This document shows positions 1-64,000 of a stretch of 64,000 bases of DNA, one piece after another. The position numbers and the translations under genes were made by a program. Under the pieces are notes generated by a model, which worked only from the letters and a program-made list of their open reading frames with translations, was not told the DNA's origin and did no database searches. Each line of letters begins with the position of its first letter. Positions within the stretch are counted from its first letter, which is position 1. This DNA comes from Shinella granuli. GTDB lineage: Bacteria > Pseudomonadota > Alphaproteobacteria > Rhizobiales > Rhizobiaceae. Where the stretch lies: positions 1 to 64,000 of the forward strand of contig NZ_SLVX01000021.1 of NCBI RefSeq assembly GCF_004341885.1. The letters are read 5' to 3'.

Positions 1-31
1 TCGTTGCAGAAAGGAAATAGGTGGCCGGATT

Positions 32-2269
32 TTACTCCGCCCGCAGCAGCATTATGCCGCCGCTACCGTGGCCGACTTTTGCACCGCCGCTCTCAAACGT
101 GCGCCCCGCGCCGTAGCCGCAGGAGTTCGCGCCCTGGCAGGTCGCAACATACTCCTTGTCGAACAGGTTGGAGACGTTCAGCGCGACACCCCAGTTGTCC
201 TTCTCGTAGCGGATGGCTGCATCGACCAGCGTGGCAGAAGGAACGCGGAGCGTGTTCTCGCGGTCCGCCCAGGACTTGCCGATGTGGCGTACGCCCGCTG
301 CAACGCTCACGCCCTGAAGCATATCGTTCTGGAACGAATAGTCCGCCCAGAGCGAAGCCGTCAGCTCCGGAACCTGGATCGGCGTGTTGCCGGCAGGCGT
401 GCCGTCGAACGCGCCGCCGGTCGCCTTGGTGACCTCCATGTCGAGATAGGTCAGCGCACCGATGAGCTTCAGCCCCTCCGTGACATTTGCCTGGATCGAA
501 GTTTCGAAGCCGCGGGCCTCCACCTCGCCGATGGCGGCCGTCTGGGGAATGCCGTTGACCGTGATCGTGCTGGGCACGTTCTCGCGCGTTATATCGAAAT
601 AGGCCGCCGTGATGAGGGCATCCATGAAGTCAGGCTGATACTTGACGCCGACTTCCCACTGCTTTGCCGTTTCCGACTTCAACAGGTTGCCGTCATTGTC
701 CGTCGAGGTCGTCGGATTGAACGAGGTCGAGTAGCTGACATAGGGCGTCAGGCCGTTTGCGAATTCATAGGCGAGTGCCGCGCGCCAGGTGAATTCGCCT
801 TCGTCGCTCTCGGTGGAGTTGGCTGCATTGATATTGTCGTCGAGCTCGGTCTTCACGAAGTCGTAACGGCCATTGAGCGTGGCAATCCATCCGCCGCCGA
901 ACTTGATCTGGTCCTGCGCATAAATGCCGAGCTGGTCGCGGCGCAGGTTCTGATCCAGGTACGGATTTCCGAGCGCCGGAATATCGACACCGTAAACCGG
1001 GTTAAGCGGATCGAGATCCAGGTTGCCGAAGCCGACGGCCTGGGCCTGGTCGATCGCGTAGTACCGGTAGTCCAGTCCAAGAAGAAGATTGTGATCCAGC
1101 GCCCCTGTCGCAAATTCCCCTTCGAGCTGGTTGTCGACCGTGAAGATATCGACATCCGTGTCATGCGCGAAGCGATAGCGGGCCAGCTTCGTGGGATCGG
1201 CCAGCGACCATCCGTTGGCATAGAGCGCGTCTTCCTTAAGCGAGACGCTCGCGTAGCGCAGGTTCTGGCGAACCGTCCAGTTGTTGTCGAACGTATGTTC
1301 GAACTCGTAGCCAATCATGGCTTGCTGGCGATCGTATTCGTCAAGGCTCTTATCGCCGTAGAACAGGTCGGTCGGGATCCGTCCCACGCCGGGCGCATCG
1401 ACGACCGTGCCGAGATACGGCAGGAAACCCGTGCTGGTGTGCGTCAGGTCGATATGCTGGTAGGAGCTGAGGATGGTAAGGCTCGTGCCCTCATCCGGCT
1501 TCCATGTCAGGCTGGGCGCGATCGTGCCGCGAAAATCCTCAGACTTGTCCGTCTCCCAGCCGCCGCCGGAAATCTTCCCTGTCAGGCGGTAGTTAAGGAC
1601 GTCGTCACTGCCGATCTTGTCGCCGAAATCCAGGCCCAGATACCCGTTGCCGAAGCTGTTGATGCCCGTCTCGACATAACGCAGCGGCTCATCGGTGGGG
1701 CGCTTGCTGACGAAATTGACGAAGCCGCCCGGATTGGCGCCGCCATAGAGCGCGGAGCTCGGCCCCTTGATGACTTCGATGCGCTCCAGGAAGAACGGAT
1801 CAACGAGGAACGTCCCGAAGCCGGTCTGGAAAAGCGAAAGCCCGTCGAGGAAGACGCCGGTCTGCTCGGCCTGGAAACCGCGAATGAAGAGCCAGTCGGT
1901 GTCGGAGTCGGTTCCGTATGTCGAGGCATTCACCCCGGCGACGTAGCGCAGCGCTTCATCGATCTTCTGGGGGCTCTGATCGTCCATCTGCTCGCGCCCG
2001 ACGACGGAGACCGATTGCGGGATCTCGTTGAGGTCCGTCGCGGCCTTGCTGCCGGTGCGCGTCGATTTTGCGACGATGCCGCGCACGGGTTCGACGCCGG
2101 TATTGGCGGCCGCATTGGGATCGCCCTGCTCGACCCGGACCTCTTCCAGCCGTGTCGCGCCTTCCGCGTCCTGTGCGAACGTGGAAAACGGTGCCAACAG
2201 TCCGATTGCCGCCGTACCGCATGCAAGCGCCAACCTCGACGGCCGCCGGTTCTTCGACTTCATCATCAT
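32..2269 (-). CDS. TonB-dependent siderophore receptor
   Basis: Outer-membrane receptor of the FhuA/FoxA-like class that imports ferric siderophores using TonB energy. The 745-residue product has a signal peptide (about residues 1-33, ending near FSTFAQ), a plug domain (about 60-175, with motifs IPQSVSVVGREQMDDQ, GVNASTYGTDSD, IEVIKGPSSALYGG and NPGGFVNFVSK) and a 22-strand-type barrel ending with NVSNLFDKEYVATCQG. Three consecutive ATG codons lie at 2269, 2266 and 2263; the first is taken. The last 20 residues after GAGRTF do not form the usual final beta-strand with a terminal aromatic residue (see findings). An AraC-type gene sits just upstream on the same strand, the usual arrangement for siderophore-responsive activation. 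The specific siderophore cannot be read from sequence. Confidence 0.9.
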   Translation of the reverse strand: MMMKSKNRRPSRLALACGTAAIGLLAPFSTFAQDAEGATRLEEVRVEQGDPNAAANTGVEPVRGIVAKSTRTGSKAATDLNEIPQSVSVVGREQMDDQSPQKIDEALRYVAGVNASTYGTDSDTDWLFIRGFQAEQTGVFLDGLSLFQTGFGTFLVDPFFLERIEVIKGPSSALYGGANPGGFVNFVSKRPTDEPLRYVETGINSFGNGYLGLDFGDKIGSDDVLNYRLTGKISGGGWETDKSEDFRGTIAPSLTWKPDEGTSLTILSSYQHIDLTHTSTGFLPYLGTVVDAPGVGRIPTDLFYGDKSLDEYDRQQAMIGYEFEHTFDNNWTVRQNLRYASVSLKEDALYANGWSLADPTKLARYRFAHDTDVDIFTVDNQLEGEFATGALDHNLLLGLDYRYYAIDQAQAVGFGNLDLDPLNPVYGVDIPALGNPYLDQNLRRDQLGIYAQDQIKFGGGWIATLNGRYDFVKTELDDNINAANSTESDEGEFTWRAALAYEFANGLTPYVSYSTSFNPTTSTDNDGNLLKSETAKQWEVGVKYQPDFMDALITAAYFDITRENVPSTITVNGIPQTAAIGEVEARGFETSIQANVTEGLKLIGALTYLDMEVTKATGGAFDGTPAGNTPIQVPELTASLWADYSFQNDMLQGVSVAAGVRHIGKSWADRENTLRVPSATLVDAAIRYEKDNWGVALNVSNLFDKEYVATCQGANSCGYGAGRTFESGGAKVGHGSGGIMLLRAE

Positions 2270-2429
2270 CTGCGCATACCCCACTCGTCCCGCTCGCCTG
2301 CCTGAGCGGCCTTCCAACAATAAGGTGAGTGCTTAACTCAGTTTTAACGATCGGGCTTGTCGCATTCCGCGAAAATTGTACGTTCTTGGGCAATTTTCCG
2401 TGCGATGAACAATCGCCCGTTCGCCGGCG
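2270..2429 (-). promoter_or_regulatory. Promoter region of the siderophore receptor
   Basis: About 160 bp between the araC-type gene and the receptor gene. It is clearly more AT-rich than its surroundings and holds tracts such as AAAATTGTACG and GTTAAAACTGAGTTAAG (minus-strand sense about 2330-2390). It is the natural binding place for the neighbouring AraC regulator and an iron regulator, but I could not identify a convincing consensus operator. Confidence 0.4.
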
Positions 2430-3314
2430 TCAGGCGAGCTGCGCCTTCTGCCAATGGGCCGGCGTCGTGCCGAAATTCTTGCGAAAGACGCGGGTGAAAT
2501 GCGCCTGGTCGGCAAATCCGGTCTCGACGGCGATCTCCGTCAAGGGCTGATCGCCCTTCAAAAGCAATTGCTTGGCCCGGCGCAGCCGGGCATTCACCTG
2601 CCATTGATGGGGCGCGACGCCGGTCGAGGCCTTGAAGGCATGGCTGAAATGGGATTGCGACAGGCCGATGAGGTTGGCGAGCTCTTCGAGCCGGATGTTG
2701 CGCAAGCAGTTTTCTTCAATGAAATCGGTCGCGCGGCGCAACTGCCAGGCGGCCAGCTTGCCGCGCTTGCGGCCCGGCGCCTTGCCGAGCTTCATGACGT
2801 CGATGATCAGCGCCAGCGCCAGGCCGTCGCCGTAGAGATCGTGCAGCGGCTGCGGATTGGTGCACTCGGCGGCGATGAGCTGCGCCAACGAGAGCAGACG
2901 GTTATCGGAGAAGAACAGCTGCGGGGTGGCGAGCCGCTCCGGGTCAAGGTCCTCCGCCAGCCGCCGGCTGACCGTCTCCACGTCGAAATGCAGATCGAGA
3001 TGGCGCAGGAACTGGTGATCGGCCAGGTCTGCCCAGAGTTCGAAATTCGCGGGGATATAGGCGATCGGGCAATGCCGCCAGTCCTCGACGGACTCCGCCC
3101 CGCCCGGTGCCAGGCGGATGCGGGAATCGCCCGGCCCCCGCTTGTCGAGCAGGATGAAGAGCCGCGGGTCCCGCCCGACATAATAGCCGCCGGCACGGGC
3201 CGCGCATTCCACGTCCCAGACATCGGCGACAATGCCGTTCCAATGCCGGCGGTTGAGACCGCCGACGACGGAGAAGCCCTCGATCCTGTTCTGCATGCGC
3301 GGCTGGAACGTCAT
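2430..3314 (-). CDS. AraC family transcriptional regulator next to siderophore receptor
   Basis: About 294 residues. The C-terminal 100 residues hold the two helix-turn-helix units of AraC/XylS regulators (LEELANLIGLSQSHFSHAFK, then LTEIAVETGFADQAHFTRVFRKNFGTTP split over the second unit). The N-terminal part is an effector-binding domain without a recognised signature. Position directly upstream of the TonB receptor, on the same strand, suggests it activates receptor expression when the cognate siderophore is present, as in PchR/AlcR-like systems. ATG at 3314 is used; an in-frame TTG lies 15 bp upstream and is a possible alternative. Ligand unknown. Confidence 0.85.
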   Translation of the reverse strand: MTFQPRMQNRIEGFSVVGGLNRRHWNGIVADVWDVECAARAGGYYVGRDPRLFILLDKRGPGDSRIRLAPGGAESVEDWRHCPIAYIPANFELWADLADHQFLRHLDLHFDVETVSRRLAEDLDPERLATPQLFFSDNRLLSLAQLIAAECTNPQPLHDLYGDGLALALIIDVMKLGKAPGRKRGKLAAWQLRRATDFIEENCLRNIRLEELANLIGLSQSHFSHAFKASTGVAPHQWQVNARLRRAKQLLLKGDQPLTEIAVETGFADQAHFTRVFRKNFGTTPAHWQKAQLA

Positions 3315-3384
3315 CTTGCCCTGCGACAATTCCTTCTATTTTTTGTCAAGTTTTACCCCGATTTCCGCCGCAATGCAATATCAC

Positions 3385-3421
3385 TAAAATAAGGGAGGAG
3401 CAGCTCGTCGCCGCTCCTCCC
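3385..3421 (-). terminator. Terminator of the tctCBA operon
   Basis: Perfect 9-bp inverted repeat (GGGAGGAGC at 3393-3401 and GCTCCTCCC at 3413-3421). Read on the minus strand it is followed by TTATTTTA, which fits a Rho-independent terminator for tctA, whose stop is at 3445. Confidence 0.7.
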
Positions 3422-3444
3422 CTCCCCCGCAGGTTTTCCTGTTT

Positions 3445-4950
3445 TCAGTCTTCTTCTTGGAAAACCTCTTCACGCTTCTTCTTGACCGAAGGCAGGAAGA
3501 CGATGATGAGGACCGCCAGCGCCAGTGCCAGCAGGAACGCGCTGATCGGGCGCGTGACGAAGGTGGTCGGATCGCCGCGCGATAGGATCATGGCGCGGCG
3601 CAGGTTCTCCTCCAGCAGCGGCCCGAGCACGAAACCGAGCAGCAGCGGCGCCGGCTCGCAGCGCAGCTTCACCAGCAGGTAGCCGCCGAGGCCGAACAGC
3701 GCGACCGCATAGAGGTCGTAGACATTCGAGTTCACGCTGTAGACGCCGATCGAGCAGAAGGCCATGATGATCGGGAAGAGCACGTAATAGGGCACCGTCA
3801 GCAGCTTCACCCAGAGGCCGATCAGCGGCAGGTTCAGCACGACAAGCATCAGGTTACCGATCCACATCGAGGCGATGATGCCCCAGAACAGCGTCGGCTG
3901 CTCGGTCGCGACATTCGGCCCGGGCACGATGCCCTGGATGATCATCGCCCCGACCATCAGCGCCATAACCGGATTGGCCGGGATGCCAAGCGTCAACAGC
4001 GGGATGAACGAGGTCTGCGCGCCCGCATTGTTGGCCGATTCCGGCCCCGCGACACCGGCGATCGCCCCCTGGCCGAACTCCCCCGGATTGTCCGAGACAC
4101 GCTTTTCCACCGTGTAGGAGGCGAAGGCGGCGAGGATCGCCCCTCCCCCCGGCAGGATGCCGAGCGCCGAGCCGATGGCCGTGCCGCGCAGCACCGGGCC
4201 CGCCATGCGCCGGAAATCGTCCCTGGTCGGCCAGAGGCCGGAGACCTTGGCCATGAGCAGGCTGCGCGTCTTCTCGCCTTCGAGGTTGCGCAGGATCTCG
4301 GCGATGCCGAAGACGCCGACGGCGACCGCGACGAAGTTGAGCCCGTCGGCATATTCGCGGATGCCGAGGGTGAAGCGCGGCGTGCCGGTATAGATGTCCG
4401 TGCCGACGAGGCCGAGCAGGAGGCCCAGCGCCACCATGGCCAGCGCCTTGACGATCGAGCCATGGGCGAGCGCGATGGACGAGACGAGACCGACGACCAT
4501 CAGCGAGAAATACTCGGCCGCGCCGAACTTGAGCGCGATGGCCGTCAGGGGAATGGCGAAGATCGCGACGAGGAAGGTGGAGACCGTGCCGGCGAAGAAG
4601 GAGCCGAGCGCGGCGATGGAAAGCGCCGCCCCCGCCCTGCCCTTGCGCGCCATCTGGTAGCCGTCGATGGCGGTGACGGCGGAGGAGGATTCGCCCGGCA
4701 TGTTGATCAGGATCGCCGTGGTCGAGCCGCCATATTGCGCGCCGTAATAGATGCCGGCGAGCATGATCAGCGAGGAGACCGGCTCCAGCTTGAAGGTGAT
4801 CGGCAGGAGCATGGCGATGGTCGCCGTCGCGCCGATGCCGGGCAGCACGCCGATCAGCGTTCCGAGCAGCACGCCGATGAGGCAAAAGGCAAGGTTTTCC
4901 GGCGAGAGCGCCGTGGAGAAGCCGAGCGCGAGATTGCTGACAAGATCCAT
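3445..4950 (-). CDS. tctA: Tripartite tricarboxylate transporter large permease TctA
   Basis: 501-residue polytopic membrane protein, the large (about 12 TM) permease of the TTT family, which works with TctB and the periplasmic TctC to import tricarboxylates or other organic acids driven by an ion gradient. Typical family stretches are GVLPGIGATATIAMLLPITF (about 35-54), YGGSTTAILINMPGE and GGGAILAAFASYTVEKR. Good RBS (GGAGG) before ATG. Last gene of tctC-tctB-tctA; 9 bp separate it from tctB. The substrate cannot be assigned: TctC paralogues bind many carboxylates. Confidence 0.93.
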   Translation of the reverse strand: MDLVSNLALGFSTALSPENLAFCLIGVLLGTLIGVLPGIGATATIAMLLPITFKLEPVSSLIMLAGIYYGAQYGGSTTAILINMPGESSSAVTAIDGYQMARKGRAGAALSIAALGSFFAGTVSTFLVAIFAIPLTAIALKFGAAEYFSLMVVGLVSSIALAHGSIVKALAMVALGLLLGLVGTDIYTGTPRFTLGIREYADGLNFVAVAVGVFGIAEILRNLEGEKTRSLLMAKVSGLWPTRDDFRRMAGPVLRGTAIGSALGILPGGGAILAAFASYTVEKRVSDNPGEFGQGAIAGVAGPESANNAGAQTSFIPLLTLGIPANPVMALMVGAMIIQGIVPGPNVATEQPTLFWGIIASMWIGNLMLVVLNLPLIGLWVKLLTVPYYVLFPIIMAFCSIGVYSVNSNVYDLYAVALFGLGGYLLVKLRCEPAPLLLGFVLGPLLEENLRRAMILSRGDPTTFVTRPISAFLLALALAVLIIVFLPSVKKKREEVFQEED

Positions 4951-4959
4951 GTCCGCCTC

Positions 4960-5421
4960 CTAAAGCCGGGTCCAGGGACCGAAGCGTTCGAACGGCAGCC
5001 CGAGGGCATAGCTGAACACCAGGACGGAAAAAAGCGTGATCGCCCCGGCCAGCACCACCGCCAAGAGCGGCTTCATGCGCGAGGATGCGAAGGCGGCGAT
5101 GAGCGCGGCAAAGAACAGCGACGGCACGAAGCCGAGTCCGCGGACCGTAAGCCCGAAGAAGACGGGCGCCGGCAGGATGAACAGCATGCCGCGCAGCGCC
5201 AGCGGCCCCATGGGCTCGCCCCGCACCCGCGTCGCCTGAACGAGCACGACGACGCCGAGCAGCGTCAGGATCGCGGCGAGGATCAGCGGGAAATAGCCCG
5301 GCCCCATGCGGAAGGCCGTGCCGAGATCCAGGTTAAGGCATTGATAGATGAAGAAGCCGCCGAGCGCGATAAAGGTCAGGCCGCAGATCGCATTGGTGCT
5401 GTCGAACTGTAGTTGTTTCAT
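4960..5421 (-). CDS. tctB: Tripartite tricarboxylate transporter small subunit TctB
   Basis: 153-residue protein with four predicted hydrophobic helices (near 13-30, 42-62, 80-110 with a re-entrant break, 118-146), matching the small membrane subunit of TTT transporters. Start taken at the ATG giving MKQLQFDSTNAI because GAAGAGGGGAACCC lies directly upstream. A longer in-frame opening exists but lacks an RBS. Sits between tctC and tctA, as usual. Confidence 0.88.
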   Translation of the reverse strand: MKQLQFDSTNAICGLTFIALGGFFIYQCLNLDLGTAFRMGPGYFPLILAAILTLLGVVVLVQATRVRGEPMGPLALRGMLFILPAPVFFGLTVRGLGFVPSLFFAALIAAFASSRMKPLLAVVLAGAITLFSVLVFSYALGLPFERFGPWTRL

Positions 5422-5466
5422 GGGTTCCCCTCTTCCAGCGGCCGGGACGGCCGCGCGGGCGGTCAA

Positions 5467-5543
5467 GGCTCATGGCGGCATCGGCTGCCGCCATGAGCCG
5501 GTCCGTGCGCCGGCGGGCTGTTTCCGCCGTTATCAGCGGAAAC
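5467..5543 (-). other. Two hairpins between tctC and tctB
   Basis: Immediately after the tctC stop are two inverted repeats. One has 14-bp perfect arms (GGCTCATGGCGGCA at 5467-5480, complement at 5486-5499, 5-nt loop). The other has 8-bp arms (GTTTCCGC at 5520-5527, GCGGAAAC at 5536-5543). Neither has a U-tract. Such elements after a binding-protein gene usually protect the upstream mRNA from 3' decay, so TctC would exceed TctBA; this is inference. Confidence 0.7.
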
Positions 5544-5568
5544 GCCGCGCAGCGTTTGCGGGTTGACC

Positions 5569-6552
5569 TCAGTCAGCGTACTGGCCGGCGGCTTCGATGA
5601 CGGGCTTCCAGCGCGCGATCTCGCCTTCGAGCTTCGCCTTGAGGGCGGCCGGCGTCGCCTCTTCTTCCGCTGACGGCGCCGTGCCAAGTTCGGCAAAGCG
5701 GGCGACGACGTTGGGATCCTTCAGGGCGACCTGCAGCGACTTGGAAAGCCGCTCCGTCACCTCTGCCGGCGTGCCCTTCGGCGCATAGATGCCGTGCCAT
5801 ATGCCGACCTGGAAGCCGGCGAGGCCGGCCTCTTCCGCCGTCGGAACGTCCGGCAGGTTGTCGAGACGGGCAGGGGACGTCACCGCATAGGCCTTGATCG
5901 TGCCGCCCTGGATCTGCTTCGTCGTGTTGGTCGTCTGGTCGCACATGACGTCGACCTGGCCGCCGAGCAGGTCGGTCATCGCCGGGCCGGTGCCCTTGTA
6001 GGGAACGGTGACGAATTGCGTCTCCATGGCGCTCATCAAGAGCATGCCGCACAGATGCGAGGCCGCACCGATGCCGGCATTGGCGACGGTCACCGTGTCC
6101 TTGTTCGCCTTCATGTAGTCGATCAGGCCCTTGAGGTCGGTCGGCTCGAGGTCCTTGCGGGCGACGATGGTCATCGGCACGTCGGTGACGAGGCCGACAT
6201 ATTCGAAGCCGTCGAGCGTGTCATAGGCGAGCTTGCGGTAGAGCGTCGCGCTGGTCGCCATGCCGATATGGTGGAGCAGCAGCGTATAGCCGTCCGGGTC
6301 GGCACTCGCGACGCGGCCGGCACCCAGCGTACCGCCGGCGCCGCCGACATTCTCGACGACGATCTGCTGACCGAGGTCTTTCGACATGGATTCGGCGACA
6401 AGACGGGTCACCGTGTCGGTCGGCCCGCCGGCGGCGAAGGGCACGACCATGGTGATGGTGCGCTCCGGATAGGTCTGGCCGAGCGCAGAGGTGGCGAGCA
6501 GCGATACGGCAAGGGCCGCCGAAACGCCAAACAGGGCTTTCAAGGTCTTCAT
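5569..6552 (-). CDS. tctC: Tripartite tricarboxylate transporter substrate-binding protein TctC
   Basis: 327-residue periplasmic binding protein of the Bug/TctC family. It has a cleavable signal peptide (MKTLKALFG... cleaved after ATSALG), then the family motif TYPERTITMVVPFAAGGPTD and the second-lobe signature YKGTGPAMTDLLGGQVDVM. It captures a carboxylate and delivers it to TctAB. ATG at 6552 has RBS GGGAGGATTTG; a TTG one codon earlier is unlikely. First gene of the operon, with a 196-bp regulatory region upstream that separates it from the two-component system genes. Confidence 0.92.
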   Translation of the reverse strand: MKTLKALFGVSAALAVSLLATSALGQTYPERTITMVVPFAAGGPTDTVTRLVAESMSKDLGQQIVVENVGGAGGTLGAGRVASADPDGYTLLLHHIGMATSATLYRKLAYDTLDGFEYVGLVTDVPMTIVARKDLEPTDLKGLIDYMKANKDTVTVANAGIGAASHLCGMLLMSAMETQFVTVPYKGTGPAMTDLLGGQVDVMCDQTTNTTKQIQGGTIKAYAVTSPARLDNLPDVPTAEEAGLAGFQVGIWHGIYAPKGTPAEVTERLSKSLQVALKDPNVVARFAELGTAPSAEEEATPAALKAKLEGEIARWKPVIEAAGQYAD

Positions 6553-6665
6553 CAAATCCTCCCGATGAAATGCCCGGCCGGCGTGGCTCCTCCCGCGCCG
6601 GTCCTGGATGCCCCAAAGGGCGCTCGCGGAGGCGAGTCGGCAAGCGGCGAGGGGACTTTACGGGT

Positions 6666-6744
6666 GAGTTTACGGCGGTAAACTCGGCGCGATGGGTGGA
6701 GACGGGAACAAAGCGGCATGGCGATGGGTGGAAATCCACCCATC
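6666..6744. promoter_or_regulatory. Palindromic activator sites upstream of tctCBA
   Basis: Two strong palindromes upstream of tctC: GAGTTTAC (6666-6673) with GTAAACTC (6678-6685), and GATGGGTGGA (6723-6732) with TCCACCCATC (6735-6744, 2-bp centre). An extra GATGGGTGGA half site lies at 6691-6700, exactly 32 bp from the second. They sit between the response regulator stop and tctC, as expected for upstream activating sequences of an NtrC/DctD-class protein. I could not find a clear -24/-12 sigma-54 promoter downstream. Confidence 0.55.
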
Positions 6745-6750
6745 TGCTCC

Positions 6751-8106
6751 TTAAAAATCGTCCTGAAGCAGGCCGGAACCTAGATTTTTATCCAGCCCGT
6801 ACTTCTGCATCTTCTCGTATAGCGTCTTGCGGGAGACGCCGAGCTGCTCGTAGACGGGCTTCAGACTGCCGCCGTGGGCGGCCAGCGCCGAGGCGATCAG
6901 CCCCCGCTCATAGGCAGCGACCTTGTCGGCGAGGCGTTGCGGACCCGTTTCCGGCCCGGCTTCATCCGGCGCGGTGTCGAGCCCCAGCACCAGCCGGTCG
7001 GCGAAGTTGCGCAGCTCCCGTACATTGCCCGGCCAGCTCCGGCCGGCAATGTCCGCCGTCAACTCCGGCGGCACGTCCATGTCGCTGCGGCCATACCGCG
7101 CCGCAGCCTCGCGCACGAGCTGGAGGAAGAGGAGGGGGATATCCGCCCGGCGCTGTGCCAGCGCGGGCACATGCAGCGTCGCGACATTGAGCCGGTAGAG
7201 CAGATCCGCCCGGAAGCGCCCGGCCGCCACCTCCTCCGCAAGGTCCACCTTGCTGGTCGCGATGAAGCGCACGTCGAGCGCAACGGGCTCGTTGGAGCCG
7301 AGGCGGGTGATGACGCGCTCCTGCAGCACGCGCAGGAACTTCGCCTGCAGGTCGAAGGGCATGGAGCCGATCTCGTCGAGCAGGATCGTGCCGCCGCGCC
7401 CGTGCTCGAACTTGCCGAAGCGCGGCCGCAGGGCGCCGGGAAACGCCCCCGCCTCATGGCCGAAAAGCTCGCTCTCGATCAGGTTCTCCGGCAGGGCCGC
7501 GCAGTTGATGGCGATGAAGGGACGGTTCGCCCGGGCGCTGATATCGTGCAGCGCGCGCGCCACCACCTCCTTGCCCACACCGGTCTCGCCGATGATGAGC
7601 GTATCGGCATCCGTCGCGCCGATCGCCCGCAGCCTGTAGCGCAGGTCCACCATGACCTGCGTGCGCCCCGGCAGCCGGGCCTCGATATCATCCCGCTTGC
7701 CGGCAACCGCGCGCAGGCGGCGGTTCTCCAGCACCAGGCTGCGACGGTCCATCGCGCGGCGGATGATGCCAGCGAGATGCTGGGCCGTGAACGGCTTTTC
7801 GAGGAAATCGTAGACGCCGGCCCGCATGGCGCTGACCGCTAGCTGCACATCCGCATGCCCGGTCACCAGAATGACCGGCACTTCCGGGTCCACTTCGCGG
7901 ATGCGCTGCAGCAGCGTCATGCCGTCCATGCCCGGCATGCGGATATCGCTGACCACCACGCCATCAAAGGCGTAGCCGATGAGCTCCAGCACCGGCTCCG
8001 CACTGGCGAAGGTATCCACCGTCAGGTCGAACAGCTCCAGCGCCTGCGCCGAGGACCGCCGCATCTCCTCTTCATCGTCGATCAGCAGGATGCGCGGCCC
8101 GCTCAT
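6751..8106 (-). CDS. DctD/NtrC-class sigma-54 response regulator
   Basis: 451 residues: receiver domain (1-120, phospho-acceptor Asp54 in VVSDIRMPGMDG), AAA+ sigma-54 interaction domain (about 145-370; Walker A GETGVGKE at 173-180; Walker B GGTILLDEIG) and a Fis-type HTH at the C-terminus (YEQLGVSRKTLYEKMQKYGL). The sigma-54 contact loop, normally GAFTGA, reads GAFPGA here (Pro223). Overlaps the kinase gene by 4 bp and is transcribed just before tctCBA, so it most likely activates that transporter. TctD proteins of enterobacteria are OmpR-type, so this pairing is different in kind. Confidence 0.88.
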   Translation of the reverse strand: MSGPRILLIDDEEEMRRSSAQALELFDLTVDTFASAEPVLELIGYAFDGVVVSDIRMPGMDGMTLLQRIREVDPEVPVILVTGHADVQLAVSAMRAGVYDFLEKPFTAQHLAGIIRRAMDRRSLVLENRRLRAVAGKRDDIEARLPGRTQVMVDLRYRLRAIGATDADTLIIGETGVGKEVVARALHDISARANRPFIAINCAALPENLIESELFGHEAGAFPGALRPRFGKFEHGRGGTILLDEIGSMPFDLQAKFLRVLQERVITRLGSNEPVALDVRFIATSKVDLAEEVAAGRFRADLLYRLNVATLHVPALAQRRADIPLLFLQLVREAAARYGRSDMDVPPELTADIAGRSWPGNVRELRNFADRLVLGLDTAPDEAGPETGPQRLADKVAAYERGLIASALAAHGGSLKPVYEQLGVSRKTLYEKMQKYGLDKNLGSGLLQDDF

Positions 8107-9926
8107 TCCGCCGCCTCCTGCGCACGAGCCGCCACATCGAGCACGATCCGGAAGACGGCACCACCATCGGGATGGTTCATGACAGAGAGATTTCCGCCGA
8201 AGTCCTTGATAATATTATATGAAATCGAGAGACCCAGACCGAGCCCCTTGCCCACGCCCTTGGTCGTGAAGAAGGGATCGAAGATGCGATCGGCAATCGC
8301 GGCCGGCACGCCCGGCCCGTGATCACGCACCTCGATGACGACAAGGTCACCTTCACGACGCGCGGAAAGCCGGATCCGCCGGTCATCCAGCCCCTCGACG
8401 GCATCGGCCGCGTTGCTGATGATGTTGACAAGCACCTGCTGCAGGCGGACCGGGCCGGCCTTCACGACGAGGGCCTGCTCATCCAGCTCGATCACCAGCT
8501 TCGCATCCGCCGTCTTCAGCCGCGGCGTGACGATCTCCATCGTGTCGGCGATGACATCGGGCAAGGGAACCGCGCCGAGCTTCTCGTTCGGCTTGCGGGC
8601 GAAATTGCGTAAGTGACGGCTTATGGAAGCCATGCGATCGACAAGGGCGGAAATGCGGCGGACATTGTCCTGCGCTTCGGGCACGCGGCCGCGATCGATC
8701 AGCAGGGCCGCGCTGTCCGCATAGGTTTTCGCCGCGGCGAGCGGCTGGTTGAACTCATGGGAGAGGGCGGCCGACATCTGGCCGAGACCGGCGAGCTTGC
8801 CGGCCTGGATGAGATCCGCCTGCGTCTTGCGCAGTTCCTGCTCGGTCAGCCGCCGCTCGGCGATTTCAAGTTCGATCTGCTCGTTGACACGGGCAAGGTC
8901 GGCGGTGCGCTCCTCGACGCGGCGTTCCAGCTCGTTGCGGGCCTCTTCCTGCAGCCGCAACCGCTCCACGACCCGGGCGCGGCGCTGCCAGAGCACGGCA
9001 AGCCCCAGGCCGGCAAGGCAGATGAACAGCAGGATGGCGATAAGGGCAGTGCGGGCCTGCGTGCGCACCGAGGCCGTGTCGAGCAGCACGTTCACGGTCC
9101 AGTCGGCCTCAGGCATGTAGTGCGAGAGCCGGAGATATTCCCGCGTCGTGCCCTCACCGTCGATCCGCATCAACTGTTGACCGTAGTAAACACTCTCGGT
9201 GACGGGAAGGGGCTTCAATTCCGCTTCGGCGTAGCGCCGCGAGGCCTGGGTGCGGGCGAGGCGAGGGGCGTCGAGCGGCAGGATGCCGTTATAGAGCCAG
9301 GCCTCGTTTCCCGTCATGAAGATGATGCCTTCGGGGTCGGCGACGAAGATCTCGTATTCGCCGCCGCGCCACGAGGCCTCGATGGTGTCGATGTCCACCT
9401 TGAAGACGATGACGCCGAGGATCGCGCCGCCGACCTCGACCGGAGAGGAGAAATAATAGCCCCGCTTCAGCGACGTCGTGCCGAGTGCGTAGAACCGCGC
9501 CTGCCGGCCCGCAATCGCATCCTGGAAATAGGGACGATAGTCAAAATTCTGGCCGACGAAGGTGCCCGGCGTCTCATAATTGCTGGCCGCGATCGTGTTA
9601 CCGTCCGGCGTCATGACATAGATATCGGACGATTCCAGCAGGCCGTTGATTTCCTTGAGATATTGATTGGCGGTCCGGCGCAGCTCCGCATCCGACGGCG
9701 CCTGGAGCAGGGCTTCTATATCGTCGTGATCGGCGATCAGCGCGGGCAGGGGCTCGTAGCGGCTGAGATGCCCGCCAAGCGCAGCCACCGCAAGGCGAAG
9801 CGTCGTGCCGGCCTGCAAGGAGGCTTCGTCCATGTAGCTGCGGGTCAGCAGCGCGCCGCCTTGCAGGATGGTGAGCACCACGACGATCGGCAGGATCACG
9901 AAGGCCAGGGCATGACGCAATTTCAC
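8103..9926 (-). CDS. DctB-like sensor histidine kinase
   Basis: 607 residues, GTG start. First TM helix at about 8-26, large periplasmic double-Cache-type sensor region (27-290, with YRPYFQDAIAG and GYYFSSPVEVGG motifs as in DctB), second TM at about 293-313, then a coiled coil (ERRVEERTADLARVNEQIELEIAERR) and a HisKA domain with phospho-His390 in ALSHEFNQPLAAAK. The HATPase domain has N, G1 and G2 boxes (NIISNAADAVEG, DHGPGVP, GKGLGLGLS). It probably senses an extracytoplasmic carboxylate and phosphorylates the adjacent regulator to control tctCBA. Confidence 0.9.
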   Translation of the reverse strand: MKLRHALAFVILPIVVVLTILQGGALLTRSYMDEASLQAGTTLRLAVAALGGHLSRYEPLPALIADHDDIEALLQAPSDAELRRTANQYLKEINGLLESSDIYVMTPDGNTIAASNYETPGTFVGQNFDYRPYFQDAIAGRQARFYALGTTSLKRGYYFSSPVEVGGAILGVIVFKVDIDTIEASWRGGEYEIFVADPEGIIFMTGNEAWLYNGILPLDAPRLARTQASRRYAEAELKPLPVTESVYYGQQLMRIDGEGTTREYLRLSHYMPEADWTVNVLLDTASVRTQARTALIAILLFICLAGLGLAVLWQRRARVVERLRLQEEARNELERRVEERTADLARVNEQIELEIAERRLTEQELRKTQADLIQAGKLAGLGQMSAALSHEFNQPLAAAKTYADSAALLIDRGRVPEAQDNVRRISALVDRMASISRHLRNFARKPNEKLGAVPLPDVIADTMEIVTPRLKTADAKLVIELDEQALVVKAGPVRLQQVLVNIISNAADAVEGLDDRRIRLSARREGDLVVIEVRDHGPGVPAAIADRIFDPFFTTKGVGKGLGLGLSISYNIIKDFGGNLSVMNHPDGGAVFRIVLDVAARAQEAAE

Positions 9927-10005
9927 GGAACGACGGCTCCTCTCCGCTTCCTTGCGGCCGGATGGCCGCGGCCCATCCTACTGAGCCGGGTCCATCTTTC
10001 CTAGA

Positions 10006-10026
10006 GGGGAGGGGAGGGGAGGGGGG
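10006..10026 (+). other. G-quadruplex motif
   Basis: Four runs of G separated by single A residues (G4-A-G4-A-G4-A-G6) on the plus strand, in the 103-bp gap between the start of the sensor kinase gene and the end of the UPF0303 gene. The repeat is far tighter than chance and fits the canonical intrastrand G-quadruplex pattern. It is C-rich in the kinase transcript sense. Confidence 0.75.
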
Positions 10027-10029
10027 ACG

Positions 10030-10530
10030 CTAGTCCGGCAACCTGCTGTCGCCAAGGTCGATGTTCAGGAAGCCGGCGATCGCGTCGCTGACGATGGCAT
10101 GATCGATACGCTGCGGCACGCCCGAAACGGTGACCGCCCCGACGCAGCCGAGGTCGGCGACGAAGAGCGGGAAACTGCCGCCATGCACCGCGAAGTCGGC
10201 ATGCGGAAAATTGTGCACCTCCTCCTGGTCGCGGCCGGTCAGGGCAAGGCGCCGCCCAACGAGATAGGAGGAGTGCCAGAGCCGCAGCACGGTGTTGCGC
10301 TTGCGGCGGATCCACTCGACATTGTCGGTCGCGGTGCCGGGGAGGGCGCAATGAAACAGGGGCCGGTCGCGCAGGGAAATGTCGATCGCAACACCGGCGC
10401 CGCGGGCCAATGCCGTTTCGCGCACCCGGTTGCCGAGCGCCCAGGCATCGTCCGGGCTGAACCGGCTGAACCGGAGAAGACGCTCCTGCTCCTCCAGCCG
10501 GCGAATGTCGTCCGCGATCGTCTCCGTCAT
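10030..10530 (-). CDS. UPF0303 / heme-degrading-domain (GlcG/HbpS-like) protein
   Basis: 166 residues with the HbpS/GlcG-type fold signature: WALGNRVRETALARGAGVAIDI near the N-terminus, RDRPLFHCALPG, and GGSFPLFV...GAVTVSGVPQ near the C-terminus. The family includes heme-binding proteins and UPF0303 members of unknown function. No signal peptide, so it is cytoplasmic. RBS GGGAGAAAACG precedes the ATG. Divergent from a LysE exporter gene, with an FNR/FixK-like box between them. Physiological role unknown. Confidence 0.8.
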   Translation of the reverse strand: MTETIADDIRRLEEQERLLRFSRFSPDDAWALGNRVRETALARGAGVAIDISLRDRPLFHCALPGTATDNVEWIRRKRNTVLRLWHSSYLVGRRLALTGRDQEEVHNFPHADFAVHGGSFPLFVADLGCVGAVTVSGVPQRIDHAIVSDAIAGFLNIDLGDSRLPD

Positions 10531-10602
10531 CGTTTTCTCCCTCGCGTGGTTTCGCAGCGATCCTTACCGGGAGTTCGCCTGCGAAGGAAGATGCCGTCGC
10601 TC

Positions 10603-10616
10603 TTGACGGAGATCAA
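10603..10616. promoter_or_regulatory. FNR/FixK/NnrR-type box
   Basis: TTGACGGAGATCAA matches the TTGA-N6-TCAA anaerobox (TTGAC-N4-ATCAA). It lies in the divergent promoter region, about 73 bp upstream of the UPF0303 start and 64 bp upstream of the lysE-type start. It suggests oxygen- or NO-linked control of one or both genes; match by eye only. Confidence 0.5.
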
Positions 10617-10679
10617 GGCCGCGGTGCAGGAAGACCCTAGGGTGGAACCGTTCAGATCCTTCCGACCCGTGGAACACTC

Positions 10680-11261
10680 ATGCCGGACAGCCTTTTCATC
10701 GTCGCCATCCTTGCGCTGCTGCTCACGCCCGGACCGACCAACACCCTGCTGACGGTCGGCGCCGCCGCGCGCGGATTCCGGTCGAGCCTTCCGCTTCTCA
10801 TCGGCGAACTTGCGGGCTATCTCGCAGTCGTCGTGCCGCTGGCGACGATCGCCGCCTCTCTGCTGGAAGGACGCCCGGCACTTGCCAGCGCTCTTCGCCT
10901 TGCGGCCGCCTTGTGGGTGCTGTTCCTCGCCATCCGGCTTTGGCGGGTTTCGGCCATTCAGAAGAACCCGGACAGCGCTTCGGCGGTGACGGTCGGTCAG
11001 GTCTTCCTGACGACCCTTCTCAACCCGAAGGCGCCGATCATCGGGCTCGTCATCATGCCGCATGGTCCGCTCGCGCAGATCGCACCGGCCATCGGGCTGT
11101 TCAGCCTCCTGGTCGCCGGCGCCGGCACGAGCTTCCTCGTTCTCGGCAGTCTCATCGGCCGCGCGCCGGTCCTGTCGCCGCAACTGGTCTATCGCGTTGC
11201 GGCGATCTGCCTCGGCGTCTTCTCGCTCGGTCTCGCCGGAAGTGCCTCCGGCCTTATCTGA
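10680..11261 (+). CDS. LysE/RhtB family amino-acid exporter
   Basis: 193-residue membrane protein with about six hydrophobic segments and the family hallmark near the N-terminus (LLLTPGPTNTLL). The conserved middle stretch LLNPKAPIIG is also typical. LysE-family translocators export basic or small neutral amino acids or their analogues. Length is slightly short of the usual 200-210. No cognate LysR-type regulator is next to it, so the substrate is open. Confidence 0.85.
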   Translation: MPDSLFIVAILALLLTPGPTNTLLTVGAAARGFRSSLPLLIGELAGYLAVVVPLATIAASLLEGRPALASALRLAAALWVLFLAIRLWRVSAIQKNPDSASAVTVGQVFLTTLLNPKAPIIGLVIMPHGPLAQIAPAIGLFSLLVAGAGTSFLVLGSLIGRAPVLSPQLVYRVAAICLGVFSLGLAGSASGLI

Positions 11262-11263
11262 AA

Positions 11264-11557
11264 TCAGGCTTCGTCGGCCTGGTGCAGCCGCATGAGTTCC
11301 TGCTGCACTTCGTCCTGAAAGGCGAAGACGGCGGCCCGCGCCTGGTTTTCGCTCGATCCGAGCTTCTGCAGTTCGGCTGCCAGTTCACGGCACACCTTCA
11401 ACCAGTATAGCCGGGCATCCTCACCGTGCAGGCCGTCCAGTTCACCCGCGCAGCGGCGAACATGGGCCGTCCGACGTTCGGCGGGAAACGGGACGACCGG
11501 TCCATTCTCATTGGCAACAGAACGGCGGCGCGGCTGGATCGCGGCATATGGTGGCAT
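11264..11557 (-). CDS. DUF6074-like small protein
   Basis: 97 residues, soluble, charged. The core VVPFPAERRTAHVRRCAGEL followed by YWLKVCRELAAELQKLG resembles small rhizobial proteins grouped as DUF6074, which are common on plasmids. RBS AAGGAAG lies upstream of the ATG. It is the last gene before repC. Convergent with lysE (2-bp gap). No function is known. Confidence 0.65.
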   Translation of the reverse strand: MPPYAAIQPRRRSVANENGPVVPFPAERRTAHVRRCAGELDGLHGEDARLYWLKVCRELAAELQKLGSSENQARAAVFAFQDEVQQELMRLHQADEA

Positions 11558-11650
11558 TGATTCGGGCTTCCTTGTCTTCCCCCCATGATTAGGGAAGCCA
11601 TGGTTAATGCCCGGTTTCCAAAGTGAATTTCCTGTGCCGCCATGGCATCG

Positions 11651-12973
11651 TCACCCTGCCTGCCGCGCCGTTTTCTCATTTGCCCGGACGAGCGCCATCA
11701 GCATCGGCCCGAGGGAAAATTCGCCGCGTTCCGCCCGCCGGGTGAGATCGCGCAGATAACCGCCCGCCGAGTTGATGTGTCCGGCCCGCTCGAGAATGCA
11801 GGCGATGACCGTCGCTGCATTCTCCGGCCCGAGGATCGCGCAGGCATTCTCATAGGCCGAGGCGCTGACCGCCAGCATCGAGCGCACCACCACGGCCGCC
11901 GTCAACAGATCGCGCCAGCTCGAAATCGCGCCGCCCGGACCAAAGGCCGCGATTTCCGGGCAGGCTTGCAGCACAAGGCCCAGCGGATAGGGTTTGAGCG
12001 CATCCGAAACATTCGCCGGCTGTGGGTGAACCCCTTTTGCCGGGGTCGGCAGGTCGACGGGCCATTGCGAATAGCGCCCGTTCGTCTTTTCATCTCCATC
12101 ATCGTGCCGCACAGCCATCCGCTCCCCTTCTGCCTCGGCATCGCCGCCCTGCTTCGTTTCGAAGCGAGGTTCAAAGTCAGAGGATGAGTCGGGTTTTGAA
12201 TTCTGTTTGTGCCGCTCAGTTTGGTCGGCATTGCCCGCCGTTTTTTGCAAAATAACTTGCTCTTCCAGGCACTTGAGGATTTCCACGCGCAGCTTTTCCA
12301 GGCATGCGAGGATCGGCGACAGGGTTTCGGGTGTCGGGACGCGCGGCAAGACCCGGATCTGCTGGCGATATTCCGCCTCGTAGCGCATCCAGTCCCCGGA
12401 AAGCCCATCTTCCAGGGCCGTCTCGATCAGCTTGGCGATATCGCGACGAACGAGGGTCACACGCTCCCGCAAGCGCTGCAACAACAGGCGCTCGGCAACG
12501 ACCTGCGCGGCGAGGTTCTCGATCTCCCCCGCCCGGGCAAGCAAGGGCGCGAGCGAGAAGCCGAAGGCCTCGTCGATCGACCCCTGCTGGTCGCGCCGCA
12601 CATAGCGCTTGCCGTTCGGGCTGTCGCGCCGCATCAGCAGGCCGCCTTCCACCAGCGCGGCGAGGTGCCGGCGCAGCGTGGTTTCCGCCATGCCATGCGT
12701 GCGCAGCGAAAGCTGGGCGTTCGAGGGGAACACCACCATGCCGTCACCACCGGAAAGCTCGGTTTTCGGGTAGAAGCTCATCAGCGCATTCAGCACCGAA
12801 AGCGCCCGGTCGCTGATGCCCAGCTTCGGCCGCGCTTCGCAGAGCCAGCGGTACAGCTTCCACTTGTCCACGCTCGCATCCGGCGGGACCGTCTTTGCGA
12901 TCGCCTGGCTTGCGAGCATGCCAAGCGTCATCGCCCGCCGCCCAAAGGGCGTCGTTATGCCGTCCGTCTCCAT
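11651..12973 (-). CDS. repC: Replication initiator RepC
   Basis: 440-residue RepC, the origin-binding initiator of repABC replicons. Typical features are the N-terminal winged-helix stretch (WKLYRWLCEARPKLGISDRALSVLNAL split at 30-65, then FPSNAQLSLRTHGMAETTLRRHL) and the conserved C-terminal AGGYLRDLTRRAERGEFSLG motif. The origin of replication of repABC plasmids lies inside repC. Third gene of repABC, separated from repB by 156 bp carrying the antisense RNA gene. RBS AAGGTGAAG lies before the ATG. The linker at about 240-300 is low-complexity and variable, as in other RepC proteins. Confidence 0.95.
   Translation of the reverse strand: METDGITTPFGRRAMTLGMLASQAIAKTVPPDASVDKWKLYRWLCEARPKLGISDRALSVLNALMSFYPKTELSGGDGMVVFPSNAQLSLRTHGMAETTLRRHLAALVEGGLLMRRDSPNGKRYVRRDQQGSIDEAFGFSLAPLLARAGEIENLAAQVVAERLLLQRLRERVTLVRRDIAKLIETALEDGLSGDWMRYEAEYRQQIRVLPRVPTPETLSPILACLEKLRVEILKCLEEQVILQKTAGNADQTERHKQNSKPDSSSDFEPRFETKQGGDAEAEGERMAVRHDDGDEKTNGRYSQWPVDLPTPAKGVHPQPANVSDALKPYPLGLVLQACPEIAAFGPGGAISSWRDLLTAAVVVRSMLAVSASAYENACAILGPENAATVIACILERAGHINSAGGYLRDLTRRAERGEFSLGPMLMALVRANEKTARQAG
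12175..12270. other. Candidate oriV inside repC
   Basis: The central part of repC (codons about 235-265) is the most AT-rich stretch of the gene, with the tract GTTTTTTGCAAAATAACTTG near 12240. In characterised repABC plasmids the origin maps to an AT-rich segment within repC. Position is inferred from that precedent, not from a consensus. Confidence 0.4.
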
Positions 12974-13033
12974 GTCTCTTCACCTTTCAACAGGCAAAAG
13001 AGACCCCATCACCGGAACCGGCGCCAAAAAGGC

Positions 13034-13062
13034 TTGACTGTGATTCGGGGAAGTGCGATTCT
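13034..13062 (+). promoter_or_regulatory. Promoter of the counter-transcribed RNA
   Basis: TTGACT (13034-13039), 17-bp spacer, GATTCT (13057-13062) on the strand opposite to repABC, in the repB-repC gap. This is a near-consensus sigma-70 promoter in the position where all repABC plasmids place the ctRNA promoter. Confidence 0.75.
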
Positions 13063-13068
13063 CAGGCT

Positions 13069-13120
13069 GCTAAACGATGAGAAGGGCTTCCGCGACGGTA
13101 ACGTTGAGGGGGCCTTTTTC
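13069..13120 (+). ncRNA. Counter-transcribed antisense RNA (incompatibility RNA) between repB and repC
   Basis: Inferred RNA of about 50 nt starting about 7 nt after the GATTCT box and ending in an imperfect hairpin (AAGGGCTTCC near 13082-13091 with GGGGGCC at 13107-13113) followed by TTTTTCTTTT. Size, position and orientation match the small antisense RNA (ctRNA, incA/repE) that blocks RepC translation by inducing a terminator-like fold in the repABC leader. It would set copy number and incompatibility group. Confidence 0.75.
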
Positions 13121-13124
13121 TTTT
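13082..13124 (+). terminator. Terminator of the antisense RNA
   Basis: Imperfect stem (AAGG-C..CC pairing with GG..G-CCTT) followed by an almost uninterrupted T-run at 13114-13124, just before the repB stop codon. Gives a ctRNA of the usual size. Confidence 0.65.
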
Positions 13125-13129
13125 GCGGA

Positions 13130-14158
13130 TCAATCTCCTGATTTCTGTGCATTTTCCGTCCGGAACGCCTCGTAGAGACGGTCCAGGTTCTGGGTGATGT
13201 AGGCGCCGAATGCCGCGGCATCCGCGGATTTCAGCGCAATCGTGTACTGGCGGCCGGTGGTCTTGATGCTGGCGCGTACTGGGCCGTCCTTGCGCACCCA
13301 TTCGGCCGGCGCGGGCCTGGCAACGGCCTCCGGAGCCTCCTTGCGGGCGAGATGGCTGCTGACGAGGTTGAAGCGGTCCTCCGGCGCCCGGGTCTTCACC
13401 CGCTCGCGTGCCAGGAATTCCACCGCCTTGTCCTCGTTTTCGGGCGTGTCGAAGCGGGTGGCCAGCTCATGCCAGCGGTCACGGCCGATGGCGAGCGCCG
13501 GGCCGATTCCGGCCCGCACCGCCTTGGGAATGCGGTTCACCACCGAGAGCATCTTGGACACGGTCGTCTTGTCCGCGCTCAGCGCCGCCATGATCGTCTC
13601 GCGGTCGAAGCCGCGCGCCTCCAGTTCGCCGGCAAAGGTCGCCCGTTCGAGGAAGGAGAGATCGGCGCGCGCACTGTTCTCCTGGCCCTGCGCGATGACA
13701 TGGTCACGGTCGGTCAGCGCCTTGACGACGGCGCGGACGGGCCGCCCGAGCAGGCGGGCTGCCTTGGCGCGGCGGTGGCCGAAGGCGATCTGGTAGATGC
13801 CGCTCTTCGTCGGGTGCGGGCGCACGAGGATCGGCGAATCCTGCCCGCGCACGCGCATGGCCTCGACCAGTTCGCGGAACTGCTCGTCCGAATGGGCGAG
13901 GCGGTCGGAGATGAAGGATTCCTCGATCTGGTCCGGTTCGAGCTCGATGACGACCTCGCCGGCCGTCAGCTTCGCCTCGATCTCCTTCGCCGCATCCGCC
14001 TTGGCGGCCAGCGCATCGATGCTGCGTGTGACGGCGCCGAGCGCGCCGATGCCCTTGTAGGTCACATGCTGGCGCGGCTCGTCATTGACGGGGTTTACCG
14101 GCGTCAACTTCTCCGAGGCCGGCGACATCAGGTTGGAAAGAACGTTCTTGCGCGCCAT
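13130..14158 (-). CDS. repB: Partition protein RepB (ParB family)
   Basis: 342-residue centromere-binding protein. Starts MARKNVLSNL as in other RepB proteins. It contains the ParB/Spo0J N-terminal box (ILVRPHPTKSGIYQIAFGHR, then RRAKAA) at about 105-130 and a helix-turn-helix region (DRETIMAALSADKTTVSKML). With RepA it segregates the replicon and represses the repABC promoter. The chosen ATG is 2 bp after the repA stop; an alternative ATG 15 bp upstream would overlap repA. Confidence 0.94.
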   Translation of the reverse strand: MARKNVLSNLMSPASEKLTPVNPVNDEPRQHVTYKGIGALGAVTRSIDALAAKADAAKEIEAKLTAGEVVIELEPDQIEESFISDRLAHSDEQFRELVEAMRVRGQDSPILVRPHPTKSGIYQIAFGHRRAKAARLLGRPVRAVVKALTDRDHVIAQGQENSARADLSFLERATFAGELEARGFDRETIMAALSADKTTVSKMLSVVNRIPKAVRAGIGPALAIGRDRWHELATRFDTPENEDKAVEFLARERVKTRAPEDRFNLVSSHLARKEAPEAVARPAPAEWVRKDGPVRASIKTTGRQYTIALKSADAAAFGAYITQNLDRLYEAFRTENAQKSGD

Positions 14159-14160
14159 GG

Positions 14161-15372
14161 TCAACGCCCCCATGCCTTGTGGATCAGTTCGACGATTTCC
14201 GCATTGACCGCCTCCAGGGATTCGAGCGCTCGGTCATAGGTGGCACGCGTGAACTGGCTCCGGTCGACCTCGTAGAGCGTCTGGTTGGTCAGCGCCGCAT
14301 CGGCGATGGCGACGCTGCGCACCATCGGATTGGTCAGGACATGCTGCTTGAACAGCGAGCGCATGAAGGCGACCATCTGCGTCTGCGGCCCGTCGGCCGG
14401 GTCATAGCGGGTGACGAGGTAGCGCAGCCAGTCGAGGTTCATGTTGCCGCCCGCGCTCTTCAGCGTGTTCAGCACCTCGCCCAGCATCTGCAGGAACTGG
14501 CACATGGACATGACGTCCAGCATCTGCGGGTGCACGGTGATCAGAACCGCCGTCGCGCCGCAGATCGCGCTCATCGTCAGGAAGCCGAGCTGCGGCGGGC
14601 AGTCGATCACCACCACGTCATAGTCGTCGGCAACGGACGACAGCGCCTCGTCGAGCCTTGCGAAGAAGATGCGGCCGTAGTCGCTCCTATCGCCCTGGGC
14701 GAGGACCCGCGGCGTATCGTGCTCGAACTCCATCAGTTCGAGATTGCCCGGCACGATGTCGAGGCCCGGGAAGTTCGTCTTGCGGATGATCTCCTTCAGC
14801 GGCCGCCGCTGGTCGTCGTAGCGGATGGCGCCGTAGAGCGTCTCGTTCTCGTTGACGTCGAATTCCGGCTGGAAACCATGCACCGCCGAAAGGCTCGCCT
14901 GCGGATCGAGATCGACCGCGAGGACCCGGTGTCCGGTGAGCGCGAGATGCTGGGCAAGGTGCGCCGTCGTCGTCGTCTTGCCGGAACCGCCCTTGAAGTT
15001 GACGACCGCGATGACCTGAAGGTGCTCGCCGCCGCGCCGGCGCGGCACGTAGCGCTGGCCGCCGCGGCCGTTCTGCTCCAGATATTCGCGCATCTCCTGC
15101 AACTGCTCGGCCGAATAGGATCGGCGGCCGGAGGGCGTGACCTGCGGCAGCGGCCCCTTGGATTCCAGCGAAAGATTGCGCAGGTAGCCGCTGGTGACGC
15201 CCAGGAACCGGGCGGCCTCGCTCAGCTGGAACTGGCGCAGGTTCTTCTGCGCGACGGGAGGGAACATCTCCAGCCGGTGCTGCTTCAGTTTGTCTGACAG
15301 TTCGTGCGCCTGTCCGATGATCAGTTGATCGACCTCGGAAATTGCCCGTCCGAACGTTGCGGCCATATTCAT
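14161..15372 (-). CDS. repA: Partition ATPase RepA (ParA family)
   Basis: 403-residue ParA-type ATPase. It has an N-terminal HTH for DNA binding and autorepression (FQLSEAARFLGVTSGYLRNL), a deviant Walker A (VVNFKGGSGKTTT), the A' motif VLAVDLDPQASLS and Walker B VVVIDCPPQLG. Start MNMAATFGRAISEVDQLIIG matches other RepA proteins; a second ATG is two codons on. A palindrome overlapping its -10 is the probable autorepression operator. First gene of the replication and partition operon. Confidence 0.95.
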   Translation of the reverse strand: MNMAATFGRAISEVDQLIIGQAHELSDKLKQHRLEMFPPVAQKNLRQFQLSEAARFLGVTSGYLRNLSLESKGPLPQVTPSGRRSYSAEQLQEMREYLEQNGRGGQRYVPRRRGGEHLQVIAVVNFKGGSGKTTTTAHLAQHLALTGHRVLAVDLDPQASLSAVHGFQPEFDVNENETLYGAIRYDDQRRPLKEIIRKTNFPGLDIVPGNLELMEFEHDTPRVLAQGDRSDYGRIFFARLDEALSSVADDYDVVVIDCPPQLGFLTMSAICGATAVLITVHPQMLDVMSMCQFLQMLGEVLNTLKSAGGNMNLDWLRYLVTRYDPADGPQTQMVAFMRSLFKQHVLTNPMVRSVAIADAALTNQTLYEVDRSQFTRATYDRALESLEAVNAEIVELIHKAWGR

Positions 15373-15385
15373 GTCGAGAATCTCA

Positions 15386-15451
15386 AAATGCGATTTCAAA
15401 CCCATTTGCAGGTTTAAATCGCATTTAGACGCGATTCTGATTCGAGGGCAA
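15386..15451 (-). promoter_or_regulatory. repABC promoter with RepA/RepB operator palindrome
   Basis: On the minus strand TTGCCC (15446-15451), 17 bp, CTAAAT (15423-15428) forms a promoter. Overlapping and following it is a large near-perfect inverted repeat: right arm 15411-15426 (GGTTTAAATCGCATTT) and left arm 15386-15402, one extra base in the left arm, 8-bp centre. In other repABC plasmids a palindrome at this place binds RepA with RepB to repress the operon. No separate parS consensus was recognised by eye in the rep region. Confidence 0.75.
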
Positions 15452-15600
15452 GGCAAAAAGGGTTAACGCGCCCGTCGCGGGACGGGGCTGCCACCAGATA
15501 AACCGGACTTTAGCCTATTGACCATTCGCCGCCTATCGGTCTCGCTCGATTCGGCTGGGGAAAACCCGAGAAAATTGCGTTTTTGCCCACAGGCGGCCGC

Positions 15601-15849
15601 TCAGGCCTCGACATAGCCCCGCCTGCGCCGAAGCGCGACCTGCCGCGCAAGCACCGTTTCCGCCTCCGCCAGGGTGGGATAGAGGCTCAGCGCCTGCCGG
15701 CCGCGAGTACCAATGCGCCCCCAGTGGCGCAGCACCGCGACCTCCCCGAAAAGCGTCGGCTCCAGCGACAGCATATAGAAGCGCGCCATGTTGCGCATCG
15801 CATCGATGCGGCGAAAACGATAGGCAGGTAACGAAGGCAGGGTCGACAT
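15601..15849 (-). CDS. WGR domain-containing small protein
   Basis: 82 residues consisting almost entirely of a WGR domain (FYMLSLEPTLFGEVAVLRHW followed by GRIGTRGRQ), with an RRRRGY C-terminal end. WGR domains occur in PARPs, in MolR and in many short plasmid-borne rhizobial proteins, where they may bind nucleic acid; no role is established for stand-alone forms. ATG at 15849 assumed; an in-frame GTG lies 30 bp upstream. Divergent position upstream of repA with a 228-bp gap. Confidence 0.75.
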   Translation of the reverse strand: MSTLPSLPAYRFRRIDAMRNMARFYMLSLEPTLFGEVAVLRHWGRIGTRGRQALSLYPTLAEAETVLARQVALRRRRGYVEA

Positions 15850-15937
15850 GGACACGAGTCTGCCGAAGCGGCGAATCACCGTCCAACGAAAGATATGAAT
15901 CGATCCCGCCCGATCGTTTCACGGGATTGATGGATCA

Positions 15938-16396
15938 TCAGTCTTTTGGCGCACGACGGCGTGCCGGTGCCGCCAGCTTCGCCTCGATCGCGGCAAGGCC
16001 CGCCTCCAGCTGCTTCAGGCCGCCGGTGCCGAGAAGCCCGGCGAGCTCCCGCTCGTAATCACGCGCCAGCACGACCATCTCGCCATAGATGCGCCGTCCC
16101 GCCGGCGTCAGCTCCAGATGCTCGATCCGGCGGTCGTCCAGGTCCTCGCTGCGCTTCAGCCAGCGCTTTTCCTCCAGCGCCCGCACGGCGCGCGACACCT
16201 TCGTCTTGTGCATGCTGGAATTGGCGCCGATCTCCGTCGCCGTCATGCGCCCGTAGGAACCGAGCGCGGCGAGCGCCCGCCATTCCGGCCGCGTCATGCG
16301 GTAGCGCGCGCGGTATTGCGCGGCAAAACGCTGGCTGACCAGCTCGGCCGCCAGGTTGAGCCGGTAGGGCAGGAACGTCTCGAGCTTGAAGTCCAT
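15938..16396 (-). CDS. MarR family regulator of the homogentisate genes (HmgR-like)
   Basis: 152 residues with a winged-helix MarR core ([20 protein letters not shown], then [20 protein letters not shown] and the wing [18 protein letters not shown]). Divergent from hmgA with a shared 82-bp promoter region holding repeated GTTACA motifs. By analogy with other proteobacterial homogentisate operons it probably represses hmgA (and perhaps fahA-maiA) until homogentisate appears. The analogy is inferred from position. Confidence 0.85.
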
Positions 16397-16404
16397 GGCG
16401 CGCC

Positions 16405-16433
16405 TTGAAGGTTACAAAATGGACAGTTACATC
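16405..16433 (+). promoter_or_regulatory. hmgA promoter with repeated GTTACA operator
   Basis: TTGAAG (16405-16410), 17 bp, TACATC (16428-16433) forms a promoter toward hmgA. GTTACA occurs twice (16411-16416 and 16426-16431), 15 bp apart, filling the spacer and overlapping the -10. A bound MarR protein there would occlude RNA polymerase. Confidence 0.55.
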
Positions 16434-16478
16434 TGCAACCACCTGACGACAAGCGCTTTGCGAAGAGGAGGCCAAGCC

Positions 16479-17810
16479 ATGCCGGATCACGCCGCCAACA
16501 GCCTGAAATACATGCCGGGCTTCGGCAACGATTTCGAGACGGAAGCGCTTCCCGGCGCCCTGCCGCAAGGCCAGAACAGCCCGCAGAAATGTGAATACGG
16601 CCTCTATGCCGAGCAGCTTTCCGGCTCGCCCTTCACCGCCCCGCGCGGCACCAACGAACGCTCCTGGCTCTACCGCATCCGCCCGAGCGTGCGCCACACC
16701 CGTCGCTTCTCCCATGCCAGCTACCCGCACTGGAAGACGGCGCCCTGCCTCGACGACCATTCCCTGCCGCTCGGCCAGTTGCGCTGGAACCCGCTGCCGG
16801 CGCCGGACGAGACGCGGACCTTTCTTCAGGGCATCCGCACCATGACGACGGCCGGCGACGTGCTGACCCAGGTCGGCATGGCCGCGCACGCCTATACGTT
16901 CAATGCTGACATGGTGGACGACTACTTCTTCAATGCCGATGGCGAACTCCTGGTCGTGCCGCAGCTCGGCGCCGTCCGCGTCTTCACCGAGATGGGCATC
17001 ATGGATGTCGAGCCGCTGGAGATCTGCCTCATCCCGCGCGGCATGATGTTCAAGGTCTCGCGCATCGGCGAGGGCGACATCTGGCGCGGCTATGTCTGCG
17101 AGAACTACGGCGCGAAATTCACCCTGCCGGACCGCGGGCCGATCGGTGCCAACTGCCTTGCCAATCCGCGCGACTTCAAGACGCCCGTCGCCGCCTACGA
17201 GGACAAGGAGACGCCCTGCCGGGTCCATGTCAAATGGTGCGGCAAGTTCTATGTCACCGAGATCGGCCATTCCCCGCTAGACGTCGTCGCCTGGCACGGC
17301 AACTACACGCCGTTCAAATACGACCTCAGGACCTATTCGCCGGTCGGCGCGATCCTCTTCGACCATCCCGATCCGTCGATCTTCACCGTGCTGACGGCGC
17401 CGACCGAGGAGGCCGGCACGGCGAATATCGATTTCGTCATCTTCCCGCCGCGCTGGATGGTGGCCGAGCACACCTTCCGCCCGCCCTGGTATCACCGCAA
17501 TATCATGAGCGAATTCATGGGGTTGATCCATGGTCAGTACGACGCCAAGGAAGAGGGCTTCGTGCCCGGCGGCATGAGCCTGCACAACATGATGCTGCCG
17601 CACGGGCCGGATGCGACGGGCTTCGACAAGGCCTCGAACAGCGAGCTGCAGCCCGTGAAGCTCGACCACACCATGGCCTTCATGTTCGAGACGCGCTTTC
17701 CCCAGCAGCTCACGAAATTCGCCGCCGAACTGGAGACCCTGCAGGACAACTATCTCGAATGCTGGGATGGGCTGGAGCGCAAGTTCGACGGCACGCCTGG
17801 CATCAAATGA
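16479..17810 (+). CDS. hmgA: Homogentisate 1,2-dioxygenase
   Basis: 443-residue non-heme iron extradiol-type dioxygenase that opens homogentisate to maleylacetoacetate, the key step of tyrosine and phenylalanine breakdown. Start [20 protein letters not shown] with RBS AGGAGG. Iron-site and active-site stretches are visible: [20 protein letters not shown] and [12 protein letters not shown] near residues 325-395, with conserved His and Glu ligands. Product feeds MaiA and FahA encoded downstream. Length and motifs are typical. Confidence 0.96.
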
Positions 17811-17812
17811 CG

Positions 17813-18373
17813 TCACCCGCCCTGCCAGGCCTTCACCGCCTCCAGCGGCCAGACGAGCATCAGGATGTTGAGCGCCAGGCCATCGCGGATGAGCCAGGTG
17901 GTTATCGCCTCGAAGACGATGATGATCGCGACGCTGGCCCAGACGGGCAGGCGCGCGGCGAGGAAGAAGCCGACCACCATGGCGAGGATGTCCGCGCTCG
18001 AATTGATCACGCTGTCGCCGAAATAGTCGAGCGAGATCGTCGATTCGCGATAGCGATTGATGATCATGTCGGTGTTTTCGAGAATCTCCCAGGCGCATTC
18101 CAGCACCAGCGAGAGGGCGAGGCGCAGGTTGAGGCTCGCCTTCCTCAGGATCAGCGTGAAGAGGCCGAAGAACAGGATGCCGTGGATGATATGGCTCGGC
18201 GTGTACCAGTCGGACAGGTGCTGCGAGTTTTCCGAAGAAATCACCACGCCATGCCAGAGTTTGACATATCCGCACTTGCAGATGAGCGGCTGACCCATCG
18301 TATAAAGGATGATGGCCGTCGCGCCGATGAAGCCGGCGGCCAGCAGCAGGGAATTCAGCACCGTACGGTTCAA
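17813..18373 (-). CDS. DUF2585 / UPF0314 membrane protein
   Basis: 186 residues, about five hydrophobic segments. Family hallmarks are CGYVKLWHGVVISSENSQHL, WYTPSHIIHG, WEILENTDMIINRYRESTIS and LDYFGDSVINS. TTG start chosen because GAGGAAATCCCGTC precedes it; no in-frame ATG gives the full first TM helix. Function of the family is unknown, although it is widespread in alphaproteobacteria. Here it lies on the opposite strand inside the hmgA-fahA-maiA series, its stop only 2 bp from that of hmgA. Confidence 0.85.
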   Translation of the reverse strand: MNRTVLNSLLLAAGFIGATAIILYTMGQPLICKCGYVKLWHGVVISSENSQHLSDWYTPSHIIHGILFFGLFTLILRKASLNLRLALSLVLECAWEILENTDMIINRYRESTISLDYFGDSVINSSADILAMVVGFFLAARLPVWASVAIIIVFEAITTWLIRDGLALNILMLVWPLEAVKAWQGG

Positions 18374-18485
18374 GACGGGATTTCCTCGGAAATGCGATGC
18401 GTCGGCACGACCGGCGCACGAGGGTGGAGACAGGCCGGTAGATGACACGATCGCACGGCCGGAAACAAGATCGGGAGTAGGACGC

Positions 18486-19502
18486 ATGAAGCTTGCGACA
18501 CTGAAAAATTCCACCCGCGACGGCCGCCTGGTCGTCGTCTCGCGCGACCTGACGCGCTGCTCGGAAGTGGGGCACATCGCCCGCACCCTGCAGGATGCGC
18601 TGGATGACTGGGAGCACGTCGCGCCGCGGCTGGAAAGGGTCGCCGAAGGGCTGGAGACCGGCTCGCAGCCGGCCACCCGCTTCCACGAGCACGACGCCGC
18701 CGCGCCGCTGCCGCGCGCCTATCAGTGGGCGGACGGCTCGGCCTATGTCAACCATGTCGAGCTGGTGCGCAAGGCGCGCAATGCCGAGATGCCGGAAAGC
18801 TTCTGGACCGATCCGCTGATGTATCAGGGCGGCTCCGACAGCTTCCTCGGACCGCGAGACCCGATCCTTGCGGCGGACGAGGCCTTCGGCATCGACATGG
18901 AGGGCGAGATCGCCGTCATCGTCGACGACGTGCCGATGGGGGCGAGCGTCGAGGAAGCGCGGCAGGCGATCAAGCTCGTCATGCTCGTCAACGACGTGTC
19001 GCTGCGCGGCCTCATCCCGGGCGAGCTTGCCAAGGGCTTCGGCTTCTTCCAGTCGAAACCCTCCTCGGCCTTCTCACCGGTCGCGGTCACGCCCGACGAA
19101 CTGGGCGAGGCCTGGGACGGCGGCAGGCTGCACCTGCCGCTTCTCGTCTCGCTGAACGGCAAGCCCTTCGGCAAGGCCAATGCCGGCGTCGACATGACCT
19201 TCGATTTCGCCGAGCTCGTTGCCCATGCCGCCAGGACCCGGCCGCTCGTCGCCGGCTCGATCATCGGCTCCGGCACCGTTTCCAACAAGCTCGACGGCGG
19301 CCCCGGCAAGCCGGTCGCCGAGGGCGGGGCGGGCTATTCCTGCATCGCCGAAATCCGCACCATCGAGACGATTACGTCCGGCGCACCCAAGACCCCCTTC
19401 ATGAAGTTCGGCGACACCGTGCGCATCGAGATGAAGGACAAGGCGGGCCATTCGATCTTCGGCGCGATCGAGCAGACCGTCGAGCGGCACGAGAAGGACT
19501 GA
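18486..19502 (+). CDS. fahA: Fumarylacetoacetate hydrolase
   Basis: 338-residue FAH-superfamily hydrolase. It begins MKLATLKNSTRDGRLVVVSR and carries metal-binding FAH signatures (GIDMEGEIAVIVDDV with acidic ligands, GFGFFQSKPSSAFSP, and GSIIGSGTVSN near residue 255). It cleaves fumarylacetoacetate to fumarate and acetoacetate, the last step of homogentisate catabolism. GGGAG RBS upstream. Followed 4 bp later by maiA, so the two are cotranscribed. The promoter probably lies in 18374-18485, divergent from the DUF2585 gene. Confidence 0.93.
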   Translation: MKLATLKNSTRDGRLVVVSRDLTRCSEVGHIARTLQDALDDWEHVAPRLERVAEGLETGSQPATRFHEHDAAAPLPRAYQWADGSAYVNHVELVRKARNAEMPESFWTDPLMYQGGSDSFLGPRDPILAADEAFGIDMEGEIAVIVDDVPMGASVEEARQAIKLVMLVNDVSLRGLIPGELAKGFGFFQSKPSSAFSPVAVTPDELGEAWDGGRLHLPLLVSLNGKPFGKANAGVDMTFDFAELVAHAARTRPLVAGSIIGSGTVSNKLDGGPGKPVAEGGAGYSCIAEIRTIETITSGAPKTPFMKFGDTVRIEMKDKAGHSIFGAIEQTVERHEKD

Positions 19503-19506
19503 GCCC

Positions 19507-20151
19507 GTGCAGGACGAGATCATCCTCTACGACTACTGGCGGTCCTCCGCCAGCTATCGCGTACGCATCGCGCTGGAAAGCCTCGGTCTTCCCTATCGGC
19601 GCGAGTCCATCGACCTTCTGGCCGGGCAGCAACGGTCGCCGGAACACCGCGCCCGCAACCCGCAGGGCCTCGTGCCGGCGCTGTCGATCGACGGACACAC
19701 GCTGACGCAGTCGCTGGCGATCATCGAATACCTCGCCGAAACGCGCCCCGAGGCGCGTTTCCTGCCCGCCGATCCGCTCGGCCGGCAGCGGGTGCGCACG
19801 CTCTCCTATGCCATCGCCATGGAAATCCACGCCGTCTGCAACACGGGCGTCATCGGCCATGTCATGACGATCACGGGGGGAGGGGAGGAGACCCGCGTCG
19901 ACTGGATGAGGAAATTCATCGGCGAGGGCCTTTTCGCCGTCGAAAAACTCCTTGCCGTCCCGGCGACCGGGACCTTCTGCCATGGCGACACGCCCACCAT
20001 GGCGGATTTCTGCCTCGTCCCGCAGGTCTACAATGCCGAACGCTGGGGCATCGACCTGTCGGATCTCGAACGGGTGCGGCGCATCGCCGAAACCTGCCGC
20101 GCCCTCCCGGCCTTCCGGGCGGCGCATCCTGACGCGGTGAAGCCGGCCTGA
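19507..20151 (+). CDS. maiA: Maleylacetoacetate isomerase (zeta-class GST)
   Basis: 214 residues, GTG start with AGAAGGA RBS. The zeta-GST glutathione signature is present near the N-terminus (RSSASYRVRIALESLGLPYR; the first Cys of the classic SSCSWR motif is Ala, as in many bacterial enzymes). The C-terminal helical domain has GDTPTMADFCLVPQVYNAER. It converts maleylacetoacetate to fumarylacetoacetate for FahA. Last gene of the fahA-maiA unit. Confidence 0.93.
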   Translation: MQDEIILYDYWRSSASYRVRIALESLGLPYRRESIDLLAGQQRSPEHRARNPQGLVPALSIDGHTLTQSLAIIEYLAETRPEARFLPADPLGRQRVRTLSYAIAMEIHAVCNTGVIGHVMTITGGGEETRVDWMRKFIGEGLFAVEKLLAVPATGTFCHGDTPTMADFCLVPQVYNAERWGIDLSDLERVRRIAETCRALPAFRAAHPDAVKPA

Positions 20152-20174
20152 TCTTTCAGGCAAGGTGCCGGCGT

Positions 20175-20208
20175 GGTATATATACCTTCAAACGAGGAAG
20201 GATATACC
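20175..20208 (+). promoter_or_regulatory. vapBC operator
   Basis: Perfect 12-bp palindrome GGTATATATACC (20175-20186) followed by a related half site GGATATACC (20200-20208) that abuts the vapB start codon, with the RBS between. Type II antitoxins autorepress through such palindromes, and the TATA core would also serve as the -10. Confidence 0.65.
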
Positions 20209-20448
20209 ATGCCGCTCTACGTGAAGGACCAGGAGGTCGACCGGCTTGCCGAACGGCTGTCCACGCTGCGCAAGGTCAGCAAGACCGAGGCGGTGCGGCA
20301 GGCGCTGATGCATGAGTTGCAGCGCGCGGAAAGCGAGCCGACGCTGGTCGAGAAGGCCGTCGCCATGACACGGGAACTCAACAGGAAGTACGCGCCTACT
20401 GGCCTCAAGGCTGACAAGGCCTTCATCGACAGTCTCTACGAGGACTGA
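20209..20448 (+). CDS. vapB: VapB-type antitoxin
   Basis: 79-residue small protein. N-terminal ribbon-helix-helix-like part (PLYVKDQEVDRLAERLSTLR, SKTEAVRQALMHEL) binds DNA. The C-terminal tail (KYAPTGLKADKAFIDSLYED) is the kind that wraps around a PIN toxin. Similar to the Rv0623-like antitoxin family. ATG at 20209 chosen from the ACGAGGAAGG RBS. Translationally coupled to vapC by a TGATG overlap. Confidence 0.88.
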   Translation: MPLYVKDQEVDRLAERLSTLRKVSKTEAVRQALMHELQRAESEPTLVEKAVAMTRELNRKYAPTGLKADKAFIDSLYED

Positions 20449-20843
20449 TGTTTCTCGACGCTTCAGCCATCGTCGCCATGATGACAAACGAAAGCGATGC
20501 CGAAGCGCTTTCTGCACGCCTGGCGACCGCGCGTTCGCGGGTAACCTCGGCCATGGCGCTTTGGGAAGCGTCAGTCGCATATAGCCGTATTTTCCGGCTT
20601 GAGCCCAACGCTGCCCTGCGCGAGGTGGAGGCCTATATCCGGCTGTTTGAAGTCCAGGTCATTGCCATCGAGTCGACAATCGCAGCAGCAGCCGTCGACG
20701 CCCACCAACGCTTCGGCAAGGGCCGCCACCCAGCAGGCCTCAACTTCGGCGACTGCTTTGCCTATGCCTGCGCAAGGCAACTCGACATCCCGCTGCTCTA
20801 CAAGGGCGACGATTTTCCGCAGACGGATATCGACGCCGCATGA
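20448..20843 (+). CDS. vapC: VapC-type PIN-domain toxin
   Basis: 131-residue PIN nuclease. Acidic active-site residues are visible: Asp4 in MFLDASAIVAM, Glu in ALWEAS, Asp in NFGDCFAYACARQ and Asp in YKGDDFPQTDI. VapC toxins cut specific RNAs and are neutralised by the adjacent VapB. Sits 5 kb from repABC and may help retain the replicon; that role is inferred from context. Confidence 0.9.
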   Translation: MFLDASAIVAMMTNESDAEALSARLATARSRVTSAMALWEASVAYSRIFRLEPNAALREVEAYIRLFEVQVIAIESTIAAAAVDAHQRFGKGRHPAGLNFGDCFAYACARQLDIPLLYKGDDFPQTDIDAA

Positions 20844-20847
20844 GGAC

Positions 20848-20867
20848 CGCCCCGCTAACGCGGGGCG
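20848..20867. terminator. Hairpin between vapC and gabD
   Basis: Perfect 8-bp arms (CGCCCCGC and GCGGGGCG) with a TAAC loop between convergent vapC and gabD. No T-run on either side, so if it terminates transcription it may need Rho. Confidence 0.5.
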
Positions 20868-20879
20868 ATCTCGGTGTGG

Positions 20880-22361
20880 TCAGGCGACGTCGCCCATGCA
20901 GACATATTTCAGTTCGAGATAATCGTCGGCGCCATGGGCGGAGCCCTCACGGCCGAGACCGGACTGCTTGATGCCGCCGAAGGGCGCGGCCTCGGAGGAG
21001 ATGAGGCCGGTATTGACGCCGACCATGCCGTATTCGAGCGCTTCCGCCACCTTCCAGACCTTCTTGAGGTCACCGGCGAAGAAGTAGGCGGCAAGGCCGA
21101 ATTCGGTGTCGTTCGCCTGCTCGATCACGTCCTCGACGGTATCGAAGCGGAAGAGCGGGGCGACCGGACCGAAGGTCTCCTCGCGGGCGACCGTCATGCC
21201 GCGGGCGACGTTCTTCAGCACGGTCGGCTGGAAGAATGTGCCCTTACCCTCGACGCGCTTGCCGCCGGCCACCACCGAGGCGCCCTTGGAGACGGCATCG
21301 GCGATATGCGCCTCGACCTTGTCGATCGCGGCTTCCTCGATCAGCGGGCCGATGGTCGTGCCCTTGGCAAAGCCGTCGCCGACCGAGAGTTCGGCGACCT
21401 TCTTCGCCAGTTTCTCGGCAAAGGCGTCATAGACGTTCGACTGCACATAGAGACGGTTGGCGCAGACGCAGGTCTGGCCCGCATTGCGATATTTCGAGGC
21501 CATGGCCCCTTCCACGGCCGCGTCGATATTGGCGTCGTCGAAGACGATGAAGGGCGCATTGCCGCCGAGCTCCAGGCTCACCTTCTTGATCTGGTCGGAG
21601 CACTGGCGCATCAGGATGCGGCCGACCTCCGTCGAGCCCGTGAAGGAGATCTTCCGGACCTTCGGATTGTAGCAGAGTTCCTTGCCGATACCCGGGCCGT
21701 CCGTACCGAGGATGATGTTGAAGACGCCTGCGGGAAGGCCGGCCTTTTCGGCGAGCACCGCAAGGGCGATGGCCGAAAGCGGCGTCTGCTCGGCCGGCTT
21801 GGAGACCACCGTGCAGCCGACGGCGAGCGCCGGCGCCACCTTGCGGGCGATCATCGCGGCCGGGAAGTTCCACGGCGTGATCGTGCCGACGACGCCGACC
21901 GGCTGCTTGATGACCAGCATGCGCTTGTCGACCGACGGGGCGGGGATCGTCTCGCCGTTGATGCGCTTGGCCTCTTCCGCATACCATTCGACATAGGAGG
22001 CGGCGTAGAGGATCTCGCCCTTGGCTTCCGGCAGCGGCTTGCCCATTTCGGCGGTGAGGATCGCGGCCAGCTCGTCGGCGTTCGCCACGATGAGATCGAA
22101 CCATTTGCGCAGCAGCACGCTGCGGTCCTTGGCGGGGCGGGCAGCCCAGAGCGGCTGCGCCTCATAGGCGGCGTCGATCGCCGCGGCGGTCTCGGTCGCG
22201 CCCATTTCGGGCAGCGTCGCGAGCTTTTCGCCGGTCGCGGGGTTGAAGACATCGAAGGTTTCGGCGCCGTTCCCGCCGATCCAGTTGCCGTTGACATAAC
22301 CTGCATCACGCAGGAGTTCGGACGACTTCAGGTGCCTGTTGAGGGCATCATAGAAGGCCAT
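20880..22361 (-). CDS. gabD: Succinate-semialdehyde dehydrogenase
   Basis: 493-residue aldehyde dehydrogenase of the GabD class. Landmarks are TPWNFPAAMIARKVAPALA, the glycine motif FTGSTEVGRIL, the general-base stretch VSLELGGNAPFIVFDD, catalytic Cys in NAGQTCVCANR, and the C-terminal PFGGIKQSGLGREGS. It oxidises succinate semialdehyde made by GabT to succinate. Lies 96 bp after gabT on the same strand, with a strong hairpin between. Confidence 0.93.
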   Translation of the reverse strand: MAFYDALNRHLKSSELLRDAGYVNGNWIGGNGAETFDVFNPATGEKLATLPEMGATETAAAIDAAYEAQPLWAARPAKDRSVLLRKWFDLIVANADELAAILTAEMGKPLPEAKGEILYAASYVEWYAEEAKRINGETIPAPSVDKRMLVIKQPVGVVGTITPWNFPAAMIARKVAPALAVGCTVVSKPAEQTPLSAIALAVLAEKAGLPAGVFNIILGTDGPGIGKELCYNPKVRKISFTGSTEVGRILMRQCSDQIKKVSLELGGNAPFIVFDDANIDAAVEGAMASKYRNAGQTCVCANRLYVQSNVYDAFAEKLAKKVAELSVGDGFAKGTTIGPLIEEAAIDKVEAHIADAVSKGASVVAGGKRVEGKGTFFQPTVLKNVARGMTVAREETFGPVAPLFRFDTVEDVIEQANDTEFGLAAYFFAGDLKKVWKVAEALEYGMVGVNTGLISSEAAPFGGIKQSGLGREGSAHGADDYLELKYVCMGDVA

Positions 22362-22393
22362 GATTTCGTTCCTTTCGGACGTGGACGGCCGTT

Positions 22394-22417
22394 CACCCGG
22401 AGCAGATGCTCCGGGTG
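22394..22417 (-). other. Hairpin between gabT and gabD
   Basis: Perfect 10-bp arms (CACCCGGAGC 22394-22403, GCTCCGGGTG 22408-22417) with a 4-nt loop and no U-tract. Probably an mRNA stability or partial termination element that sets the gabT to gabD ratio. Confidence 0.6.
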
Positions 22418-22457
22418 TTGCCTTGGGAGGATGTGATTCTAACGTGTGCGGCGCCGG

Positions 22458-23735
22458 TCAGGCGGCGCGGGCTTCGATCATCGCGCTTTCGAGAATGTCG
22501 AGCGCCTCGGCGAACACCTCGTCCTGGATGGTGATCGGCGCGAGGAAGCGGATGACATTGCCGTGCACGCCGCAGGTGAGCAGGATCAGGCCCTTTTCGA
22601 GGGCCTTCAGACGCACCTTGTTGGCGAACTCGGCGCTCGGCTGCTTCGTCGAAACGTCGTTGAACTCGACGGCGTTCATGAAGCCCGGGCCGCGGATGTC
22701 GACGATCTCGGGAACCTTGTCCTGCAGCGAGGCGAGGCGCTGCTTGAGGCGGGCGCCGAGGTTTTCGGCACGGTTGCAGAGGTCCTCGTCCTTGATGACG
22801 TCGAGAACGGCATGGGCCGCCGCAACGCCGATCGGGCTGCCGGCATAGGTGCCGCCGAGGCCGCCCGGGCCGGGCGCGTCCATGATCTCCGCGCGGCCGG
22901 TGACGGCCGCGATCGGGAAGCCGCCGCCGAGGCCCTTGGCCATGGTCATGATGTCGGCCGCGATGCCGTAGTGCTCCATGGCGAACAGCTTGCCGGTGCG
23001 GGCAAAGCCGGTCTGCACCTCATCGGCGATGAGAAGGATGCCGTGCTGGTCGCAGATCTCGCGCAGCGCCTTCATGAAATTGACGGGAACCGGATAGAAG
23101 CCACCTTCGCCCTGCACCGGCTCGACGATGATCGCCGCGACGCGGTTCGGGTCGACATCGGCGGCAAAGAGCTTCTTCAGCACGCCGAGCGACTGCTCGA
23201 CCGTGGTGCCGTGCATCTCGACCGGGAAGGGCGCATGGAAGACGTCGGCCGGCATGGCGCCGAAGCCGACCTTGTAGGGCACGACCTTGCCGGTCAGGGC
23301 CATGCCCATGAAGGTGCGGCCGTGGAAGCTGCCGGTGAAGGCGATGACGGCCTGGCGGCCGGTGGCGGCGCGGGCGATCTTCACGGCATTCTCGACGGCT
23401 TCCGCGCCGGTCGTGACAAAGATCGTCTTCTTGGCGAAGTTGCCGGGGGTGATGGCGTTCAGGCGCTCGGCGAGCTCGACATAGTTTTCGTAGGGCACGA
23501 CCTGGTGGCAGGTGTGGGTGAAGCGATCGAGCTGGTTCTTGACGGCCTCGATGACGCGCGGATGGCGGTGACCGGTGTTGACGACGGCGATGCCTGCGGC
23601 AAAGTCGATGTAGCGGTTGCCTTCCTTGTCCCAGATCTCCGCATTCTCCGCACGGTCGGCGTAGATCTGCGTGGTCATGCCGACGCCGCGCGAGATGGCG
23701 GCGTTCTTGCGGTCTGTGAGGGGCGTTGCGGTCAT
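22458..23735 (-). CDS. gabT: 4-aminobutyrate aminotransferase
   Basis: 425-residue class-III PLP aminotransferase. It shows FVTTGAEAVENAVKIARAAT, FTGSFHGRTFMGMALTGK, the PLP-pocket LLIADEVQTGFARTG and the Schiff-base lysine in MTMAKGLGGGFPIAAVTGR. It moves the amino group of GABA to 2-oxoglutarate, giving succinate semialdehyde for GabD. ATG giving MTATPLTDRKNAAIS is used; the upstream in-frame extension overlaps a dispersed palindrome and the regulator's operator. Confidence 0.94.
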   Translation of the reverse strand: MTATPLTDRKNAAISRGVGMTTQIYADRAENAEIWDKEGNRYIDFAAGIAVVNTGHRHPRVIEAVKNQLDRFTHTCHQVVPYENYVELAERLNAITPGNFAKKTIFVTTGAEAVENAVKIARAATGRQAVIAFTGSFHGRTFMGMALTGKVVPYKVGFGAMPADVFHAPFPVEMHGTTVEQSLGVLKKLFAADVDPNRVAAIIVEPVQGEGGFYPVPVNFMKALREICDQHGILLIADEVQTGFARTGKLFAMEHYGIAADIMTMAKGLGGGFPIAAVTGRAEIMDAPGPGGLGGTYAGSPIGVAAAHAVLDVIKDEDLCNRAENLGARLKQRLASLQDKVPEIVDIRGPGFMNAVEFNDVSTKQPSAEFANKVRLKALEKGLILLTCGVHGNVIRFLAPITIQDEVFAEALDILESAMIEARAA

Positions 23736-23779
23736 GGCGCTATCCTGAATCTGGAGGCTTCTAATAATGGAGCATTCGC

Positions 23780-23823
23780 GCAGTTCCGGATGCAAAACCG
23801 CGCTGCGCTTTTGCCGGAACCGC
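23780..23823. repeat. 44-bp dispersed palindromic unit, copy A
   Basis: Imperfect palindrome GCAGTTCCGG...CCGGAACCGC with inner GCAAAA/TTTTGC arms, lying upstream of gabT. An equally long relative occurs at 29573-29616 in the tau operon with about 80 percent identity by eye. Small intergenic palindromes of this kind are common in rhizobial genomes. Confidence 0.7.
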
Positions 23824-23828
23824 ATTAA

Positions 23829-23880
23829 CTTGCATTTTTTCTGCAAGTCTCAAGTGGAATTCCTACATTTTTTCTGCAAG
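23829..23880. promoter_or_regulatory. Repeated operator between gabT and its divergent regulator
   Basis: Two perfect 15-bp direct repeats CATTTTTTCTGCAAG at 23833-23847 and 23866-23880, 33 bp apart (about three helical turns). The first is also an inverted repeat CTTGCA (23829-23834) / TGCAAG (23842-23847). They lie in the divergent region between gabT and the MerR-XRE-cupin regulator, making them the likely binding sites of that regulator. Confidence 0.65.
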
Positions 23881-23982
23881 AATGCAACGGGCATTTTACG
23901 GCGGCGACACAGCGGTTTTTCGAGCCGGCGACCGCCGCCGGAATGCTATAGAGAATACTACACAGAATCAGGGATTGGCGCG

Positions 23983-24798
23983 ATGGGTTCGCAAGAACCG
24001 GTGCACTACAAGGTGGCGGAGGCCGCGCGGCTCGCCGGCGTTTCGGCCTCCACGCTCAGGCTTTGGGAAACACAGGGGCTCGTCGTGCCGGGGCGCTCCG
24101 AAACCGGCCATCGCCAGTACAGCGCCGACGACGTGGCGCGGCTGAAGCGCATTGCCTGGTACAGGACCGAGCGCGGCCTCAACCCGGCCGCCATCCGCGA
24201 GGCGCTCGAGGCCGAGGAACCCGCCAACGATGCCCCCTCCGCCGAGGGCGAGGCGCACCAGGGCGTCGGGCGCAAGCTGCGAAGCCTGCGCCATGCCGCC
24301 GGCAAGACGCTCGACCAGGTGGCGGGCGATATCGGCATCGCGACGTCGGTGCTCTCCACCTTCGAGCGCACCTCGCAGGGCGTGACCTTTCGCGTGCTGC
24401 ACGACCTTGCTGATTATTACGGCACGACCGTCTCGAAACTCTCCGGCGAGGAGGAGCAGCAGAACCGCTCGGTCGTGCGGGCAGGGGAGTGGAAGTTCTG
24501 GCCCGAGACCTCCCCCGGCGTCACCATCCAGGTGCTGGCCGATGGGCGCAACATGATGGACTGCCACCGCTTCGTGCTCGCGCCCGGCGCCTCCTCCGAC
24601 GGCGCCTACAAGCACGAAGGCGAGGAATTCGTCCACGTCCTTTCCGGCCGCATCGAAATGGTGCTCGACGGCCACGAATTCCACGATCTCGGCCCCGGCG
24701 ACAGCCTCTATTTCGAAAGCTGCCGCCGCCACGCCTGGCGCAACCGCCACGACGGCGAAACCGTGCTGATCTGGATCAACACGCCGCCAACCTTCTAG
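23983..24798 (+). CDS. MerR-HTH / XRE-HTH / cupin three-domain regulator
   Basis: 271 residues with an uncommon order. A MerR-type winged HTH (about 6-75: VAEAARLAGVSASTLRLWET, then GHRQYSADDVARLKRI) is followed by a Cro/C1-type HTH (about 92-150: KLRSLRHAAGKTLDQVAGDI, TFRVLHDLADYY) and a C-terminal cupin (about 185-271: YKHEGEEFVHVLSGRIEMVL and LGPGDSLYFESCRRHAW). The cupin keeps His and Glu residues that could bind metal or ligand. Divergent from gabT-gabD with clear direct-repeat sites between, so it is the probable gab regulator. Effector unknown. Confidence 0.85.
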   Translation: MGSQEPVHYKVAEAARLAGVSASTLRLWETQGLVVPGRSETGHRQYSADDVARLKRIAWYRTERGLNPAAIREALEAEEPANDAPSAEGEAHQGVGRKLRSLRHAAGKTLDQVAGDIGIATSVLSTFERTSQGVTFRVLHDLADYYGTTVSKLSGEEEQQNRSVVRAGEWKFWPETSPGVTIQVLADGRNMMDCHRFVLAPGASSDGAYKHEGEEFVHVLSGRIEMVLDGHEFHDLGPGDSLYFESCRRHAWRNRHDGETVLIWINTPPTF

Positions 24799-24826
24799 GC
24801 TGCGTTCGGCATCCGGCATAGTTCAC

Positions 24827-24847
24827 AATTTCAGTAGAAAATATTTT
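24827..24847. promoter_or_regulatory. Shared AGTAGA-AAATATTT motif upstream of metQ
   Basis: AATTTCAGTAGAAAATATTT (24827-24846) in the 200-bp region before metQ. Nearly the same sequence, AATTTAGTAGAGAAATATTT, occurs at 30762-30781 upstream of tauA. The shared AT-rich block in GC-rich DNA upstream of two sulfur-compound transporters suggests a common regulator or promoter. No SAM riboswitch consensus was seen in the rest of the leader. Confidence 0.5.
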
Positions 24848-24998
24848 CCGCCCCGCCGTGATATCCGGGAGCGAAAATTCCGTTTCCGCCTGCCCAATAA
24901 ACCGCCATTCGTTGTCCACAAAAGCGGCATTTGCGATTTTACCGGCAGAAACAACGATGTTTCGCAGTCGATCCTCCCAATCGCGAAAGCAGGCCAGC

Positions 24999-25847
24999 AT
25001 GTCGAAAACCAACAAGAAGCTCCTCGCAAGCACTCTCTTCACCCGCCGCGCCGCCCTTGCGGCCCTTGCGGTGGCAGCCGCCGCCGTCTCCACCTTCTCG
25101 CTTCCCGCACCCGGCCTTGCCGAGGACAAGAAGGACCTGAAGGTCGGCATTATCTCCGGCGAGGACGAGGACGTCTGGCGCGTCGTGATCGCGGAAGCCG
25201 CCAAGAAGGGCCTCACCATCGAGGCGGTCGTCTTCAACGACTATACCCAGCCGAACGAGGCGCTTGCCCGCGGCGAGATCGACGCGAACGCCTTCCAGCA
25301 TCTTCCCTATCTGGAAAACCAGGTTCAGCAGCACGGCTACAAGATCGTCCCGGTCGGCTACACGGCCGTCTGGCCGATCGGCCTCTACTCCAAGAAGCAC
25401 GCCAAGGTCGCCGACCTTCCGGACGGCGCCGCCATCGGCGTGCCGAACGACCCGTCCAACGAGGGCCGGGCACTGCGCGTTCTTCAGAACGAAGGCCTGA
25501 TCAAGCTGAAGGACGGCACCGGCATCCTCGCCACGATCGCCGACATCGCCGAAAACCCGAAGAACCTGGAAATCAAGGAACTCGATGCCGGCATCGTCGG
25601 CCGCTCGGTCGACGACCTCGACGCGGCGATCGTCAACACGGACTGGGCGCTGAAGAGCGGCCTCACCCCGGAAAACCGCATCGCGCAGGAGCCGGTCGAC
25701 GACAACCCGTACCGCAACTTCATCGCCGTGCGCGAGGAATCGAAGGACGAGCCCTGGGTCAAGCCGCTGGTCGAAGCCTACCAGAACGATGTCGTGAAGG
25801 CGGAGTTCGACCGGGTTTACAAGGGCACGGGCATCAGCGCCTACTAA
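24999..25847 (+). CDS. metQ: Methionine ABC transporter substrate-binding protein MetQ
   Basis: 282-residue NlpA/MetQ family protein binding D- or L-methionine for MetNI. The signal peptide has a twin-Arg-like start (TRRAALAALAVAAAAVSTFS) and ends near GLAEDK. There is no lipobox Cys, so unlike E. coli MetQ it is probably a soluble periplasmic protein. Conserved core: YTQPNEALARGEIDANAFQH and GVPNDPSNEGRALRVLQ. A strong hairpin follows the gene before metN. Confidence 0.93.
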   Translation: MSKTNKKLLASTLFTRRAALAALAVAAAAVSTFSLPAPGLAEDKKDLKVGIISGEDEDVWRVVIAEAAKKGLTIEAVVFNDYTQPNEALARGEIDANAFQHLPYLENQVQQHGYKIVPVGYTAVWPIGLYSKKHAKVADLPDGAAIGVPNDPSNEGRALRVLQNEGLIKLKDGTGILATIADIAENPKNLEIKELDAGIVGRSVDDLDAAIVNTDWALKSGLTPENRIAQEPVDDNPYRNFIAVREESKDEPWVKPLVEAYQNDVVKAEFDRVYKGTGISAY

Positions 25848-25867
25848 GGCCACCATCCAACCAGCAG

Positions 25868-25904
25868 GACAGCTCGCGATGCGCCCGCGCCATCGCGGGC
25901 TGTC
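25868..25904 (+). other. Hairpin between metQ and metN
   Basis: 14-bp arms GACAGCTCGCGATG (25868-25881) and CATCGCGGGCTGTC (25891-25904), fully paired if one U-G pair is allowed, 9-nt loop, no U-run. Likely stabilises the metQ message relative to metNI. Confidence 0.65.
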
Positions 25905-25930
25905 TCGTCGTTTCCGGAAGGGAACCGCAA

Positions 25931-27001
25931 ATGAACACCCATGTGACAAGCCAGGTCGCCGAGCCGGCCGTCCGGGAGGACGATGTCGTCCGTCTTGCCG
26001 ACGTGCGCCGCCGCTTCGGCGCGACCGCGGCGCTGGACGGCGTTTCGCTCACGGTGCGCCGCGGCGAGTTCCTCGGCATCATCGGCCGCAGCGGCGCGGG
26101 CAAGTCGACGCTCATCCGCTGCCTCAACGGCCTCGAACGGCCGGACAGCGGCAGCATCGCAATCGAAGGCCGCGAGATCACCGGCCTTGGCGAGGCCGAG
26201 CTGCAGCCGCTGCGCCGCCGCATCGGCATGATCTTCCAGCATTTCAACCTGCTCTCGGCCAAGACCGTCGAGGAGAATGTCGCCCTGCCCCTGAAGATCG
26301 AGGGCTGGCCGAAGGCGAAGCGCCTGGCGCGCGCGGCCGAACTCATCGACCTCGTCGGCCTCAAGGGCAAGGCGAAGGCCTATCCGTCGGAACTTTCCGG
26401 TGGCCAGAAGCAGCGCGTCGGCATTGCCCGGGCGCTCGCCGCAAGCCCGGCGCTGCTGCTTTCCGACGAGGCGACCTCCGCGCTCGACCCGGAAACGACC
26501 CGCGCGATCCTCACACTGCTGAAGGACATCAACCGCAAGCTCGGCCTCACCATCCTGCTCATCACCCACGAGATGGAGGTGGTGCGTTCCATCGCCGACC
26601 GCGTGACGGTGCTCGATGCCGGCCGCATCGTCGAGGAGGGGCCGGTCTGGCAGGTCTTCGCGACGCCGCAGGCGCAGACGACGAAGAGCCTGCTCAGCGG
26701 CATCCGCCCGCAACTGCCCGCCCATATCACCCAGAAGCTTGTCGCGGACGTAACGGGCGAGGCCATCCTTGGCGTCGACATTGCCGGCCCCGCGGCCACG
26801 GGCCCGCTCTTCCAGCAGCTTTCCGCCGAATTTCCGGATGGCTACCGGCTGATCCACGGCGGCGTCGACCATATTCAGGAACAGGCGGTCGGCCGTTTCT
26901 TCATCGCCGTGCCGGCCGAGGCCGCCGCGCGTTTCGCAACCCTGGCAGAGCGCTTCGGCGCGCAGGTGGAGGTCCTCGGCCATGTCGCCGGTCATGCTTG
27001 A
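25931..27001 (+). CDS. metN: Methionine ABC transporter ATP-binding protein MetN
   Basis: 356-residue ATPase. Walker A GRSGAGKSTLIR, Q-loop IFQHFNLL, signature ELSGGQKQRVGIARAL, Walker B LLLSDEATSALD, H-loop ITHEMEV, and a C-terminal NIL (ACT-like) regulatory domain from about residue 275 that in MetN mediates transinhibition by methionine. Middle gene of metQNI and overlaps metI by 20 bp. Confidence 0.94.
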   Translation: MNTHVTSQVAEPAVREDDVVRLADVRRRFGATAALDGVSLTVRRGEFLGIIGRSGAGKSTLIRCLNGLERPDSGSIAIEGREITGLGEAELQPLRRRIGMIFQHFNLLSAKTVEENVALPLKIEGWPKAKRLARAAELIDLVGLKGKAKAYPSELSGGQKQRVGIARALAASPALLLSDEATSALDPETTRAILTLLKDINRKLGLTILLITHEMEVVRSIADRVTVLDAGRIVEEGPVWQVFATPQAQTTKSLLSGIRPQLPAHITQKLVADVTGEAILGVDIAGPAATGPLFQQLSAEFPDGYRLIHGGVDHIQEQAVGRFFIAVPAEAAARFATLAERFGAQVEVLGHVAGHA

Positions 27002-27638
27002 ACTTCTCGTCCGCTCGCTATGGGAAACCGTCGTGATGACGGCCGCCTCCGGCGTCATCTCGCTCGTCTTCGGCCTGCCGCTCGGCCTTGCGCTGGTCGC
27101 CACCGCGCGCGGCGGCATTGCGGAAAACCTCTGGATCAACCGCGTGCTCGGCGCCGTCATCAACGGCTTCCGTTCCGTGCCCTTCATCATCCTGCTGGTG
27201 GCACTCATTCCGGTCACGCGTTTCATCGTCGGAACGTCGATCGGCACCTGGGCGGCCATCGTGCCGCTCGCCATCGCCGCGACGCCCTATTATGCGCGCA
27301 TCGCCGAGGTTTCCCTGCGGGAAGTCGATCGCGGCCTGATCGAGGCGGTGCGGGCGATGGGCGGCAACCGCTGGACCATCGTGCGCGAGGTGCTGATCCC
27401 CGAAGCGCTGCCCGGCATCGTTGCGGGCTTCACCGTCACGCTCGTCACGCTGATCGGCGCCTCCGCCATGGCCGGCGCCATCGGCGCGGGCGGCCTCGGC
27501 GACCTTGCCATCCGCTACGGCTACCAGCGCTTCGAGACCTCGGTGATGGTGGCGGTGGTCGCCGTGCTGATCGTGCTCGTCTGCGGCATCCAGTGGCTGG
27601 GCGACCGCCTGACGGCCCGTCTCGATCATCGCGGATGA
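26982..27638 (+). CDS. metI: Methionine ABC transporter permease MetI
   Basis: 218-residue permease with five hydrophobic helices. The EAA loop is MGGNRWTIVREVLIPEALPG, and the conserved SAMAGAIGAGGLGDLAIRYG follows. ATG at 26982 is preceded by GGAGG 9 bp upstream inside metN; an internal ATG at 26994 is a weaker alternative. Forms the membrane channel of MetNIQ. Confidence 0.94.
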   Translation: MSPVMLELLVRSLWETVVMTAASGVISLVFGLPLGLALVATARGGIAENLWINRVLGAVINGFRSVPFIILLVALIPVTRFIVGTSIGTWAAIVPLAIAATPYYARIAEVSLREVDRGLIEAVRAMGGNRWTIVREVLIPEALPGIVAGFTVTLVTLIGASAMAGAIGAGGLGDLAIRYGYQRFETSVMVAVVAVLIVLVCGIQWLGDRLTARLDHRG

Positions 27639-27665
27639 GGCCAGAGGGCGGCCAGGTCCTCCTCC

Positions 27666-27753
27666 GTCATCCTCGGGCTTGACCCGAGGAGCCATGCCAC
27701 AAACTCAACATGTACCGTGACGCGTGGATCCTCGGGTCAAGCCCGAGGATGAC
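27666..27753. repeat. Long inverted repeat, rhizobial-type intergenic element
   Basis: Perfect 25-bp arms at 27666-27690 and 27729-27753 around a 38-bp centre, each arm itself palindromic (CCTCGGG-cttga-CCCGAGG). The right arm is identical to 63837-63861 at the other end of the window. Lies between the convergent metI and tauC genes and could fold into a large bidirectional hairpin. Confidence 0.85.
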
Positions 27754-27846
27754 GATTGGCGGATGGGGCGATGCTTGTCACCAAACCGGCGGCACCCCTT
27801 CCAAATCACGAAGCGGCCGTCTCGATTTCGTGCCTCGCCCGATCCT

Positions 27847-28689
27847 TCAGCGATGCGCCGCCCAGGGCACCAGGCGCCGCTCGATCTGCCGGGCGACATA
27901 TTCCAGGAGGATGGCGATCAGCGCGATGACGATGATGCCGGCGATCACGATGTCGGTGACGAGGAATTGCGCCGCCGACTGGATCATGAAGCCGATGCCG
28001 CTCGTCGCGGCCACCAGTTCGGCCGCCACCAGCGTCGTCCAGCCGGCGCCGAGCGCAATGCGCACGCCGGTGAGGATCGACGGCACGGCGCTCGGCAGCA
28101 CCACCTCGCGCAGCACCTGCCGACGGCTCGCCCCGAGCGAGCGCGCGGCATTGACATGATCCTTCGATACCCCGCGCACGCCGGCGGAGGTCGACAGGAT
28201 GATCGACGGCAGCATGGAAAGCACGATCACCGTGATCTTCGAGGCCTCGCCGATGCCGACCCAGATGATGATGAGCGGCAGGTAGGCGAGGGGCGGCAGC
28301 GGCCGCAGGAATTCCACGATCGGGTCGAGAATGCCGCGGCCGAGACGGCTCGTGCCGATGGCGATGCCGGCGGGAATGCCGATGAGGATGGAGGCGATGA
28401 GGGCGCCGAAGATACGGTAGAGGCTGGCGCCGACATGCTCGGCCAGCGTCGCATCGACGAAGCCCGTGACGACGAGATTGTAGAGGGCGAGCACGACCTG
28501 TCGCGGCGAGGGCAGGAAGACCGGTGAAACGAGGGCATAGGCGGAGGCGAGCCCCCAGGCGGCGATGATCACGCCGATCGTGATGGCCGAGATGATGGCG
28601 ACCGGCAGCGGCCGCGCTTTCAGCGGGCGTTCCGCCTCCCCCGTTTCCGCCACCTGCGGCAGGGTATCGATGTCGGTCGAAAGTGTCAT
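27847..28689 (-). CDS. tauC: Taurine ABC transporter permease TauC
   Basis: 280-residue permease of the SsuC/TauC group with six hydrophobic segments. EAA loop region: ARSLGASRRQVLREVVLPSA; signature stretch FLRPLPPLAYLPLIIIWVG. ATG overlaps the tauB stop (ATGA). With TauA and TauB it imports taurine or related sulfonates as a sulfur, carbon or nitrogen source. Confidence 0.88.
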   Translation of the reverse strand: MTLSTDIDTLPQVAETGEAERPLKARPLPVAIISAITIGVIIAAWGLASAYALVSPVFLPSPRQVVLALYNLVVTGFVDATLAEHVGASLYRIFGALIASILIGIPAGIAIGTSRLGRGILDPIVEFLRPLPPLAYLPLIIIWVGIGEASKITVIVLSMLPSIILSTSAGVRGVSKDHVNAARSLGASRRQVLREVVLPSAVPSILTGVRIALGAGWTTLVAAELVAATSGIGFMIQSAAQFLVTDIVIAGIIVIALIAILLEYVARQIERRLVPWAAHR

Positions 28690-29492
28690 GCGGCGATCTC
28701 CTCTTCCGCGGAGGCGTGGATAAGGCCGGTCAGGCCGGCATGCATGCGCTTGAAGATCGGCGAGGCCTTCACGGCGGCGACCGAGGCGCCGTTCAGCACC
28801 TCCGCGTTGAAGCCCGCCTCGATCTCGGCAGTCAGGCGGCCCGGATTGGGCGACAGCACGACGATGCGCGTGCCGAGCAGCAGCGCCTCCTCGATGCTGT
28901 GCGTGATGAGCAGGGCGCCCGCCCCGCTTTCCGCCTTGATGCGCAGCAGGAACTCCTGCATGCGCGTGCGGGTGAGGGCGTCGAGCGCGCCGAGCGGCTC
29001 GTCGAGCAGCAGGAAACGCGGCTCGGCGGCGAGCGCCCGGGCAATGCCGACCCGCTGGCGCATGCCGCCGGAAAGCTCCCAGATCCGCCGGTCGCCGGCA
29101 TCCGCAAGGCCGACGCGGGCGAGAAGCTGCTCCGCCCGCGCGCGGCGCTCGGCAAGCGGCACGCCCTTCAGCTTGAAGGGCAGGGCGATGTTGTCCCGCG
29201 CGTCGAGCCAGGGATAGAGCGCATCGTCCTGGAAGACGACCGCCCGGTCGGCGCTCGGCCCCTCGATCGGCACGCCGTCGACGGTGATGGTGCCGGCGGT
29301 CGGTTCCAGGAAACCGGCGGCGAGATTGAGCAGGCTCGTCTTGCCGGAGCCGGAGCGCCCGATGATGGCGACCAGCTCGTGCGAGGCGACCTGCAGGTCG
29401 ATGCCGTCGAGGACCAGCTTTTCGCCGACACCGGCGCGCGCCGCCCTCGGCGGATAGCGCAGCGAAACACTGCGGAATGTCAGGGTGCTCAT
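28686..29492 (-). CDS. tauB: Taurine ABC transporter ATP-binding protein TauB
   Basis: 268-residue ATPase. Walker A GRSGSGKTSLLN, Q-loop VFQDDALYPWLD, signature ELSGGMRQRVGIARAL, Walker B FLLLDEPLGALD, H-loop THSIEEALLLG. The Q-loop and D-loop wording is that of the nitrate/sulfonate/taurine importer group. Between tauA and tauC in a three-gene operon. Confidence 0.9.
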   Translation of the reverse strand: MSTLTFRSVSLRYPPRAARAGVGEKLVLDGIDLQVASHELVAIIGRSGSGKTSLLNLAAGFLEPTAGTITVDGVPIEGPSADRAVVFQDDALYPWLDARDNIALPFKLKGVPLAERRARAEQLLARVGLADAGDRRIWELSGGMRQRVGIARALAAEPRFLLLDEPLGALDALTRTRMQEFLLRIKAESGAGALLITHSIEEALLLGTRIVVLSPNPGRLTAEIEAGFNAEVLNGASVAAVKASPIFKRMHAGLTGLIHASAEEEIAA

Positions 29493-29572
29493 GAAACCTC
29501 CGGGAGCAGGGACCGCCTGGAGTTCTTTCGCTCTTCTCCGAATCGCGAAAACGCTCCAACCTTTGTTTCTCC

Positions 29573-29616
29573 GCAATTCCGGACGCAAAACCGCTTCGCA
29601 CTTTTGCTGGAATTGC
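29573..29616. repeat. 44-bp dispersed palindromic unit, copy B
   Basis: GCAATTCC...GGAATTGC outer arms with inner GCAAAA/TTTTGC, located between tauA and tauB. Same length and core (GCAAAACCGC, TTTTGC) as copy A at 23780-23823. Confidence 0.7.
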
Positions 29617-29629
29617 TCCATCGGGCGAT

Positions 29630-29659
29630 GGCCCGACAGCGCATCCGCGCTGCCGGGCC
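29630..29659 (-). other. Hairpin after tauA
   Basis: GGCCCG-a-CAGCGC pairs with GCGCTG-c-CGGGCC around a 4-nt loop, directly downstream of the tauA stop and upstream of tauB. No U-tract. Together with the 44-bp palindrome it makes a structured intercistronic region. Confidence 0.6.
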
Positions 29660-29686
29660 CTTCCGCCGCAGGATTGTTTCGTCGGA

Positions 29687-30691
29687 TCAGTAGGCGAGCT
29701 TCGTCGCGTCCGTCACCCAGCGGGTGGACACGTAGGGCGTATAGTCGGAGAGCGCCGCCGGGATCTTGCCCTGCTCCAGCAGGAAGGCCGAGGTATCGGC
29801 CACCGCCTTCACCGTGCCGCCGCCGAGCAGCGCCTCGCCGGCCTGCTCTTCCAGCGTCGGGAAGATATAGCCCTTGAGGAGCGCCGGCACCTCGTCCTGC
29901 TTGGCGCCGGTCAGGCGCGCGATCTTCTCGGCTTCCGGCGAGGTGGCGTTCCAGGCCTCCGGATCGGCGCGGTAGGCCGCCGTCGCATCGCCCGTCACCT
30001 TCACGAAGGCCGTCACGACATCCGGATGCGCCTCGGCGAATTTCTTGCTGACGATCCAGGCGTCGAAGGTCGGGCCGCCCCATTCGGCGACATCCGCCGA
30101 GGTGGCCAGCACCGTGCCGCTCTTCTTCAGTTGTGCCAGCACCGGATCCCAGACATAGGCGCCGTCGATGTCGCCGCGTTCCCAGGCGGCCGCGATTTCC
30201 GGCGGACGCAGGTTGAGGATTTCCACCGACTTGGGATCGACCTTCCAGTGCTTCAGCGCCGTCAGCAGGCTGTAATGCGCGGTGGAGACGAAGGGCGTCG
30301 CGATCTTCTTGCCGGCCAGGTCCTCCGGCTTCTCGATGGATTTCACGGCAAGCGCCTCGGCCTCGCTGATGAGACCGACGACGAAGATCGTCTCGATCGG
30401 CAGTTCGCGGCTGGAGGCGGCGGCCAGCGGCGAGGAGCCGACATAGCCGATATCCAGCGAACCCGAGGCGATGGCGGCGATCACGTCGGCGCCGCCGTCG
30501 AATTTCTGCCAGTTGATCTTGGCGCCGGTCACCTTCTCATAGGTGCCCTCGGCCTGCGGCACGCGGGAGGGCTCGACGATCGGCTGGTAGCCGATGTTGA
30601 GCGTCACCTCCTCGGCAAAAGCGGTGGCGAAGGATGCGGTAAGGGCAAGGGCGGCCGTCGCGGCAAGCAGGGTCCTGCGGGTCGTGGTCAT
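29687..30691 (-). CDS. tauA: Taurine ABC transporter substrate-binding protein TauA
   Basis: 334 residues with a Sec signal peptide (ending SFATAFAEE). Matches the TauA pattern well: IGYQPIVEPSRVPQAEG, INWQKFDGGADVIAAIASG, FVSTAHYSLLTALKHWKVDP and the specific WERGDIDGAYVWDPVL. Delivers taurine to TauBC. No tauD/xsc/tpa gene is adjacent, so the fate of taurine is decided elsewhere. Start MTTTRRTLLAATAALALT. Confidence 0.9.
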   Translation of the reverse strand: MTTTRRTLLAATAALALTASFATAFAEEVTLNIGYQPIVEPSRVPQAEGTYEKVTGAKINWQKFDGGADVIAAIASGSLDIGYVGSSPLAAASSRELPIETIFVVGLISEAEALAVKSIEKPEDLAGKKIATPFVSTAHYSLLTALKHWKVDPKSVEILNLRPPEIAAAWERGDIDGAYVWDPVLAQLKKSGTVLATSADVAEWGGPTFDAWIVSKKFAEAHPDVVTAFVKVTGDATAAYRADPEAWNATSPEAEKIARLTGAKQDEVPALLKGYIFPTLEEQAGEALLGGGTVKAVADTSAFLLEQGKIPAALSDYTPYVSTRWVTDATKLAY

Positions 30692-31190
30692 GGGTCTCTC
30701 CTCAAAAATCCGTCGCCCGGGATCTGCCGCGGGCCGGTGATTCAAGGCTATATATTCAATAAATTTAGTAGAGAAATATTTGCCTCAATTTAGCGGTTCC
30801 TTCGCAATTGGTTTTGCGTTTTCCGGCGGTGCAACTGGAACGAGTCGTGCGCCCCGTGAAGGGCCGCACAGGGCACCGCGCGACGAAGGACGCGCGCAAA
30901 GGACCGGCCAGAGCGGAAAATGATGCCAAATGAGCACGCTCCGACGGAAAATCCGCATAAGCACTTGGCAAAAATGCCAATTTCCTTGCAGGATCGCTGA
31001 AAAATAAATTATATTGTTTTTATATGTTTTTCGCACTTCGGTGCCAAGAATGAGCCAGAATCACCCGTCATGGGTGAGCCGATCGATCTTCCCGAGGACG
31101 ACGGACGGAAACCGAGCGGGACGCGATGCGCGCGTCCGCGCTGCCGGGTATATCCGGTGATGCACATATGCTGATGGAAAGCAGGCCGAC
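30692..31190. promoter_or_regulatory. Divergent tauA / rrf2 regulatory region
   Basis: 499 bp without a credible gene. It holds the AATTTAGTAGAGAAATATTT motif shared with metQ (30762-30781), a palindrome TTGGCA-AAAA-TGCCAA (30965-30980) with further TGCCAA half sites on either side, a very AT-rich stretch (31000-31030: AAAATAAATTATATTG) typical of a promoter, and a small CACCC/GGGTG hairpin at 31062-31076. Short open frames here lack RBS and family resemblance. Confidence 0.55.
30762..30781. promoter_or_regulatory. Shared AGTAGA-AAATATTT motif upstream of tauA
   Basis: AATTTAGTAGAGAAATATTT, 70-90 bp upstream of the tauA start, close match to the element upstream of metQ at 24827-24847. It differs by one base indel on each side of AGTAGA. 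Candidate sulfur-limitation control site. Confidence 0.5.
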
Positions 31191-31655
31191 ATGCTGACGA
31201 AAAAGGGAAAATATGGACTGAAGGCCCTGGTGGACCTGGCCCGGCTGGCGCCTGGCGAAACCGCTTTCGTCAGCGAGATCGCGCTTCGCAACAACATTCC
31301 GAAGAAGTTCCTCGACACGATCCTCTTGGAACTGCGCAATGCCGGCATGCTGCGCTCCAAGAAGGGCCCGGGCGGCGGCTACTCGCTTTCGCATCCCGCG
31401 TCGGAGATCCGCATCGGCCACGCCATCCGCGTGCTCGACGGCCCGCTGGCGCCGATCCGCTGCGCCAGCCGCACGGCCTATGAGGCCTGCGAGGACTGCG
31501 CGGATCCGGAAGCCTGTCAGGTCCGCCGCGCCATGACCGACGTACGCGACGCCATCGCTGCCATCCTCGACACGATGACCCTCGAACAGTTCGTCGCCGT
31601 GCCCGGCGCCAGCGCGATGATCGAAGAGGAAGAACTGGAAAAGCGCGTCGGATAA
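31191..31655 (+). CDS. Rrf2 family transcriptional regulator
   Basis: 154 residues. N-terminal winged helix MLTKKGKYGLKALVDLARLA with recognition helix NIPKKFLDTILLELRNAGML and the wing SKKGPGGGYSLS, all hallmarks of Rrf2. A cysteine-rich loop (IRCASRTAYEACEDCADPEA, then C) holds four Cys spaced C-x8-C-x2-C-x5-C, a possible Fe-S or thiol switch. Divergent from tauABC, which it may control. Rrf2 members such as CymR and IscR sense sulfur or Fe-S status; assignment to sulfur control is inference. Confidence 0.87.
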   Translation: MLTKKGKYGLKALVDLARLAPGETAFVSEIALRNNIPKKFLDTILLELRNAGMLRSKKGPGGGYSLSHPASEIRIGHAIRVLDGPLAPIRCASRTAYEACEDCADPEACQVRRAMTDVRDAIAAILDTMTLEQFVAVPGASAMIEEEELEKRVG

Positions 31656-31770
31656 GCCGGGCGCTTTCACCCTCCTCTTCCCGGGGGCCGGCCGCCCGCA
31701 TCAGCGGCAGGCGGGCGGCCGGCCGTAGCATGCGCACAAACGGCCACGCACCCCGCTGACGGCCGGTTTC

Positions 31771-32679
31771 CTATGCACGCTGCAAAAGCTGCCGCCTGAG
31801 CAGCGCCTCCAGCCAGTCTGCGAAGACCTGCAGCCGGCGAGAGAGGTGCTGGCGGTGGGGATAGAGCAAGGCCATGGGCATCGGCGCGGCAAGATGGCGG
31901 GGCATCACCTCGACCAGTTCCCCCGCTTCGAGATGCTCCCTGACGTCATAGGCCGGAATCTGGATCAGCCCGAGGCCTGCGAGGCAGCAGGCGATATAGG
32001 CCTCGGCGCTGTTGACCGTGACGCGTCCCTGCAGCCGCGCCCTGTGCAGCGTCCCGTTCTCGACCCATTCCCAATCCTCGACCCGGCCGCTGGATGGCGA
32101 GGCATAGTTGACCGCCCGGTGATGGCCCAGATCCTCCGGCGCGCGCGGCGTCCCGTGACGCGCCAGATAGGCGGGGCTGGCGACATTGATCAGTGGCAGT
32201 TCACCGATCGGCCGCGCGATCAGGCCCGAATCGCCGAGCGGGCCGACACGCAGCACGCAATCGATGCCGTCTTCGACCAGGTTCACCGCGCGGTCGGTGA
32301 CGCCGAGGTCGATGTCGATCCCGGGATAGTCGTCGAGGAAGCCGGGCAAGGCCGGCGTGATGATCAGGCGCCCGATCCGGCCCGGCACGTCGACCCGCAG
32401 CTTGCCCGACGGCCGGGCGGCCGTATGCCGGAACAGGTTCTCGGTGTCCTCGACGTCGGCGATGACCCGCTGGCAGCGTTCGTAAAAGGCGATCCCATCC
32501 TGGGTCGGGGAGACCTTGCGGGTGGTGCGGTAGAGCAGCCGCGCGCCCACGCGTGCCTCCAGTTCCTGCACGGCCGCCGACACGGAGGAACGGGGCACCC
32601 CCAGCGTATCGGCGGCGCGGGTGAAGCTCGCCTGTTCGACGACGCGCGCGAAGATACGGAAGAGATCGATGCGGTCCAC
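31771..32679 (-). CDS. LysR family regulator
   Basis: 302 residues, GTG start with GGAGAGG RBS. N-terminal winged HTH (RIFARVVEQASFTRAADTLG, SSVSAAVQELEARVGARLLY) and a periplasmic-binding-protein-like effector domain of the AaeR/DmlR sub-group (GKLRVDVPGRIGRLIITPAL). Divergent from an SDR gene with a 138-bp shared promoter region, so it probably regulates it. Effector unknown. Confidence 0.88.
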   Translation of the reverse strand: MDRIDLFRIFARVVEQASFTRAADTLGVPRSSVSAAVQELEARVGARLLYRTTRKVSPTQDGIAFYERCQRVIADVEDTENLFRHTAARPSGKLRVDVPGRIGRLIITPALPGFLDDYPGIDIDLGVTDRAVNLVEDGIDCVLRVGPLGDSGLIARPIGELPLINVASPAYLARHGTPRAPEDLGHHRAVNYASPSSGRVEDWEWVENGTLHRARLQGRVTVNSAEAYIACCLAGLGLIQIPAYDVREHLEAGELVEVMPRHLAAPMPMALLYPHRQHLSRRLQVFADWLEALLRRQLLQRA

Positions 32680-32817
32680 GGGTCTTGCCTCTCCGATTGC
32701 GCGGAATTTCTGACAAGTGATGTCAGAATGGCCGTCTTTATCAGCCAGTTCTAGACGATATGGTTCCTGAACGGAAGCGATCGCGGTACGATCGCACGCT
32801 GGCAAAGGAGGCCACCC

Positions 32818-33591
32818 ATGCCCGATCACAGCATCAAAGGCAAAATCGTCATCATCGCCGGAGGCGCGAAGAATCTCGGCGGGCTGGTCGCCCGCGATCT
32901 TGCCGCGCAGGGCGCAAGGGCGATCGCGATCCACTACAACAGCGCGGCCACCAGGGCGGAGGCCGACGCCACCGTGGCCGCCGTCAAGGCTGCAGGCGCC
33001 GAGGCCGTCGCCTTCCAGGCAGACCTGACCACAGCCGGCGCGGTCGAGAAACTGTTCTCCGATGCGGTCGACGCCATCGGCCGACCGGACATCGCCATCA
33101 ACACCGTCGGCAAGGTGCTGAAGAAGCCCATCGTCGAGATCAGCGAGGCCGAATATGACGAGATGAGCGCCGTCAACGCCAAGACGGCCTTCTTCTTCAT
33201 CAAGGAAGCGGGCAAGCATCTCAACGACAACGGCAAGCTGGTGACGCTCGTCACCTCGCTGCTCGGCGCCTTCACGCCCTTCTACGCGAGCTATGCCGGC
33301 ACCAAGGCGCCGGTCGAGCATTTCACGCGGGCGGCATCGAAGGAATTCGGCGAACGCGGCATCTCGGTGACGGCGATCGGGCCGGGCCCGATGGACACGC
33401 CCTTCTTCTATCCGGCCGAGGGTGCGGATGCGGTCGCCTACCACAAGACCGCCGCGGCGCTGTCGGGCTTCTCGAAGACCGGCCTCACCGATATCGAGGA
33501 CATCGTCCCCCATATCCGCTTCCTGGTCTCCGACGGCTGGTGGATGACCGGCCAGACCATCCTCGTCAACGGCGGCTACACCACGAAATAG
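32818..33591 (+). CDS. SDR family NAD(P)-dependent oxidoreductase
   Basis: 257 residues. Rossmann N-terminus with IIAGGAKNLGG (variant of TGxxxGxG), a cofactor-loop Asn (IAINTVGKVL) and catalytic Tyr and Lys in FTPFYASYAGTKAPVEHFTR; C-terminus WMTGQTILVNGGYTTK. Strong RBS AAGGAGG. Substrate is not evident. Single gene divergent from the LysR regulator. Confidence 0.85.
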   Translation: MPDHSIKGKIVIIAGGAKNLGGLVARDLAAQGARAIAIHYNSAATRAEADATVAAVKAAGAEAVAFQADLTTAGAVEKLFSDAVDAIGRPDIAINTVGKVLKKPIVEISEAEYDEMSAVNAKTAFFFIKEAGKHLNDNGKLVTLVTSLLGAFTPFYASYAGTKAPVEHFTRAASKEFGERGISVTAIGPGPMDTPFFYPAEGADAVAYHKTAAALSGFSKTGLTDIEDIVPHIRFLVSDGWWMTGQTILVNGGYTTK

Positions 33592-33668
33592 GATCGAGGG
33601 GCGCCTTCTTCCCACGGGATGGGCCGCCTTTTCTCCGCCGGAATGGCCGCGAAGGCACATTCCGCTTT

Positions 33669-34712
33669 TCAGGATCGCACAAGGCTCCCGGCGGGAGCCG
33701 TGCTCTCGCGAACGACGATTTCGACCGGCAGGATGGTCTCCATGGGGATGTCTTCGGCCTTGTCGCCATTCATCAGTTGCAGCAGCACCGTGGCAGCAGT
33801 CTGGCCGGCGCTGTGCTGGAGGATGCGGACGGTCGTCAGCCGGGGGCGGATCAGGTCGAGGAACGGCATGTCGTTGAAGCCGGTGACGGAGACCTCGCGG
33901 GGGCAGTCGATGCCATGCTCGCGCAGCTCGTCGATCGCGCCCAGCGCGAGACGGTCGTTGGCGCAGAGGACGGCGGTGAATGTCCGGCCCGATGCCAGGA
34001 GGTCCCGGATGCCCCGCGCGCCCTCCTGCTCGTCGAAGCGCCGGGCCGTCGCCACGAGGTCCGGCCGGAATTCGAGCGACAGGGTCGCGGCGGCATTGCG
34101 GAAGGCGGCCAGGCGAAGCTGGCCCGTCGACAGGTCCTGCGGGCCGGCGAGGTGCGCGATGTCGCGGTGCCCGAGATCGCGCAGATGGCGCAGCATCTCG
34201 CAGATGCCGGCATCCTCGTCATTGATGATGTAGGGGATCTGCGAGTTCTCGACCATGCGGTTCAGCGTCACCACCGGCAGCCCTTCAGCCGCCGCCCTGG
34301 CAATGGACGGATCGCTCCTCAGCACGGCCGCGTGAATGATGCCGTCGACGCCGCGGTCGCGCAGCACGTCGACGAGGCGGCTTTCCCGATCCCGTTCGCT
34401 GTCGGTGTTGACGATGATCGACGCATAGCCCAGCGGCTCCAGGACGCTTTCGATGCCGCGCAGGATCGGCGGGAAGATGACGTTGGTGATGTCGGGGATC
34501 ATCACGCCCACGGTCATCGTGCGATTGGTCCGAAGGCCGGCGGCGATGCGGTTCGGCCGATAGCCCAGCGCATCCGCCGCCGCTTGGATGCGGCTGGCGA
34601 CTTCTTCCGTGATCGACTTGCGCTCCACCGGATCCAGCGCCCGGGAGACGGTGGATACGTGCACGCCCGTCTCCCGGGCGATGTCTTTCAGCGTGATCCG
34701 TTTCTGCCGCAT
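33669..34712 (-). CDS. LacI family repressor of the 35-kb catabolic cluster
   Basis: 347 residues. N-terminal LacI HTH and hinge (ITLKDIARETGVHVSTVSRA, then IQAAADALGYRPNRIA) and a periplasmic-binding-protein-like effector domain (GVMIPDITNVIFPPILRGIE). GAGGAGATCAG RBS. Divergent from the ABC binding-protein gene; three GCAATCGATTGC-type operators lie in the intergenic region, so it very likely represses the importer and catabolic operon until the substrate or an intermediate is present. Confidence 0.9.
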   Translation of the reverse strand: MRQKRITLKDIARETGVHVSTVSRALDPVERKSITEEVASRIQAAADALGYRPNRIAAGLRTNRTMTVGVMIPDITNVIFPPILRGIESVLEPLGYASIIVNTDSERDRESRLVDVLRDRGVDGIIHAAVLRSDPSIARAAAEGLPVVTLNRMVENSQIPYIINDEDAGICEMLRHLRDLGHRDIAHLAGPQDLSTGQLRLAAFRNAAATLSLEFRPDLVATARRFDEQEGARGIRDLLASGRTFTAVLCANDRLALGAIDELREHGIDCPREVSVTGFNDMPFLDLIRPRLTTVRILQHSAGQTAATVLLQLMNGDKAEDIPMETILPVEIVVRESTAPAGSLVRS

Positions 34713-34759
34713 CTGATCTCCTCTGATTTGCACATATTAGCAGATCGTGGGCGCCGCAC

Positions 34760-34826
34760 GCAATCGATTGCAAAAATCCTTGACCAAACGCAAGTGCCGT
34801 GATACCTCATCCTCGCAATCGATTGC
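34760..34826 (+). promoter_or_regulatory. LacI-type double operator flanking a promoter
   Basis: Two identical perfect palindromes GCAATCGATTGC at 34760-34771 and 34815-34826, 55 bp apart. Between them are TTGACC (34780-34785), a 17-bp spacer and TACCTC (34803-34808), so the second operator falls at about the transcription start. This is the classic looping-repression layout for LacI proteins. The first site also lies in the lacI-type gene's own leader. Confidence 0.75.
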
Positions 34827-34996
34827 ACGAAGGCTTGGAGGAGCGCTTGTGCGTCGAGCAAGGGCCGGGTCGTCATGGAGGACGGCCGGGCAAATACCCT
34901 CAATGATCCCGGACGGGAATGCGGGAAAGCCGCAGACCTCCGTTTGCCGGGCACGGAATTCAGCCGGGCGCCCCGAGAGGGGTGCCTGGTCGCGGA

Positions 34997-35010
34997 TGCA
35001 ATCGATCGCT
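34997..35010 (+). promoter_or_regulatory. Third LacI-type operator
   Basis: TGCAATCGATCGCT, an imperfect copy of GCAATCGATTGC, located 16 bp before the binding-protein start codon and just upstream of its GGGAGGA RBS. It could strengthen repression or act as a roadblock. Confidence 0.6.
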
Positions 35011-35026
35011 AACGGGAGGAAGGCGT

Positions 35027-36304
35027 ATGAGATTGAATACTTTGCTCGCGGCAACGGCCGCGGCGGCGATAACCGCAGGCGCGGCGCAGGCCGAGACCTT
35101 GAAGATCGGGGCCTCGCTGCCGATCACGGGCGGACTGTCGGTCAGCGGCGAGAAACACAAGCGGGGCTACGAGCTCTGCACGAAGCTGATCAACGACGCG
35201 GGCGGCATTCTCGGCCGGCAGGTCGAACTGATCGTCAGCGACAACCGGTCGGACACGGCGACCGCGATCAACCAGTATGAGCGCTTCATCAATGTCGACA
35301 AGGTCGACGCCGTCTACGGCACCTTTTCGAGCCGGCTGACCTTCCCGGTCGCCAGCATCCTTTCGAAATACAACATGGTGCACGCCATTCCCTCGGGCGG
35401 CGCCTTGCGCATCTACGAACAGGGCTACAAGAACCTGTTCTACTTCCAGGTCAACGCCGCCGAATATACCGGCAAGGACGTGGCCGCGGTGATCAAGCAG
35501 CTCATCCCGGCGGGCGAGGCGCCGAAGAGCGCAGCCGTGGTCTCGGCCGACGACTTCTTCGCCAATGCCATCGAGGCGGGCCTGCTCGGACAGAAGGTGA
35601 AGGATCCGGCGACCGACAAGGAGATCGCCGACCTGGCGCCCGGCTATCTTTCCGATGCGGGCATCGAGGTGCTGATGCAGGAGAAGTGGCCGGAGGAAGG
35701 CTTCAACGACTGGCTGAACCTTGCCAATTCGATCAAGCGCTCCGGCGCCGAGATGGTCATCGGCCTGACGGCCTCGGCGGAAGAGGCCGTGCAACTGACG
35801 CGCAGCCTCAAGACCGTCGGCGCCACGCCCAAGCTGGTCTATCTCAGCCAGGGCGCTCAGACGGAGTTCGTCGAGGGCGTCGGCAAGGAAGCGGCCGATG
35901 GCGTGCTGATCCACACCACCTGGCACAAGGACGTGCCGTTCGACAGCACGCTGGCCGGCAAGCCGTTCAGCAATGCCGACTTCGTCAAGGCCTTCACCGC
36001 CGAATACAATGTCGAGCCGGACGAGGACAGCGCCATTCCGTTCGCCGTCTGCCAGGGCATCGAGCAGGCGATCCTCGGGGCGGGCACCACCGACAATGCC
36101 AAGATGGGCGAATGGCTGCACGCGCGCACCAAGGACGATCCCGTCCGCACGGTGCTCGGCCGCTTCTCCTGGGATGAGGTCGGCCTGCCGGTGGAGAAAT
36201 CCCACATCATGACGCAGTGGCAGAACGGCGACCTGACATTCGTCTACCCGACCGGCGAATTCGAAGGCGTGTCGCCCTTCAGCTACCCCAAGAACGGGTT
36301 CTGA
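35027..36304 (+). CDS. Branched-chain-type ABC transporter substrate-binding protein
   Basis: 425 residues with a Sec signal peptide (MRLNTLLAATAAAAITAGAA, cleaved after AQA). The periplasmic-binding domain (Peripla_BP_6 type) shows LKIGASLPITGGLSVSGEKH, then YELCTKLINDAGGILGRQVE and VYGTFSSRLTFPVASI. This family feeds LivFGHM-like transporters for amino acids, urea, amides or aromatic acids. Given the downstream catabolic genes, an aromatic or heteroaromatic acid is the likely ligand. First gene of the operon. Confidence 0.9.
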   Translation: MRLNTLLAATAAAAITAGAAQAETLKIGASLPITGGLSVSGEKHKRGYELCTKLINDAGGILGRQVELIVSDNRSDTATAINQYERFINVDKVDAVYGTFSSRLTFPVASILSKYNMVHAIPSGGALRIYEQGYKNLFYFQVNAAEYTGKDVAAVIKQLIPAGEAPKSAAVVSADDFFANAIEAGLLGQKVKDPATDKEIADLAPGYLSDAGIEVLMQEKWPEEGFNDWLNLANSIKRSGAEMVIGLTASAEEAVQLTRSLKTVGATPKLVYLSQGAQTEFVEGVGKEAADGVLIHTTWHKDVPFDSTLAGKPFSNADFVKAFTAEYNVEPDEDSAIPFAVCQGIEQAILGAGTTDNAKMGEWLHARTKDDPVRTVLGRFSWDEVGLPVEKSHIMTQWQNGDLTFVYPTGEFEGVSPFSYPKNGF

Positions 36305-36311
36305 GAAGACA

Positions 36312-36351
36312 GGCGGCGGAAGGGTGCCCCCGGGGCGTCCTTCCCGCCGCC
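36312..36351 (+). other. Hairpin after the ABC binding-protein gene
   Basis: GGCGGCGGAAGG (36312-36323) pairs with CCTTCCCGCCGCC (36339-36351, one bulged C); the inner GCCCC/GGGGC extends the stem. No U-tract. Located between the binding-protein gene and the ATPase gene, as in the tct, met and tau operons. Confidence 0.65.
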
Positions 36352-36388
36352 GGCCATGATCAGCGCAACTCGGAAGAGGATATGGCGC

Positions 36389-37135
36389 ATGCTTGAAGTG
36401 AAGAACCTCTGTAAGCATTTCGGCGGCATCAAGGCCGTCGACGGTGCCACGTTCACGGTCGAGAAGGGCGCGATCACCGCCCTGATCGGCCCGAACGGCG
36501 CCGGAAAGACGACTGCGTTCAATTGCATCAGCCGGACGGCGGCGCCGACGTCGGGCGAGGTCTGGCTCGACGGCGAGCGGATCGACCACCTCCGGCCGCA
36601 CAAGATCACGGCCAAGGGCCTCAGCCGGACCTTCCAGATCTCGCGCAATCTCGGCGACATGACGGTGATCGAGAACGTCATCGTCCAGTCCAGGGTCGAT
36701 GGTCTGCGCGGCCTGTTCCGCCCGGCCATGTCGCGGGAGGAAAAGGACAAGGCGATGTCGATACTCGACTTCCTCGGCATCACCCGCATCGCCCACGAGG
36801 ATGGCCACAATCTCTCCTACGGCCAGAAGAAGCTCATGGACCTCGCCGCGCTGCTGATGTCCGACCCCAAGATCATCCTGCTCGACGAACCGGCCGGCGG
36901 GGTCAACCCGTCGCTGATGGAGGAGATCGTCGGCCATATCCGCGCGCTCAACGACAAGGGCCTGACGGTGCTGATCGTCGAGCACAACATGGACCTGATC
37001 ATGCGGCTCTCGCATAAGGTCGTGGTCATGGCGCACGGCAAGGTCATCTGCGCCGGCACGCCCGATGTGGTGCGCAAGGATCCCCACGTGCTCGATGCCT
37101 ATCTCGGCGGCGTCCTGGAAGACGAGGCGGCCTGA
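36389..37135 (+). CDS. ABC transporter ATP-binding protein (LivG-like)
   Basis: 248 residues. Walker A GPNGAGKTTAFNC, SRTFQISRNLGDMTVIENV Q-loop region, signature NLSYGQKKLMDLAALL (variant LSYGQ as usual in LivG), Walker B IILLDEPAGGVNPSLMEEI, H-loop IVEHNMDLIM. RBS GGAAGAGGA. One of two ATPases of the importer; coupled to the next gene by a TGATG overlap. Confidence 0.92.
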   Translation: MLEVKNLCKHFGGIKAVDGATFTVEKGAITALIGPNGAGKTTAFNCISRTAAPTSGEVWLDGERIDHLRPHKITAKGLSRTFQISRNLGDMTVIENVIVQSRVDGLRGLFRPAMSREEKDKAMSILDFLGITRIAHEDGHNLSYGQKKLMDLAALLMSDPKIILLDEPAGGVNPSLMEEIVGHIRALNDKGLTVLIVEHNMDLIMRLSHKVVVMAHGKVICAGTPDVVRKDPHVLDAYLGGVLEDEAA

Positions 37136-37863
37136 TGACGAAGCTTCTGGAGGTCACCAACATCACCGCCGGCTACGGCGACGGCCCCGCCATCATCGAT
37201 GGGGCACACCTGACCGTCGAGCCCGGCAAGGTCCATTGCATCATCGGCCCGAACGGCGCCGGAAAGTCGACGCTGCTCAAGGCGATCTGCGGCATGCTGT
37301 CCATCCGCAAGGGCGACGTCGTGTTCAAGGGCGAGCGGCTGAACGGGCTTCGCCCCGACCAGATCCTGCGCAAGGGCATCTGTTTCGTGCCGCAGGAGCG
37401 CGCACTGTTTGCGAAGATGACCGTGCGCGAGAATCTGCGCATGGGCGGCTTCATCCTCGATGACAAGAAGGAGCTGGAGCGCCGCATCGAGGGCATCCTG
37501 GAACGCTTCCCGATCCTTCGCGAGCGGGCCGACCAGCATGCCGGCACCATGTCCGGCGGCCAGCAACAGACGCTCGCCATGGCCCGCACGCTCATCATCA
37601 AGCCCGACATCGTCATGCTCGACGAACCGTCCCTCGGCCTGGCGCCGAAGGTCGTCCAGGAGATGTTCGACATCATGAAGATGATGTCGGCGGAAGGCGT
37701 CACCGTCCTCCTGGTCGAGCAGAACGCGCTGATGGGGCTCAAGAACGCCGACTGGGGCGTCGTGCTCGATCTCGGCCGCACGCTGTTCGAGGGCCCGGCC
37801 GCCACGGTGCTGGCCGATCCGCGCATCCAGGAACTTTACCTCGGCGGCAAGAAGGCCGCCTGA
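37135..37863 (+). CDS. ABC transporter ATP-binding protein (LivF-like)
   Basis: 242 residues. Walker A GPNGAGKSTLLKAI, CFVPQERALFAKMTVRENLR Q-loop, signature TMSGGQQQTLAMARTL, Walker B VMLDEPSLGLAPKVVQEM, H-loop VEQNALMGL. Typical LivF length. Second ATPase of the importer. Confidence 0.92.
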   Translation: MTKLLEVTNITAGYGDGPAIIDGAHLTVEPGKVHCIIGPNGAGKSTLLKAICGMLSIRKGDVVFKGERLNGLRPDQILRKGICFVPQERALFAKMTVRENLRMGGFILDDKKELERRIEGILERFPILRERADQHAGTMSGGQQQTLAMARTLIIKPDIVMLDEPSLGLAPKVVQEMFDIMKMMSAEGVTVLLVEQNALMGLKNADWGVVLDLGRTLFEGPAATVLADPRIQELYLGGKKAA

Positions 37864-37875
37864 CGAGGAGCAGAC

Positions 37876-38754
37876 ATGGCAGAGATATTGCAGATACTGA
37901 TTCTGGGCCTGGCGCTCGGCGGCGTCATCGCCCTGATGGGCTCCGGCCTGTCGCTGGTCTTCGGCGTGATGCGCATCGTCAATCTAGCCCATCCCGCGCT
38001 GATCATCGGCGGCGCCTACATCACCTATCTGGCGTTCAAGGCCTTCGACATCGATCCGATCGCCATGCTGCCCGTCGCAGCCGTCACCATGGCGGCCGTC
38101 GGCGTGGTGCTCTACCGGCTGCTGTTCCAGCGCGAGGCCAGGAGCGCCAAATATTCCGAGATGACGGTGCTGCTCACCTTCGCGCTGGCGATGATGGTGG
38201 AAGGGCTGCTCGGCAGCCTCTTCACCAACACCCAGCGGGTGACGTCGCCCGACTACGCCACCGCCGCTTTCTTCATCGGTGATGTCTTCATCCCCAAGGG
38301 GCAGCTCTATGCCGGCCTCGTCTCGCTGGCGATCATCGCGGCGCTCTCCCTGTTCCTCAAATATTCGCGGCTCGGCTATGCCATCCGTGCCACCACGCAG
38401 AACCGCGAGGCGGCGGAACTGCTGGGCGTCAACGTGCAGTTCATCAGCGTGCTCGCCTTCGCCATCGGCATCGGCCTTGCGGGCGCTGCCGGATCGCTGG
38501 TCAGCTTCGTGTTCAGCTTCTTTCCGGCCAAGCACTGGGAATGGATCGCCATGCTGATGTCGGTGGTGGTGCTCGGCGGCATGGGCAGCATCCTCGGCAC
38601 GGTGGTCGGCGCGCTCATCCTGTCCGTGGTCGCCGCCTTTGTCGGCACCTGGATCGGTGCGACCTGGTCGACGCTGACCTTCTTCCTCGCTCTTTTCATC
38701 ATTCTGCTGGTCCGGCCCCAGGGGCTGTTCGGCGAAAAACCGGAGATGGCATGA
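37876..38754 (+). CDS. ABC transporter permease (LivH-like)
   Basis: 292-residue polytopic permease. Conserved family stretches are GGVIALMGSGLSLVFGVMRI, VNLAHPALIIGGAYI, LGYAIRATTQNREAAELLGV and the C-terminal VRPQGLFGEKPEMA. Overlaps the next permease gene by 4 bp. Confidence 0.92.
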   Translation: MAEILQILILGLALGGVIALMGSGLSLVFGVMRIVNLAHPALIIGGAYITYLAFKAFDIDPIAMLPVAAVTMAAVGVVLYRLLFQREARSAKYSEMTVLLTFALAMMVEGLLGSLFTNTQRVTSPDYATAAFFIGDVFIPKGQLYAGLVSLAIIAALSLFLKYSRLGYAIRATTQNREAAELLGVNVQFISVLAFAIGIGLAGAAGSLVSFVFSFFPAKHWEWIAMLMSVVVLGGMGSILGTVVGALILSVVAAFVGTWIGATWSTLTFFLALFIILLVRPQGLFGEKPEMA

Positions 38755-39797
38755 TGACCGTCACCCTTCAGGACTCCAGCGCCAGCGCCGTCATCGAGGC
38801 CCGCCGCACATACAACGAGAAACTGTCGCGCAAGACCGACCAGACCCGGGCGACCTGGTTCCCGCTCGCTTTGCTTGCTTTGCTCGCCGCGCTGCCGCTG
38901 CTGCAATTCGTCGGCAACTACAATTACGTGCTGCACCTGGTGCTCTTTACCGCCTCCTATGTGGCAATGGCATCGAGCTGGAACATCCTCGGCGGCTTTG
39001 CCGGCTATGTCTCGCTCGGCCATGCCGTGTTCTTCGGCGTCGGGGGATACTTTTCCGGCATGCTCCTGGCACGCTACGGCATTTCCACGCTGATCACCGC
39101 GCCGCTTGCCGGCCTCGTCGCGGCGGCCATCGGCTATGGCGTGGGCCTGGTCACACTCAAGGTGCGCGGCCCGAGCTTCATCATCTCGTCGATCGCCCTT
39201 CTGATGATCGCCCGCATCCTGTTCGACAACTGGCACTTCATCGGCGGCGCCAACGGCCTCACCCTGCCGACGAACGATCTGACGGTGCAGTGGGCCAAGC
39301 TGCCCTACTACTATGCGATGCTGGCGATCGCGGCCTTCACCGTCTGGTCGGCCTACAAGATCAAGCATTCGAAGTTCGGCCTCGGCCTGCGCGCCCTTTC
39401 CAAGGACGAAATCAAGGCGGAAAGCGCCGGCATCGACACGCGCTTCTACAAGGTCGTGGCCTTCGCGCTCTCGGCCTTCTTCGTCGGCATGGCCGGCGCG
39501 GTGTGGGGCGAGTACCTGACCTATCTGCGTCCGAACATCTTCCTGCTCATCCTGGTCTCGGCCAACATGGTGCTGATGTGCATCCTCGGCGGCAAGGGCA
39601 CGATCGCCGGGCCGGTGATCGGTGCGATCCTGATCGTCGCGCTCAACGAGCTCTTCGTCGCCACGATGGGGGCTTCCGAAATCAACATCCTCGGCACCGG
39701 CCTGGTGATGGCGATCGGCCTGATGTTCTTCCCGCTCGGACTGGTCGGAACCCTGGCCAGAAGCGGAAAGCTGCCCCGCATCCTCAACTGGGACTAG
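38751..39797 (+). CDS. ABC transporter permease (LivM-like)
   Basis: 348-residue permease with an N-terminal hydrophilic tail of about 40 residues and then eight or nine hydrophobic segments. Motifs: GGFAGYVSLGHAVFFGVGGY, FGLGLRALSKDEIKAESAGI, ILGGKGTIAGPVIGAILI. ATG at 38751 overlaps the livH-like stop (ATGATG); 38754 is an equally possible start. Completes the importer. Confidence 0.9.
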   Translation: MMTVTLQDSSASAVIEARRTYNEKLSRKTDQTRATWFPLALLALLAALPLLQFVGNYNYVLHLVLFTASYVAMASSWNILGGFAGYVSLGHAVFFGVGGYFSGMLLARYGISTLITAPLAGLVAAAIGYGVGLVTLKVRGPSFIISSIALLMIARILFDNWHFIGGANGLTLPTNDLTVQWAKLPYYYAMLAIAAFTVWSAYKIKHSKFGLGLRALSKDEIKAESAGIDTRFYKVVAFALSAFFVGMAGAVWGEYLTYLRPNIFLLILVSANMVLMCILGGKGTIAGPVIGAILIVALNELFVATMGASEINILGTGLVMAIGLMFFPLGLVGTLARSGKLPRILNWD

Positions 39798-39859
39798 CAG
39801 GACGCGCCCGCCCCGCCATCAGAGAACACGGCTCGTACGGTCAACGAGAGGAAAACGAC

Positions 39860-40645
39860 ATGCCGGAATTCGTGCTCTACAACGCGCCGCAGTCCACATG
39901 CAGCCAGCGCGTCCGCTATGTCCTTCACGCCAAGGGCAGGGTCTTCGAGGAACACCGGCTCGATCTCTTCAAGGGAGATCAGCTCAAGCCCGAATACCTC
40001 GCGATCAACCCGAACGGCGTGGTCCCGACCCTCTTGCACGATGGCGCCCCGGTCACCGATTCCGCCGTCATCATGGAATATCTGGAGGACATTTTCGGTG
40101 ACGTGGCGCCGCTGAGGCCCGGCGATCCGCTCAAGGTGGCGCAGATGCGCGCGATGCTGCGCTTCATCGACGAGGTGCCGACGCCGGCAATCCGCGTGCC
40201 GTCCTACAACCTCGCCTTCCTGCCGCACTTCCAGGCGATGGACGACGAGGCGTTCCAGGCGCTGTGCGACAGCAAGCCCCTGCGCCGTGAATTCCTCATG
40301 AAAATGGGGCGCACCGGGTTCCCGAAGGCCGAGATGGACGAGGCCCTGGCGCGCCTGCAGCGCGGCATGGACCGCATGGCAACATGGCTTGCCGCCAGCG
40401 GCGGGCCCTGGCTGATGGGCGCGGATCTCAGCCTTGCCGATATCGCGATCATGCCCGTCATCGTGCGGATGGACGACATCCGGCTTGCCGGAATGTGGCG
40501 CGAAGCGCCCGCCATCGGCCGCTGGCTCGAAAGGATCCGGCAAACGCCCGCCTTCTCCGCGACCTATTATCACGGCTCGCTGTTGACCGAGAAATACCCG
40601 CATCTCGCCGCCGCCGCCAGGCGGCCCGAACCCATGGACGCATGA
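39860..40645 (+). CDS. Glutathione S-transferase family protein
   Basis: 261 residues. N-terminal thioredoxin-fold domain with LYNAPQSTCSQRVRYVLHAK (an S-x-C-S-x-R-V-R pattern like the zeta class) and NPNGVVPTLLHDGAPVTDSAVIMEYL split over the cis-Pro and ES motifs. The C-terminal helical domain carries MGADLSLADIAIMPVIVRMD. In a ring-cleavage operon it could isomerise a cis ring-fission product or do reductive thiol chemistry; neither is proven. Stop overlaps a possible start of the next gene. Confidence 0.83.
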   Translation: MPEFVLYNAPQSTCSQRVRYVLHAKGRVFEEHRLDLFKGDQLKPEYLAINPNGVVPTLLHDGAPVTDSAVIMEYLEDIFGDVAPLRPGDPLKVAQMRAMLRFIDEVPTPAIRVPSYNLAFLPHFQAMDDEAFQALCDSKPLRREFLMKMGRTGFPKAEMDEALARLQRGMDRMATWLAASGGPWLMGADLSLADIAIMPVIVRMDDIRLAGMWREAPAIGRWLERIRQTPAFSATYYHGSLLTEKYPHLAAAARRPEPMDA

Positions 40646-40662
40646 ACGCAGTGGAGGATGAA

Positions 40663-41589
40663 ATGGACTATGTCAGCACCCCGCCCAAGCTCATCACGAA
40701 GGAAGCCGACGTGACGCCCACCGTTCTTGCGGCGATGGCGAACACCGACAATCCCCGGCTGAAGGAAATCATGACCGTGCTGGTGGACCACCTCCATCAG
40801 TTCATCCTCACGACGCGCCCGACGGAGGAGGAATTCGAATATGCCCTGCGCTGGATCGTCGAGATCGGCCAGCGGACGAACGAATTCCACAACGAGGTGG
40901 TGCTTGCCGCCGACGTGCTCGGCGCGTCCACGCTGATCGACCTCATCAACAATGACGGCATGCAGGGCGAGACGATGTCGGCGCTGCTCGGGCCGTTCTA
41001 CCGCGGCGATGCGCCGGTCTGCGCGAACGGCGACTGTATCGCCCGCTCGCAAACGCCCGGCGCCACGCTTTTCTTCTCCGGCAGGGTGATCGGGACCGAC
41101 GGCGCGCCGATCGCCGGGGCCATGCTCGATGTGTGGCAGGCGTCGCCCGTCGGCCTCTACGAGAACCAGGATGAAACCCAGGAGGATTGCAACCTTCGCG
41201 GCAAGTTCATCAGCGCGGCCGATGGCCGGTATCATTTCCGCTCGGTCAAGCCCGCCGGTTATCCCGTGCCGACCGACGGTCCCGTCGGCGTGCTGCTGCG
41301 GGCCCAGAACCGCGAGCCGATGCGGCCGGCGCACGTCCATTTCATCGTGTCCGCGCCGGGACACAAGACCCTGATCACGCAGATCTTCTCCGACACGCCC
41401 GAGGCGCTGGCGGCGGATGTCGTGTTCGGCGCCAAGCAGCAGATCGTCGGCAACTTCGTCATGCATACCGAGCCGCACCCCGATTATCCGGATGCGAACC
41501 TGCCCTTCTATACCTGCGAATACGATTTCAAGCTGGTGCCCGGCACATCGACGCTCCCCGTCCCGCCGATTTCGGGAAAGAAGAGCTGA
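40663..41589 (+). CDS. Intradiol ring-cleavage dioxygenase (hydroxyquinol/catechol type)
   Basis: 308 residues with an N-terminal dimerisation domain (about 20-110) and the Fe(III) catalytic domain. All expected ligands are seen: Tyr166 (GLYENQD), Tyr200 (PAGYPVP), His224 and His226 (RPAHVHF), plus Arg179 (NLRGKF). Such enzymes cut catechol, chlorocatechol or hydroxyquinol between the hydroxylated carbons. Length fits the hydroxyquinol 1,2-dioxygenase group. Start at 40663 has GGAGG 8 bp upstream; ATG at 40642 is an alternative. No muconate cycloisomerase or classical maleylacetate reductase is nearby. Confidence 0.9.
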   Translation: MDYVSTPPKLITKEADVTPTVLAAMANTDNPRLKEIMTVLVDHLHQFILTTRPTEEEFEYALRWIVEIGQRTNEFHNEVVLAADVLGASTLIDLINNDGMQGETMSALLGPFYRGDAPVCANGDCIARSQTPGATLFFSGRVIGTDGAPIAGAMLDVWQASPVGLYENQDETQEDCNLRGKFISAADGRYHFRSVKPAGYPVPTDGPVGVLLRAQNREPMRPAHVHFIVSAPGHKTLITQIFSDTPEALAADVVFGAKQQIVGNFVMHTEPHPDYPDANLPFYTCEYDFKLVPGTSTLPVPPISGKKS

Positions 41590-41592
41590 GCC

Positions 41593-42354
41593 ATGGCTGC
41601 ACAAGACTCCCGTCATCCGCTTGCGGGCAAGGTGGCCGTCGTCGTCGGGGGCTCCGGCGGCATCGGTCGCGAGACCTGCCGGATGCTTGCCGCCGCCGGT
41701 GCCACCGTCGTCGTCGGCTACCGTTCGGGCAGGCAGAAGGCGGAGGAGATCGTCGGCGAACTGGCCGGCGAAGGCCATGTCGCGCTGCCGGTCTCCATTG
41801 AGGAGACCGCGACGATCGAGGCGTTCCGGGATGGAGTGCTGGAAAGGCTCGGCCGGGTGGACATCCTGGTCAACACGGCAGGCGTCACCGAACCGGTGGC
41901 GCATGGCGACCTCGATGCCCTGACCGACGCGATGATCGACCGCATCTTCATCAACAACTGGCGCGGCGTCTTCGCCACGATCCGCGCCTTCGCACCGGCG
42001 CTGAAAGCAAGTGGCGACGGCCTGATCGTCAACGTCTCGTCGATCGCCGCCTTCACCGGCATCGGCTCGAATGTCGCCTATTGCGGCGCCAAGGCGGGCC
42101 TCGACATCATGGCAAATTCGCTCGGCCGGGCGCTCGCCCCCGAGATCCGCGTCATGGTGGTCTCGCCCGGGGCCGTCGATACGCAATTCGTGCCCGGCCG
42201 CGGCAGGGAATTTGCCGACAAGGTCGCCGCGACCACCCCGCTCAAGCGGATCACCAGCCCGCTGGACGTCGCCGAGGCGATCGTCTCCTGCGCCACGCAT
42301 CTGAAGTTTTCGACCGGCAGCCGGATCGTCGTCGATGGAGGAAGGCACCTGTAA
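41593..42354 (+). CDS. SDR family oxidoreductase in the ring-cleavage operon
   Basis: 253 residues. Cofactor motif VVGGSGGIGRETCRMLAAAG, Asn of NTAGVTEP, and catalytic Ser, Tyr and Lys in NVSSIAAFTGIGSNVAYCGA with KAG following. Probably oxidises a dihydrodiol or alcohol intermediate, or reduces a keto acid of the pathway. 3 bp after the dioxygenase and overlapping the next gene by one base (TAATG), so tightly cotranscribed. Confidence 0.87.
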   Translation: MAAQDSRHPLAGKVAVVVGGSGGIGRETCRMLAAAGATVVVGYRSGRQKAEEIVGELAGEGHVALPVSIEETATIEAFRDGVLERLGRVDILVNTAGVTEPVAHGDLDALTDAMIDRIFINNWRGVFATIRAFAPALKASGDGLIVNVSSIAAFTGIGSNVAYCGAKAGLDIMANSLGRALAPEIRVMVVSPGAVDTQFVPGRGREFADKVAATTPLKRITSPLDVAEAIVSCATHLKFSTGSRIVVDGGRHL

Positions 42355-43232
42355 TGCAGCCGAAAGTCATCATCACCTGCGCCGTGACCGGCAACCTGAC
42401 GACACGGGAAAACCATCCCGGCCTGCCGGTGACGCCGGAAGAGATCGCCAATGCCTGCCTCGAAGCGGCGGATGCCGGGGCCGCCATCGCCCACATCCAT
42501 GTGCGCGATCCCGAAACGGCGAAGCCCTCAATGGAGCTGAAGCACTACCGCGAGGTGGTCGAGAGGATTCGGGCGAAGAACAGTGCCCTGATCCTCAACG
42601 TGACCACGGGACCGGGAGGGCGCTATCACCCGAGCGATGAAAACCCGGCGGTGGCCGGCCCGCGCACGACGCTGATGCGGCCGGAAAAGCGCGTCGAGCA
42701 CATCACCGCGCTGAAGCCCGACATCGCCACGCTCGACCTCAACACCATGACCTTCGGCAACGAGGTGGTGATCAACACTCCCGGCAATGTGAAGATCATG
42801 GCCGACCTCATCAACGCGGCCGGCTCCAAGCCGGAGCTCGAAGTCTTCGATACCGGCCACATCGTGCTCGCGCAGGACCTGATGAAGGCCGGCGTGCTGA
42901 CGTCGCCGGCGATGTTCACCATCGTCACCGGCGTCAAATACGGCTTTCCCTCCACCACCGACGTCATGGCCACCGCCGCGCGCATGCTGCCGCGTGATGC
43001 CGTCTGGACGGGCTTCGGCGTCGGCCGGATGTCATTCCCGATGGCGATGCAGGCCTATCTGCTCGGCGGGCATGTCCGCGTCGGCCTTGAGGACAATTCC
43101 TACATCGCCAAGGGCGTGCTGGCGAAGGGCAATGGCGAACTCGTGGAGCGCGCCCGCGACCTCATCGAGAAACTCGGCGGGCAGATTGCCGGTCCGTCGG
43201 AGGCCAGGGAAATCTTGGGGCTTGCGGCCTGA
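42354..43232 (+). CDS. Beta-keto acid cleavage enzyme (BKACE / 3-keto-5-aminohexanoate cleavage family)
   Basis: 292-residue TIM-barrel Zn enzyme. Zn ligands His47 and His49 in AIAHIHVRDPE and the Glu of HVRVGLEDN are present, along with LNVTTGPGG, LDLNTMTFGNE and GVKYGFPST. BKACEs condense a beta-keto acid with acetyl-CoA, giving acetoacetate and a new acyl-CoA; known members accept 3-keto-5-aminohexanoate, beta-ketoadipate and dehydrocarnitine. Here it follows an intradiol dioxygenase, so a beta-ketoadipate-like acid is an attractive substrate (inference). Confidence 0.9.
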   Translation: MQPKVIITCAVTGNLTTRENHPGLPVTPEEIANACLEAADAGAAIAHIHVRDPETAKPSMELKHYREVVERIRAKNSALILNVTTGPGGRYHPSDENPAVAGPRTTLMRPEKRVEHITALKPDIATLDLNTMTFGNEVVINTPGNVKIMADLINAAGSKPELEVFDTGHIVLAQDLMKAGVLTSPAMFTIVTGVKYGFPSTTDVMATAARMLPRDAVWTGFGVGRMSFPMAMQAYLLGGHVRVGLEDNSYIAKGVLAKGNGELVERARDLIEKLGGQIAGPSEAREILGLAA

Positions 43233-43263
43233 GCGGCGCAGCTGGAGCAAAGGAGACGAAGAC

Positions 43264-44268
43264 ATGAACATTCAAGCAAGCGCCAAAGCCGGCAATGCCC
43301 TCAGGGTTTCCCAGAAGTCGCCGGATCTCGACAACCTTCTGATCGATGTCGTCGAGGTGGCCGTACCGCGCCCCGGCCCCGGACAGGTGCTGGTCGAGAT
43401 CGTGGCGGCGGGGGTCAATCCCAGCGACGTCAAGGCCTCGCTCGGCCACATGCCGCATGCCATCTGGCCGCGCATACCGGGCCGCGATTTCGGCGGCATC
43501 GTGCGCGAGGGACCGTCGCAGATGATCGGCATGGAAGTCTGGGGCGGCGGCGGCGAGCTCGGCATCAGCCAGGATGGCAGCCATGGCAAATGGATGGTGC
43601 TCGACCAGAAGGCGGTGCGCGCCAAGCCGAAGAATTTCTCCATGGAAGAGGCCGGCTCGGTCGGCGTGCCGTTCATCACCGCCTATGAGGGCCTGCGCGA
43701 GGCGGGCGGCGCCCAGCCGACCGACGTCGTCCTCGTCTGCGGCGGCAATGGCAAGGTCGGGCAGGCGGCGATCCAGCTCGCCACGATGGCCGGGGCGAAG
43801 GTCTTCGCCGTCGAATACAACGCGCAGCCCTTGATGGGCCACGCCAACGGCCCGGTCACGATGCTGAACAGCGCCGTCGACGATGTCGCGGCCATCGTTC
43901 GCGACATGACCGACGGCCACGGCGCCGATATCGTCTTCAACACCGTGGGCAGCCCCTATTTCGAGATCGCCAACAAGGCGATGGCCAAGCAGGCGCGGCA
44001 GATCTTCATCTCGACCTTCGACCGCGCCGTGCCCTTCGACATCTTCAACTTCTTCCGCGGCCGCCACAAATATATCGGCATCGACACGCTGGCGCTGTCC
44101 TCCGTCGATGGCGCGCGGATCTTCGACAGGCTGAAGCTGAAGTTCGAGGAGGGCCTGCTCAAGCCGTTCCCGATCAACCCCGACTGCTGCTACGACCTCA
44201 AGGACGCCGCGAAGGCCTACGCCTCGGTGCTGCGCGGAACGCCCGAGCGCGTGCTGCTCAAGCCGTAA
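43264..44268 (+). CDS. MDR/quinone oxidoreductase-like dehydrogenase
   Basis: 334 residues of the medium-chain dehydrogenase superfamily, QOR-like: PGPGQVLVEIVAAGVNPSDV, PRIPGRDFGGIV, and the nucleotide site VVLVCGGNGKVGQAAIQLAT (AGGVGxxAxQLA-type). No structural-zinc cysteine cluster is visible, so it is probably a zinc-free NADPH reductase of a double bond or quinone. Could reduce the conjugated ring-fission product. 31 bp after the BKACE gene. Confidence 0.85.
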   Translation: MNIQASAKAGNALRVSQKSPDLDNLLIDVVEVAVPRPGPGQVLVEIVAAGVNPSDVKASLGHMPHAIWPRIPGRDFGGIVREGPSQMIGMEVWGGGGELGISQDGSHGKWMVLDQKAVRAKPKNFSMEEAGSVGVPFITAYEGLREAGGAQPTDVVLVCGGNGKVGQAAIQLATMAGAKVFAVEYNAQPLMGHANGPVTMLNSAVDDVAAIVRDMTDGHGADIVFNTVGSPYFEIANKAMAKQARQIFISTFDRAVPFDIFNFFRGRHKYIGIDTLALSSVDGARIFDRLKLKFEEGLLKPFPINPDCCYDLKDAAKAYASVLRGTPERVLLKP

Positions 44269-44277
44269 GGACGCGTC

Positions 44278-44610
44278 ATGCAGGTCACCCGCTACAGCGA
44301 GGCGAAGCCTTACGAGGCTCCCGAACATTACGACATGCGCTGCCTGCGCCTGCAGGGCAAGGAGGCGACGGCGACGGATACGATCTGGATCGGCCTGTCG
44401 CATCTCCTGCCGGGCGGGCGCACCTCGCTCAAGGCGGCGGCGGTGGAGAAGATCTACATCGTCGTCGCCGGTGAGGTGACGGTCGAAACCGTCGATGCCG
44501 CCGTCACGCTCGGCGTGCTCGACAGTTGCCGGCTGGCGCCGGGCGAGGCGCGCGCGCTGGTCAACCGCACCAATGCGCCGGCCTCGATCCTTCTCGCGAT
44601 GCCGACCTGA
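44278..44610 (+). CDS. Small cupin-fold protein lacking metal ligands
   Basis: 110 residues with the spacing of a single cupin domain: motif 1 LLPGGRTSLKAAAVEKIYIV followed by VAGEVTV, motif 2 LAPGEARALVNRT. The motif-1 His-x-His pair is Ser-Leu-Lys and the motif-2 His is Arg, so no metal site remains. It may be a ligand-binding or structural partner, or a metal-free isomerase or decarboxylase. Cotranscribed with its neighbours (9 bp gap). Confidence 0.7.
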   Translation: MQVTRYSEAKPYEAPEHYDMRCLRLQGKEATATDTIWIGLSHLLPGGRTSLKAAAVEKIYIVVAGEVTVETVDAAVTLGVLDSCRLAPGEARALVNRTNAPASILLAMPT

Positions 44611-44634
44611 AACCGAATGAACGGGCCGAAAGCC

Positions 44635-45177
44635 ATGACAAATCCGACCCTGTACCGGCTCGGCGACCGGGCGCCGAGCCTGCCGGCAGACGGTGAATTC
44701 TATATCGCCCCGGGCGCCGTCGTCATCGGCGACGTGCGCCTCGCCCGGGGCGTCAGCATCTGGTTCAACGCGGTCCTGCGCGGCGACAACGAGCCGATCA
44801 CCGTCGGTGCCGGCTCGAATGTCCAGGACGGCTGCGTCATCCACACGGATCCGGGATTCCCGGTCGAGATCGGCGCGGACGTCACCATCGGCCATAATGC
44901 GATCGTTCACGGCTGCAGCATCGGCAAGGGCAGCCTGATCGGCATGGGCGCGACCATCCTCAACGGCGCGAGGATCGGCGAGCGGTGCCTGGTCGGGGCG
45001 AATTCGCTCGTGCGCGAGGGCATGGTCGTGCCTGATGGTTCGCTCGTCATCGGCGTTCCGGCCAAAATCGTCAGGACGCTCGACGGGGATGCGGCGGAAA
45101 ACCTGTCACGCGGGGCGGAAAGATACCGCGCGAAAGCGGAGTCCTATCCGCGTGACCTCGAAGCATTTGATCCCTGA
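44635..45177 (+). CDS. Gamma-carbonic-anhydrase-like hexapeptide-repeat protein
   Basis: 180 residues forming a left-handed beta-helix: repeats such as ITVGAGSNVQDGCVIHTD, VTIGHNAIVHGCSIGKGSLI and ARIGERCLVGANSLV. Three His residues (CVIHTD, TIGHNA, IVHG) in the positions of the trimer-interface Zn site are present. Relatives are YrdA/PaaY-type proteins; PaaY acts as a thioesterase in phenylacetate breakdown, so a CoA-thioester housekeeping role is plausible here. ATG at 44617 is an alternative start. Confidence 0.82.
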   Translation: MTNPTLYRLGDRAPSLPADGEFYIAPGAVVIGDVRLARGVSIWFNAVLRGDNEPITVGAGSNVQDGCVIHTDPGFPVEIGADVTIGHNAIVHGCSIGKGSLIGMGATILNGARIGERCLVGANSLVREGMVVPDGSLVIGVPAKIVRTLDGDAAENLSRGAERYRAKAESYPRDLEAFDP

Positions 45178-45214
45178 AAATGGACATATCCGGCAACCCT
45201 GGAAGGACAAGAGA

Positions 45215-46282
45215 ATGAGCGAGACGGAAAACAGGTTGCTGAGCGTGGTGGAACACTGGCTGCCGCGCATGGAGGTCGCTGGCATCCCTTCGGCGACGGC
45301 GAAGGCGGTGATCGACAGTGCCGGCGTCTGGGAGAACTGGCTTGCGGCCTGGAGCGCCGAAGGCGACCGCCATGCCGGGATGGGCGAGGCGGCCCTTGCG
45401 CGGGGCCGCAGGATCACCGCCGGCGAGGCATTCGCCCGCGCCAGCCTGTTCTACCACTTCGGCCAGTTCATGGCCTTCGACGACCTTGACGCGAAGGAGC
45501 GCGTCGCGGCGCTGAAGGTGGCGACATTCCGCAAGGCCGCGCCGCTGCTGGAGCTGCCCGGCGAACCGGTCGAGGTGCCGTTCGAAGGCGGCGTGCTGCG
45601 CGGCTATCTCCGCCGGCCGGCAGGGCAGGGGCCGCATCCGCTGGCGCTCATCATCCCCGGCTCGGATTCCACCAAGGAGGAGTTCCCCGCGTTCGAACGG
45701 CATTTCCTCCTGCGCGGCCTGGCGACGCTGTCGCTCGACGGTCCGGGACAGGGTGAGGGGCGGTCGCATGGGCATCTGCGGGCCGATATCGCGCCGGCCG
45801 TCGCCGCGACTATCGAGGCGATCCGCGACCGGCCGGATCTTACGGGCGCCGTCGGCCTGGTCGGCATGGCCTTTGGCGGCTTCCTGGCGCTCCGGGCGGC
45901 GGCGACACTGGAAGGGCTCGCCGCCGTCGTTTCCATCAACGGCTTTCATGACCTCGGGGCGCTCTGGCCGACCCTGCCGAAGGTCTATCAGGACAACATG
46001 ACCTTCGCGCTGGGTGGTGACGACGTCATCGAAAGCGCCCGTCGTTTCACCCTGGCGGGTATCGAAGGGCCGGCGGTGCCCGCGCTCATCCTGCATGGCG
46101 GCCGCGACAGGATCTTTCCGCCGTCCGAAGCGCAGAAATGCGCCGATATCTGCCGGGCCGGTGCGGAACTGCACGTCTTTCCCACCGGAAACCACGTCTG
46201 CAACAACATTCCCTGGATGTACCGGCCGCTCGTCGCCGACTGGCTCGCGGAGCGGCTGAAGGCCGAGCGCAGCCAGTCGTAG
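45215..46282 (+). CDS. Alpha/beta-hydrolase with Ser-to-Ala nucleophile, DHPON-hydrolase-like
   Basis: 355 residues. An N-terminal helical cap (1-115) is followed by the alpha/beta core. The motif order IIPGSDSTKEEF, LDGPGQGEG, GMAFGGFLAL, NGFHDLG, LHGGRDRIF and TGNHVCNN matches the family containing 2,6-dihydroxypseudooxynicotine hydrolase, a C-C bond hydrolase. The nucleophile elbow, normally G-x-S-x-G, reads GMAFGG: Ala219 (GCC at 45869-45871) replaces Ser. Asp298 and His327 of the triad remain. It is the last gene of the first catabolic unit. Reaction unknown. Confidence 0.85.
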   Translation: MSETENRLLSVVEHWLPRMEVAGIPSATAKAVIDSAGVWENWLAAWSAEGDRHAGMGEAALARGRRITAGEAFARASLFYHFGQFMAFDDLDAKERVAALKVATFRKAAPLLELPGEPVEVPFEGGVLRGYLRRPAGQGPHPLALIIPGSDSTKEEFPAFERHFLLRGLATLSLDGPGQGEGRSHGHLRADIAPAVAATIEAIRDRPDLTGAVGLVGMAFGGFLALRAAATLEGLAAVVSINGFHDLGALWPTLPKVYQDNMTFALGGDDVIESARRFTLAGIEGPAVPALILHGGRDRIFPPSEAQKCADICRAGAELHVFPTGNHVCNNIPWMYRPLVADWLAERLKAERSQS

Positions 46283-46337
46283 CGGTAGGGCGCGGGGCCG
46301 GATAGCAGGTCGATTGGGCGGGTGCAAAACAGGAAAA

Positions 46338-46365
46338 GTCCACTTTGAATTGGACGATTGTCCAC
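46338..46365. promoter_or_regulatory. Candidate operator upstream of the acyl-CoA dehydrogenase unit
   Basis: GTCCA (46338-46342) with TGGAC (46351-46355) forms an inverted repeat, and GTCCAC recurs at 46360-46365, so GTCCAC is repeated 22 bp apart on the same strand. In a 188-bp gap between the hydrolase and the acyl-CoA dehydrogenase. Direct repeats two turns apart suit an AraC protein such as the one at 49531. Tentative. Confidence 0.4.
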
Positions 46366-46470
46366 CACAAGCGGACACCACCGCCTGACCCGGCATCCCG
46401 GGCGCTGATACCAATGACGGCATAGCGGAAGACCAGACAGCCGACCGCTTTGTACTCAAGGGGAGCGAAG

Positions 46471-47715
46471 ATGATACACGCCGATGACGGGATATTGTCC
46501 CAGGAACAGCGCCTGATGCGCGACAGTTGCCGATCGTTTGTCGACGATGTGGTGACGCCGTTCATCCGGTCGAACTGGCAGCGCGAATGGGACATGAGCC
46601 CGGGCGAACGGCTGCCGGGCTCGATCCTCGAAGGCGCCGAGGCGATCGGCATCCGCACCCTCGGCGTGCCGGAGGAATTCGGCGGCATCGACCTCGACCG
46701 GGAGACCGAGGTACGGACCTTCGCCCTGATCGCCGAGGAGATCGCCCGCGGCGATTCGGGCCTTGCCGACAAGCTGGTGCAGAACTGGAAGGTCTCCATC
46801 GTCATCCGCCAGTTCGCCGCGAAACACCTGCAGGAAAAGTGGTTCCCGCGCCTGCTGGAGGACCCGAAGTTCCTCCTGGCGCATTGTCTCACCGAACCCA
46901 GGGGCGCCTCCGACCGCTGGCTGCCCTACAATGTCCCGGAAGCCTCCATGCACACCAGGGCGGTGCTGGACGGCGACCACTGGGTCATCAACGGCCGCAA
47001 GCAGTTCATCTCGAACGGTTTCGACGCCAGCCTCTATGTCGTCTATGCCAACACCGATCCTTCCGTCGGCATGCTGCAGGGCACGTCGAGCTTCCTGGTT
47101 CCCCGCGAAACGCCGGGCCTGACCGTCACCAAGTGCAACGAGACGATGGGCTGCCGCTTCATGAACAACGGCGAGCTGGTCTTCGAGGATTGCCGTGTCC
47201 CGGCCGACCACCTGCTCGTCAAGAGCACGGCGCTGGCCTCCGCCGGCCAGTATTTCCGCGCCGGCAAGATCATCCAGGCGGCCAAGAATCTCGGCGTCGG
47301 CGTCGCCTGTTTCGAGCGCACGGCGGACTATGTCCAGAACTATGTCCAGGGCGGGCGCATCCTCATCAAGCACCAGGCCGTGGCGCTGCGGCTCGCGGAC
47401 ATGGCGACGCGCATCGAGGCCGTGCGCTCGCTGGTGGAGCGGGCGTCGAAGGCGGTGGACGAAGCGCATCCGGATGCCGACATCCTGTGCAACATGGCCA
47501 AGGTCTACGCGTCGGAGGAGATCATGAAGGTCGCGACCCATGCGCTGGAGCTTCACGGCGGCAACGGCGCGATGCTCGAATTCGGCATCGAGAAGCTGTT
47601 CCGCGATGCCGCGATCTTCCTGCACATGGATGCGACGGTCGACGTCAGCCGCATGAAGATCATCAAGAACATGTTCCCCGCCACCGCCGGCAAATATGCC
47701 GGTCCGGAAACCTGA
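46471..47715 (+). CDS. Acyl-CoA dehydrogenase with Asp at the catalytic-base position
   Basis: 414 residues with the three ACAD domains: helical N-domain, beta middle domain ([28 protein letters not shown]) and helical C-domain ([20 protein letters not shown]). The segment aligned to the usual Y-E-G-T catalytic Glu reads [10 protein letters not shown], so Asp387 replaces Glu. FAD and ETF contacts appear normal, and etfBA follow directly. Likely oxidises an acyl-CoA or alicyclic-CoA intermediate. AAGGGGAGCG RBS. Confidence 0.88.
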
Positions 47716-47732
47716 AGCGAAGCGGGCGGGCG

Positions 47733-47760
47733 GGCGGCAGGGCCGGAGGACCCTGCCGCC
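47733..47760 (+). other. Hairpin and G-rich run between acyl-CoA dehydrogenase and etfB
   Basis: Perfect 10-bp arms GGCGGCAGGG (47733-47742) and CCCTGCCGCC (47751-47760) around an 8-nt loop. The upstream flank continues as GGGCGGGCGGGC, giving a G-quadruplex-compatible tract at 47724-47742. No U-run, so read-through into etfBA is expected. Confidence 0.6.
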
Positions 47761-47785
47761 TGTCCTGGCCAAGGGAGGAGCACAG

Positions 47786-48535
47786 ATGAAGATACTGGTT
47801 GCGGTGAAGCGGGTTGCCGATCCCAATGTCAAGGTGCGTGCCCTGGCGGACGGTTCGGGCGTCGACCTTGCGAATGTCAAGATGACGATGAACCCGTTCG
47901 ACGAGATCGCCGTCGAGGAGGCGGTCCGCCTGAAGGAGGCCGGGCGGGCGAACGAGATCGTCGTCGTGTCGATCGGCCCGGAAAAATCGGCCGAAACCCT
48001 GCGCACGGCCCTCGCGATGGGAGCGGATCGCGGCCTGCTGGTCCGCACGGAGGCGACGGTCGAGCCGCTCGCCGTCGCCAAGATCCTGAAGGCCGTCGCC
48101 GAGGCCGAAAAGCCCGACGTCATCATTACCGGCAAGCAGGCGATCGACGACGACGCCAACCAGACCGGCCAGATGCTGTCGGCGTTGCTGGGATGGGGCC
48201 AGGGCACGTTCGCCTCGAAGCTCGTCGTCGGCGACAAGGCGATCGAGGTCACCCGCGAGATCGACGGCGGCCTGCAGACGGTCAGCCTGGCGCTCCCCGC
48301 GCTGGTCACGGCCGACCTGAGGCTCAACGAGCCGCGATACGCCTCGCTGCCCAACATCATGAAGGCAAAGAAGAAGCCGATCGACGAACGCACGCCCGCC
48401 GACTACGGCGTGGCCGTCGAGCCGCGGCTGACGGTCGTGCGGGTGCACGAGCCGGCAACTCGCAAGGCCGGCATCAAGGTCGGCTCGGTCGGTGAGCTTG
48501 TCGAACGGTTGCGCATGGAAGCAGGAGTTCTCTGA
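47786..48535 (+). CDS. etfB: Electron transfer flavoprotein beta subunit
   Basis: 249 residues: [40 protein letters not shown], the AMP-binding region [20 protein letters not shown] and the docking helix [20 protein letters not shown]. Accepts electrons from the upstream acyl-CoA dehydrogenase together with EtfA. Overlaps etfA by one base (TGATG). A standard housekeeping-type EtfB by length and motifs. Confidence 0.95.
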
Positions 48536-49485
48536 TGACCATTCTTGTTCTGGCAGAGCATCACGATACGCAGCTCGACGAGGCCACCGCCAAGGCGGTC
48601 TCGGCCGCAGGGCGGATGGGCGGCGAGATCCACGTCCTCGTCGCGGGGTCCGGCTGCCGGGCGGCGGCCGAAGCGGCGGCGGGCCTTGCGGGCGTCGCCC
48701 TGGTCCTCCTTGCGGACGCCCCCTCCCTGTCGAACCGGCTCGCGGAGCCGGTGGCGGCCCTGGTCGTCGGCCTTGCGAGCGGCTACGACGCCATCCTCGC
48801 GCCCTCGACCACCAGCGGCAGGAACATCCTGCCGCGCGTCGCCGCGCTGCTCGACGTGATGCAGATATCCGACGTCATCGCGGTCGACGGGCCGGACCTG
48901 TTCCAGCGCCCGATCTATGCGGGCAACGTGATCCAGACCGTGCGGTCCACGGACGCGAAAAAGGTGCTGACCGTCCGCGCATCTTCCTTCCCCGCCGCCT
49001 CTATCGCCGCGGCGGCAGCCCCGATCGAAACCGTCGCAATCCCGGAAGACCCCGGGCGCTCGACCTTTGTGCGGAGCGAATTGTCACGGTCCGAGCGTCC
49101 GGAACTGGCGGGGGCGCGGATCGTCGTATCGGGCGGGCGGGCGCTGGCCTCCGCCGAAAACTTCGAGACCGTGCTGGCGCCGCTGGCCGATACGCTGGGC
49201 GCGGCGATCGGCGCGAGCCGCGCGGCCGTCGATGCCGGCTATGTCTCGAACGATCTCCAGGTCGGCCAGACGGGCAAGATCATTGCGCCAGACCTCTACA
49301 TCGCCTGTGGCATTTCCGGGGCGATCCAGCATCTTGCAGGCATGAAGGATTCCAGGGTGATCGTCGCGATCAACAAGGATCCCGATGCGCCGATCTTCCA
49401 GGTCGCCGATTATGGCCTGGTGGCGGATCTGTTCGAGGCCGTGCCGGAGCTTCACACGGCGGTTGCCGCGGAGGCGAGGGCTTAG
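48535..49485 (+). CDS. etfA: Electron transfer flavoprotein alpha subunit
   Basis: 316 residues. C-terminal FAD domain is highly typical: [50 protein letters not shown] and [20 protein letters not shown]. Forms the FAD/AMP heterodimer with EtfB and passes electrons to ETF-ubiquinone oxidoreductase. A remnant of that oxidoreductase gene lies at 53134. Confidence 0.95.
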
Positions 49486-49530
49486 ATCGGGACCGCCGGA
49501 CTCTCGATGGAGCGCAGAACAGGAGCGAAC

Positions 49531-50523
49531 ATGGCCAAGGCAGTGAACAAGAAGACGGCGCCTCCTCGACCGGATCCGGCCGAGGAGGATCGCGCCGGCA
49601 CTGCCCCGTTCCGCTCCTACGCGCTCGACAGGTCCGACAGCCCGCGCTTCCACATCCGGCTGGTGGAGAACACCCAGCGGCTCTATCCCGCCCACAAGCA
49701 CGACTATTTCCAGATCCTCTATTTCCTGTCGGATTCGCCGGCGATCCGGATCGGGTTGACGTCGCACAAGCCCAAGGCCGGCTCCACCTATTTCATCGCG
49801 CCGATGGTGCCGCACCAGATCCGGTTCGACTACGCGACACGCTGCATCGTCGCCTATTTCGACCTCGATTTCCTCCGCCCCGGCATCACCCGGTCCTATC
49901 CGATGGCGGAGCTGGTGCGGCTGGCGCCGGAACTGACCCCCTTCGCCTGGCAGAACCATGTGAACTTCGATCTCGATGCGGCACAGAGCGAGCGGACGGA
50001 GCGGGCGATCGGCGCGATGATCGACCAGCACCGATCCGAACGCATCGGCGCGATGGAGATCGTGCGTGCCGAGCTGACGCTGATGCTCGCCACCCTCTGC
50101 CAGGATTACGAGGCCGACTTCGCCGAGCTGTCGAGGACGCTGCCGGTGGTCGGCCGCGACAGCGGCCACATGCGCCGCATCGCCGAGTTCATCGGCGAGA
50201 ACTACACGCGCGGCCCGAGCCTCGACGAGGCCTCCGCCGCCGTGTGTCTTTCCAAGAGCCGGCTCTGCGCACTGATCCGCCAGTATACCGGGACGAGCTT
50301 CCAGGTGCTGATCCGCGAAATGCGCATCGAGGATGCGCGCGAGCGCCTGGTGCTGACCGACGACACTATCGGCCAGATCGCTTACCGTGTCGGCTACAAC
50401 GACGAGAAGTATTTCCTCCGGGCGTTCAAGAGTTCGGCGGGGATGACGCCGAGTGCCTACAGGCTGAAACGGGCCACGGAAAACCGGGCCTCTCCCGAGA
50501 CCGCAACGGGACGCAAGTCATGA
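49531..50523 (+). CDS. AraC family regulator inside the catabolic cluster
   Basis: 330 residues. N-terminal cupin-like effector domain (about 30-140: YPAHKHDYFQILYFLSD, STYFIAPMVPHQIRFD) and C-terminal double HTH (EASAAVCLSKSRLCALIRQY; GQIAYRVGYNDEKYFLRAFK). RBS CAGGAGCG. Located between etfA and the molybdenum hydroxylase genes and coupled to the next gene by ATGA. Probably activates the second catabolic unit in response to a pathway metabolite. Confidence 0.88.
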   Translation: MAKAVNKKTAPPRPDPAEEDRAGTAPFRSYALDRSDSPRFHIRLVENTQRLYPAHKHDYFQILYFLSDSPAIRIGLTSHKPKAGSTYFIAPMVPHQIRFDYATRCIVAYFDLDFLRPGITRSYPMAELVRLAPELTPFAWQNHVNFDLDAAQSERTERAIGAMIDQHRSERIGAMEIVRAELTLMLATLCQDYEADFAELSRTLPVVGRDSGHMRRIAEFIGENYTRGPSLDEASAAVCLSKSRLCALIRQYTGTSFQVLIREMRIEDARERLVLTDDTIGQIAYRVGYNDEKYFLRAFKSSAGMTPSAYRLKRATENRASPETATGRKS

Positions 50524-50996
50524 GCTCTTCCATCGCATTCCAGCTCAACGGATCGGCGGCGCAGGTGGACGATGCCGGCGACGAACCGCTTCTGTTCGTG
50601 CTGCGCAACCGGCTCGACCTCAAGGCGACCCATTTCGGCTGCGGGCTGGAGCAGTGCGGCGCATGCGTGGTCAGCGTCGACGGGCAGGCGCGCTATTCCT
50701 GCACGCTGCCGATGTCCGCGCTGGCCGGGGCGGAGGTCACGACCCCCGAGGCGCTGCGTGACGATCCCGTCGGGGTGGCGCTGCTCGAAGCCTTCGAGGC
50801 GGAACAGGCCGGCCAGTGCGGCTATTGCATCTCCGGCATCCTGATGCGCATCCACGCATTGTTCAAGACGGAGCGTCGGCCCGGCCGCGCGGCAATCCTC
50901 GCCGCGCTCGACAAGCATCTGTGTCGCTGCGGGGCGCATGGCAGCATCCTGCGCGCCGTCGAGCGCGCCGCGGCCCGTCTCGGCGGGGAGGCGTGA
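50520..50996 (+). CDS. Molybdenum hydroxylase, [2Fe-2S] small subunit
   Basis: 158 residues. Plant-type ferredoxin cluster CGLEQCGACVVSVDGQARYS (then C) and second helical cluster GQCGYC with CRCGAHGSI, as in XdhC/CoxS/NicA/IorA. Carries electrons from the Mo subunit encoded downstream. No FAD (CoxM-type) subunit gene is present, as in isoquinoline 1-oxidoreductase and nicotinate dehydrogenase. GTGA overlap with the next gene. Confidence 0.92.
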   Translation: MSSSIAFQLNGSAAQVDDAGDEPLLFVLRNRLDLKATHFGCGLEQCGACVVSVDGQARYSCTLPMSALAGAEVTTPEALRDDPVGVALLEAFEAEQAGQCGYCISGILMRIHALFKTERRPGRAAILAALDKHLCRCGAHGSILRAVERAAARLGGEA

Positions 50997-50998
50997 GC

Positions 50999-53092
50999 GT
51001 GGACAACGTGCTTCCGAAGAGCCTCCAGGACAATCCCGAGCTGGGCCGCTGGATTTCCCTCGACGCGCCAGGGGTCGTCGGCATCCGTTCGGGCAAGGTC
51101 GAGCTCGGCCAGGGCATCCTCACGGCCCTTGCCCAGATCGCGGCCGATGAACTCGCGGTCGATCCCGCGCTGGTCGCGCTTGCCCCCTGCGATACCGACC
51201 GGTCGCCGGACGAGGGCATCACCGCCGGCAGCCAGTCCGTCGAGGTTTCGGGCGCATCGATCCGCATGGCGGCGGCGCAGGCGCGCGCGGCCCTCCTCGA
51301 CGCTGCGGCGGTCCGCCTCGGCGTCGACACCGCCGGCCTGTCCTGCCGGGGCGGGAGCATCCTTCTCGACGGCGCACCGACGGGGCTCGACCTCTGGTCG
51401 CTCGCCCCCGATGTCGACTGGCGGCAGCCTGTCAGCGGCAACGTGCCCGTGCGATCCGTCGGCGCCTATTCCGCCGTCGGCGCCAGCCATCCGCGCATCG
51501 ACATGGCGCCGAAGCGCGGCGGCGCCGGTTTCATCCACGACCTTGCCCTGCCGGGGCTCCTGCATGCCCGGGTCGTCCGCCAGCCGTTCCGGCTTGCCCG
51601 CCTCGCCCATGTCGATGACGCATGGCTGCAGCGCCGCCATCCCGGCATCACGGTCCTGCGGAAGAACGATTTCCTCGCCCTTGCGGGACCGGACGAATAT
51701 GGCGTTCACGCCGCACATGCCGAAGCGGACAGGTTCACCACCTGGGAAGAGGTGCCCGGCCTCTGGCGGCCGGCGGAAACGGCGGGGGAGAAGGTCATCC
51801 GGCTCGGCGCGGCAACGCCGTCCGTCGGGACGGGCGGCATCGACGTGCGCTATTCGCGGGCGCATGTCGCCCATGCGTCGATCGGTCCGTCCTGCGCACT
51901 TGCCCGGTTCGATGCCGGCCGCTTGACGGTGTGGAGCCATTCGCAGGGCATTTTCCCGCTCCGCGCGCAGATAGCCGGATGCCTCGGGCTTCAACCGTCC
52001 GCGGTGCGCGTCATTCATGCGCATGGCGCCGGCTGCTACGGCCACAACGGCGCCGACGACGCGGCGCTCGATGCGGCCATCGTTGCGTTGGAGCTGCCGG
52101 GCCGGCCGGTGCGCATAATGTGGTCGCGCGAGGACGAGCTCAGCCGTGGCCCACTGGGGGCCGCCATGTCGACCGGGATCGAGGCCGGGATCGACGCGGC
52201 CGGCAGGGTGGCGTCTTGGCGGCTGTCGGTGCTGAGCGAACCGCATGCCCAGCGCCCGGGTTTCGGCGGCCATGTCAATCTCAGTTCGGCCGAAGCGCTC
52301 GACAGCACCCGCCTGCCCGGCAAGGTCGAGGACCTGCCCGATGCCGCCGGCGGCGGCGCTGCGCGAAACGCGGTGGCGATCTACGATTTCCCGGACCAGC
52401 AGGTGACCGTGCGGCTTGATACGCGCAGCCGTATCCGCACCTCCTCGCTGCGATCGCTGGGTGCGCATCTCAATGTCTTTGCCATCGAATCCGCCATGGA
52501 CGAGCTGGCGGACCTTGCCGGTGCCGATCCGCTGGATTTTCGCCTGCGCCATCTGAAGGATGAACGCTGCCGCGCCGTTCTCCAGGGCGCGGCGGAGATG
52601 AGCGGCTGGCCCGGCAGCCAGCCGGCAGGCGAGGGCCGGGCGCTCGGGATCGCTGCCGCCCGCTACAAGAACAAGGGCGCCTGGCTTGCCGCCGTTGCCG
52701 AGGTCTCGGTGGACGAGGAGGTCAGGCTGGAGCGGCTGTGGCTTTGCGTCGATGTCGGCCTCGTCATCAACCCGCAAGGCGCTCTCAGCCAGATCGAGGG
52801 CGGCGCCATCCAGGCGGCGAGCTGGACCCTCAAGGAAGAGGTGAAGGTCGAGGACGACCGGGTGCCGGCCTTCGACTGGAGCGCCTATCCGATCCTGAAA
52901 TTCTCCGAACTGCCGGAGATCGAGACGCGGTTCATCGTCGATCCGACACGGCCGCCCCTCGGCGCGGGCGAGGCCTCCCAGGGGCCTGTGGCCGCCGCCA
53001 TCGGAAACGCCGCATCCCGCGCGCTCGGCCTGAGGATGCGGGACCTGCCGCTGACGCGGGAGCGGCTGGTCGAGGCGCTGATGAGCGCCTGA
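50999..53092 (+). CDS. Molybdenum hydroxylase, molybdopterin-binding large subunit (NicB/IorB-like)
   Basis: 697 residues. Begins with the nicotinate/isoquinoline dehydrogenase pattern SLQDNPELGRWISLDA, GKVELGQGILTALAQIAADE, DEGITAGSQSVEVSG. Later: VIHAHGAGCYGHNGADDAAL, SRIRTSSLRSLGAHLNVFAI and the catalytic Glu in LGAGEASQGPVAAAIGNAAS. Lacks the cytochrome c domains of Pseudomonas NicB. It should hydroxylate an N-heterocycle or oxidise an aldehyde using water. GTG at 50999 has GGGGAGG at good spacing; GTG at 50993 overlaps the previous stop. Confidence 0.9.
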   Translation: MDNVLPKSLQDNPELGRWISLDAPGVVGIRSGKVELGQGILTALAQIAADELAVDPALVALAPCDTDRSPDEGITAGSQSVEVSGASIRMAAAQARAALLDAAAVRLGVDTAGLSCRGGSILLDGAPTGLDLWSLAPDVDWRQPVSGNVPVRSVGAYSAVGASHPRIDMAPKRGGAGFIHDLALPGLLHARVVRQPFRLARLAHVDDAWLQRRHPGITVLRKNDFLALAGPDEYGVHAAHAEADRFTTWEEVPGLWRPAETAGEKVIRLGAATPSVGTGGIDVRYSRAHVAHASIGPSCALARFDAGRLTVWSHSQGIFPLRAQIAGCLGLQPSAVRVIHAHGAGCYGHNGADDAALDAAIVALELPGRPVRIMWSREDELSRGPLGAAMSTGIEAGIDAAGRVASWRLSVLSEPHAQRPGFGGHVNLSSAEALDSTRLPGKVEDLPDAAGGGAARNAVAIYDFPDQQVTVRLDTRSRIRTSSLRSLGAHLNVFAIESAMDELADLAGADPLDFRLRHLKDERCRAVLQGAAEMSGWPGSQPAGEGRALGIAAARYKNKGAWLAAVAEVSVDEEVRLERLWLCVDVGLVINPQGALSQIEGGAIQAASWTLKEEVKVEDDRVPAFDWSAYPILKFSELPEIETRFIVDPTRPPLGAGEASQGPVAAAIGNAASRALGLRMRDLPLTRERLVEALMSA

Positions 53093-53133
53093 CCGGGATT
53101 CCAGCCCGTTTTCCCTGGTCTGTTATGAGGGGA

Positions 53134-53256
53134 ATGATGAGCGAAATCGAACGCGACGGCATGGAATTCGACGTGGCCATCGCCGGGTCCCGCCTCCCGA
53201 ACGGTTCGCGGAAAAGCGCTCCCCGCGGGCCGACGGGGGCAGTGCTCAACGGCTAG
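53134..53256 (+). pseudogene. Truncated start of an ETF-ubiquinone oxidoreductase gene
   Basis: A 40-codon frame (ATG ATG start, GAGGGGA RBS) whose first 16 residues, MSEIERDGMEFDVAIAG, resemble the start of ETF:ubiquinone oxidoreductase (typically ...MEFDVVIVGAGPAGL). The FAD Gly-rich motif is lost after AIAG and the reading frame runs to a stop at 53254. The intact gene would complete the electron path from EtfBA to ubiquinone; here it appears to have been cut off by a rearrangement near 53190. Similarity judged by eye. Confidence 0.55.
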
Positions 53257-54335
53257 CCTTCCTGCTCCGGCGGATGCGGATGCCCCTCGCGCCGCAGCCG
53301 GCCGCTTTCCCGCAGGGCGGCGACCAGGGATGGCGGCAGGGTTGCCGGCGGCGCATTCCGGTCCGCCGCCATGCGCACATGGCCCGCAGCCTCGTGCGCC
53401 ACCGCAAGAGCGGCCGTGGCGGCGAGGAAGGCGTTCGTCCGGTGCTGGTCCGCAAGGCCGATCTGGGCCGCGTCGATGGCGCGGCCGGCGTCGGCCATCA
53501 TGGCCTGCGCGGCGGCGAGGCGGGCGGACAGCAGGCCGGTTTCGAGGGGATCGCCATGGTCGGCGGCCAGCCGGCGCTCGAATGCACGCCAGCCCGCGCC
53601 GAGCTGCCGGGCGGCTTCCAGAAGAAGCTCCAGCGACTGGGGCACCGCCGCCTCGACGGGCGGGTGCAGCACCGCGTCGGCATCGACGGCGACGTCCTTG
53701 AAGAGAACATGCTCGGCGGACGGGGCGGTCCTGTCCACCGGCTCGCAACTGTTGGCGACATAGTGCAGGCCCTCGATGCGCGTCGCCAGCAGGACGCCCG
53801 CGATCCGGCCGCCGTCGCTGCGCGCCGGCACGAGCAGCCAGTCCGCATGACGGGTGCAGGGCGTACAGAGCGCTTCGCCGCTCAAGCGCCAGGCAAGGCC
53901 GCTTGCGGCAAGCGGCAGGGCATCGGCATCCTGCCCGTTGCGGCGGGCGGTCGCCCGGCAGAGCCGGGCGCCGGCAAGGGCGGCGGAAAACACCACGGAG
54001 CGGTGGCCGTCCGTGCCGTAGCTGCGCAGATGCTCCAGCGCCACGAAATGGGCGGCCAGGATATCGGCCAGCGTCGCCGACTGCGCGGCAGCGGCCGCAC
54101 AGACATCCGCCAGCACCGTGTTGGAAACGTCGATGCCGCCGTGCTCGGTCGGCACGGAGATGCCGAACAGGCCGGAACGGGAAAGGAGATCGAGACGGGC
54201 CTGCGCCGTCTGCGCCGCATCCCCGTTCGCGAAAATGCCGGCAATCGTGCCGGCAACGGTCAACGCCTCGTCTTCGCTGCCGATGACGGCGGCGGTTCGC
54301 GACGGACGGTCGAGCGCTGATGAAATCATACCCAT
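53253..54335 (-). CDS. Acyl-CoA dehydrogenase / SfnB-DszC-like flavoprotein, divergent
   Basis: 360 residues. Recognisable ACAD-fold pieces are LDLLSRSGLFGISVPTEHGG (N-domain), a beta middle domain (RLSGEALCTPCTRHADWLLV, IAGVLLATRIEGLHYV) and a short helical C-domain rich in Ala. Closest in style to SfnB or DszC flavin-dependent oxidoreductases of sulfur and monooxygenase metabolism. It is about 30-40 residues short at the C-terminus and has no partner reductase nearby, so it may be degenerate. Function uncertain. Confidence 0.65.
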   Translation of the reverse strand: MGMISSALDRPSRTAAVIGSEDEALTVAGTIAGIFANGDAAQTAQARLDLLSRSGLFGISVPTEHGGIDVSNTVLADVCAAAAAQSATLADILAAHFVALEHLRSYGTDGHRSVVFSAALAGARLCRATARRNGQDADALPLAASGLAWRLSGEALCTPCTRHADWLLVPARSDGGRIAGVLLATRIEGLHYVANSCEPVDRTAPSAEHVLFKDVAVDADAVLHPPVEAAVPQSLELLLEAARQLGAGWRAFERRLAADHGDPLETGLLSARLAAAQAMMADAGRAIDAAQIGLADQHRTNAFLAATAALAVAHEAAGHVRMAADRNAPPATLPPSLVAALRESGRLRREGHPHPPEQEG

Positions 54336-54402
54336 GTCGTCTGCTCCTCGCGGATTGGCGTTTCAGGGCGCACAGGCTTAACCGGTCAAAAAGATCACAT
54401 TC

Positions 54403-54422
54403 TATAGAGATTGTATAGATTG
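54403..54422. promoter_or_regulatory. TATAGA direct repeats upstream of the SfnB-like gene
   Basis: TATAGAGATTG (54403-54413) followed directly by TATAGATTG (54414-54422) in the 189-bp gap between the SfnB-like gene and the lpd stop. AT-rich and repeated one helical turn apart, so a plausible promoter or operator. Nothing else is seen in this gap. Confidence 0.35.
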
Positions 54423-54524
54423 ATTTTCACGCGACGATCCCGTCGGCAGACCGTACGGTATCACGAACCAAGGCGATCGCCTCCCGAAAATTTATCGCCC
54501 CGTCGGCAAGGGCCGCGTCACCCC

Positions 54525-55928
54525 TCAGCGATGAATGGCGGCCCCGAAAAAGCCGAGGGCGGCCTCCTTGACCGCCTCGCTGTGCGTCGGGTGGGCGTGG
54601 CAGGTATAGGCGATATCCTCCGCCGTCGCGCCGAACTCCATTGCCTGGGCGACCTCGGCGATCATCGTGCCAGCCACCGTCCCGACCATATGGGCGCCGA
54701 GCACGACGCCGCTCGCCTCCTCCGCCAGCAGCTTGACGAACCCCTCCGTGCCGCCATTCGCCTTCGCCCGGCTGTTGGCGCTCATCGGGAAGGTCGAGGC
54801 GCGGTAGGCGATCCCCTCCGCCGTCAGCATCTGCTCGGTCCGACCGACGGACGCCACCTCCGGATCGGTGTAGACGACCACCGGGACGATGGCGGGATTG
54901 ACCATGCCGGGCCGGCCGGCAAGCCGCTCGGCGACGGCGATGCCCTCGTCCTCCGCCCGGTGCGCCAGCATGGGCCCGCGCGTCACGTCGCCGATCGCAT
55001 GGATCCCGTCCGTTTCCGTCCGCCCCTGCGCATCGACCGGTATGAAACCGCCCGCATCCAGGGTGATGCCGGCCGTCTCCAGCCCGAGATCGCCCGTGTT
55101 CGGCCGCCGCCCCGTGGCGACCAGCACGACGTCGGCCGCCAGCTCGGACGCCGTGCCGTCCGCCCCCTTCAGCCGCAAGGTGGCGCCGTCCTCGCGGATA
55201 TCGGCACTGGTAACGGCGGTCGAGGCGAGGATCGTCATGCCCTGGCGCGCCAGGAGCTGTGTCATCGTCGCGCGGATATCGGCATCCATGCCGGGCAGGA
55301 TGCCGTCGGCCACTTCGACGACCGTCACTTGAGCGCCAAGACGCCGCCAGACCGAGCCCAGCTCAAGGCCGATCACCCCGCCGCCGATGACGGCGAGCCG
55401 TTCGGGTATGCGGGGGAGGGACAGCGCGCCGGACGAATCGACCACGACCCCGGCATCGTTGTCCACCGGCACGCCGGCCAGCGCCGCCGGCAGCGAGCCC
55501 GTGGCCACGACGATCGATTTCGCGGCGAACATCCTGCCGCCGATATCGACACGCCCCGGCCCGGCAAGGCGCGCGCGCCCCGACAGGCGGGCGACGCCGT
55601 TCTTGCGGAACAGGAAGTCGATTCCACCCGCCAGCGAGGCGACGGTCGCCTCCTTGCGCGCCATCAGCCGTGCGAGGTCGATGGAGACCGGCCCGGTGTC
55701 GATGCCGAAGCCGGCCATATGGCCGTCGCGGGCGAGCTCCAGCAGATGCGTCGCATGCAGCAGTGTCTTGGAGGGAATGCAGCCGACATTGAGGCAGGTG
55801 CCGCCGAGCGTCGGCCGCGCCTCGACACAGGCCGTCTTCAGGCCGAGTTGCGCGGCACGGATCGCACAGGCATAGCCGCCGGGACCGCCGCCGATCATCA
55901 GCACGTCATAGTCGCCGGAAACATTCAT
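54525..55928 (-). CDS. lpdA: Dihydrolipoamide dehydrogenase (E3 of the BCKDH complex)
   Basis: 467-residue flavoprotein disulfide reductase. FAD motif MIGGGPGGYACAIRAAQLGL, redox pair GGTCLNVGCIPSK, second Rossmann VIGGGVIGLELGSVWRRLGA, FAD-contact AIGDVTRGPMLAHRAEDEG, and C-terminal catalytic HAHPTHSEAVKEAA (His and Glu). Reoxidises the E2 lipoyl arm. ATG overlaps the E2 stop (ATGA), so it is the last gene of the E1-E2-E3 operon. Confidence 0.93.
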   Translation of the reverse strand: MNVSGDYDVLMIGGGPGGYACAIRAAQLGLKTACVEARPTLGGTCLNVGCIPSKTLLHATHLLELARDGHMAGFGIDTGPVSIDLARLMARKEATVASLAGGIDFLFRKNGVARLSGRARLAGPGRVDIGGRMFAAKSIVVATGSLPAALAGVPVDNDAGVVVDSSGALSLPRIPERLAVIGGGVIGLELGSVWRRLGAQVTVVEVADGILPGMDADIRATMTQLLARQGMTILASTAVTSADIREDGATLRLKGADGTASELAADVVLVATGRRPNTGDLGLETAGITLDAGGFIPVDAQGRTETDGIHAIGDVTRGPMLAHRAEDEGIAVAERLAGRPGMVNPAIVPVVVYTDPEVASVGRTEQMLTAEGIAYRASTFPMSANSRAKANGGTEGFVKLLAEEASGVVLGAHMVGTVAGTMIAEVAQAMEFGATAEDIAYTCHAHPTHSEAVKEAALGFFGAAIHR

Positions 55929-57124
55929 TGCGGCCAGCCTTCCAGCGCCGCGACGAAGCGGGTGAGCCATGCATTGGTCTGGTGGCCGTCGAGCGCGCGG
56001 TGGTCGATGGTCAACGAGACATAGGCCATGGGGCGGATCTGGATCGCATCGACGCCGTCGACCTCGCGCACCACCACGCGCTTTTCCAGCCTGCCGACGC
56101 CGAGGATCGCCGATTGCGGCTGGTTGATGATGATGGGCGTGGCGAGAAGCGAGCCGGAGACGCCGTGGTTGGAGATGGTGAAGGTGCCGCCGCGCATGTC
56201 GGCCGGCGTCAGCGTCTTCGCCCGGGCGCGGGCCGTGAGGTCCTGCAGCCGCGCGGCGATGCCGGAAAACGAAAGGTCCTGCGCCGCGCGGATGACGGGC
56301 ACCACCAGCCCGTCATTGCCAAGCGCCGTGCCGATGCCGATATTGACGTTGTCGAACACCTCCAGGCGGTCATCGAACCAGCGGCTGTTGACCTCCGGCA
56401 CCACCTTCATCGCCGCCACGCAGGCCGAGACGATATAGGCCGTGTAGGAGAGCGACACGCCGGACGCGGCGAAGGCCTGCCGGTGCGTCTCGCGGTGCCG
56501 CATGACGGCGGTGAAATCCGCCTCGAACACCGCCGTGACATGCGGCGCGGTCGAGACGGACATCTGCATGTGCTCGGCGATGGCAAGCCGCATCGGCGAA
56601 TGCCGGATCGCCCGCGAGCGCCCTTCGACAGGCGGCGTCTCCGGCCTGGATGGCATGACGGGCGCCGGCGAAGGCCGCGCCCCGCGCGCCGCCTCATGCG
56701 CGGCATCCATGTCGGCCCGCGTCACCCGCCCGCCCTTGCCGGAGCCGTCCACCGTCGCAGGGTCGATGCCGTATTCCTCCGCCGCGCGCCGCACGGCCGG
56801 TGAATAATGGTCCGCGGCCGCCGGCATCCTCCCGGGTTCCGGCCGGGCGGCAGCGACAACGGGCTCGGAGGCACCAGCCTCTTCCTGCCGGATGCGGCCG
56901 AGCACGGCGCCGGGTTCGGCCTTTTCGCCGCCCTGCATCAGGATCTCGCTGAGGATGCCGGCGACGGGCGCGGGGATCTCCTGCGTCACCTTGTCGGTTT
57001 CGAGCTCCACGAGCGGATCGTCGGGCGCCACCCTCTCGCCCACCGCCTTCAGCCAGTTGCGCACGACCGCCTTGGTGCCTTCCTGCTCGGCAGGCGCGAG
57101 AACGTCGATCATCACCCCCGCCAT
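55925..57124 (-). CDS. bkdB: Branched-chain 2-oxoacid dehydrogenase E2 (dihydrolipoyl acyltransferase)
   Basis: 399 residues in three domains. One lipoyl domain at the N-terminus (lipoylated Lys in ELETDKVTQEIPAPVAG), a peripheral subunit-binding domain (YSPAVRRAAEEYGIDPATVD, GSGKGGRVTRADM) and a catalytic domain ending in HRALDGHQTNAWL (His-x3-Asp-Gly motif). Pro/Ala-rich linkers separate them. Builds the core of the complex. 3 bp separate it from the E1 gene. Confidence 0.9.
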   Translation of the reverse strand: MAGVMIDVLAPAEQEGTKAVVRNWLKAVGERVAPDDPLVELETDKVTQEIPAPVAGILSEILMQGGEKAEPGAVLGRIRQEEAGASEPVVAAARPEPGRMPAAADHYSPAVRRAAEEYGIDPATVDGSGKGGRVTRADMDAAHEAARGARPSPAPVMPSRPETPPVEGRSRAIRHSPMRLAIAEHMQMSVSTAPHVTAVFEADFTAVMRHRETHRQAFAASGVSLSYTAYIVSACVAAMKVVPEVNSRWFDDRLEVFDNVNIGIGTALGNDGLVVPVIRAAQDLSFSGIAARLQDLTARARAKTLTPADMRGGTFTISNHGVSGSLLATPIIINQPQSAILGVGRLEKRVVVREVDGVDAIQIRPMAYVSLTIDHRALDGHQTNAWLTRFVAALEGWPQ

Positions 57125-57127
57125 CGT

Positions 57128-59218
57128 TCAGAACTCCAGCAGGGCATCGATCTTGGCCCGGATCCGCCCCGCAGAGGGCACCGCCCAGTCGAGCAGGACG
57201 GGATTGTGCGGGCTCGGTATGTCCGGCATCGTCAGCCGCGAGACGGGCGCATCGAGATCCATGAAGGCCTCGTCGGCGACGACGGCGGCGATCTCCGCGC
57301 CGAAGCCGGCGGTGCCGAGATCCTCGTGCACGATGAGGCAGCGGCGCGTGCGCCGGACGGAGGACAGCACGGCCTCCCTGTCCCACGGCACCAGGGTGCG
57401 CAGGTCGATGACATCGGCGGAAATGCCCTCCGCCGCGTCCTCGCAGCGATGCACCATGGCACCCCAGGTGACGAGCGTGATCGCCTCGCCGCGGCGCGTG
57501 AAACTCGCCTTGCCGAAGGGCAGCGCGAAATCGTCGCCCGGATAGGGCCGCCGCGCCCAGGCATGGTCCAGCATGGCGCGGTGCTCGAAGAAGATCACCG
57601 GATCGTTGCCGCGAAGGCCGGTGCGCAGCAGCCCGACCGCATCGGCGGCATTGGAGGGGACCGCCACCTTCCAGCCGGGCTGGTGCACGAAGGCCACCTC
57701 GTTCGTCTGGCTGTGCCACGGGTCGCCGCATTTGAAATAGCCGCCGGGCATGCGCAGCACCATCGGCGCGGCAAAGCGGTTGTTGGTGCGCCAGCGGATC
57801 GTGCCGCAATCGTTGATCTGCTCGGTGGCGGGCTCGGCATATTTGCGGAACTGGATCTCCGGCACCGGCATCAGCCCCGCCAGCGCCATGCCCACCGCCC
57901 GCCCGACAATGCCTTCCTCCGACAGCGACGTATCGAACACCCGCGCGCGGCCGAACTTTTCCTGGAGGCCGAGCGTGACCGCATGCACGCCCCCCTTGGG
58001 GCCGATATCCTCGCCGAACAGCACGACGCGCTCGTTGATCGAAAGCTCATGGTCGAGCGTGCGGCGAATGGCCGTGACCATGTTGATACGCTGGCCTTCC
58101 GATGCCGCCACCGCGGTGGTTTGCGGCGGCGTGTAGCCATGGCGCACCTGCCCGCCCATCGCCTGCACCTCACCCTCGAAGAAGACATGCCGCGTCACCG
58201 TCTCGGGAACGGCCGCCGGGCGTGCCTCGGCGGCGATGCGCGCGGTTTCCGCCGCCGCTCTTGCATCCGCATCCGCCGTCTCCCATTCCGCCTCGCTGAG
58301 CACGGCCGGCACGATATGGTCCTTCAGGCGCGGCAACGGGTCCCGCGCCCATTCGCTGCGCACGACCGCCTCGCTCTTGTAGGCTTGCGTATCCTGGAAA
58401 CTGTGGCCCTGAAGGCGCGGCACGGTAAGGCGCAGCAGCGCCGGCGCGCGCGCCTCGCGCACATGCTCGACCGCAGCGGCGGTCAGCCGGGCGGCGGCGG
58501 CCGGATCGGTGCCGTCGCCCTCGAAGATCGTCAGGTTCTGCCAGCCGGAAAGGTTGGCCGCGATATTGCCGCCGGGCGTCTGGATCGTCGAGGGAACGGA
58601 GATGCCGTAGCCGTTGTCCTCGATGTAGAACAGCATCGGCAGGGTCTGCGTGGTGGCGATGGTCAGCGCCGACCAGAAGCCGTTCGAGGCGACCGAGCCG
58701 TCACCGCCGAGCACCACGGCGATGCTCCGTTCGTAGTCCGCCTTGCCCAGCGTCTCGGCATAATATTTCACCGCCTGCGCCCAGCCCGCCGTCGGCGTAT
58801 ACTGCGCCCCGACGCCGCCGCACATCGGCAGGGCGGAGGCGCCGTCGCGGTTCGGATGGTTGAAGACGACGCCGATGTCGCGCCCGTCGGAATAGCCACC
58901 GGCCCGGCCCATGGCGGAACCGAGCGCATCCGCGGGATCGACGCCGAGCGACAGCAGCAGCGGGCGGGAGCGATAATAGCCGCAGGTCGCGTCATGCCGG
59001 TCGGTCAGGAGACAGCCGAGCATGATCTGCGCCATGTCGTGGCCGCGCGCGGAAAACTGGTAGAGCACCTTCCTTTCCGGCACGAGGCGGGTTTCCTCCA
59101 TCTCGTCGAGCGCGCGCGACAGATGCACGAGATAGGCGATGCGCTTCCAGTCGACGGTATCATCCGGCGCATTCCTGGCAGCGGACCTGACGACGGTTTT
59201 GAGTGCGACCTGCGCCAT
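57128..59218 (-). CDS. Branched-chain 2-oxoacid dehydrogenase E1, fused alpha and beta subunits
   Basis: 696 residues. The N-terminal half is an E1 alpha (TPP motif GGDGSVASNGFWSALTIATT, then EDNGYGIS). The C-terminal half, from about residue 365, is an E1 beta (TAIRRTLDHELSINERVVLF, GEDIGPKGGVHAVTLGL, PGGYFKCGDPWHSQTNEVAF). Most organisms encode these as two proteins. It oxidatively decarboxylates 2-oxo acids from valine, leucine and isoleucine; exact specificity is inferred from the operon and the Lrp-type regulator. Confidence 0.88.
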   Translation of the reverse strand: MAQVALKTVVRSAARNAPDDTVDWKRIAYLVHLSRALDEMEETRLVPERKVLYQFSARGHDMAQIMLGCLLTDRHDATCGYYRSRPLLLSLGVDPADALGSAMGRAGGYSDGRDIGVVFNHPNRDGASALPMCGGVGAQYTPTAGWAQAVKYYAETLGKADYERSIAVVLGGDGSVASNGFWSALTIATTQTLPMLFYIEDNGYGISVPSTIQTPGGNIAANLSGWQNLTIFEGDGTDPAAAARLTAAAVEHVREARAPALLRLTVPRLQGHSFQDTQAYKSEAVVRSEWARDPLPRLKDHIVPAVLSEAEWETADADARAAAETARIAAEARPAAVPETVTRHVFFEGEVQAMGGQVRHGYTPPQTTAVAASEGQRINMVTAIRRTLDHELSINERVVLFGEDIGPKGGVHAVTLGLQEKFGRARVFDTSLSEEGIVGRAVGMALAGLMPVPEIQFRKYAEPATEQINDCGTIRWRTNNRFAAPMVLRMPGGYFKCGDPWHSQTNEVAFVHQPGWKVAVPSNAADAVGLLRTGLRGNDPVIFFEHRAMLDHAWARRPYPGDDFALPFGKASFTRRGEAITLVTWGAMVHRCEDAAEGISADVIDLRTLVPWDREAVLSSVRRTRRCLIVHEDLGTAGFGAEIAAVVADEAFMDLDAPVSRLTMPDIPSPHNPVLLDWAVPSAGRIRAKIDALLEF

Positions 59219-59276
59219 GGTTTCCTCCCGCAGATATACAGTGGTGGAAAGTATAGGCCGCCTCAGCCGAAAAATC

Positions 59277-59313
59277 GTTTCAAACAGGCGGTGTTTTGCG
59301 ATAGGAATGAAAC
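59277..59313. promoter_or_regulatory. Divergent bkd / lrp promoter region with GTTTCA inverted pair
   Basis: GTTTCA (59277-59282) and TGAAAC (59308-59313) face each other across 25 bp in the 122-bp gap between the E1 gene and the Lrp-family gene. The interval is AT-rich. Lrp/BkdR proteins bind several loosely spaced AT-rich sites, so this is a reasonable but unproven target. Confidence 0.4.
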
Positions 59314-59340
59314 ATACTCATCACATTCATGGGATTTTCG

Positions 59341-59808
59341 ATGAATTCCATTCAGCTCGACGCCATCGACAAGAAGATCCTGAAGGTACTGCAGCGGCGA
59401 GGCGACATCAGCCATGCGGCGCTCGCCGAAGAGGTGGGCGCCTCCAGCGCCTCCTGCTGGCGGCGCATCAAGGCGCTGGAGGAAGCCGGCGTGCTCGGCC
59501 CGACCGTGCGGCTGCTCGATCCCGACCGCATCGGCCGCGGCCTCAACGTCTTCTGCCAGGTGCGCATGAAATCGCACGATCCGGGGGCCCGGCGCGATTT
59601 CGAGCGCTTCGTGCAGACCCATGAGGAGGTGCTGGAATGTTATTCCATGTCCGGCGAGTGGGACTACCTGATCCGCGTCGTGGTCAAGGACGTGCGCGAC
59701 TACGAACAATTGCTGATGCAGGCGATCCTGACGCATGAGGCGGTGGCCAACTCCTCCTCGCATTTCGCGCTGAAGAGCGTGAAATACACCACGGAACTGC
59801 CGCTGTGA
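59341..59808 (+). CDS. bkdR: Lrp/AsnC family regulator (BkdR-like)
   Basis: 155 residues. N-terminal HTH (LDAIDKKILKVLQRRGDISH, AALAEEVGASSASCWRRIKA) and C-terminal RAM (ligand-binding) domain with ECYSMSGEWDYLIRVVVKDV. Divergent from the E1-E2-E3 operon, matching the bkdR-bkd arrangement of pseudomonads, where a branched-chain amino acid turns the regulator into an activator. Confidence 0.9.
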   Translation: MNSIQLDAIDKKILKVLQRRGDISHAALAEEVGASSASCWRRIKALEEAGVLGPTVRLLDPDRIGRGLNVFCQVRMKSHDPGARRDFERFVQTHEEVLECYSMSGEWDYLIRVVVKDVRDYEQLLMQAILTHEAVANSSSHFALKSVKYTTELPL

Positions 59809-59820
59809 CGGGCCGGCCGC

Positions 59821-60726
59821 TCAGGCGCGGCCGCGGCGCTTCAACTGCTGCTCGCGGAAGAAGATGAAGAGGCCCGAGGCGACGATGAAGCCGGCGCCGA
59901 CCAGCATGGCCGGGCGCGGCGCATCGCCGAAGAACATCCAGCCGAAGACGACGGCCCAGAGCAGCAGCGAGTATTGCAGCGGCACAACGGTCGCCGCATC
60001 CGCCAGCTTCAGCGAGCGGTTGACCAGCATGTGCGCGCCCATCGCCACGATGCCGAGCAGGCTGAGGAGGCCGAAATCGACGCCGCTGACCGGCGCCCAG
60101 CCGGCCGGGTCGGCAAGGCACCAGACGCCGGCGAAGATCGCCGCACCCGCCACCTGCCAGAAGACCAGCGTCGTGTCCGGCGCCGCGCGCAGCGTGCGGC
60201 CGAGCACCATGGCGAAGCTGAAGGCGAGGCTGCCGGCAAGCGCGATGAGGGCCGGCAGGGTGAACGTGTCCTTCGACGGCTCCAGCGCGACCACCACGCC
60301 GACGAAGCCGACGATGATCGCCGTCCAGCGCCGCCAGCCCACCTTTTCGCCGAGCAGCAGCGGCGACATGGCGGCGACGTAGATCGGCGCGGCGAGCCAG
60401 TAGGTCATGGCGTCGGCAAGCGGCATGTAGGCGACGGCGAAGTAGAAGCCGGAGGCCTCGAAGGCGAAGAGGCCGGACCGCAGGAGATGCAGCTTCGGCC
60501 GCTCGACATCCACCAGCCGCCGCCAGCCGACCTTCCAGAAGAACGGCGCGAGCACCACCATCGCGGCAAGGCTGCGGATCAGCATGAGCTGGCCGACGGA
60601 ATAGGTCGCGACGAGCCATTTGCCGAGCACGTCGTTCAGCGAGAACATCACCATGCCGAGCAGCATCAGGAGCACGCCGAGGCGGGCGGTGCCCGTGGCG
60701 GGGGAGGAGGCGGTGATGTCGGTCAT
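59821..60726 (-). CDS. EamA/DMT family transporter
   Basis: 301 residues with ten predicted hydrophobic helices in two EamA repeats (GVLLMLLGMVMFSLNDVLGK at 17-36; later PALIALAGSLAFSFAMVLGR). The C-terminus is basic (EQQLKRRGRA), consistent with a cytoplasmic end. Members export amino acids and other metabolites or import nucleotide-linked compounds; no substrate can be given. Tail-to-tail with the bkdR gene (12 bp). Confidence 0.85.
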   Translation of the reverse strand: MTDITASSPATGTARLGVLLMLLGMVMFSLNDVLGKWLVATYSVGQLMLIRSLAAMVVLAPFFWKVGWRRLVDVERPKLHLLRSGLFAFEASGFYFAVAYMPLADAMTYWLAAPIYVAAMSPLLLGEKVGWRRWTAIIVGFVGVVVALEPSKDTFTLPALIALAGSLAFSFAMVLGRTLRAAPDTTLVFWQVAGAAIFAGVWCLADPAGWAPVSGVDFGLLSLLGIVAMGAHMLVNRSLKLADAATVVPLQYSLLLWAVVFGWMFFGDAPRPAMLVGAGFIVASGLFIFFREQQLKRRGRA

Positions 60727-60894
60727 GGCGGAAACCCGGGAACTGAGATGGAAGGGCTGTGACACATTCCGCCCGGCCGATCCAGTCAGCAATATTGATA
60801 GCTGCATAAAGCAACGCACTGCATCGCCGGCCGGTTGATTGCACGAAGCGGCGGTGGAAGAGTGCGGCTCGATATTCTTGACGAGGTTCATTTC

Positions 60895-62679
60895 ATGACG
60901 GACGAAAAGACGGGCAAACGGCGGCTGCGTTCTCAGGACTGGTTCGACAACCGCGAGCATGTCGACATGGCGGCGCTCTATCTCGAGCGCTTCATGAACT
61001 ACGGCATCACGCCGGAGGAGCTGCGGTCCGGCAAGCCGGTGATCGGCATCGCCCAGAGCGGCAGCGACCTGACGCCCTGCAACCGCCACCATGTCGAGCT
61101 CGCCCGGCGCGTGCGCGACGGCATCCGCGATGCCGGCGGCATCCCGATCGAGTTCCCGACCCATCCGATCTTCGAGAACTGCAAGCGGCCGACGGCGGCG
61201 CTCGACCGCAACCTCGCCTATCTCGGCCTCGTCGAGATCCTCTACGGCTACCCGCTCGACGGCGTCGTCCTGACGACGGGTTGCGACAAGACCACGCCCT
61301 CGGCACTGATGGCCGCCTCCACGGTCGATATTCCCGCGATCGTGCTCTCCGGCGGGCCGATGCTGGACGGCTGGCACGAGGGCGACCTCGTCGGCTCCGG
61401 CACGGTGATCTGGCGCGCGCGCCGCAAGCTCGCCGCCGGCACGATCGACGAGGAGGAATTCCTGCAGTCGGCGATGGATTCGGCGCCCTCCATCGGCCAT
61501 TGCAACACAATGGGCACCGCCTCGACGATGAACGCGCTCGCCGAGGCGCTCGGCATGTCGCTGACCGGCTGCGCGGCCATCCCCGCCGCGTACCGTGAAC
61601 GCGGCCAGATGGCCTATCGCACCGGCCGGCGTGCGGTGGAGCTGGTGCTGGAGGATATCCGCCCCTCGTCGATCCTGACGCGAGAAGTCTTCCTCAACGC
61701 GATCCGCGTCAACTCGGCCATCGGCGGCTCGACCAACGCCCAGCCGCATCTGATGGCCATGGCGAAACATGCCGGCGTGGAGCTGGAACCCGAGGACTGG
61801 CAGGTGCACGGCTACGACATCCCGCTGCTTGCCGACGTGCAGCCGGCCGGCCGCTTCCTCGGCGAACGCTTCCATCGGGCCGGCGGCGTGCCGGCGATCA
61901 TGCGCGAGCTGCTCGATGCCGGAAAGCTCGACGGCGACTGTCCGACCGTGACGGGGCGCAGCATGGCGGAAAACCTCGAAGGGCGCGGGGCCAGCGACCG
62001 CGAGGTCATCCGCCCCTATGGCGAACCGCTGAAGGAGCGGGCGGGCTTCCTCGTCCTGAAGGGCAACCTCTTCGACTTCGCCATCATGAAGACCTCGGTC
62101 ATCTCGCAGGAATTCCGCGCACGCTACCTGAGCGAGCCGGGCCGCGAGGGCATCTTCGAGGGGAGGGCGGTCGTCTTCGACGGCTCGGAGGACTATCACA
62201 GGCGCATCAACGATCCGGCGCTCGGCATTGACGAGCGCACCATCCTCGTCATCCGCGGCGCGGGCCCGCTCGGCTGGCCGGGCTCGGCCGAGGTGGTCAA
62301 CATGCAGCCGCCGGACCACCTGCTCAAGCGCGGCATCACCAGCCTGCCGACGATCGGCGACGGGCGCCAGTCCGGCACGGCGGACAGCCCGTCGATCCTC
62401 AACGCCTCGCCGGAAAGCGCCGCCGGCGGCGGTCTCGCCTTCCTGCGCACCGGCGACGTCATCCGCATCGACCTCACGCAGGGGCGGTGCGACATGCTGG
62501 TGGAGGCGGCGGAGATCGAACGGCGCAAGGCGGACGGCATTCCGCCGGTGCCGGCCGATGCGACGCCCTGGCAGCGGATCTACCGCAGGACCGTCACCCA
62601 GCTCTCGGACGGCGCGGTCATCGACGGCGCGGCCGACTTCCGCGGGATCGCCGAGACGCCGCCGCGGCACAACCACTAA
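60895..62679 (+). CDS. xylD: D-xylonate dehydratase-type IlvD/Edd enzyme
   Basis: 594 residues. [Fe-S] cluster cysteines are in the conserved places: SDLTPCNRHH, LTTGCDKTTPSALMAAS and GHCNTMGTASTMNA. The whole N-terminus (RSQDWFDNREHVDMAALYLE, RFMNYGITPEELRSGKP) and the C-terminus (ETPPRHNH) closely follow Caulobacter-type xylonate dehydratase. Converts xylonate (or a related sugar acid) to 2-keto-3-deoxy-xylonate in oxidative pentose pathways. Partner xylB/xylX/xylA-type genes are not in view except an aldehyde dehydrogenase end at the window edge. Confidence 0.85.
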   Translation: MTDEKTGKRRLRSQDWFDNREHVDMAALYLERFMNYGITPEELRSGKPVIGIAQSGSDLTPCNRHHVELARRVRDGIRDAGGIPIEFPTHPIFENCKRPTAALDRNLAYLGLVEILYGYPLDGVVLTTGCDKTTPSALMAASTVDIPAIVLSGGPMLDGWHEGDLVGSGTVIWRARRKLAAGTIDEEEFLQSAMDSAPSIGHCNTMGTASTMNALAEALGMSLTGCAAIPAAYRERGQMAYRTGRRAVELVLEDIRPSSILTREVFLNAIRVNSAIGGSTNAQPHLMAMAKHAGVELEPEDWQVHGYDIPLLADVQPAGRFLGERFHRAGGVPAIMRELLDAGKLDGDCPTVTGRSMAENLEGRGASDREVIRPYGEPLKERAGFLVLKGNLFDFAIMKTSVISQEFRARYLSEPGREGIFEGRAVVFDGSEDYHRRINDPALGIDERTILVIRGAGPLGWPGSAEVVNMQPPDHLLKRGITSLPTIGDGRQSGTADSPSILNASPESAAGGGLAFLRTGDVIRIDLTQGRCDMLVEAAEIERRKADGIPPVPADATPWQRIYRRTVTQLSDGAVIDGAADFRGIAETPPRHNH

Positions 62680-62715
62680 CCATATCCGGTTACCGGACAG
62701 GCCGGAGGCCGAACG

Positions 62716-63594
62716 CTATCCGCGGCGGGCGACGAGGATGCCGGCAAGCACGATCGCCCCGCCGACCGCCTGCATCGCGCCGACGGGCTCGGCGAGCAGG
62801 ATCCAGGCGAGGATGGCGGCGACCACCGGCTGCAGCAGCAGTGTCAGCGAGGAAAAGGCCGTCGGCAGATAGGCGAGCGCATAGGTGACGAGGCCCTGCC
62901 CGCCGACATGGCTGATGAAGGCAAGGCCGAGCAGCATGGCCCAGCCGAAAAGCGTGGCAGGCACCATGTCGACCTCGAAGAACACAGCGACCGGCAGGAT
63001 GCAGATGACCGCGGAAAGGGTCGTCCAGACCATGATGCGCAGCGTGGAGAACCGCGAGCGGACATGGCCGAGCGACAGCATGTAGCAGGCGTAGAAGAAG
63101 GCGGCGACGATGGACGTGGCATCGCCGGCGAGCTGCCCGCCGCCGAGCGCCGACGGCCCGCCCTTCAGGACGAGCACGCCGATCAGCGCCAGCCCGAGGC
63201 CCGCCAGGAAGACCGGCGTGATGCGCGTGCGGAAGAGCAGCCAGGAGCCGAGCGTCACGAAGACCGGCGCGAGATTGGCCAGGAGCGTCGCATTGGCGAC
63301 GGAGGTCATGTGCAGCGACAGGTGCCAGGCGGCAAGGTCGGCGGCGAGGAACACGCCCGGCAGCAGCAGGAAGAAGTGGTCGCGCGGCCTCGCCGGCCGC
63401 TCTTCGCCCTGCTTCGTCGCCCGCCAGAGCAGCAGGAACGGCAGCAGGGCCAGCGCGACGCGCCAGAACGCCGTCGCCATCGGCCCGATTTCGGAGAGGC
63501 GCACGAAGATCGGCGAACCGCCGATGGCGACCCCGCCGGCGAGGAGGGCGATCACGGCAAGGCGGCTTTTCGGGGAGGCGGTAATCGGCGACAA
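62716..63594 (-). CDS. EamA/DMT family transporter
   Basis: 292 residues, ten hydrophobic segments in two repeats (LAVIALLAGGVAIGGSPIFV; AGDATSIVAAFFYACYMLSL). A TTG start at 63594 is used because no ATG gives the first helix and an in-frame stop lies upstream; RBS is weak. Convergent with xylD. Distinct in sequence from the other DMT gene at 59821. Substrate unknown. Confidence 0.8.
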   Translation of the reverse strand: MSPITASPKSRLAVIALLAGGVAIGGSPIFVRLSEIGPMATAFWRVALALLPFLLLWRATKQGEERPARPRDHFFLLLPGVFLAADLAAWHLSLHMTSVANATLLANLAPVFVTLGSWLLFRTRITPVFLAGLGLALIGVLVLKGGPSALGGGQLAGDATSIVAAFFYACYMLSLGHVRSRFSTLRIMVWTTLSAVICILPVAVFFEVDMVPATLFGWAMLLGLAFISHVGGQGLVTYALAYLPTAFSSLTLLLQPVVAAILAWILLAEPVGAMQAVGGAIVLAGILVARRG

Positions 63595-63890
63595 GGCGGC
63601 GGTCCGGATATCAGTCGTGGCAGCGAGCTATCAGACCGCATCCGCTTCAACCAGCCGGGCAGCGCTAATTTAGAGGAAAAGTTTGGGGCATGTGAAAAGG
63701 CGACGCCCTTTCGGCACCCCGCCCCCCCAAAAAATGCCAAAGCCACCCGCTCTCTCCGCCGGCAACACTCACCCAGCCTCTCCTCCGTCATGGTCGGGCT
63801 TGACCCGACCATCCACGCTCCGGTCACGCCGGTGAATCCTCGGGTCAAGCCCGAGGATGACGTCTTTCTTTGTGGGCGCCGCCTCGCGCC
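63595..63890. repeat. Intergenic region with dispersed inverted-repeat arms
   Basis: 296 bp without a gene. 63787-63811 is a palindromic arm (GGTCGGG-cttga-CCCGACC), and 63837-63861 is identical to the arm at 27729-27753 (CCTCGGG-tcaag-CCCGAGG). Same rhizobial-type element family as at 27666-27753. The rest shows a short run of C and A (63720-63735) and no other signal. Confidence 0.75.
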
Positions 63891-64000
63891 TCAGGCCGCG
63901 TCCGGCCGATGCACGGTCTTCACCTCGAGGAAATCCTCCAGGCCGAACAGACCGCCCTCGCGGCCGTTGCCGGACTGCTTGTAGCCGCCGAAGGGGCTGC
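63891..64000 (-). CDS. Aldehyde dehydrogenase, C-terminal fragment (runs off the window)
   Basis: The last 35 codons and stop of a minus-strand gene, reading [20 protein letters not shown] then [14 protein letters not shown]. PFGGxKxSGxGRE followed by an acidic FLEVKTV tail is the usual end of NAD(P)-dependent aldehyde dehydrogenases. It may act with the neighbouring xylonate dehydratase (for example on 2-ketoglutarate semialdehyde) but only the C-terminus is visible. Confidence 0.85.

Follow-up and report, generated by a model that had tools for sequence, protein, structure and literature searches.

The hydroxyquinol branch of the beta-ketoadipate pathway combines an intradiol dioxygenase with an Fe-ADH maleylacetate reductase. 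The gene island described here resembles this branch in the group to which its dioxygenase belongs and in the expected ring-opening chemistry, but differs in that it encodes an MDR enzyme, a beta-keto acid cleavage enzyme (BKACE), an SDR oxidoreductase and a cupin, and has no Fe-ADH, CoA-transferase or thiolase. In Ralstonia eutropha H16, a COG3246 (BKACE-family) gene is co-regulated with catBCD and was proposed to cleave beta-ketoadipate in catechol metabolism (PMC6449761). Unlike the island, that set includes catBCD and a CatM/BenM-type regulator, and no MDR-cupin-SDR operon is mentioned in the sections of the account drawn on here. Beta-ketoadipate also appears among the substrate groups given for BKACE (PMC4922564), and BKACE action on it is already published. 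The oxidative deoxyribose pathway of Pseudomonas simiae, like the island, brings together an IorAB-like molybdenum dehydrogenase, an SDR and a BKACE; however, as described there, it processes a sugar acid without ring cleavage and uses a lactonase and a glycerate kinase, whereas the island has a dioxygenase, an MDR enzyme and a cupin (PMC6365646).

The window analysed here is a 64,000-nucleotide stretch of Shinella granuli (GCF_004341885.1, contig NZ_SLVX01000021.1, positions 1..64,000 of the forward strand), in which the block occupies positions 34713..53092 (Table 1). All of its named genes are open frames on a single strand. The family assignments are backed by Pfam matches to Dioxygenase_N/C, adh_short, BKACE, ADH_N/ADH_zinc_N, Hexapep, FrsA-like, acyl-CoA dehydrogenase, Fer2/Fer2_2, MoCoBD, GST, ETF alpha and beta, LacI, Peripla_BP_6, ABC_tran, BPD_transp_2 and the AraC helix-turn-helix; LivF and LivM were assigned from the HZN7 annotation. 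Plasmid pShin-01 of Shinella sp. HZN7 carries a nearly identical block, with the same gene order and 98-100% amino-acid identity. The gene set given in a preliminary description of this DNA is thus borne out, and the genes under the repressor form a real, coherent unit.

Table 1. Features of the Shinella granuli island and its regulatory region (window coordinates; x/30, number of related loci with the gene).
Feature	Coordinates	Strand	Support
LacI-family repressor, divergent from island	33669..34712	-	Pfam, HZN7 annotation; 24/30 loci
Putative operator copy 1, exact GCAATCGATTGC palindrome	34760..34771	.	sequence
Putative operator copy 2, 55 bases past copy 1	34815..34826	.	sequence
Weaker operator-like site, one mismatch	34998..35009	.	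sequence
LivK-type periplasmic binding protein	35027..36304	+	Pfam, HZN7 annotation
LivG ATPase	36389..37135	+	Pfam, HZN7 annotation
LivF ATPase	37135..37863	+	HZN7 annotation
LivH permease	37876..38754	+	Pfam, HZN7 annotation
LivM permease	38751..39797	+	HZN7 annotation
Glutathione S-transferase (GST)	39860..40645	+	Pfam GST; 23/30 loci
Intradiol dioxygenase, hydroxyquinol 1,2-dioxygenase group (core)	40642..41589	+	Pfam, PDB matches, alignment; 28/30 loci
SDR oxidoreductase (core)	41593..42354	+	Pfam adh_short, NCBIfam; 28/30 loci
Beta-keto acid cleavage enzyme, BKACE (core)	42354..43232	+	Pfam; 29/30 loci
Quinone-oxidoreductase-like MDR enzyme, proposed enone reductase (core)	43264..44268	+	Pfam ADH_N/ADH_zinc_N, NCBIfam; 30/30 loci by construction
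Cupin without usual metal ligands (core)	44278..44610	+	Pfam Cupin_2 below cut-off, ligands read by eye; 29/30 loci
Hexapeptide protein, gamma-carbonic-anhydrase/PaaY type (accessory)	44617..45177	+	Pfam Hexapep, NCBIfam; 6/30 loci
Alpha/beta-hydrolase, DHPON-hydrolase/FrsA type, Ala at nucleophile (accessory)	45215..46282	+	Pfam FrsA-like, profile, alignment; 15/30 loci
Acyl-CoA dehydrogenase-family flavoprotein, Asp387 possibly where Glu usual (accessory)	46471..47715	+	Pfam; 8/30 loci
Electron-transfer flavoprotein beta subunit (accessory)	47786..48535	+	Pfam, HZN7 annotation; 7/30 loci
Electron-transfer flavoprotein alpha subunit (accessory)	48535..49485	+	Pfam, HZN7 annotation; 7/30 loci
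AraC-family regulator, within accessory part	49531..50523	+	Pfam, HZN7 annotation; 7/30 loci
2Fe-2S subunit of molybdenum enzyme, MoS (accessory)	50520..50996	+	Pfam Fer2/Fer2_2, NCBIfam; 11/30 loci
Molybdopterin subunit MoL, proposed aldehyde oxidoreductase (accessory)	50993..53092	+	Pfam MoCoBD, PDB match; 10/30 loci

Comparison of 30 related loci, for which the MDR protein served as the search query (hence its presence in every locus), divides the island into a conserved core and a variable accessory part, a split that is new in the present analysis. The order dioxygenase-BKACE-MDR-cupin is kept in all 28 loci that have these four genes, a conservation across genera that is beyond chance. 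The concern that the genes might not travel together therefore falls away for the core. Clusters at a greater distance, from Skermanella, Bosea, Cupriavidus and Sinorhizobium RAC02, also have all five core genes (45-67% identity); in Skermanella the cupin gene lies on the opposite strand. The accessory genes are not tied to the core: distances of MoL correlate weakly with those of MDR (Spearman coefficient 0.04, or 0.20 without one cut copy), although those of MoS do so at 0.72-0.82.

A palindrome of the GCAATCGATTGC type occurs in at least two copies in 23/23 LacI-LivK gaps examined, and in the 6.59 Mb genome the exact palindrome is found at just the two places listed in Table 1. This operator is new in the present analysis and is probably bound by the divergently encoded LacI protein, in agreement with the earlier proposal that a LacI repressor controls the island. 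In three of the four Ensifer-type loci (L029, L043 and L046; not L042) the SDR gene lies apart from the operon with a tandem operator of its own; the SDR match is beyond LacI in L042, L043 and L046.

The dioxygenase retains Y173, Y207, H231 and H233 in 25/25 aligned sequences. We take these residues to be the Tyr2-His2 iron ligands of intradiol enzymes, so the full ligand set claimed earlier is confirmed. Its five best PDB matches (two hydroxyquinol dioxygenases, PnpC, a 6-chlorohydroxyquinol dioxygenase and one unnamed intradiol enzyme) score 183.8-205.6 bits, versus 127.9 for the best catechol enzyme. Asp91 is Asp in all five and in 21/21 enzymes of the island type; the position is Gly in 4/4 sister dioxygenases adjoining hpaH-hpaI. 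The enzyme is thus closer to characterised hydroxyquinol than to catechol enzymes and is predicted to turn over hydroxyquinol. BKACE (PF05853) scores 325.7 bits, where the Pfam cut-off is 24.8, and H47, H49, E246 and D247, presumably its Zn site, are invariant in 30/30. The MDR enzyme reaches 115.9 bits with the PIG3 quinone-reductase model, under the 296.8 cut-off, and the cupin 23.4 bits with Pfam Cupin_2, under the cut-off of 27.2. The best PDB match of the GST is LigF, followed by a maleylacetoacetate isomerase, and the PDB matches of LivK do not tell its ligand.

From these families we infer the substrate, each reaction and the roles of the SDR, cupin, GST, hexapeptide protein and hydrolase. 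LivKGFHM would import the substrate, and the dioxygenase would cleave a ring of the trihydroxybenzene type, yielding an enone acid like maleylacetate. Reduction of its C=C bond by the MDR enzyme would give a beta-keto acid, most simply 3-oxoadipate, which BKACE would convert with acetyl-CoA to acetoacetate and an acyl-CoA, in the simplest case succinyl-CoA. We give this LacI-repressed catabolic island an even chance of being correctly described. Several results count against it: BKACE scores 188.9 bits with the curated 3-oxoadipate:acetyl-CoA acetyltransferase model NF053568, short of its 350-bit cut-off; two distant clusters with dioxygenase and MDR (L069 and L070) have no BKACE match; no exact operator was found in the stretch fetched for each of seven Liv-less clusters (L053, L054, L060, L061, L081, L084 and L085); the accessory genes are not tied to the core, as noted above; and the SDR and cupin match BKACE in conservation, although plain hydroxyquinol would not require them.

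The last point is answered if the same island serves a more hydroxylated or substituted ring, such as a tetrahydroxybenzene or a 5-substituted hydroxyquinol. The SDR and cupin would then deal with the additional oxygen or side chain ahead of BKACE, and the acyl-CoA formed would not be succinyl-CoA. The conservation of both genes and the separate, operator-bearing SDR of three Ensifer-type loci favour this, and in deoxyribonate catabolism, as described, an SDR makes the beta-keto acid for BKACE (PMC6365646). However, nothing in the sequence points to the identity of the extra group, and both Asp91 and the PDB matches agree with hydroxyquinol itself; we regard this as possible but rather unlikely.

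Counterparts elsewhere in the genome bear on the same question. The preliminary description had noted that a cycloisomerase, a classical maleylacetate reductase and a 3-oxoadipate CoA-transferase are missing, and had suggested that BKACE could bypass them. The block indeed lacks an Fe-ADH maleylacetate reductase, a CoA-transferase and a thiolase. The genome as a whole is different: on contig C18 an Fe-ADH, a presumptive maleylacetate reductase that no curated model names, adjoins an intradiol dioxygenase and Liv genes, and on contig C4 a pcaI/scoA-family subunit scores over the cut-off about 7 kb from two dioxygenase genes, in a family that contains other CoA-transferases too. Such a dioxygenase and Fe-ADH pair also lies beside the island in L038 and L039. 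BKACE thus probably fills no genomic gap, and a bypass is hardly needed. A plain hydroxyquinol route would likewise be redundant, which counts against the proposed pathway and is in keeping with a more substituted ring. The island could still be a second route for ordinary hydroxyquinol, redundant but under different regulation, in which BKACE stands in for CoA-transferase plus thiolase and the MDR enzyme for maleylacetate reductase, both as non-orthologous substitutes. The nearest solved dioxygenase relatives are hydroxyquinol enzymes, the MDR enzyme could reduce the enone, and beta-ketoadipate is among the listed BKACE substrate groups (PMC4922564). But the SDR, the cupin and, in Liv-type loci, the GST would be conserved without a job, making this improbable.

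In its extended version, as in the window, the proposed pathway would use the hydrolase, the acyl-CoA dehydrogenase with EtfBA and the molybdenum enzyme to derive the ring compound from a precursor with a side chain. Over most of its length the hydrolase resembles the DHPON hydrolase that acts in nicotine degradation (PDB 2jbw), scoring 170.2 bits when a profile of five sequences is used, but it lacks the nucleophilic Ser, as claimed earlier: Ala219 replaces the Ser of GxSxG in 15/15 aligned relatives, with D298 and H327 kept, whereas five more distant homologues (26-38% identity) retain Ser. The subfamily with Ala at the presumptive catalytic Ser is new in the present analysis. The acyl-CoA dehydrogenase has the N-terminal, middle and C-terminal ACAD domains of Pfam and Asp387 in 8/8; matched by eye, this residue may correspond to the catalytic Glu of the YEGT-type motif. 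The hexapeptide protein does not reach the gamma-carbonic anhydrase model NF050158 (168.7 versus a cut-off of 250 bits).

According to the preliminary description, the molybdenum enzyme hydroxylates an N-heteroaromatic ring that the dioxygenase then opens. The Mo subunits do fall within the broad xanthine-dehydrogenase class, the hydrolase resembles a nicotine-breakdown enzyme, and PRK08204-type amidohydrolases, which recur near such islands, make a nitrogen-bearing substrate possible. However, MoL was not found in 20/30 loci (one of which, L057, has MoS at a contig end), an aldehyde dehydrogenase occupies the place of the Mo enzyme in Shinella kummerowiae (L050), the best PDB match of MoL is an aldehyde dehydrogenase, and an intradiol-opened trihydroxypyridine would be expected to yield no beta-keto acid for BKACE. 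We consider ring activation very improbable. Given the patchy occurrence of MoL and its replacement in one Shinella, aldehyde oxidation is the likelier role, presumably in preparing the precursor; IorAB-like enzymes are described as deoxyribose and vanillin dehydrogenases (PMC6365646). Of the scheme proposed earlier, an aromatic catabolic island under LacI is supported, with dioxygenase, MDR and BKACE as its conserved core, and molybdenum-dependent ring activation is not.

The proposed pathway may represent an aerobic ortho-cleavage route so far undescribed, a view to which we give slightly less than an even chance. In it, intradiol cleavage would open a polyhydroxylated ring, with an MDR enzyme taking the place of an Fe-ADH maleylacetate reductase and BKACE that of CoA-transferase plus thiolase; the metal-less cupin and the SDR would be obligatory, a nucleophile-less alpha/beta-hydrolase would feed the route, and one dedicated LacI operator would govern all of it. 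The Ser-less hydrolase and Asp-bearing ACAD are conserved enzymes whose chemistry is not readable from their families. Since the regulon has a clear operator, its inducer and substrate should be directly findable. If the proposal is true, soil- and root-associated Alphaproteobacteria would use a lower aromatic pathway that is annotated just piecemeal, in the form of dioxygenase, oxidoreductase and 'keto-aminohexanoate cleavage' genes.

The window, from a 6.59 Mb genome, contains a repABC replication and partition unit and is therefore part of a secondary replicon. In the block, a divergently oriented LacI gene is followed by genes for LivKGFHM, a GST, an intradiol dioxygenase (IDO), a short-chain oxidoreductase (SDR), a beta-keto acid cleavage enzyme (BKACE), a quinone-oxidoreductase-like enzyme (MDR), a cupin, a hexapeptide protein, an alpha/beta-hydrolase, an acyl-CoA dehydrogenase (ACAD), EtfBA, AraC and the two subunits of a molybdenum enzyme (2Fe-2S, MoS; molybdopterin, MoL). 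Pfam matches back the Etf, LacI, LivK/G/H and AraC assignments. From LivK to MoL, adjacent genes overlap or lie at most 84 bases apart, the sole exception being a 188-base gap upstream of ACAD. Plasmid pShin-01 of Shinella sp. HZN7 matches the block at 98-100% amino-acid identity.

Coordinates of the block, its neighbours and related features
Feature	Sequence	Position	Strand	Remark
repABC replication and partition genes	window	11654-15456	minus	
Homogentisate 1,2-dioxygenase and fumarylacetoacetase-type genes	window	16386-19499	plus	
SDR0	window	32818-33591		neighbour of island
Island without the LacI gene	window	34713-53092		
Operator copies	window	34760 and 34815		between LacI and LivK
E1-E2-LpdA-ACAD2 operon	window	53253-59218	minus	adjoins island
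Second aromatic cluster (L067)	contig C18, same genome	80500-99500		
Amidohydrolase and binding-protein genes	L134, Aminobacter aganoensis (G801)	7105-11504		off island
Hydrolase paralogues and LivKGFHM-GST set	L128, genome G053	9288-17420		

Five MDR sequences were aligned and genome contigs scanned, yielding 85 pattern-matching stretches and 30 confirmed related loci. Genes were counted as present from 45% identity (LacI and the hexapeptide protein from 38%) and 45% coverage. ORF layouts overlooked some genes that tblastn revealed. Based on the locus counts and on more distant versions, the island divides into a core and an accessory part. Close Rhizobiaceae supply many of these loci, so the following counts do not represent independent events: MDR (the query) 30, BKACE and cupin 29 each, IDO and SDR 28 each; LacI 24, LivK/F/H/M 23, LivG 22 and GST 23; hydrolase 15, MoS 11, MoL 10, ACAD 8, EtfB, EtfA and AraC 7 each, and hexapeptide protein 6. 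Four rows are weak or were dropped: L058 ends at a contig edge ahead of the dioxygenase, L059 (Burkholderia multivorans) has an MDR at 58% as its sole shared gene, and the contigs of L047 and L057 are short or truncated. The preliminary description called for a check of gene co-occurrence, and this is borne out for the core part, in which IDO, BKACE, MDR and cupin lie on one strand, in the same order and within 6 kb in all 28 loci holding the four. Among the hosts are Rhizobiaceae, Aminobacter, Paracoccus, Roseibium and a Dongia MAG. More distant versions occur in Skermanella, Bosea, Cupriavidus, Sinorhizobium RAC02 and Caballeronia (the last without an MDR match in the compared stretch), some with TRAP transporters replacing Liv. 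At L028 (Rhizobium leguminosarum RCAM0626 p_4), the MDR and hydrolase matches begin inside proteins and both genes are unannotated; this island may be decaying, or there may be assembly errors.

Pairwise distances correlate with those of MDR (Spearman) for MoS (0.82; 0.72 on fewer loci), BKACE (0.78), ACAD (0.76), LacI (0.73) and cupin (0.72), and less for IDO (0.61), GST (0.49), SDR (0.40) and hydrolase (0.36); those of MoL hardly track MDR (0.04, or 0.20 omitting the cut L047 copy). The extended island is patchy, as the hydrolase is found at 88% identity or above in only 4 of the 21 genus genomes searched, the window's own among them.

Few genomes carry a close MDR relative: 8 of the 385 searched in the class at E 1e-90 and 13 of 398 in the phylum at E 1e-80, both counts including the window's genome. 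MDR alone is ruled out as an island marker, because tblastn detected no dioxygenase or BKACE in 8 of 16 compared stretches (L071, L073, L076, L078, L079, L080, L082 and L083; MDR identity 45-56%). Two distant clusters, L069 and L070, gave dioxygenase and MDR with no BKACE match, so the last step of the pathway may differ elsewhere.

The E1-E2-LpdA-ACAD2 operon and SDR0 were found at none of the 30 loci at the count threshold (45% identity, 45% coverage). Their exclusion from the island is tentative, given that L032 has a cut SDR0 copy at the edge of its stretch and the flanks of most loci stop close to these positions. SDR0, ACAD2 and the lipoamide dehydrogenase LpdA are present in the compared HZN7 stretch, where ACAD2 is annotated as an acyl-CoA dehydrogenase; no Pfam family matched it at E 1e-8.

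The block is a real regulon. The palindrome GCAATCGATTGC is present twice between LacI and LivK, and we infer that LacI binds this putative operator. Tolerating one mismatch gives three matches in the window against 0.54 expected, and 2 of 100 shuffles also give three. Genome-wide, these are the only two occurrences of GCAATCGWTTGC, and the reversed control pattern has none. The LacI-LivK gap could be tested in 23 of the 30 loci, and all 23 carry two or more copies, the first and second of them 54-57 bases apart in 20 loci and 115-116 in three. In Ensifer adhaerens L029, L043 and L046 (not L042), an extra tandem pair lies between LacI and a displaced SDR, which links SDR to the same regulon. 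Among clusters without adjacent Liv genes, the operator precedes IDO in L027, L028, L057, L062, L072, L074, L077 and L087; an exact copy was not detected in L053, L054, L060, L061, L081, L084 and L085. At least one exact copy occurs in 26 of 28 genomes or records searched, some off the island. The lone L134 copy is upstream of two PRK08204-like amidohydrolases (the first above, the second below the NCBIfam cut-off) and an NMT1-like binding protein; this locus may be a further member of the regulon. In L128, operator copies lie between the LivKGFHM-GST set and two opposing hydrolase paralogues, one with Ala and the other with Ser at the nucleophile position; the dioxygenase core is not in the stretch compared. 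In the window, no copy precedes ACAD or the Mo genes even at two mismatches, so AraC may control the accessory part, or transcription may read through into it.

The core would carry out ring opening, then enone reduction and finally acetyl-CoA-dependent cleavage. The Mo enzyme, earlier proposed as the ring activator, was dropped as the leading reading, as MoL was found in 10 of the 30 loci and one locus has an aldehyde dehydrogenase instead. For the BKACE model, known BKACE-family structures ranked first; 9zsc, its closest sequence relative by phmmer, was not among the best 50 structure matches listed. One BKACE group is described as having beta-ketoadipate as substrate (Bastard et al. 2014, as relayed in PMC4922564), and PMC6449761 proposes that BKACE acts on beta-ketoadipate in catechol metabolism. 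That BKACE stands in for a CoA-transferase absent from the genome is unlikely given two pcaI/scoA-family matches over the cut-off, in a family wider than the 3-oxoadipate transferase; there are four further BKACE-family matches, one partial.

Other clues to substrate and role failed. PDB matches to LivK were weak and mixed. For the cupin, a sequence search of the PDB at E 0.1 gave nothing, and its model (mean pLDDT 75) matched many cupin folds at similar Z.

A sister dioxygenase (51-52% identity, Gly for Asp91) lies beside hpaH-hpaI in Shinella sp. H4-D48 (L063), Bosea sp. 685 (L064), Methylobacterium nodulans (L066) and Microvirga sp. VF16 (L086). L063, L066 and L086 add AroQ and a TIM-barrel epimerase-like gene, and L064 a shikimate-dehydrogenase-like gene; these clusters possibly encode a cyclitol or quinate-like route via a pyrogallol-type ring.

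The second aromatic cluster on C18 encodes an intradiol dioxygenase, an Fe-ADH that no curated model names a maleylacetate reductase, Liv proteins and another dioxygenase. Among the open-access papers listed (12 of 222 for one search), judged by titles and abstract openings, no described version of the gene set was found; parts of the island and the key BKACE idea are already known, and the whole set is apparently not described there. The core scheme does not explain SDR and cupin, which are as constant as BKACE, nor why the island is kept alongside the C18 dioxygenase and Fe-ADH cluster and a pcaI/scoA-family gene on contig C4. This points to a ring that differs from plain hydroxyquinol or to separate regulation.
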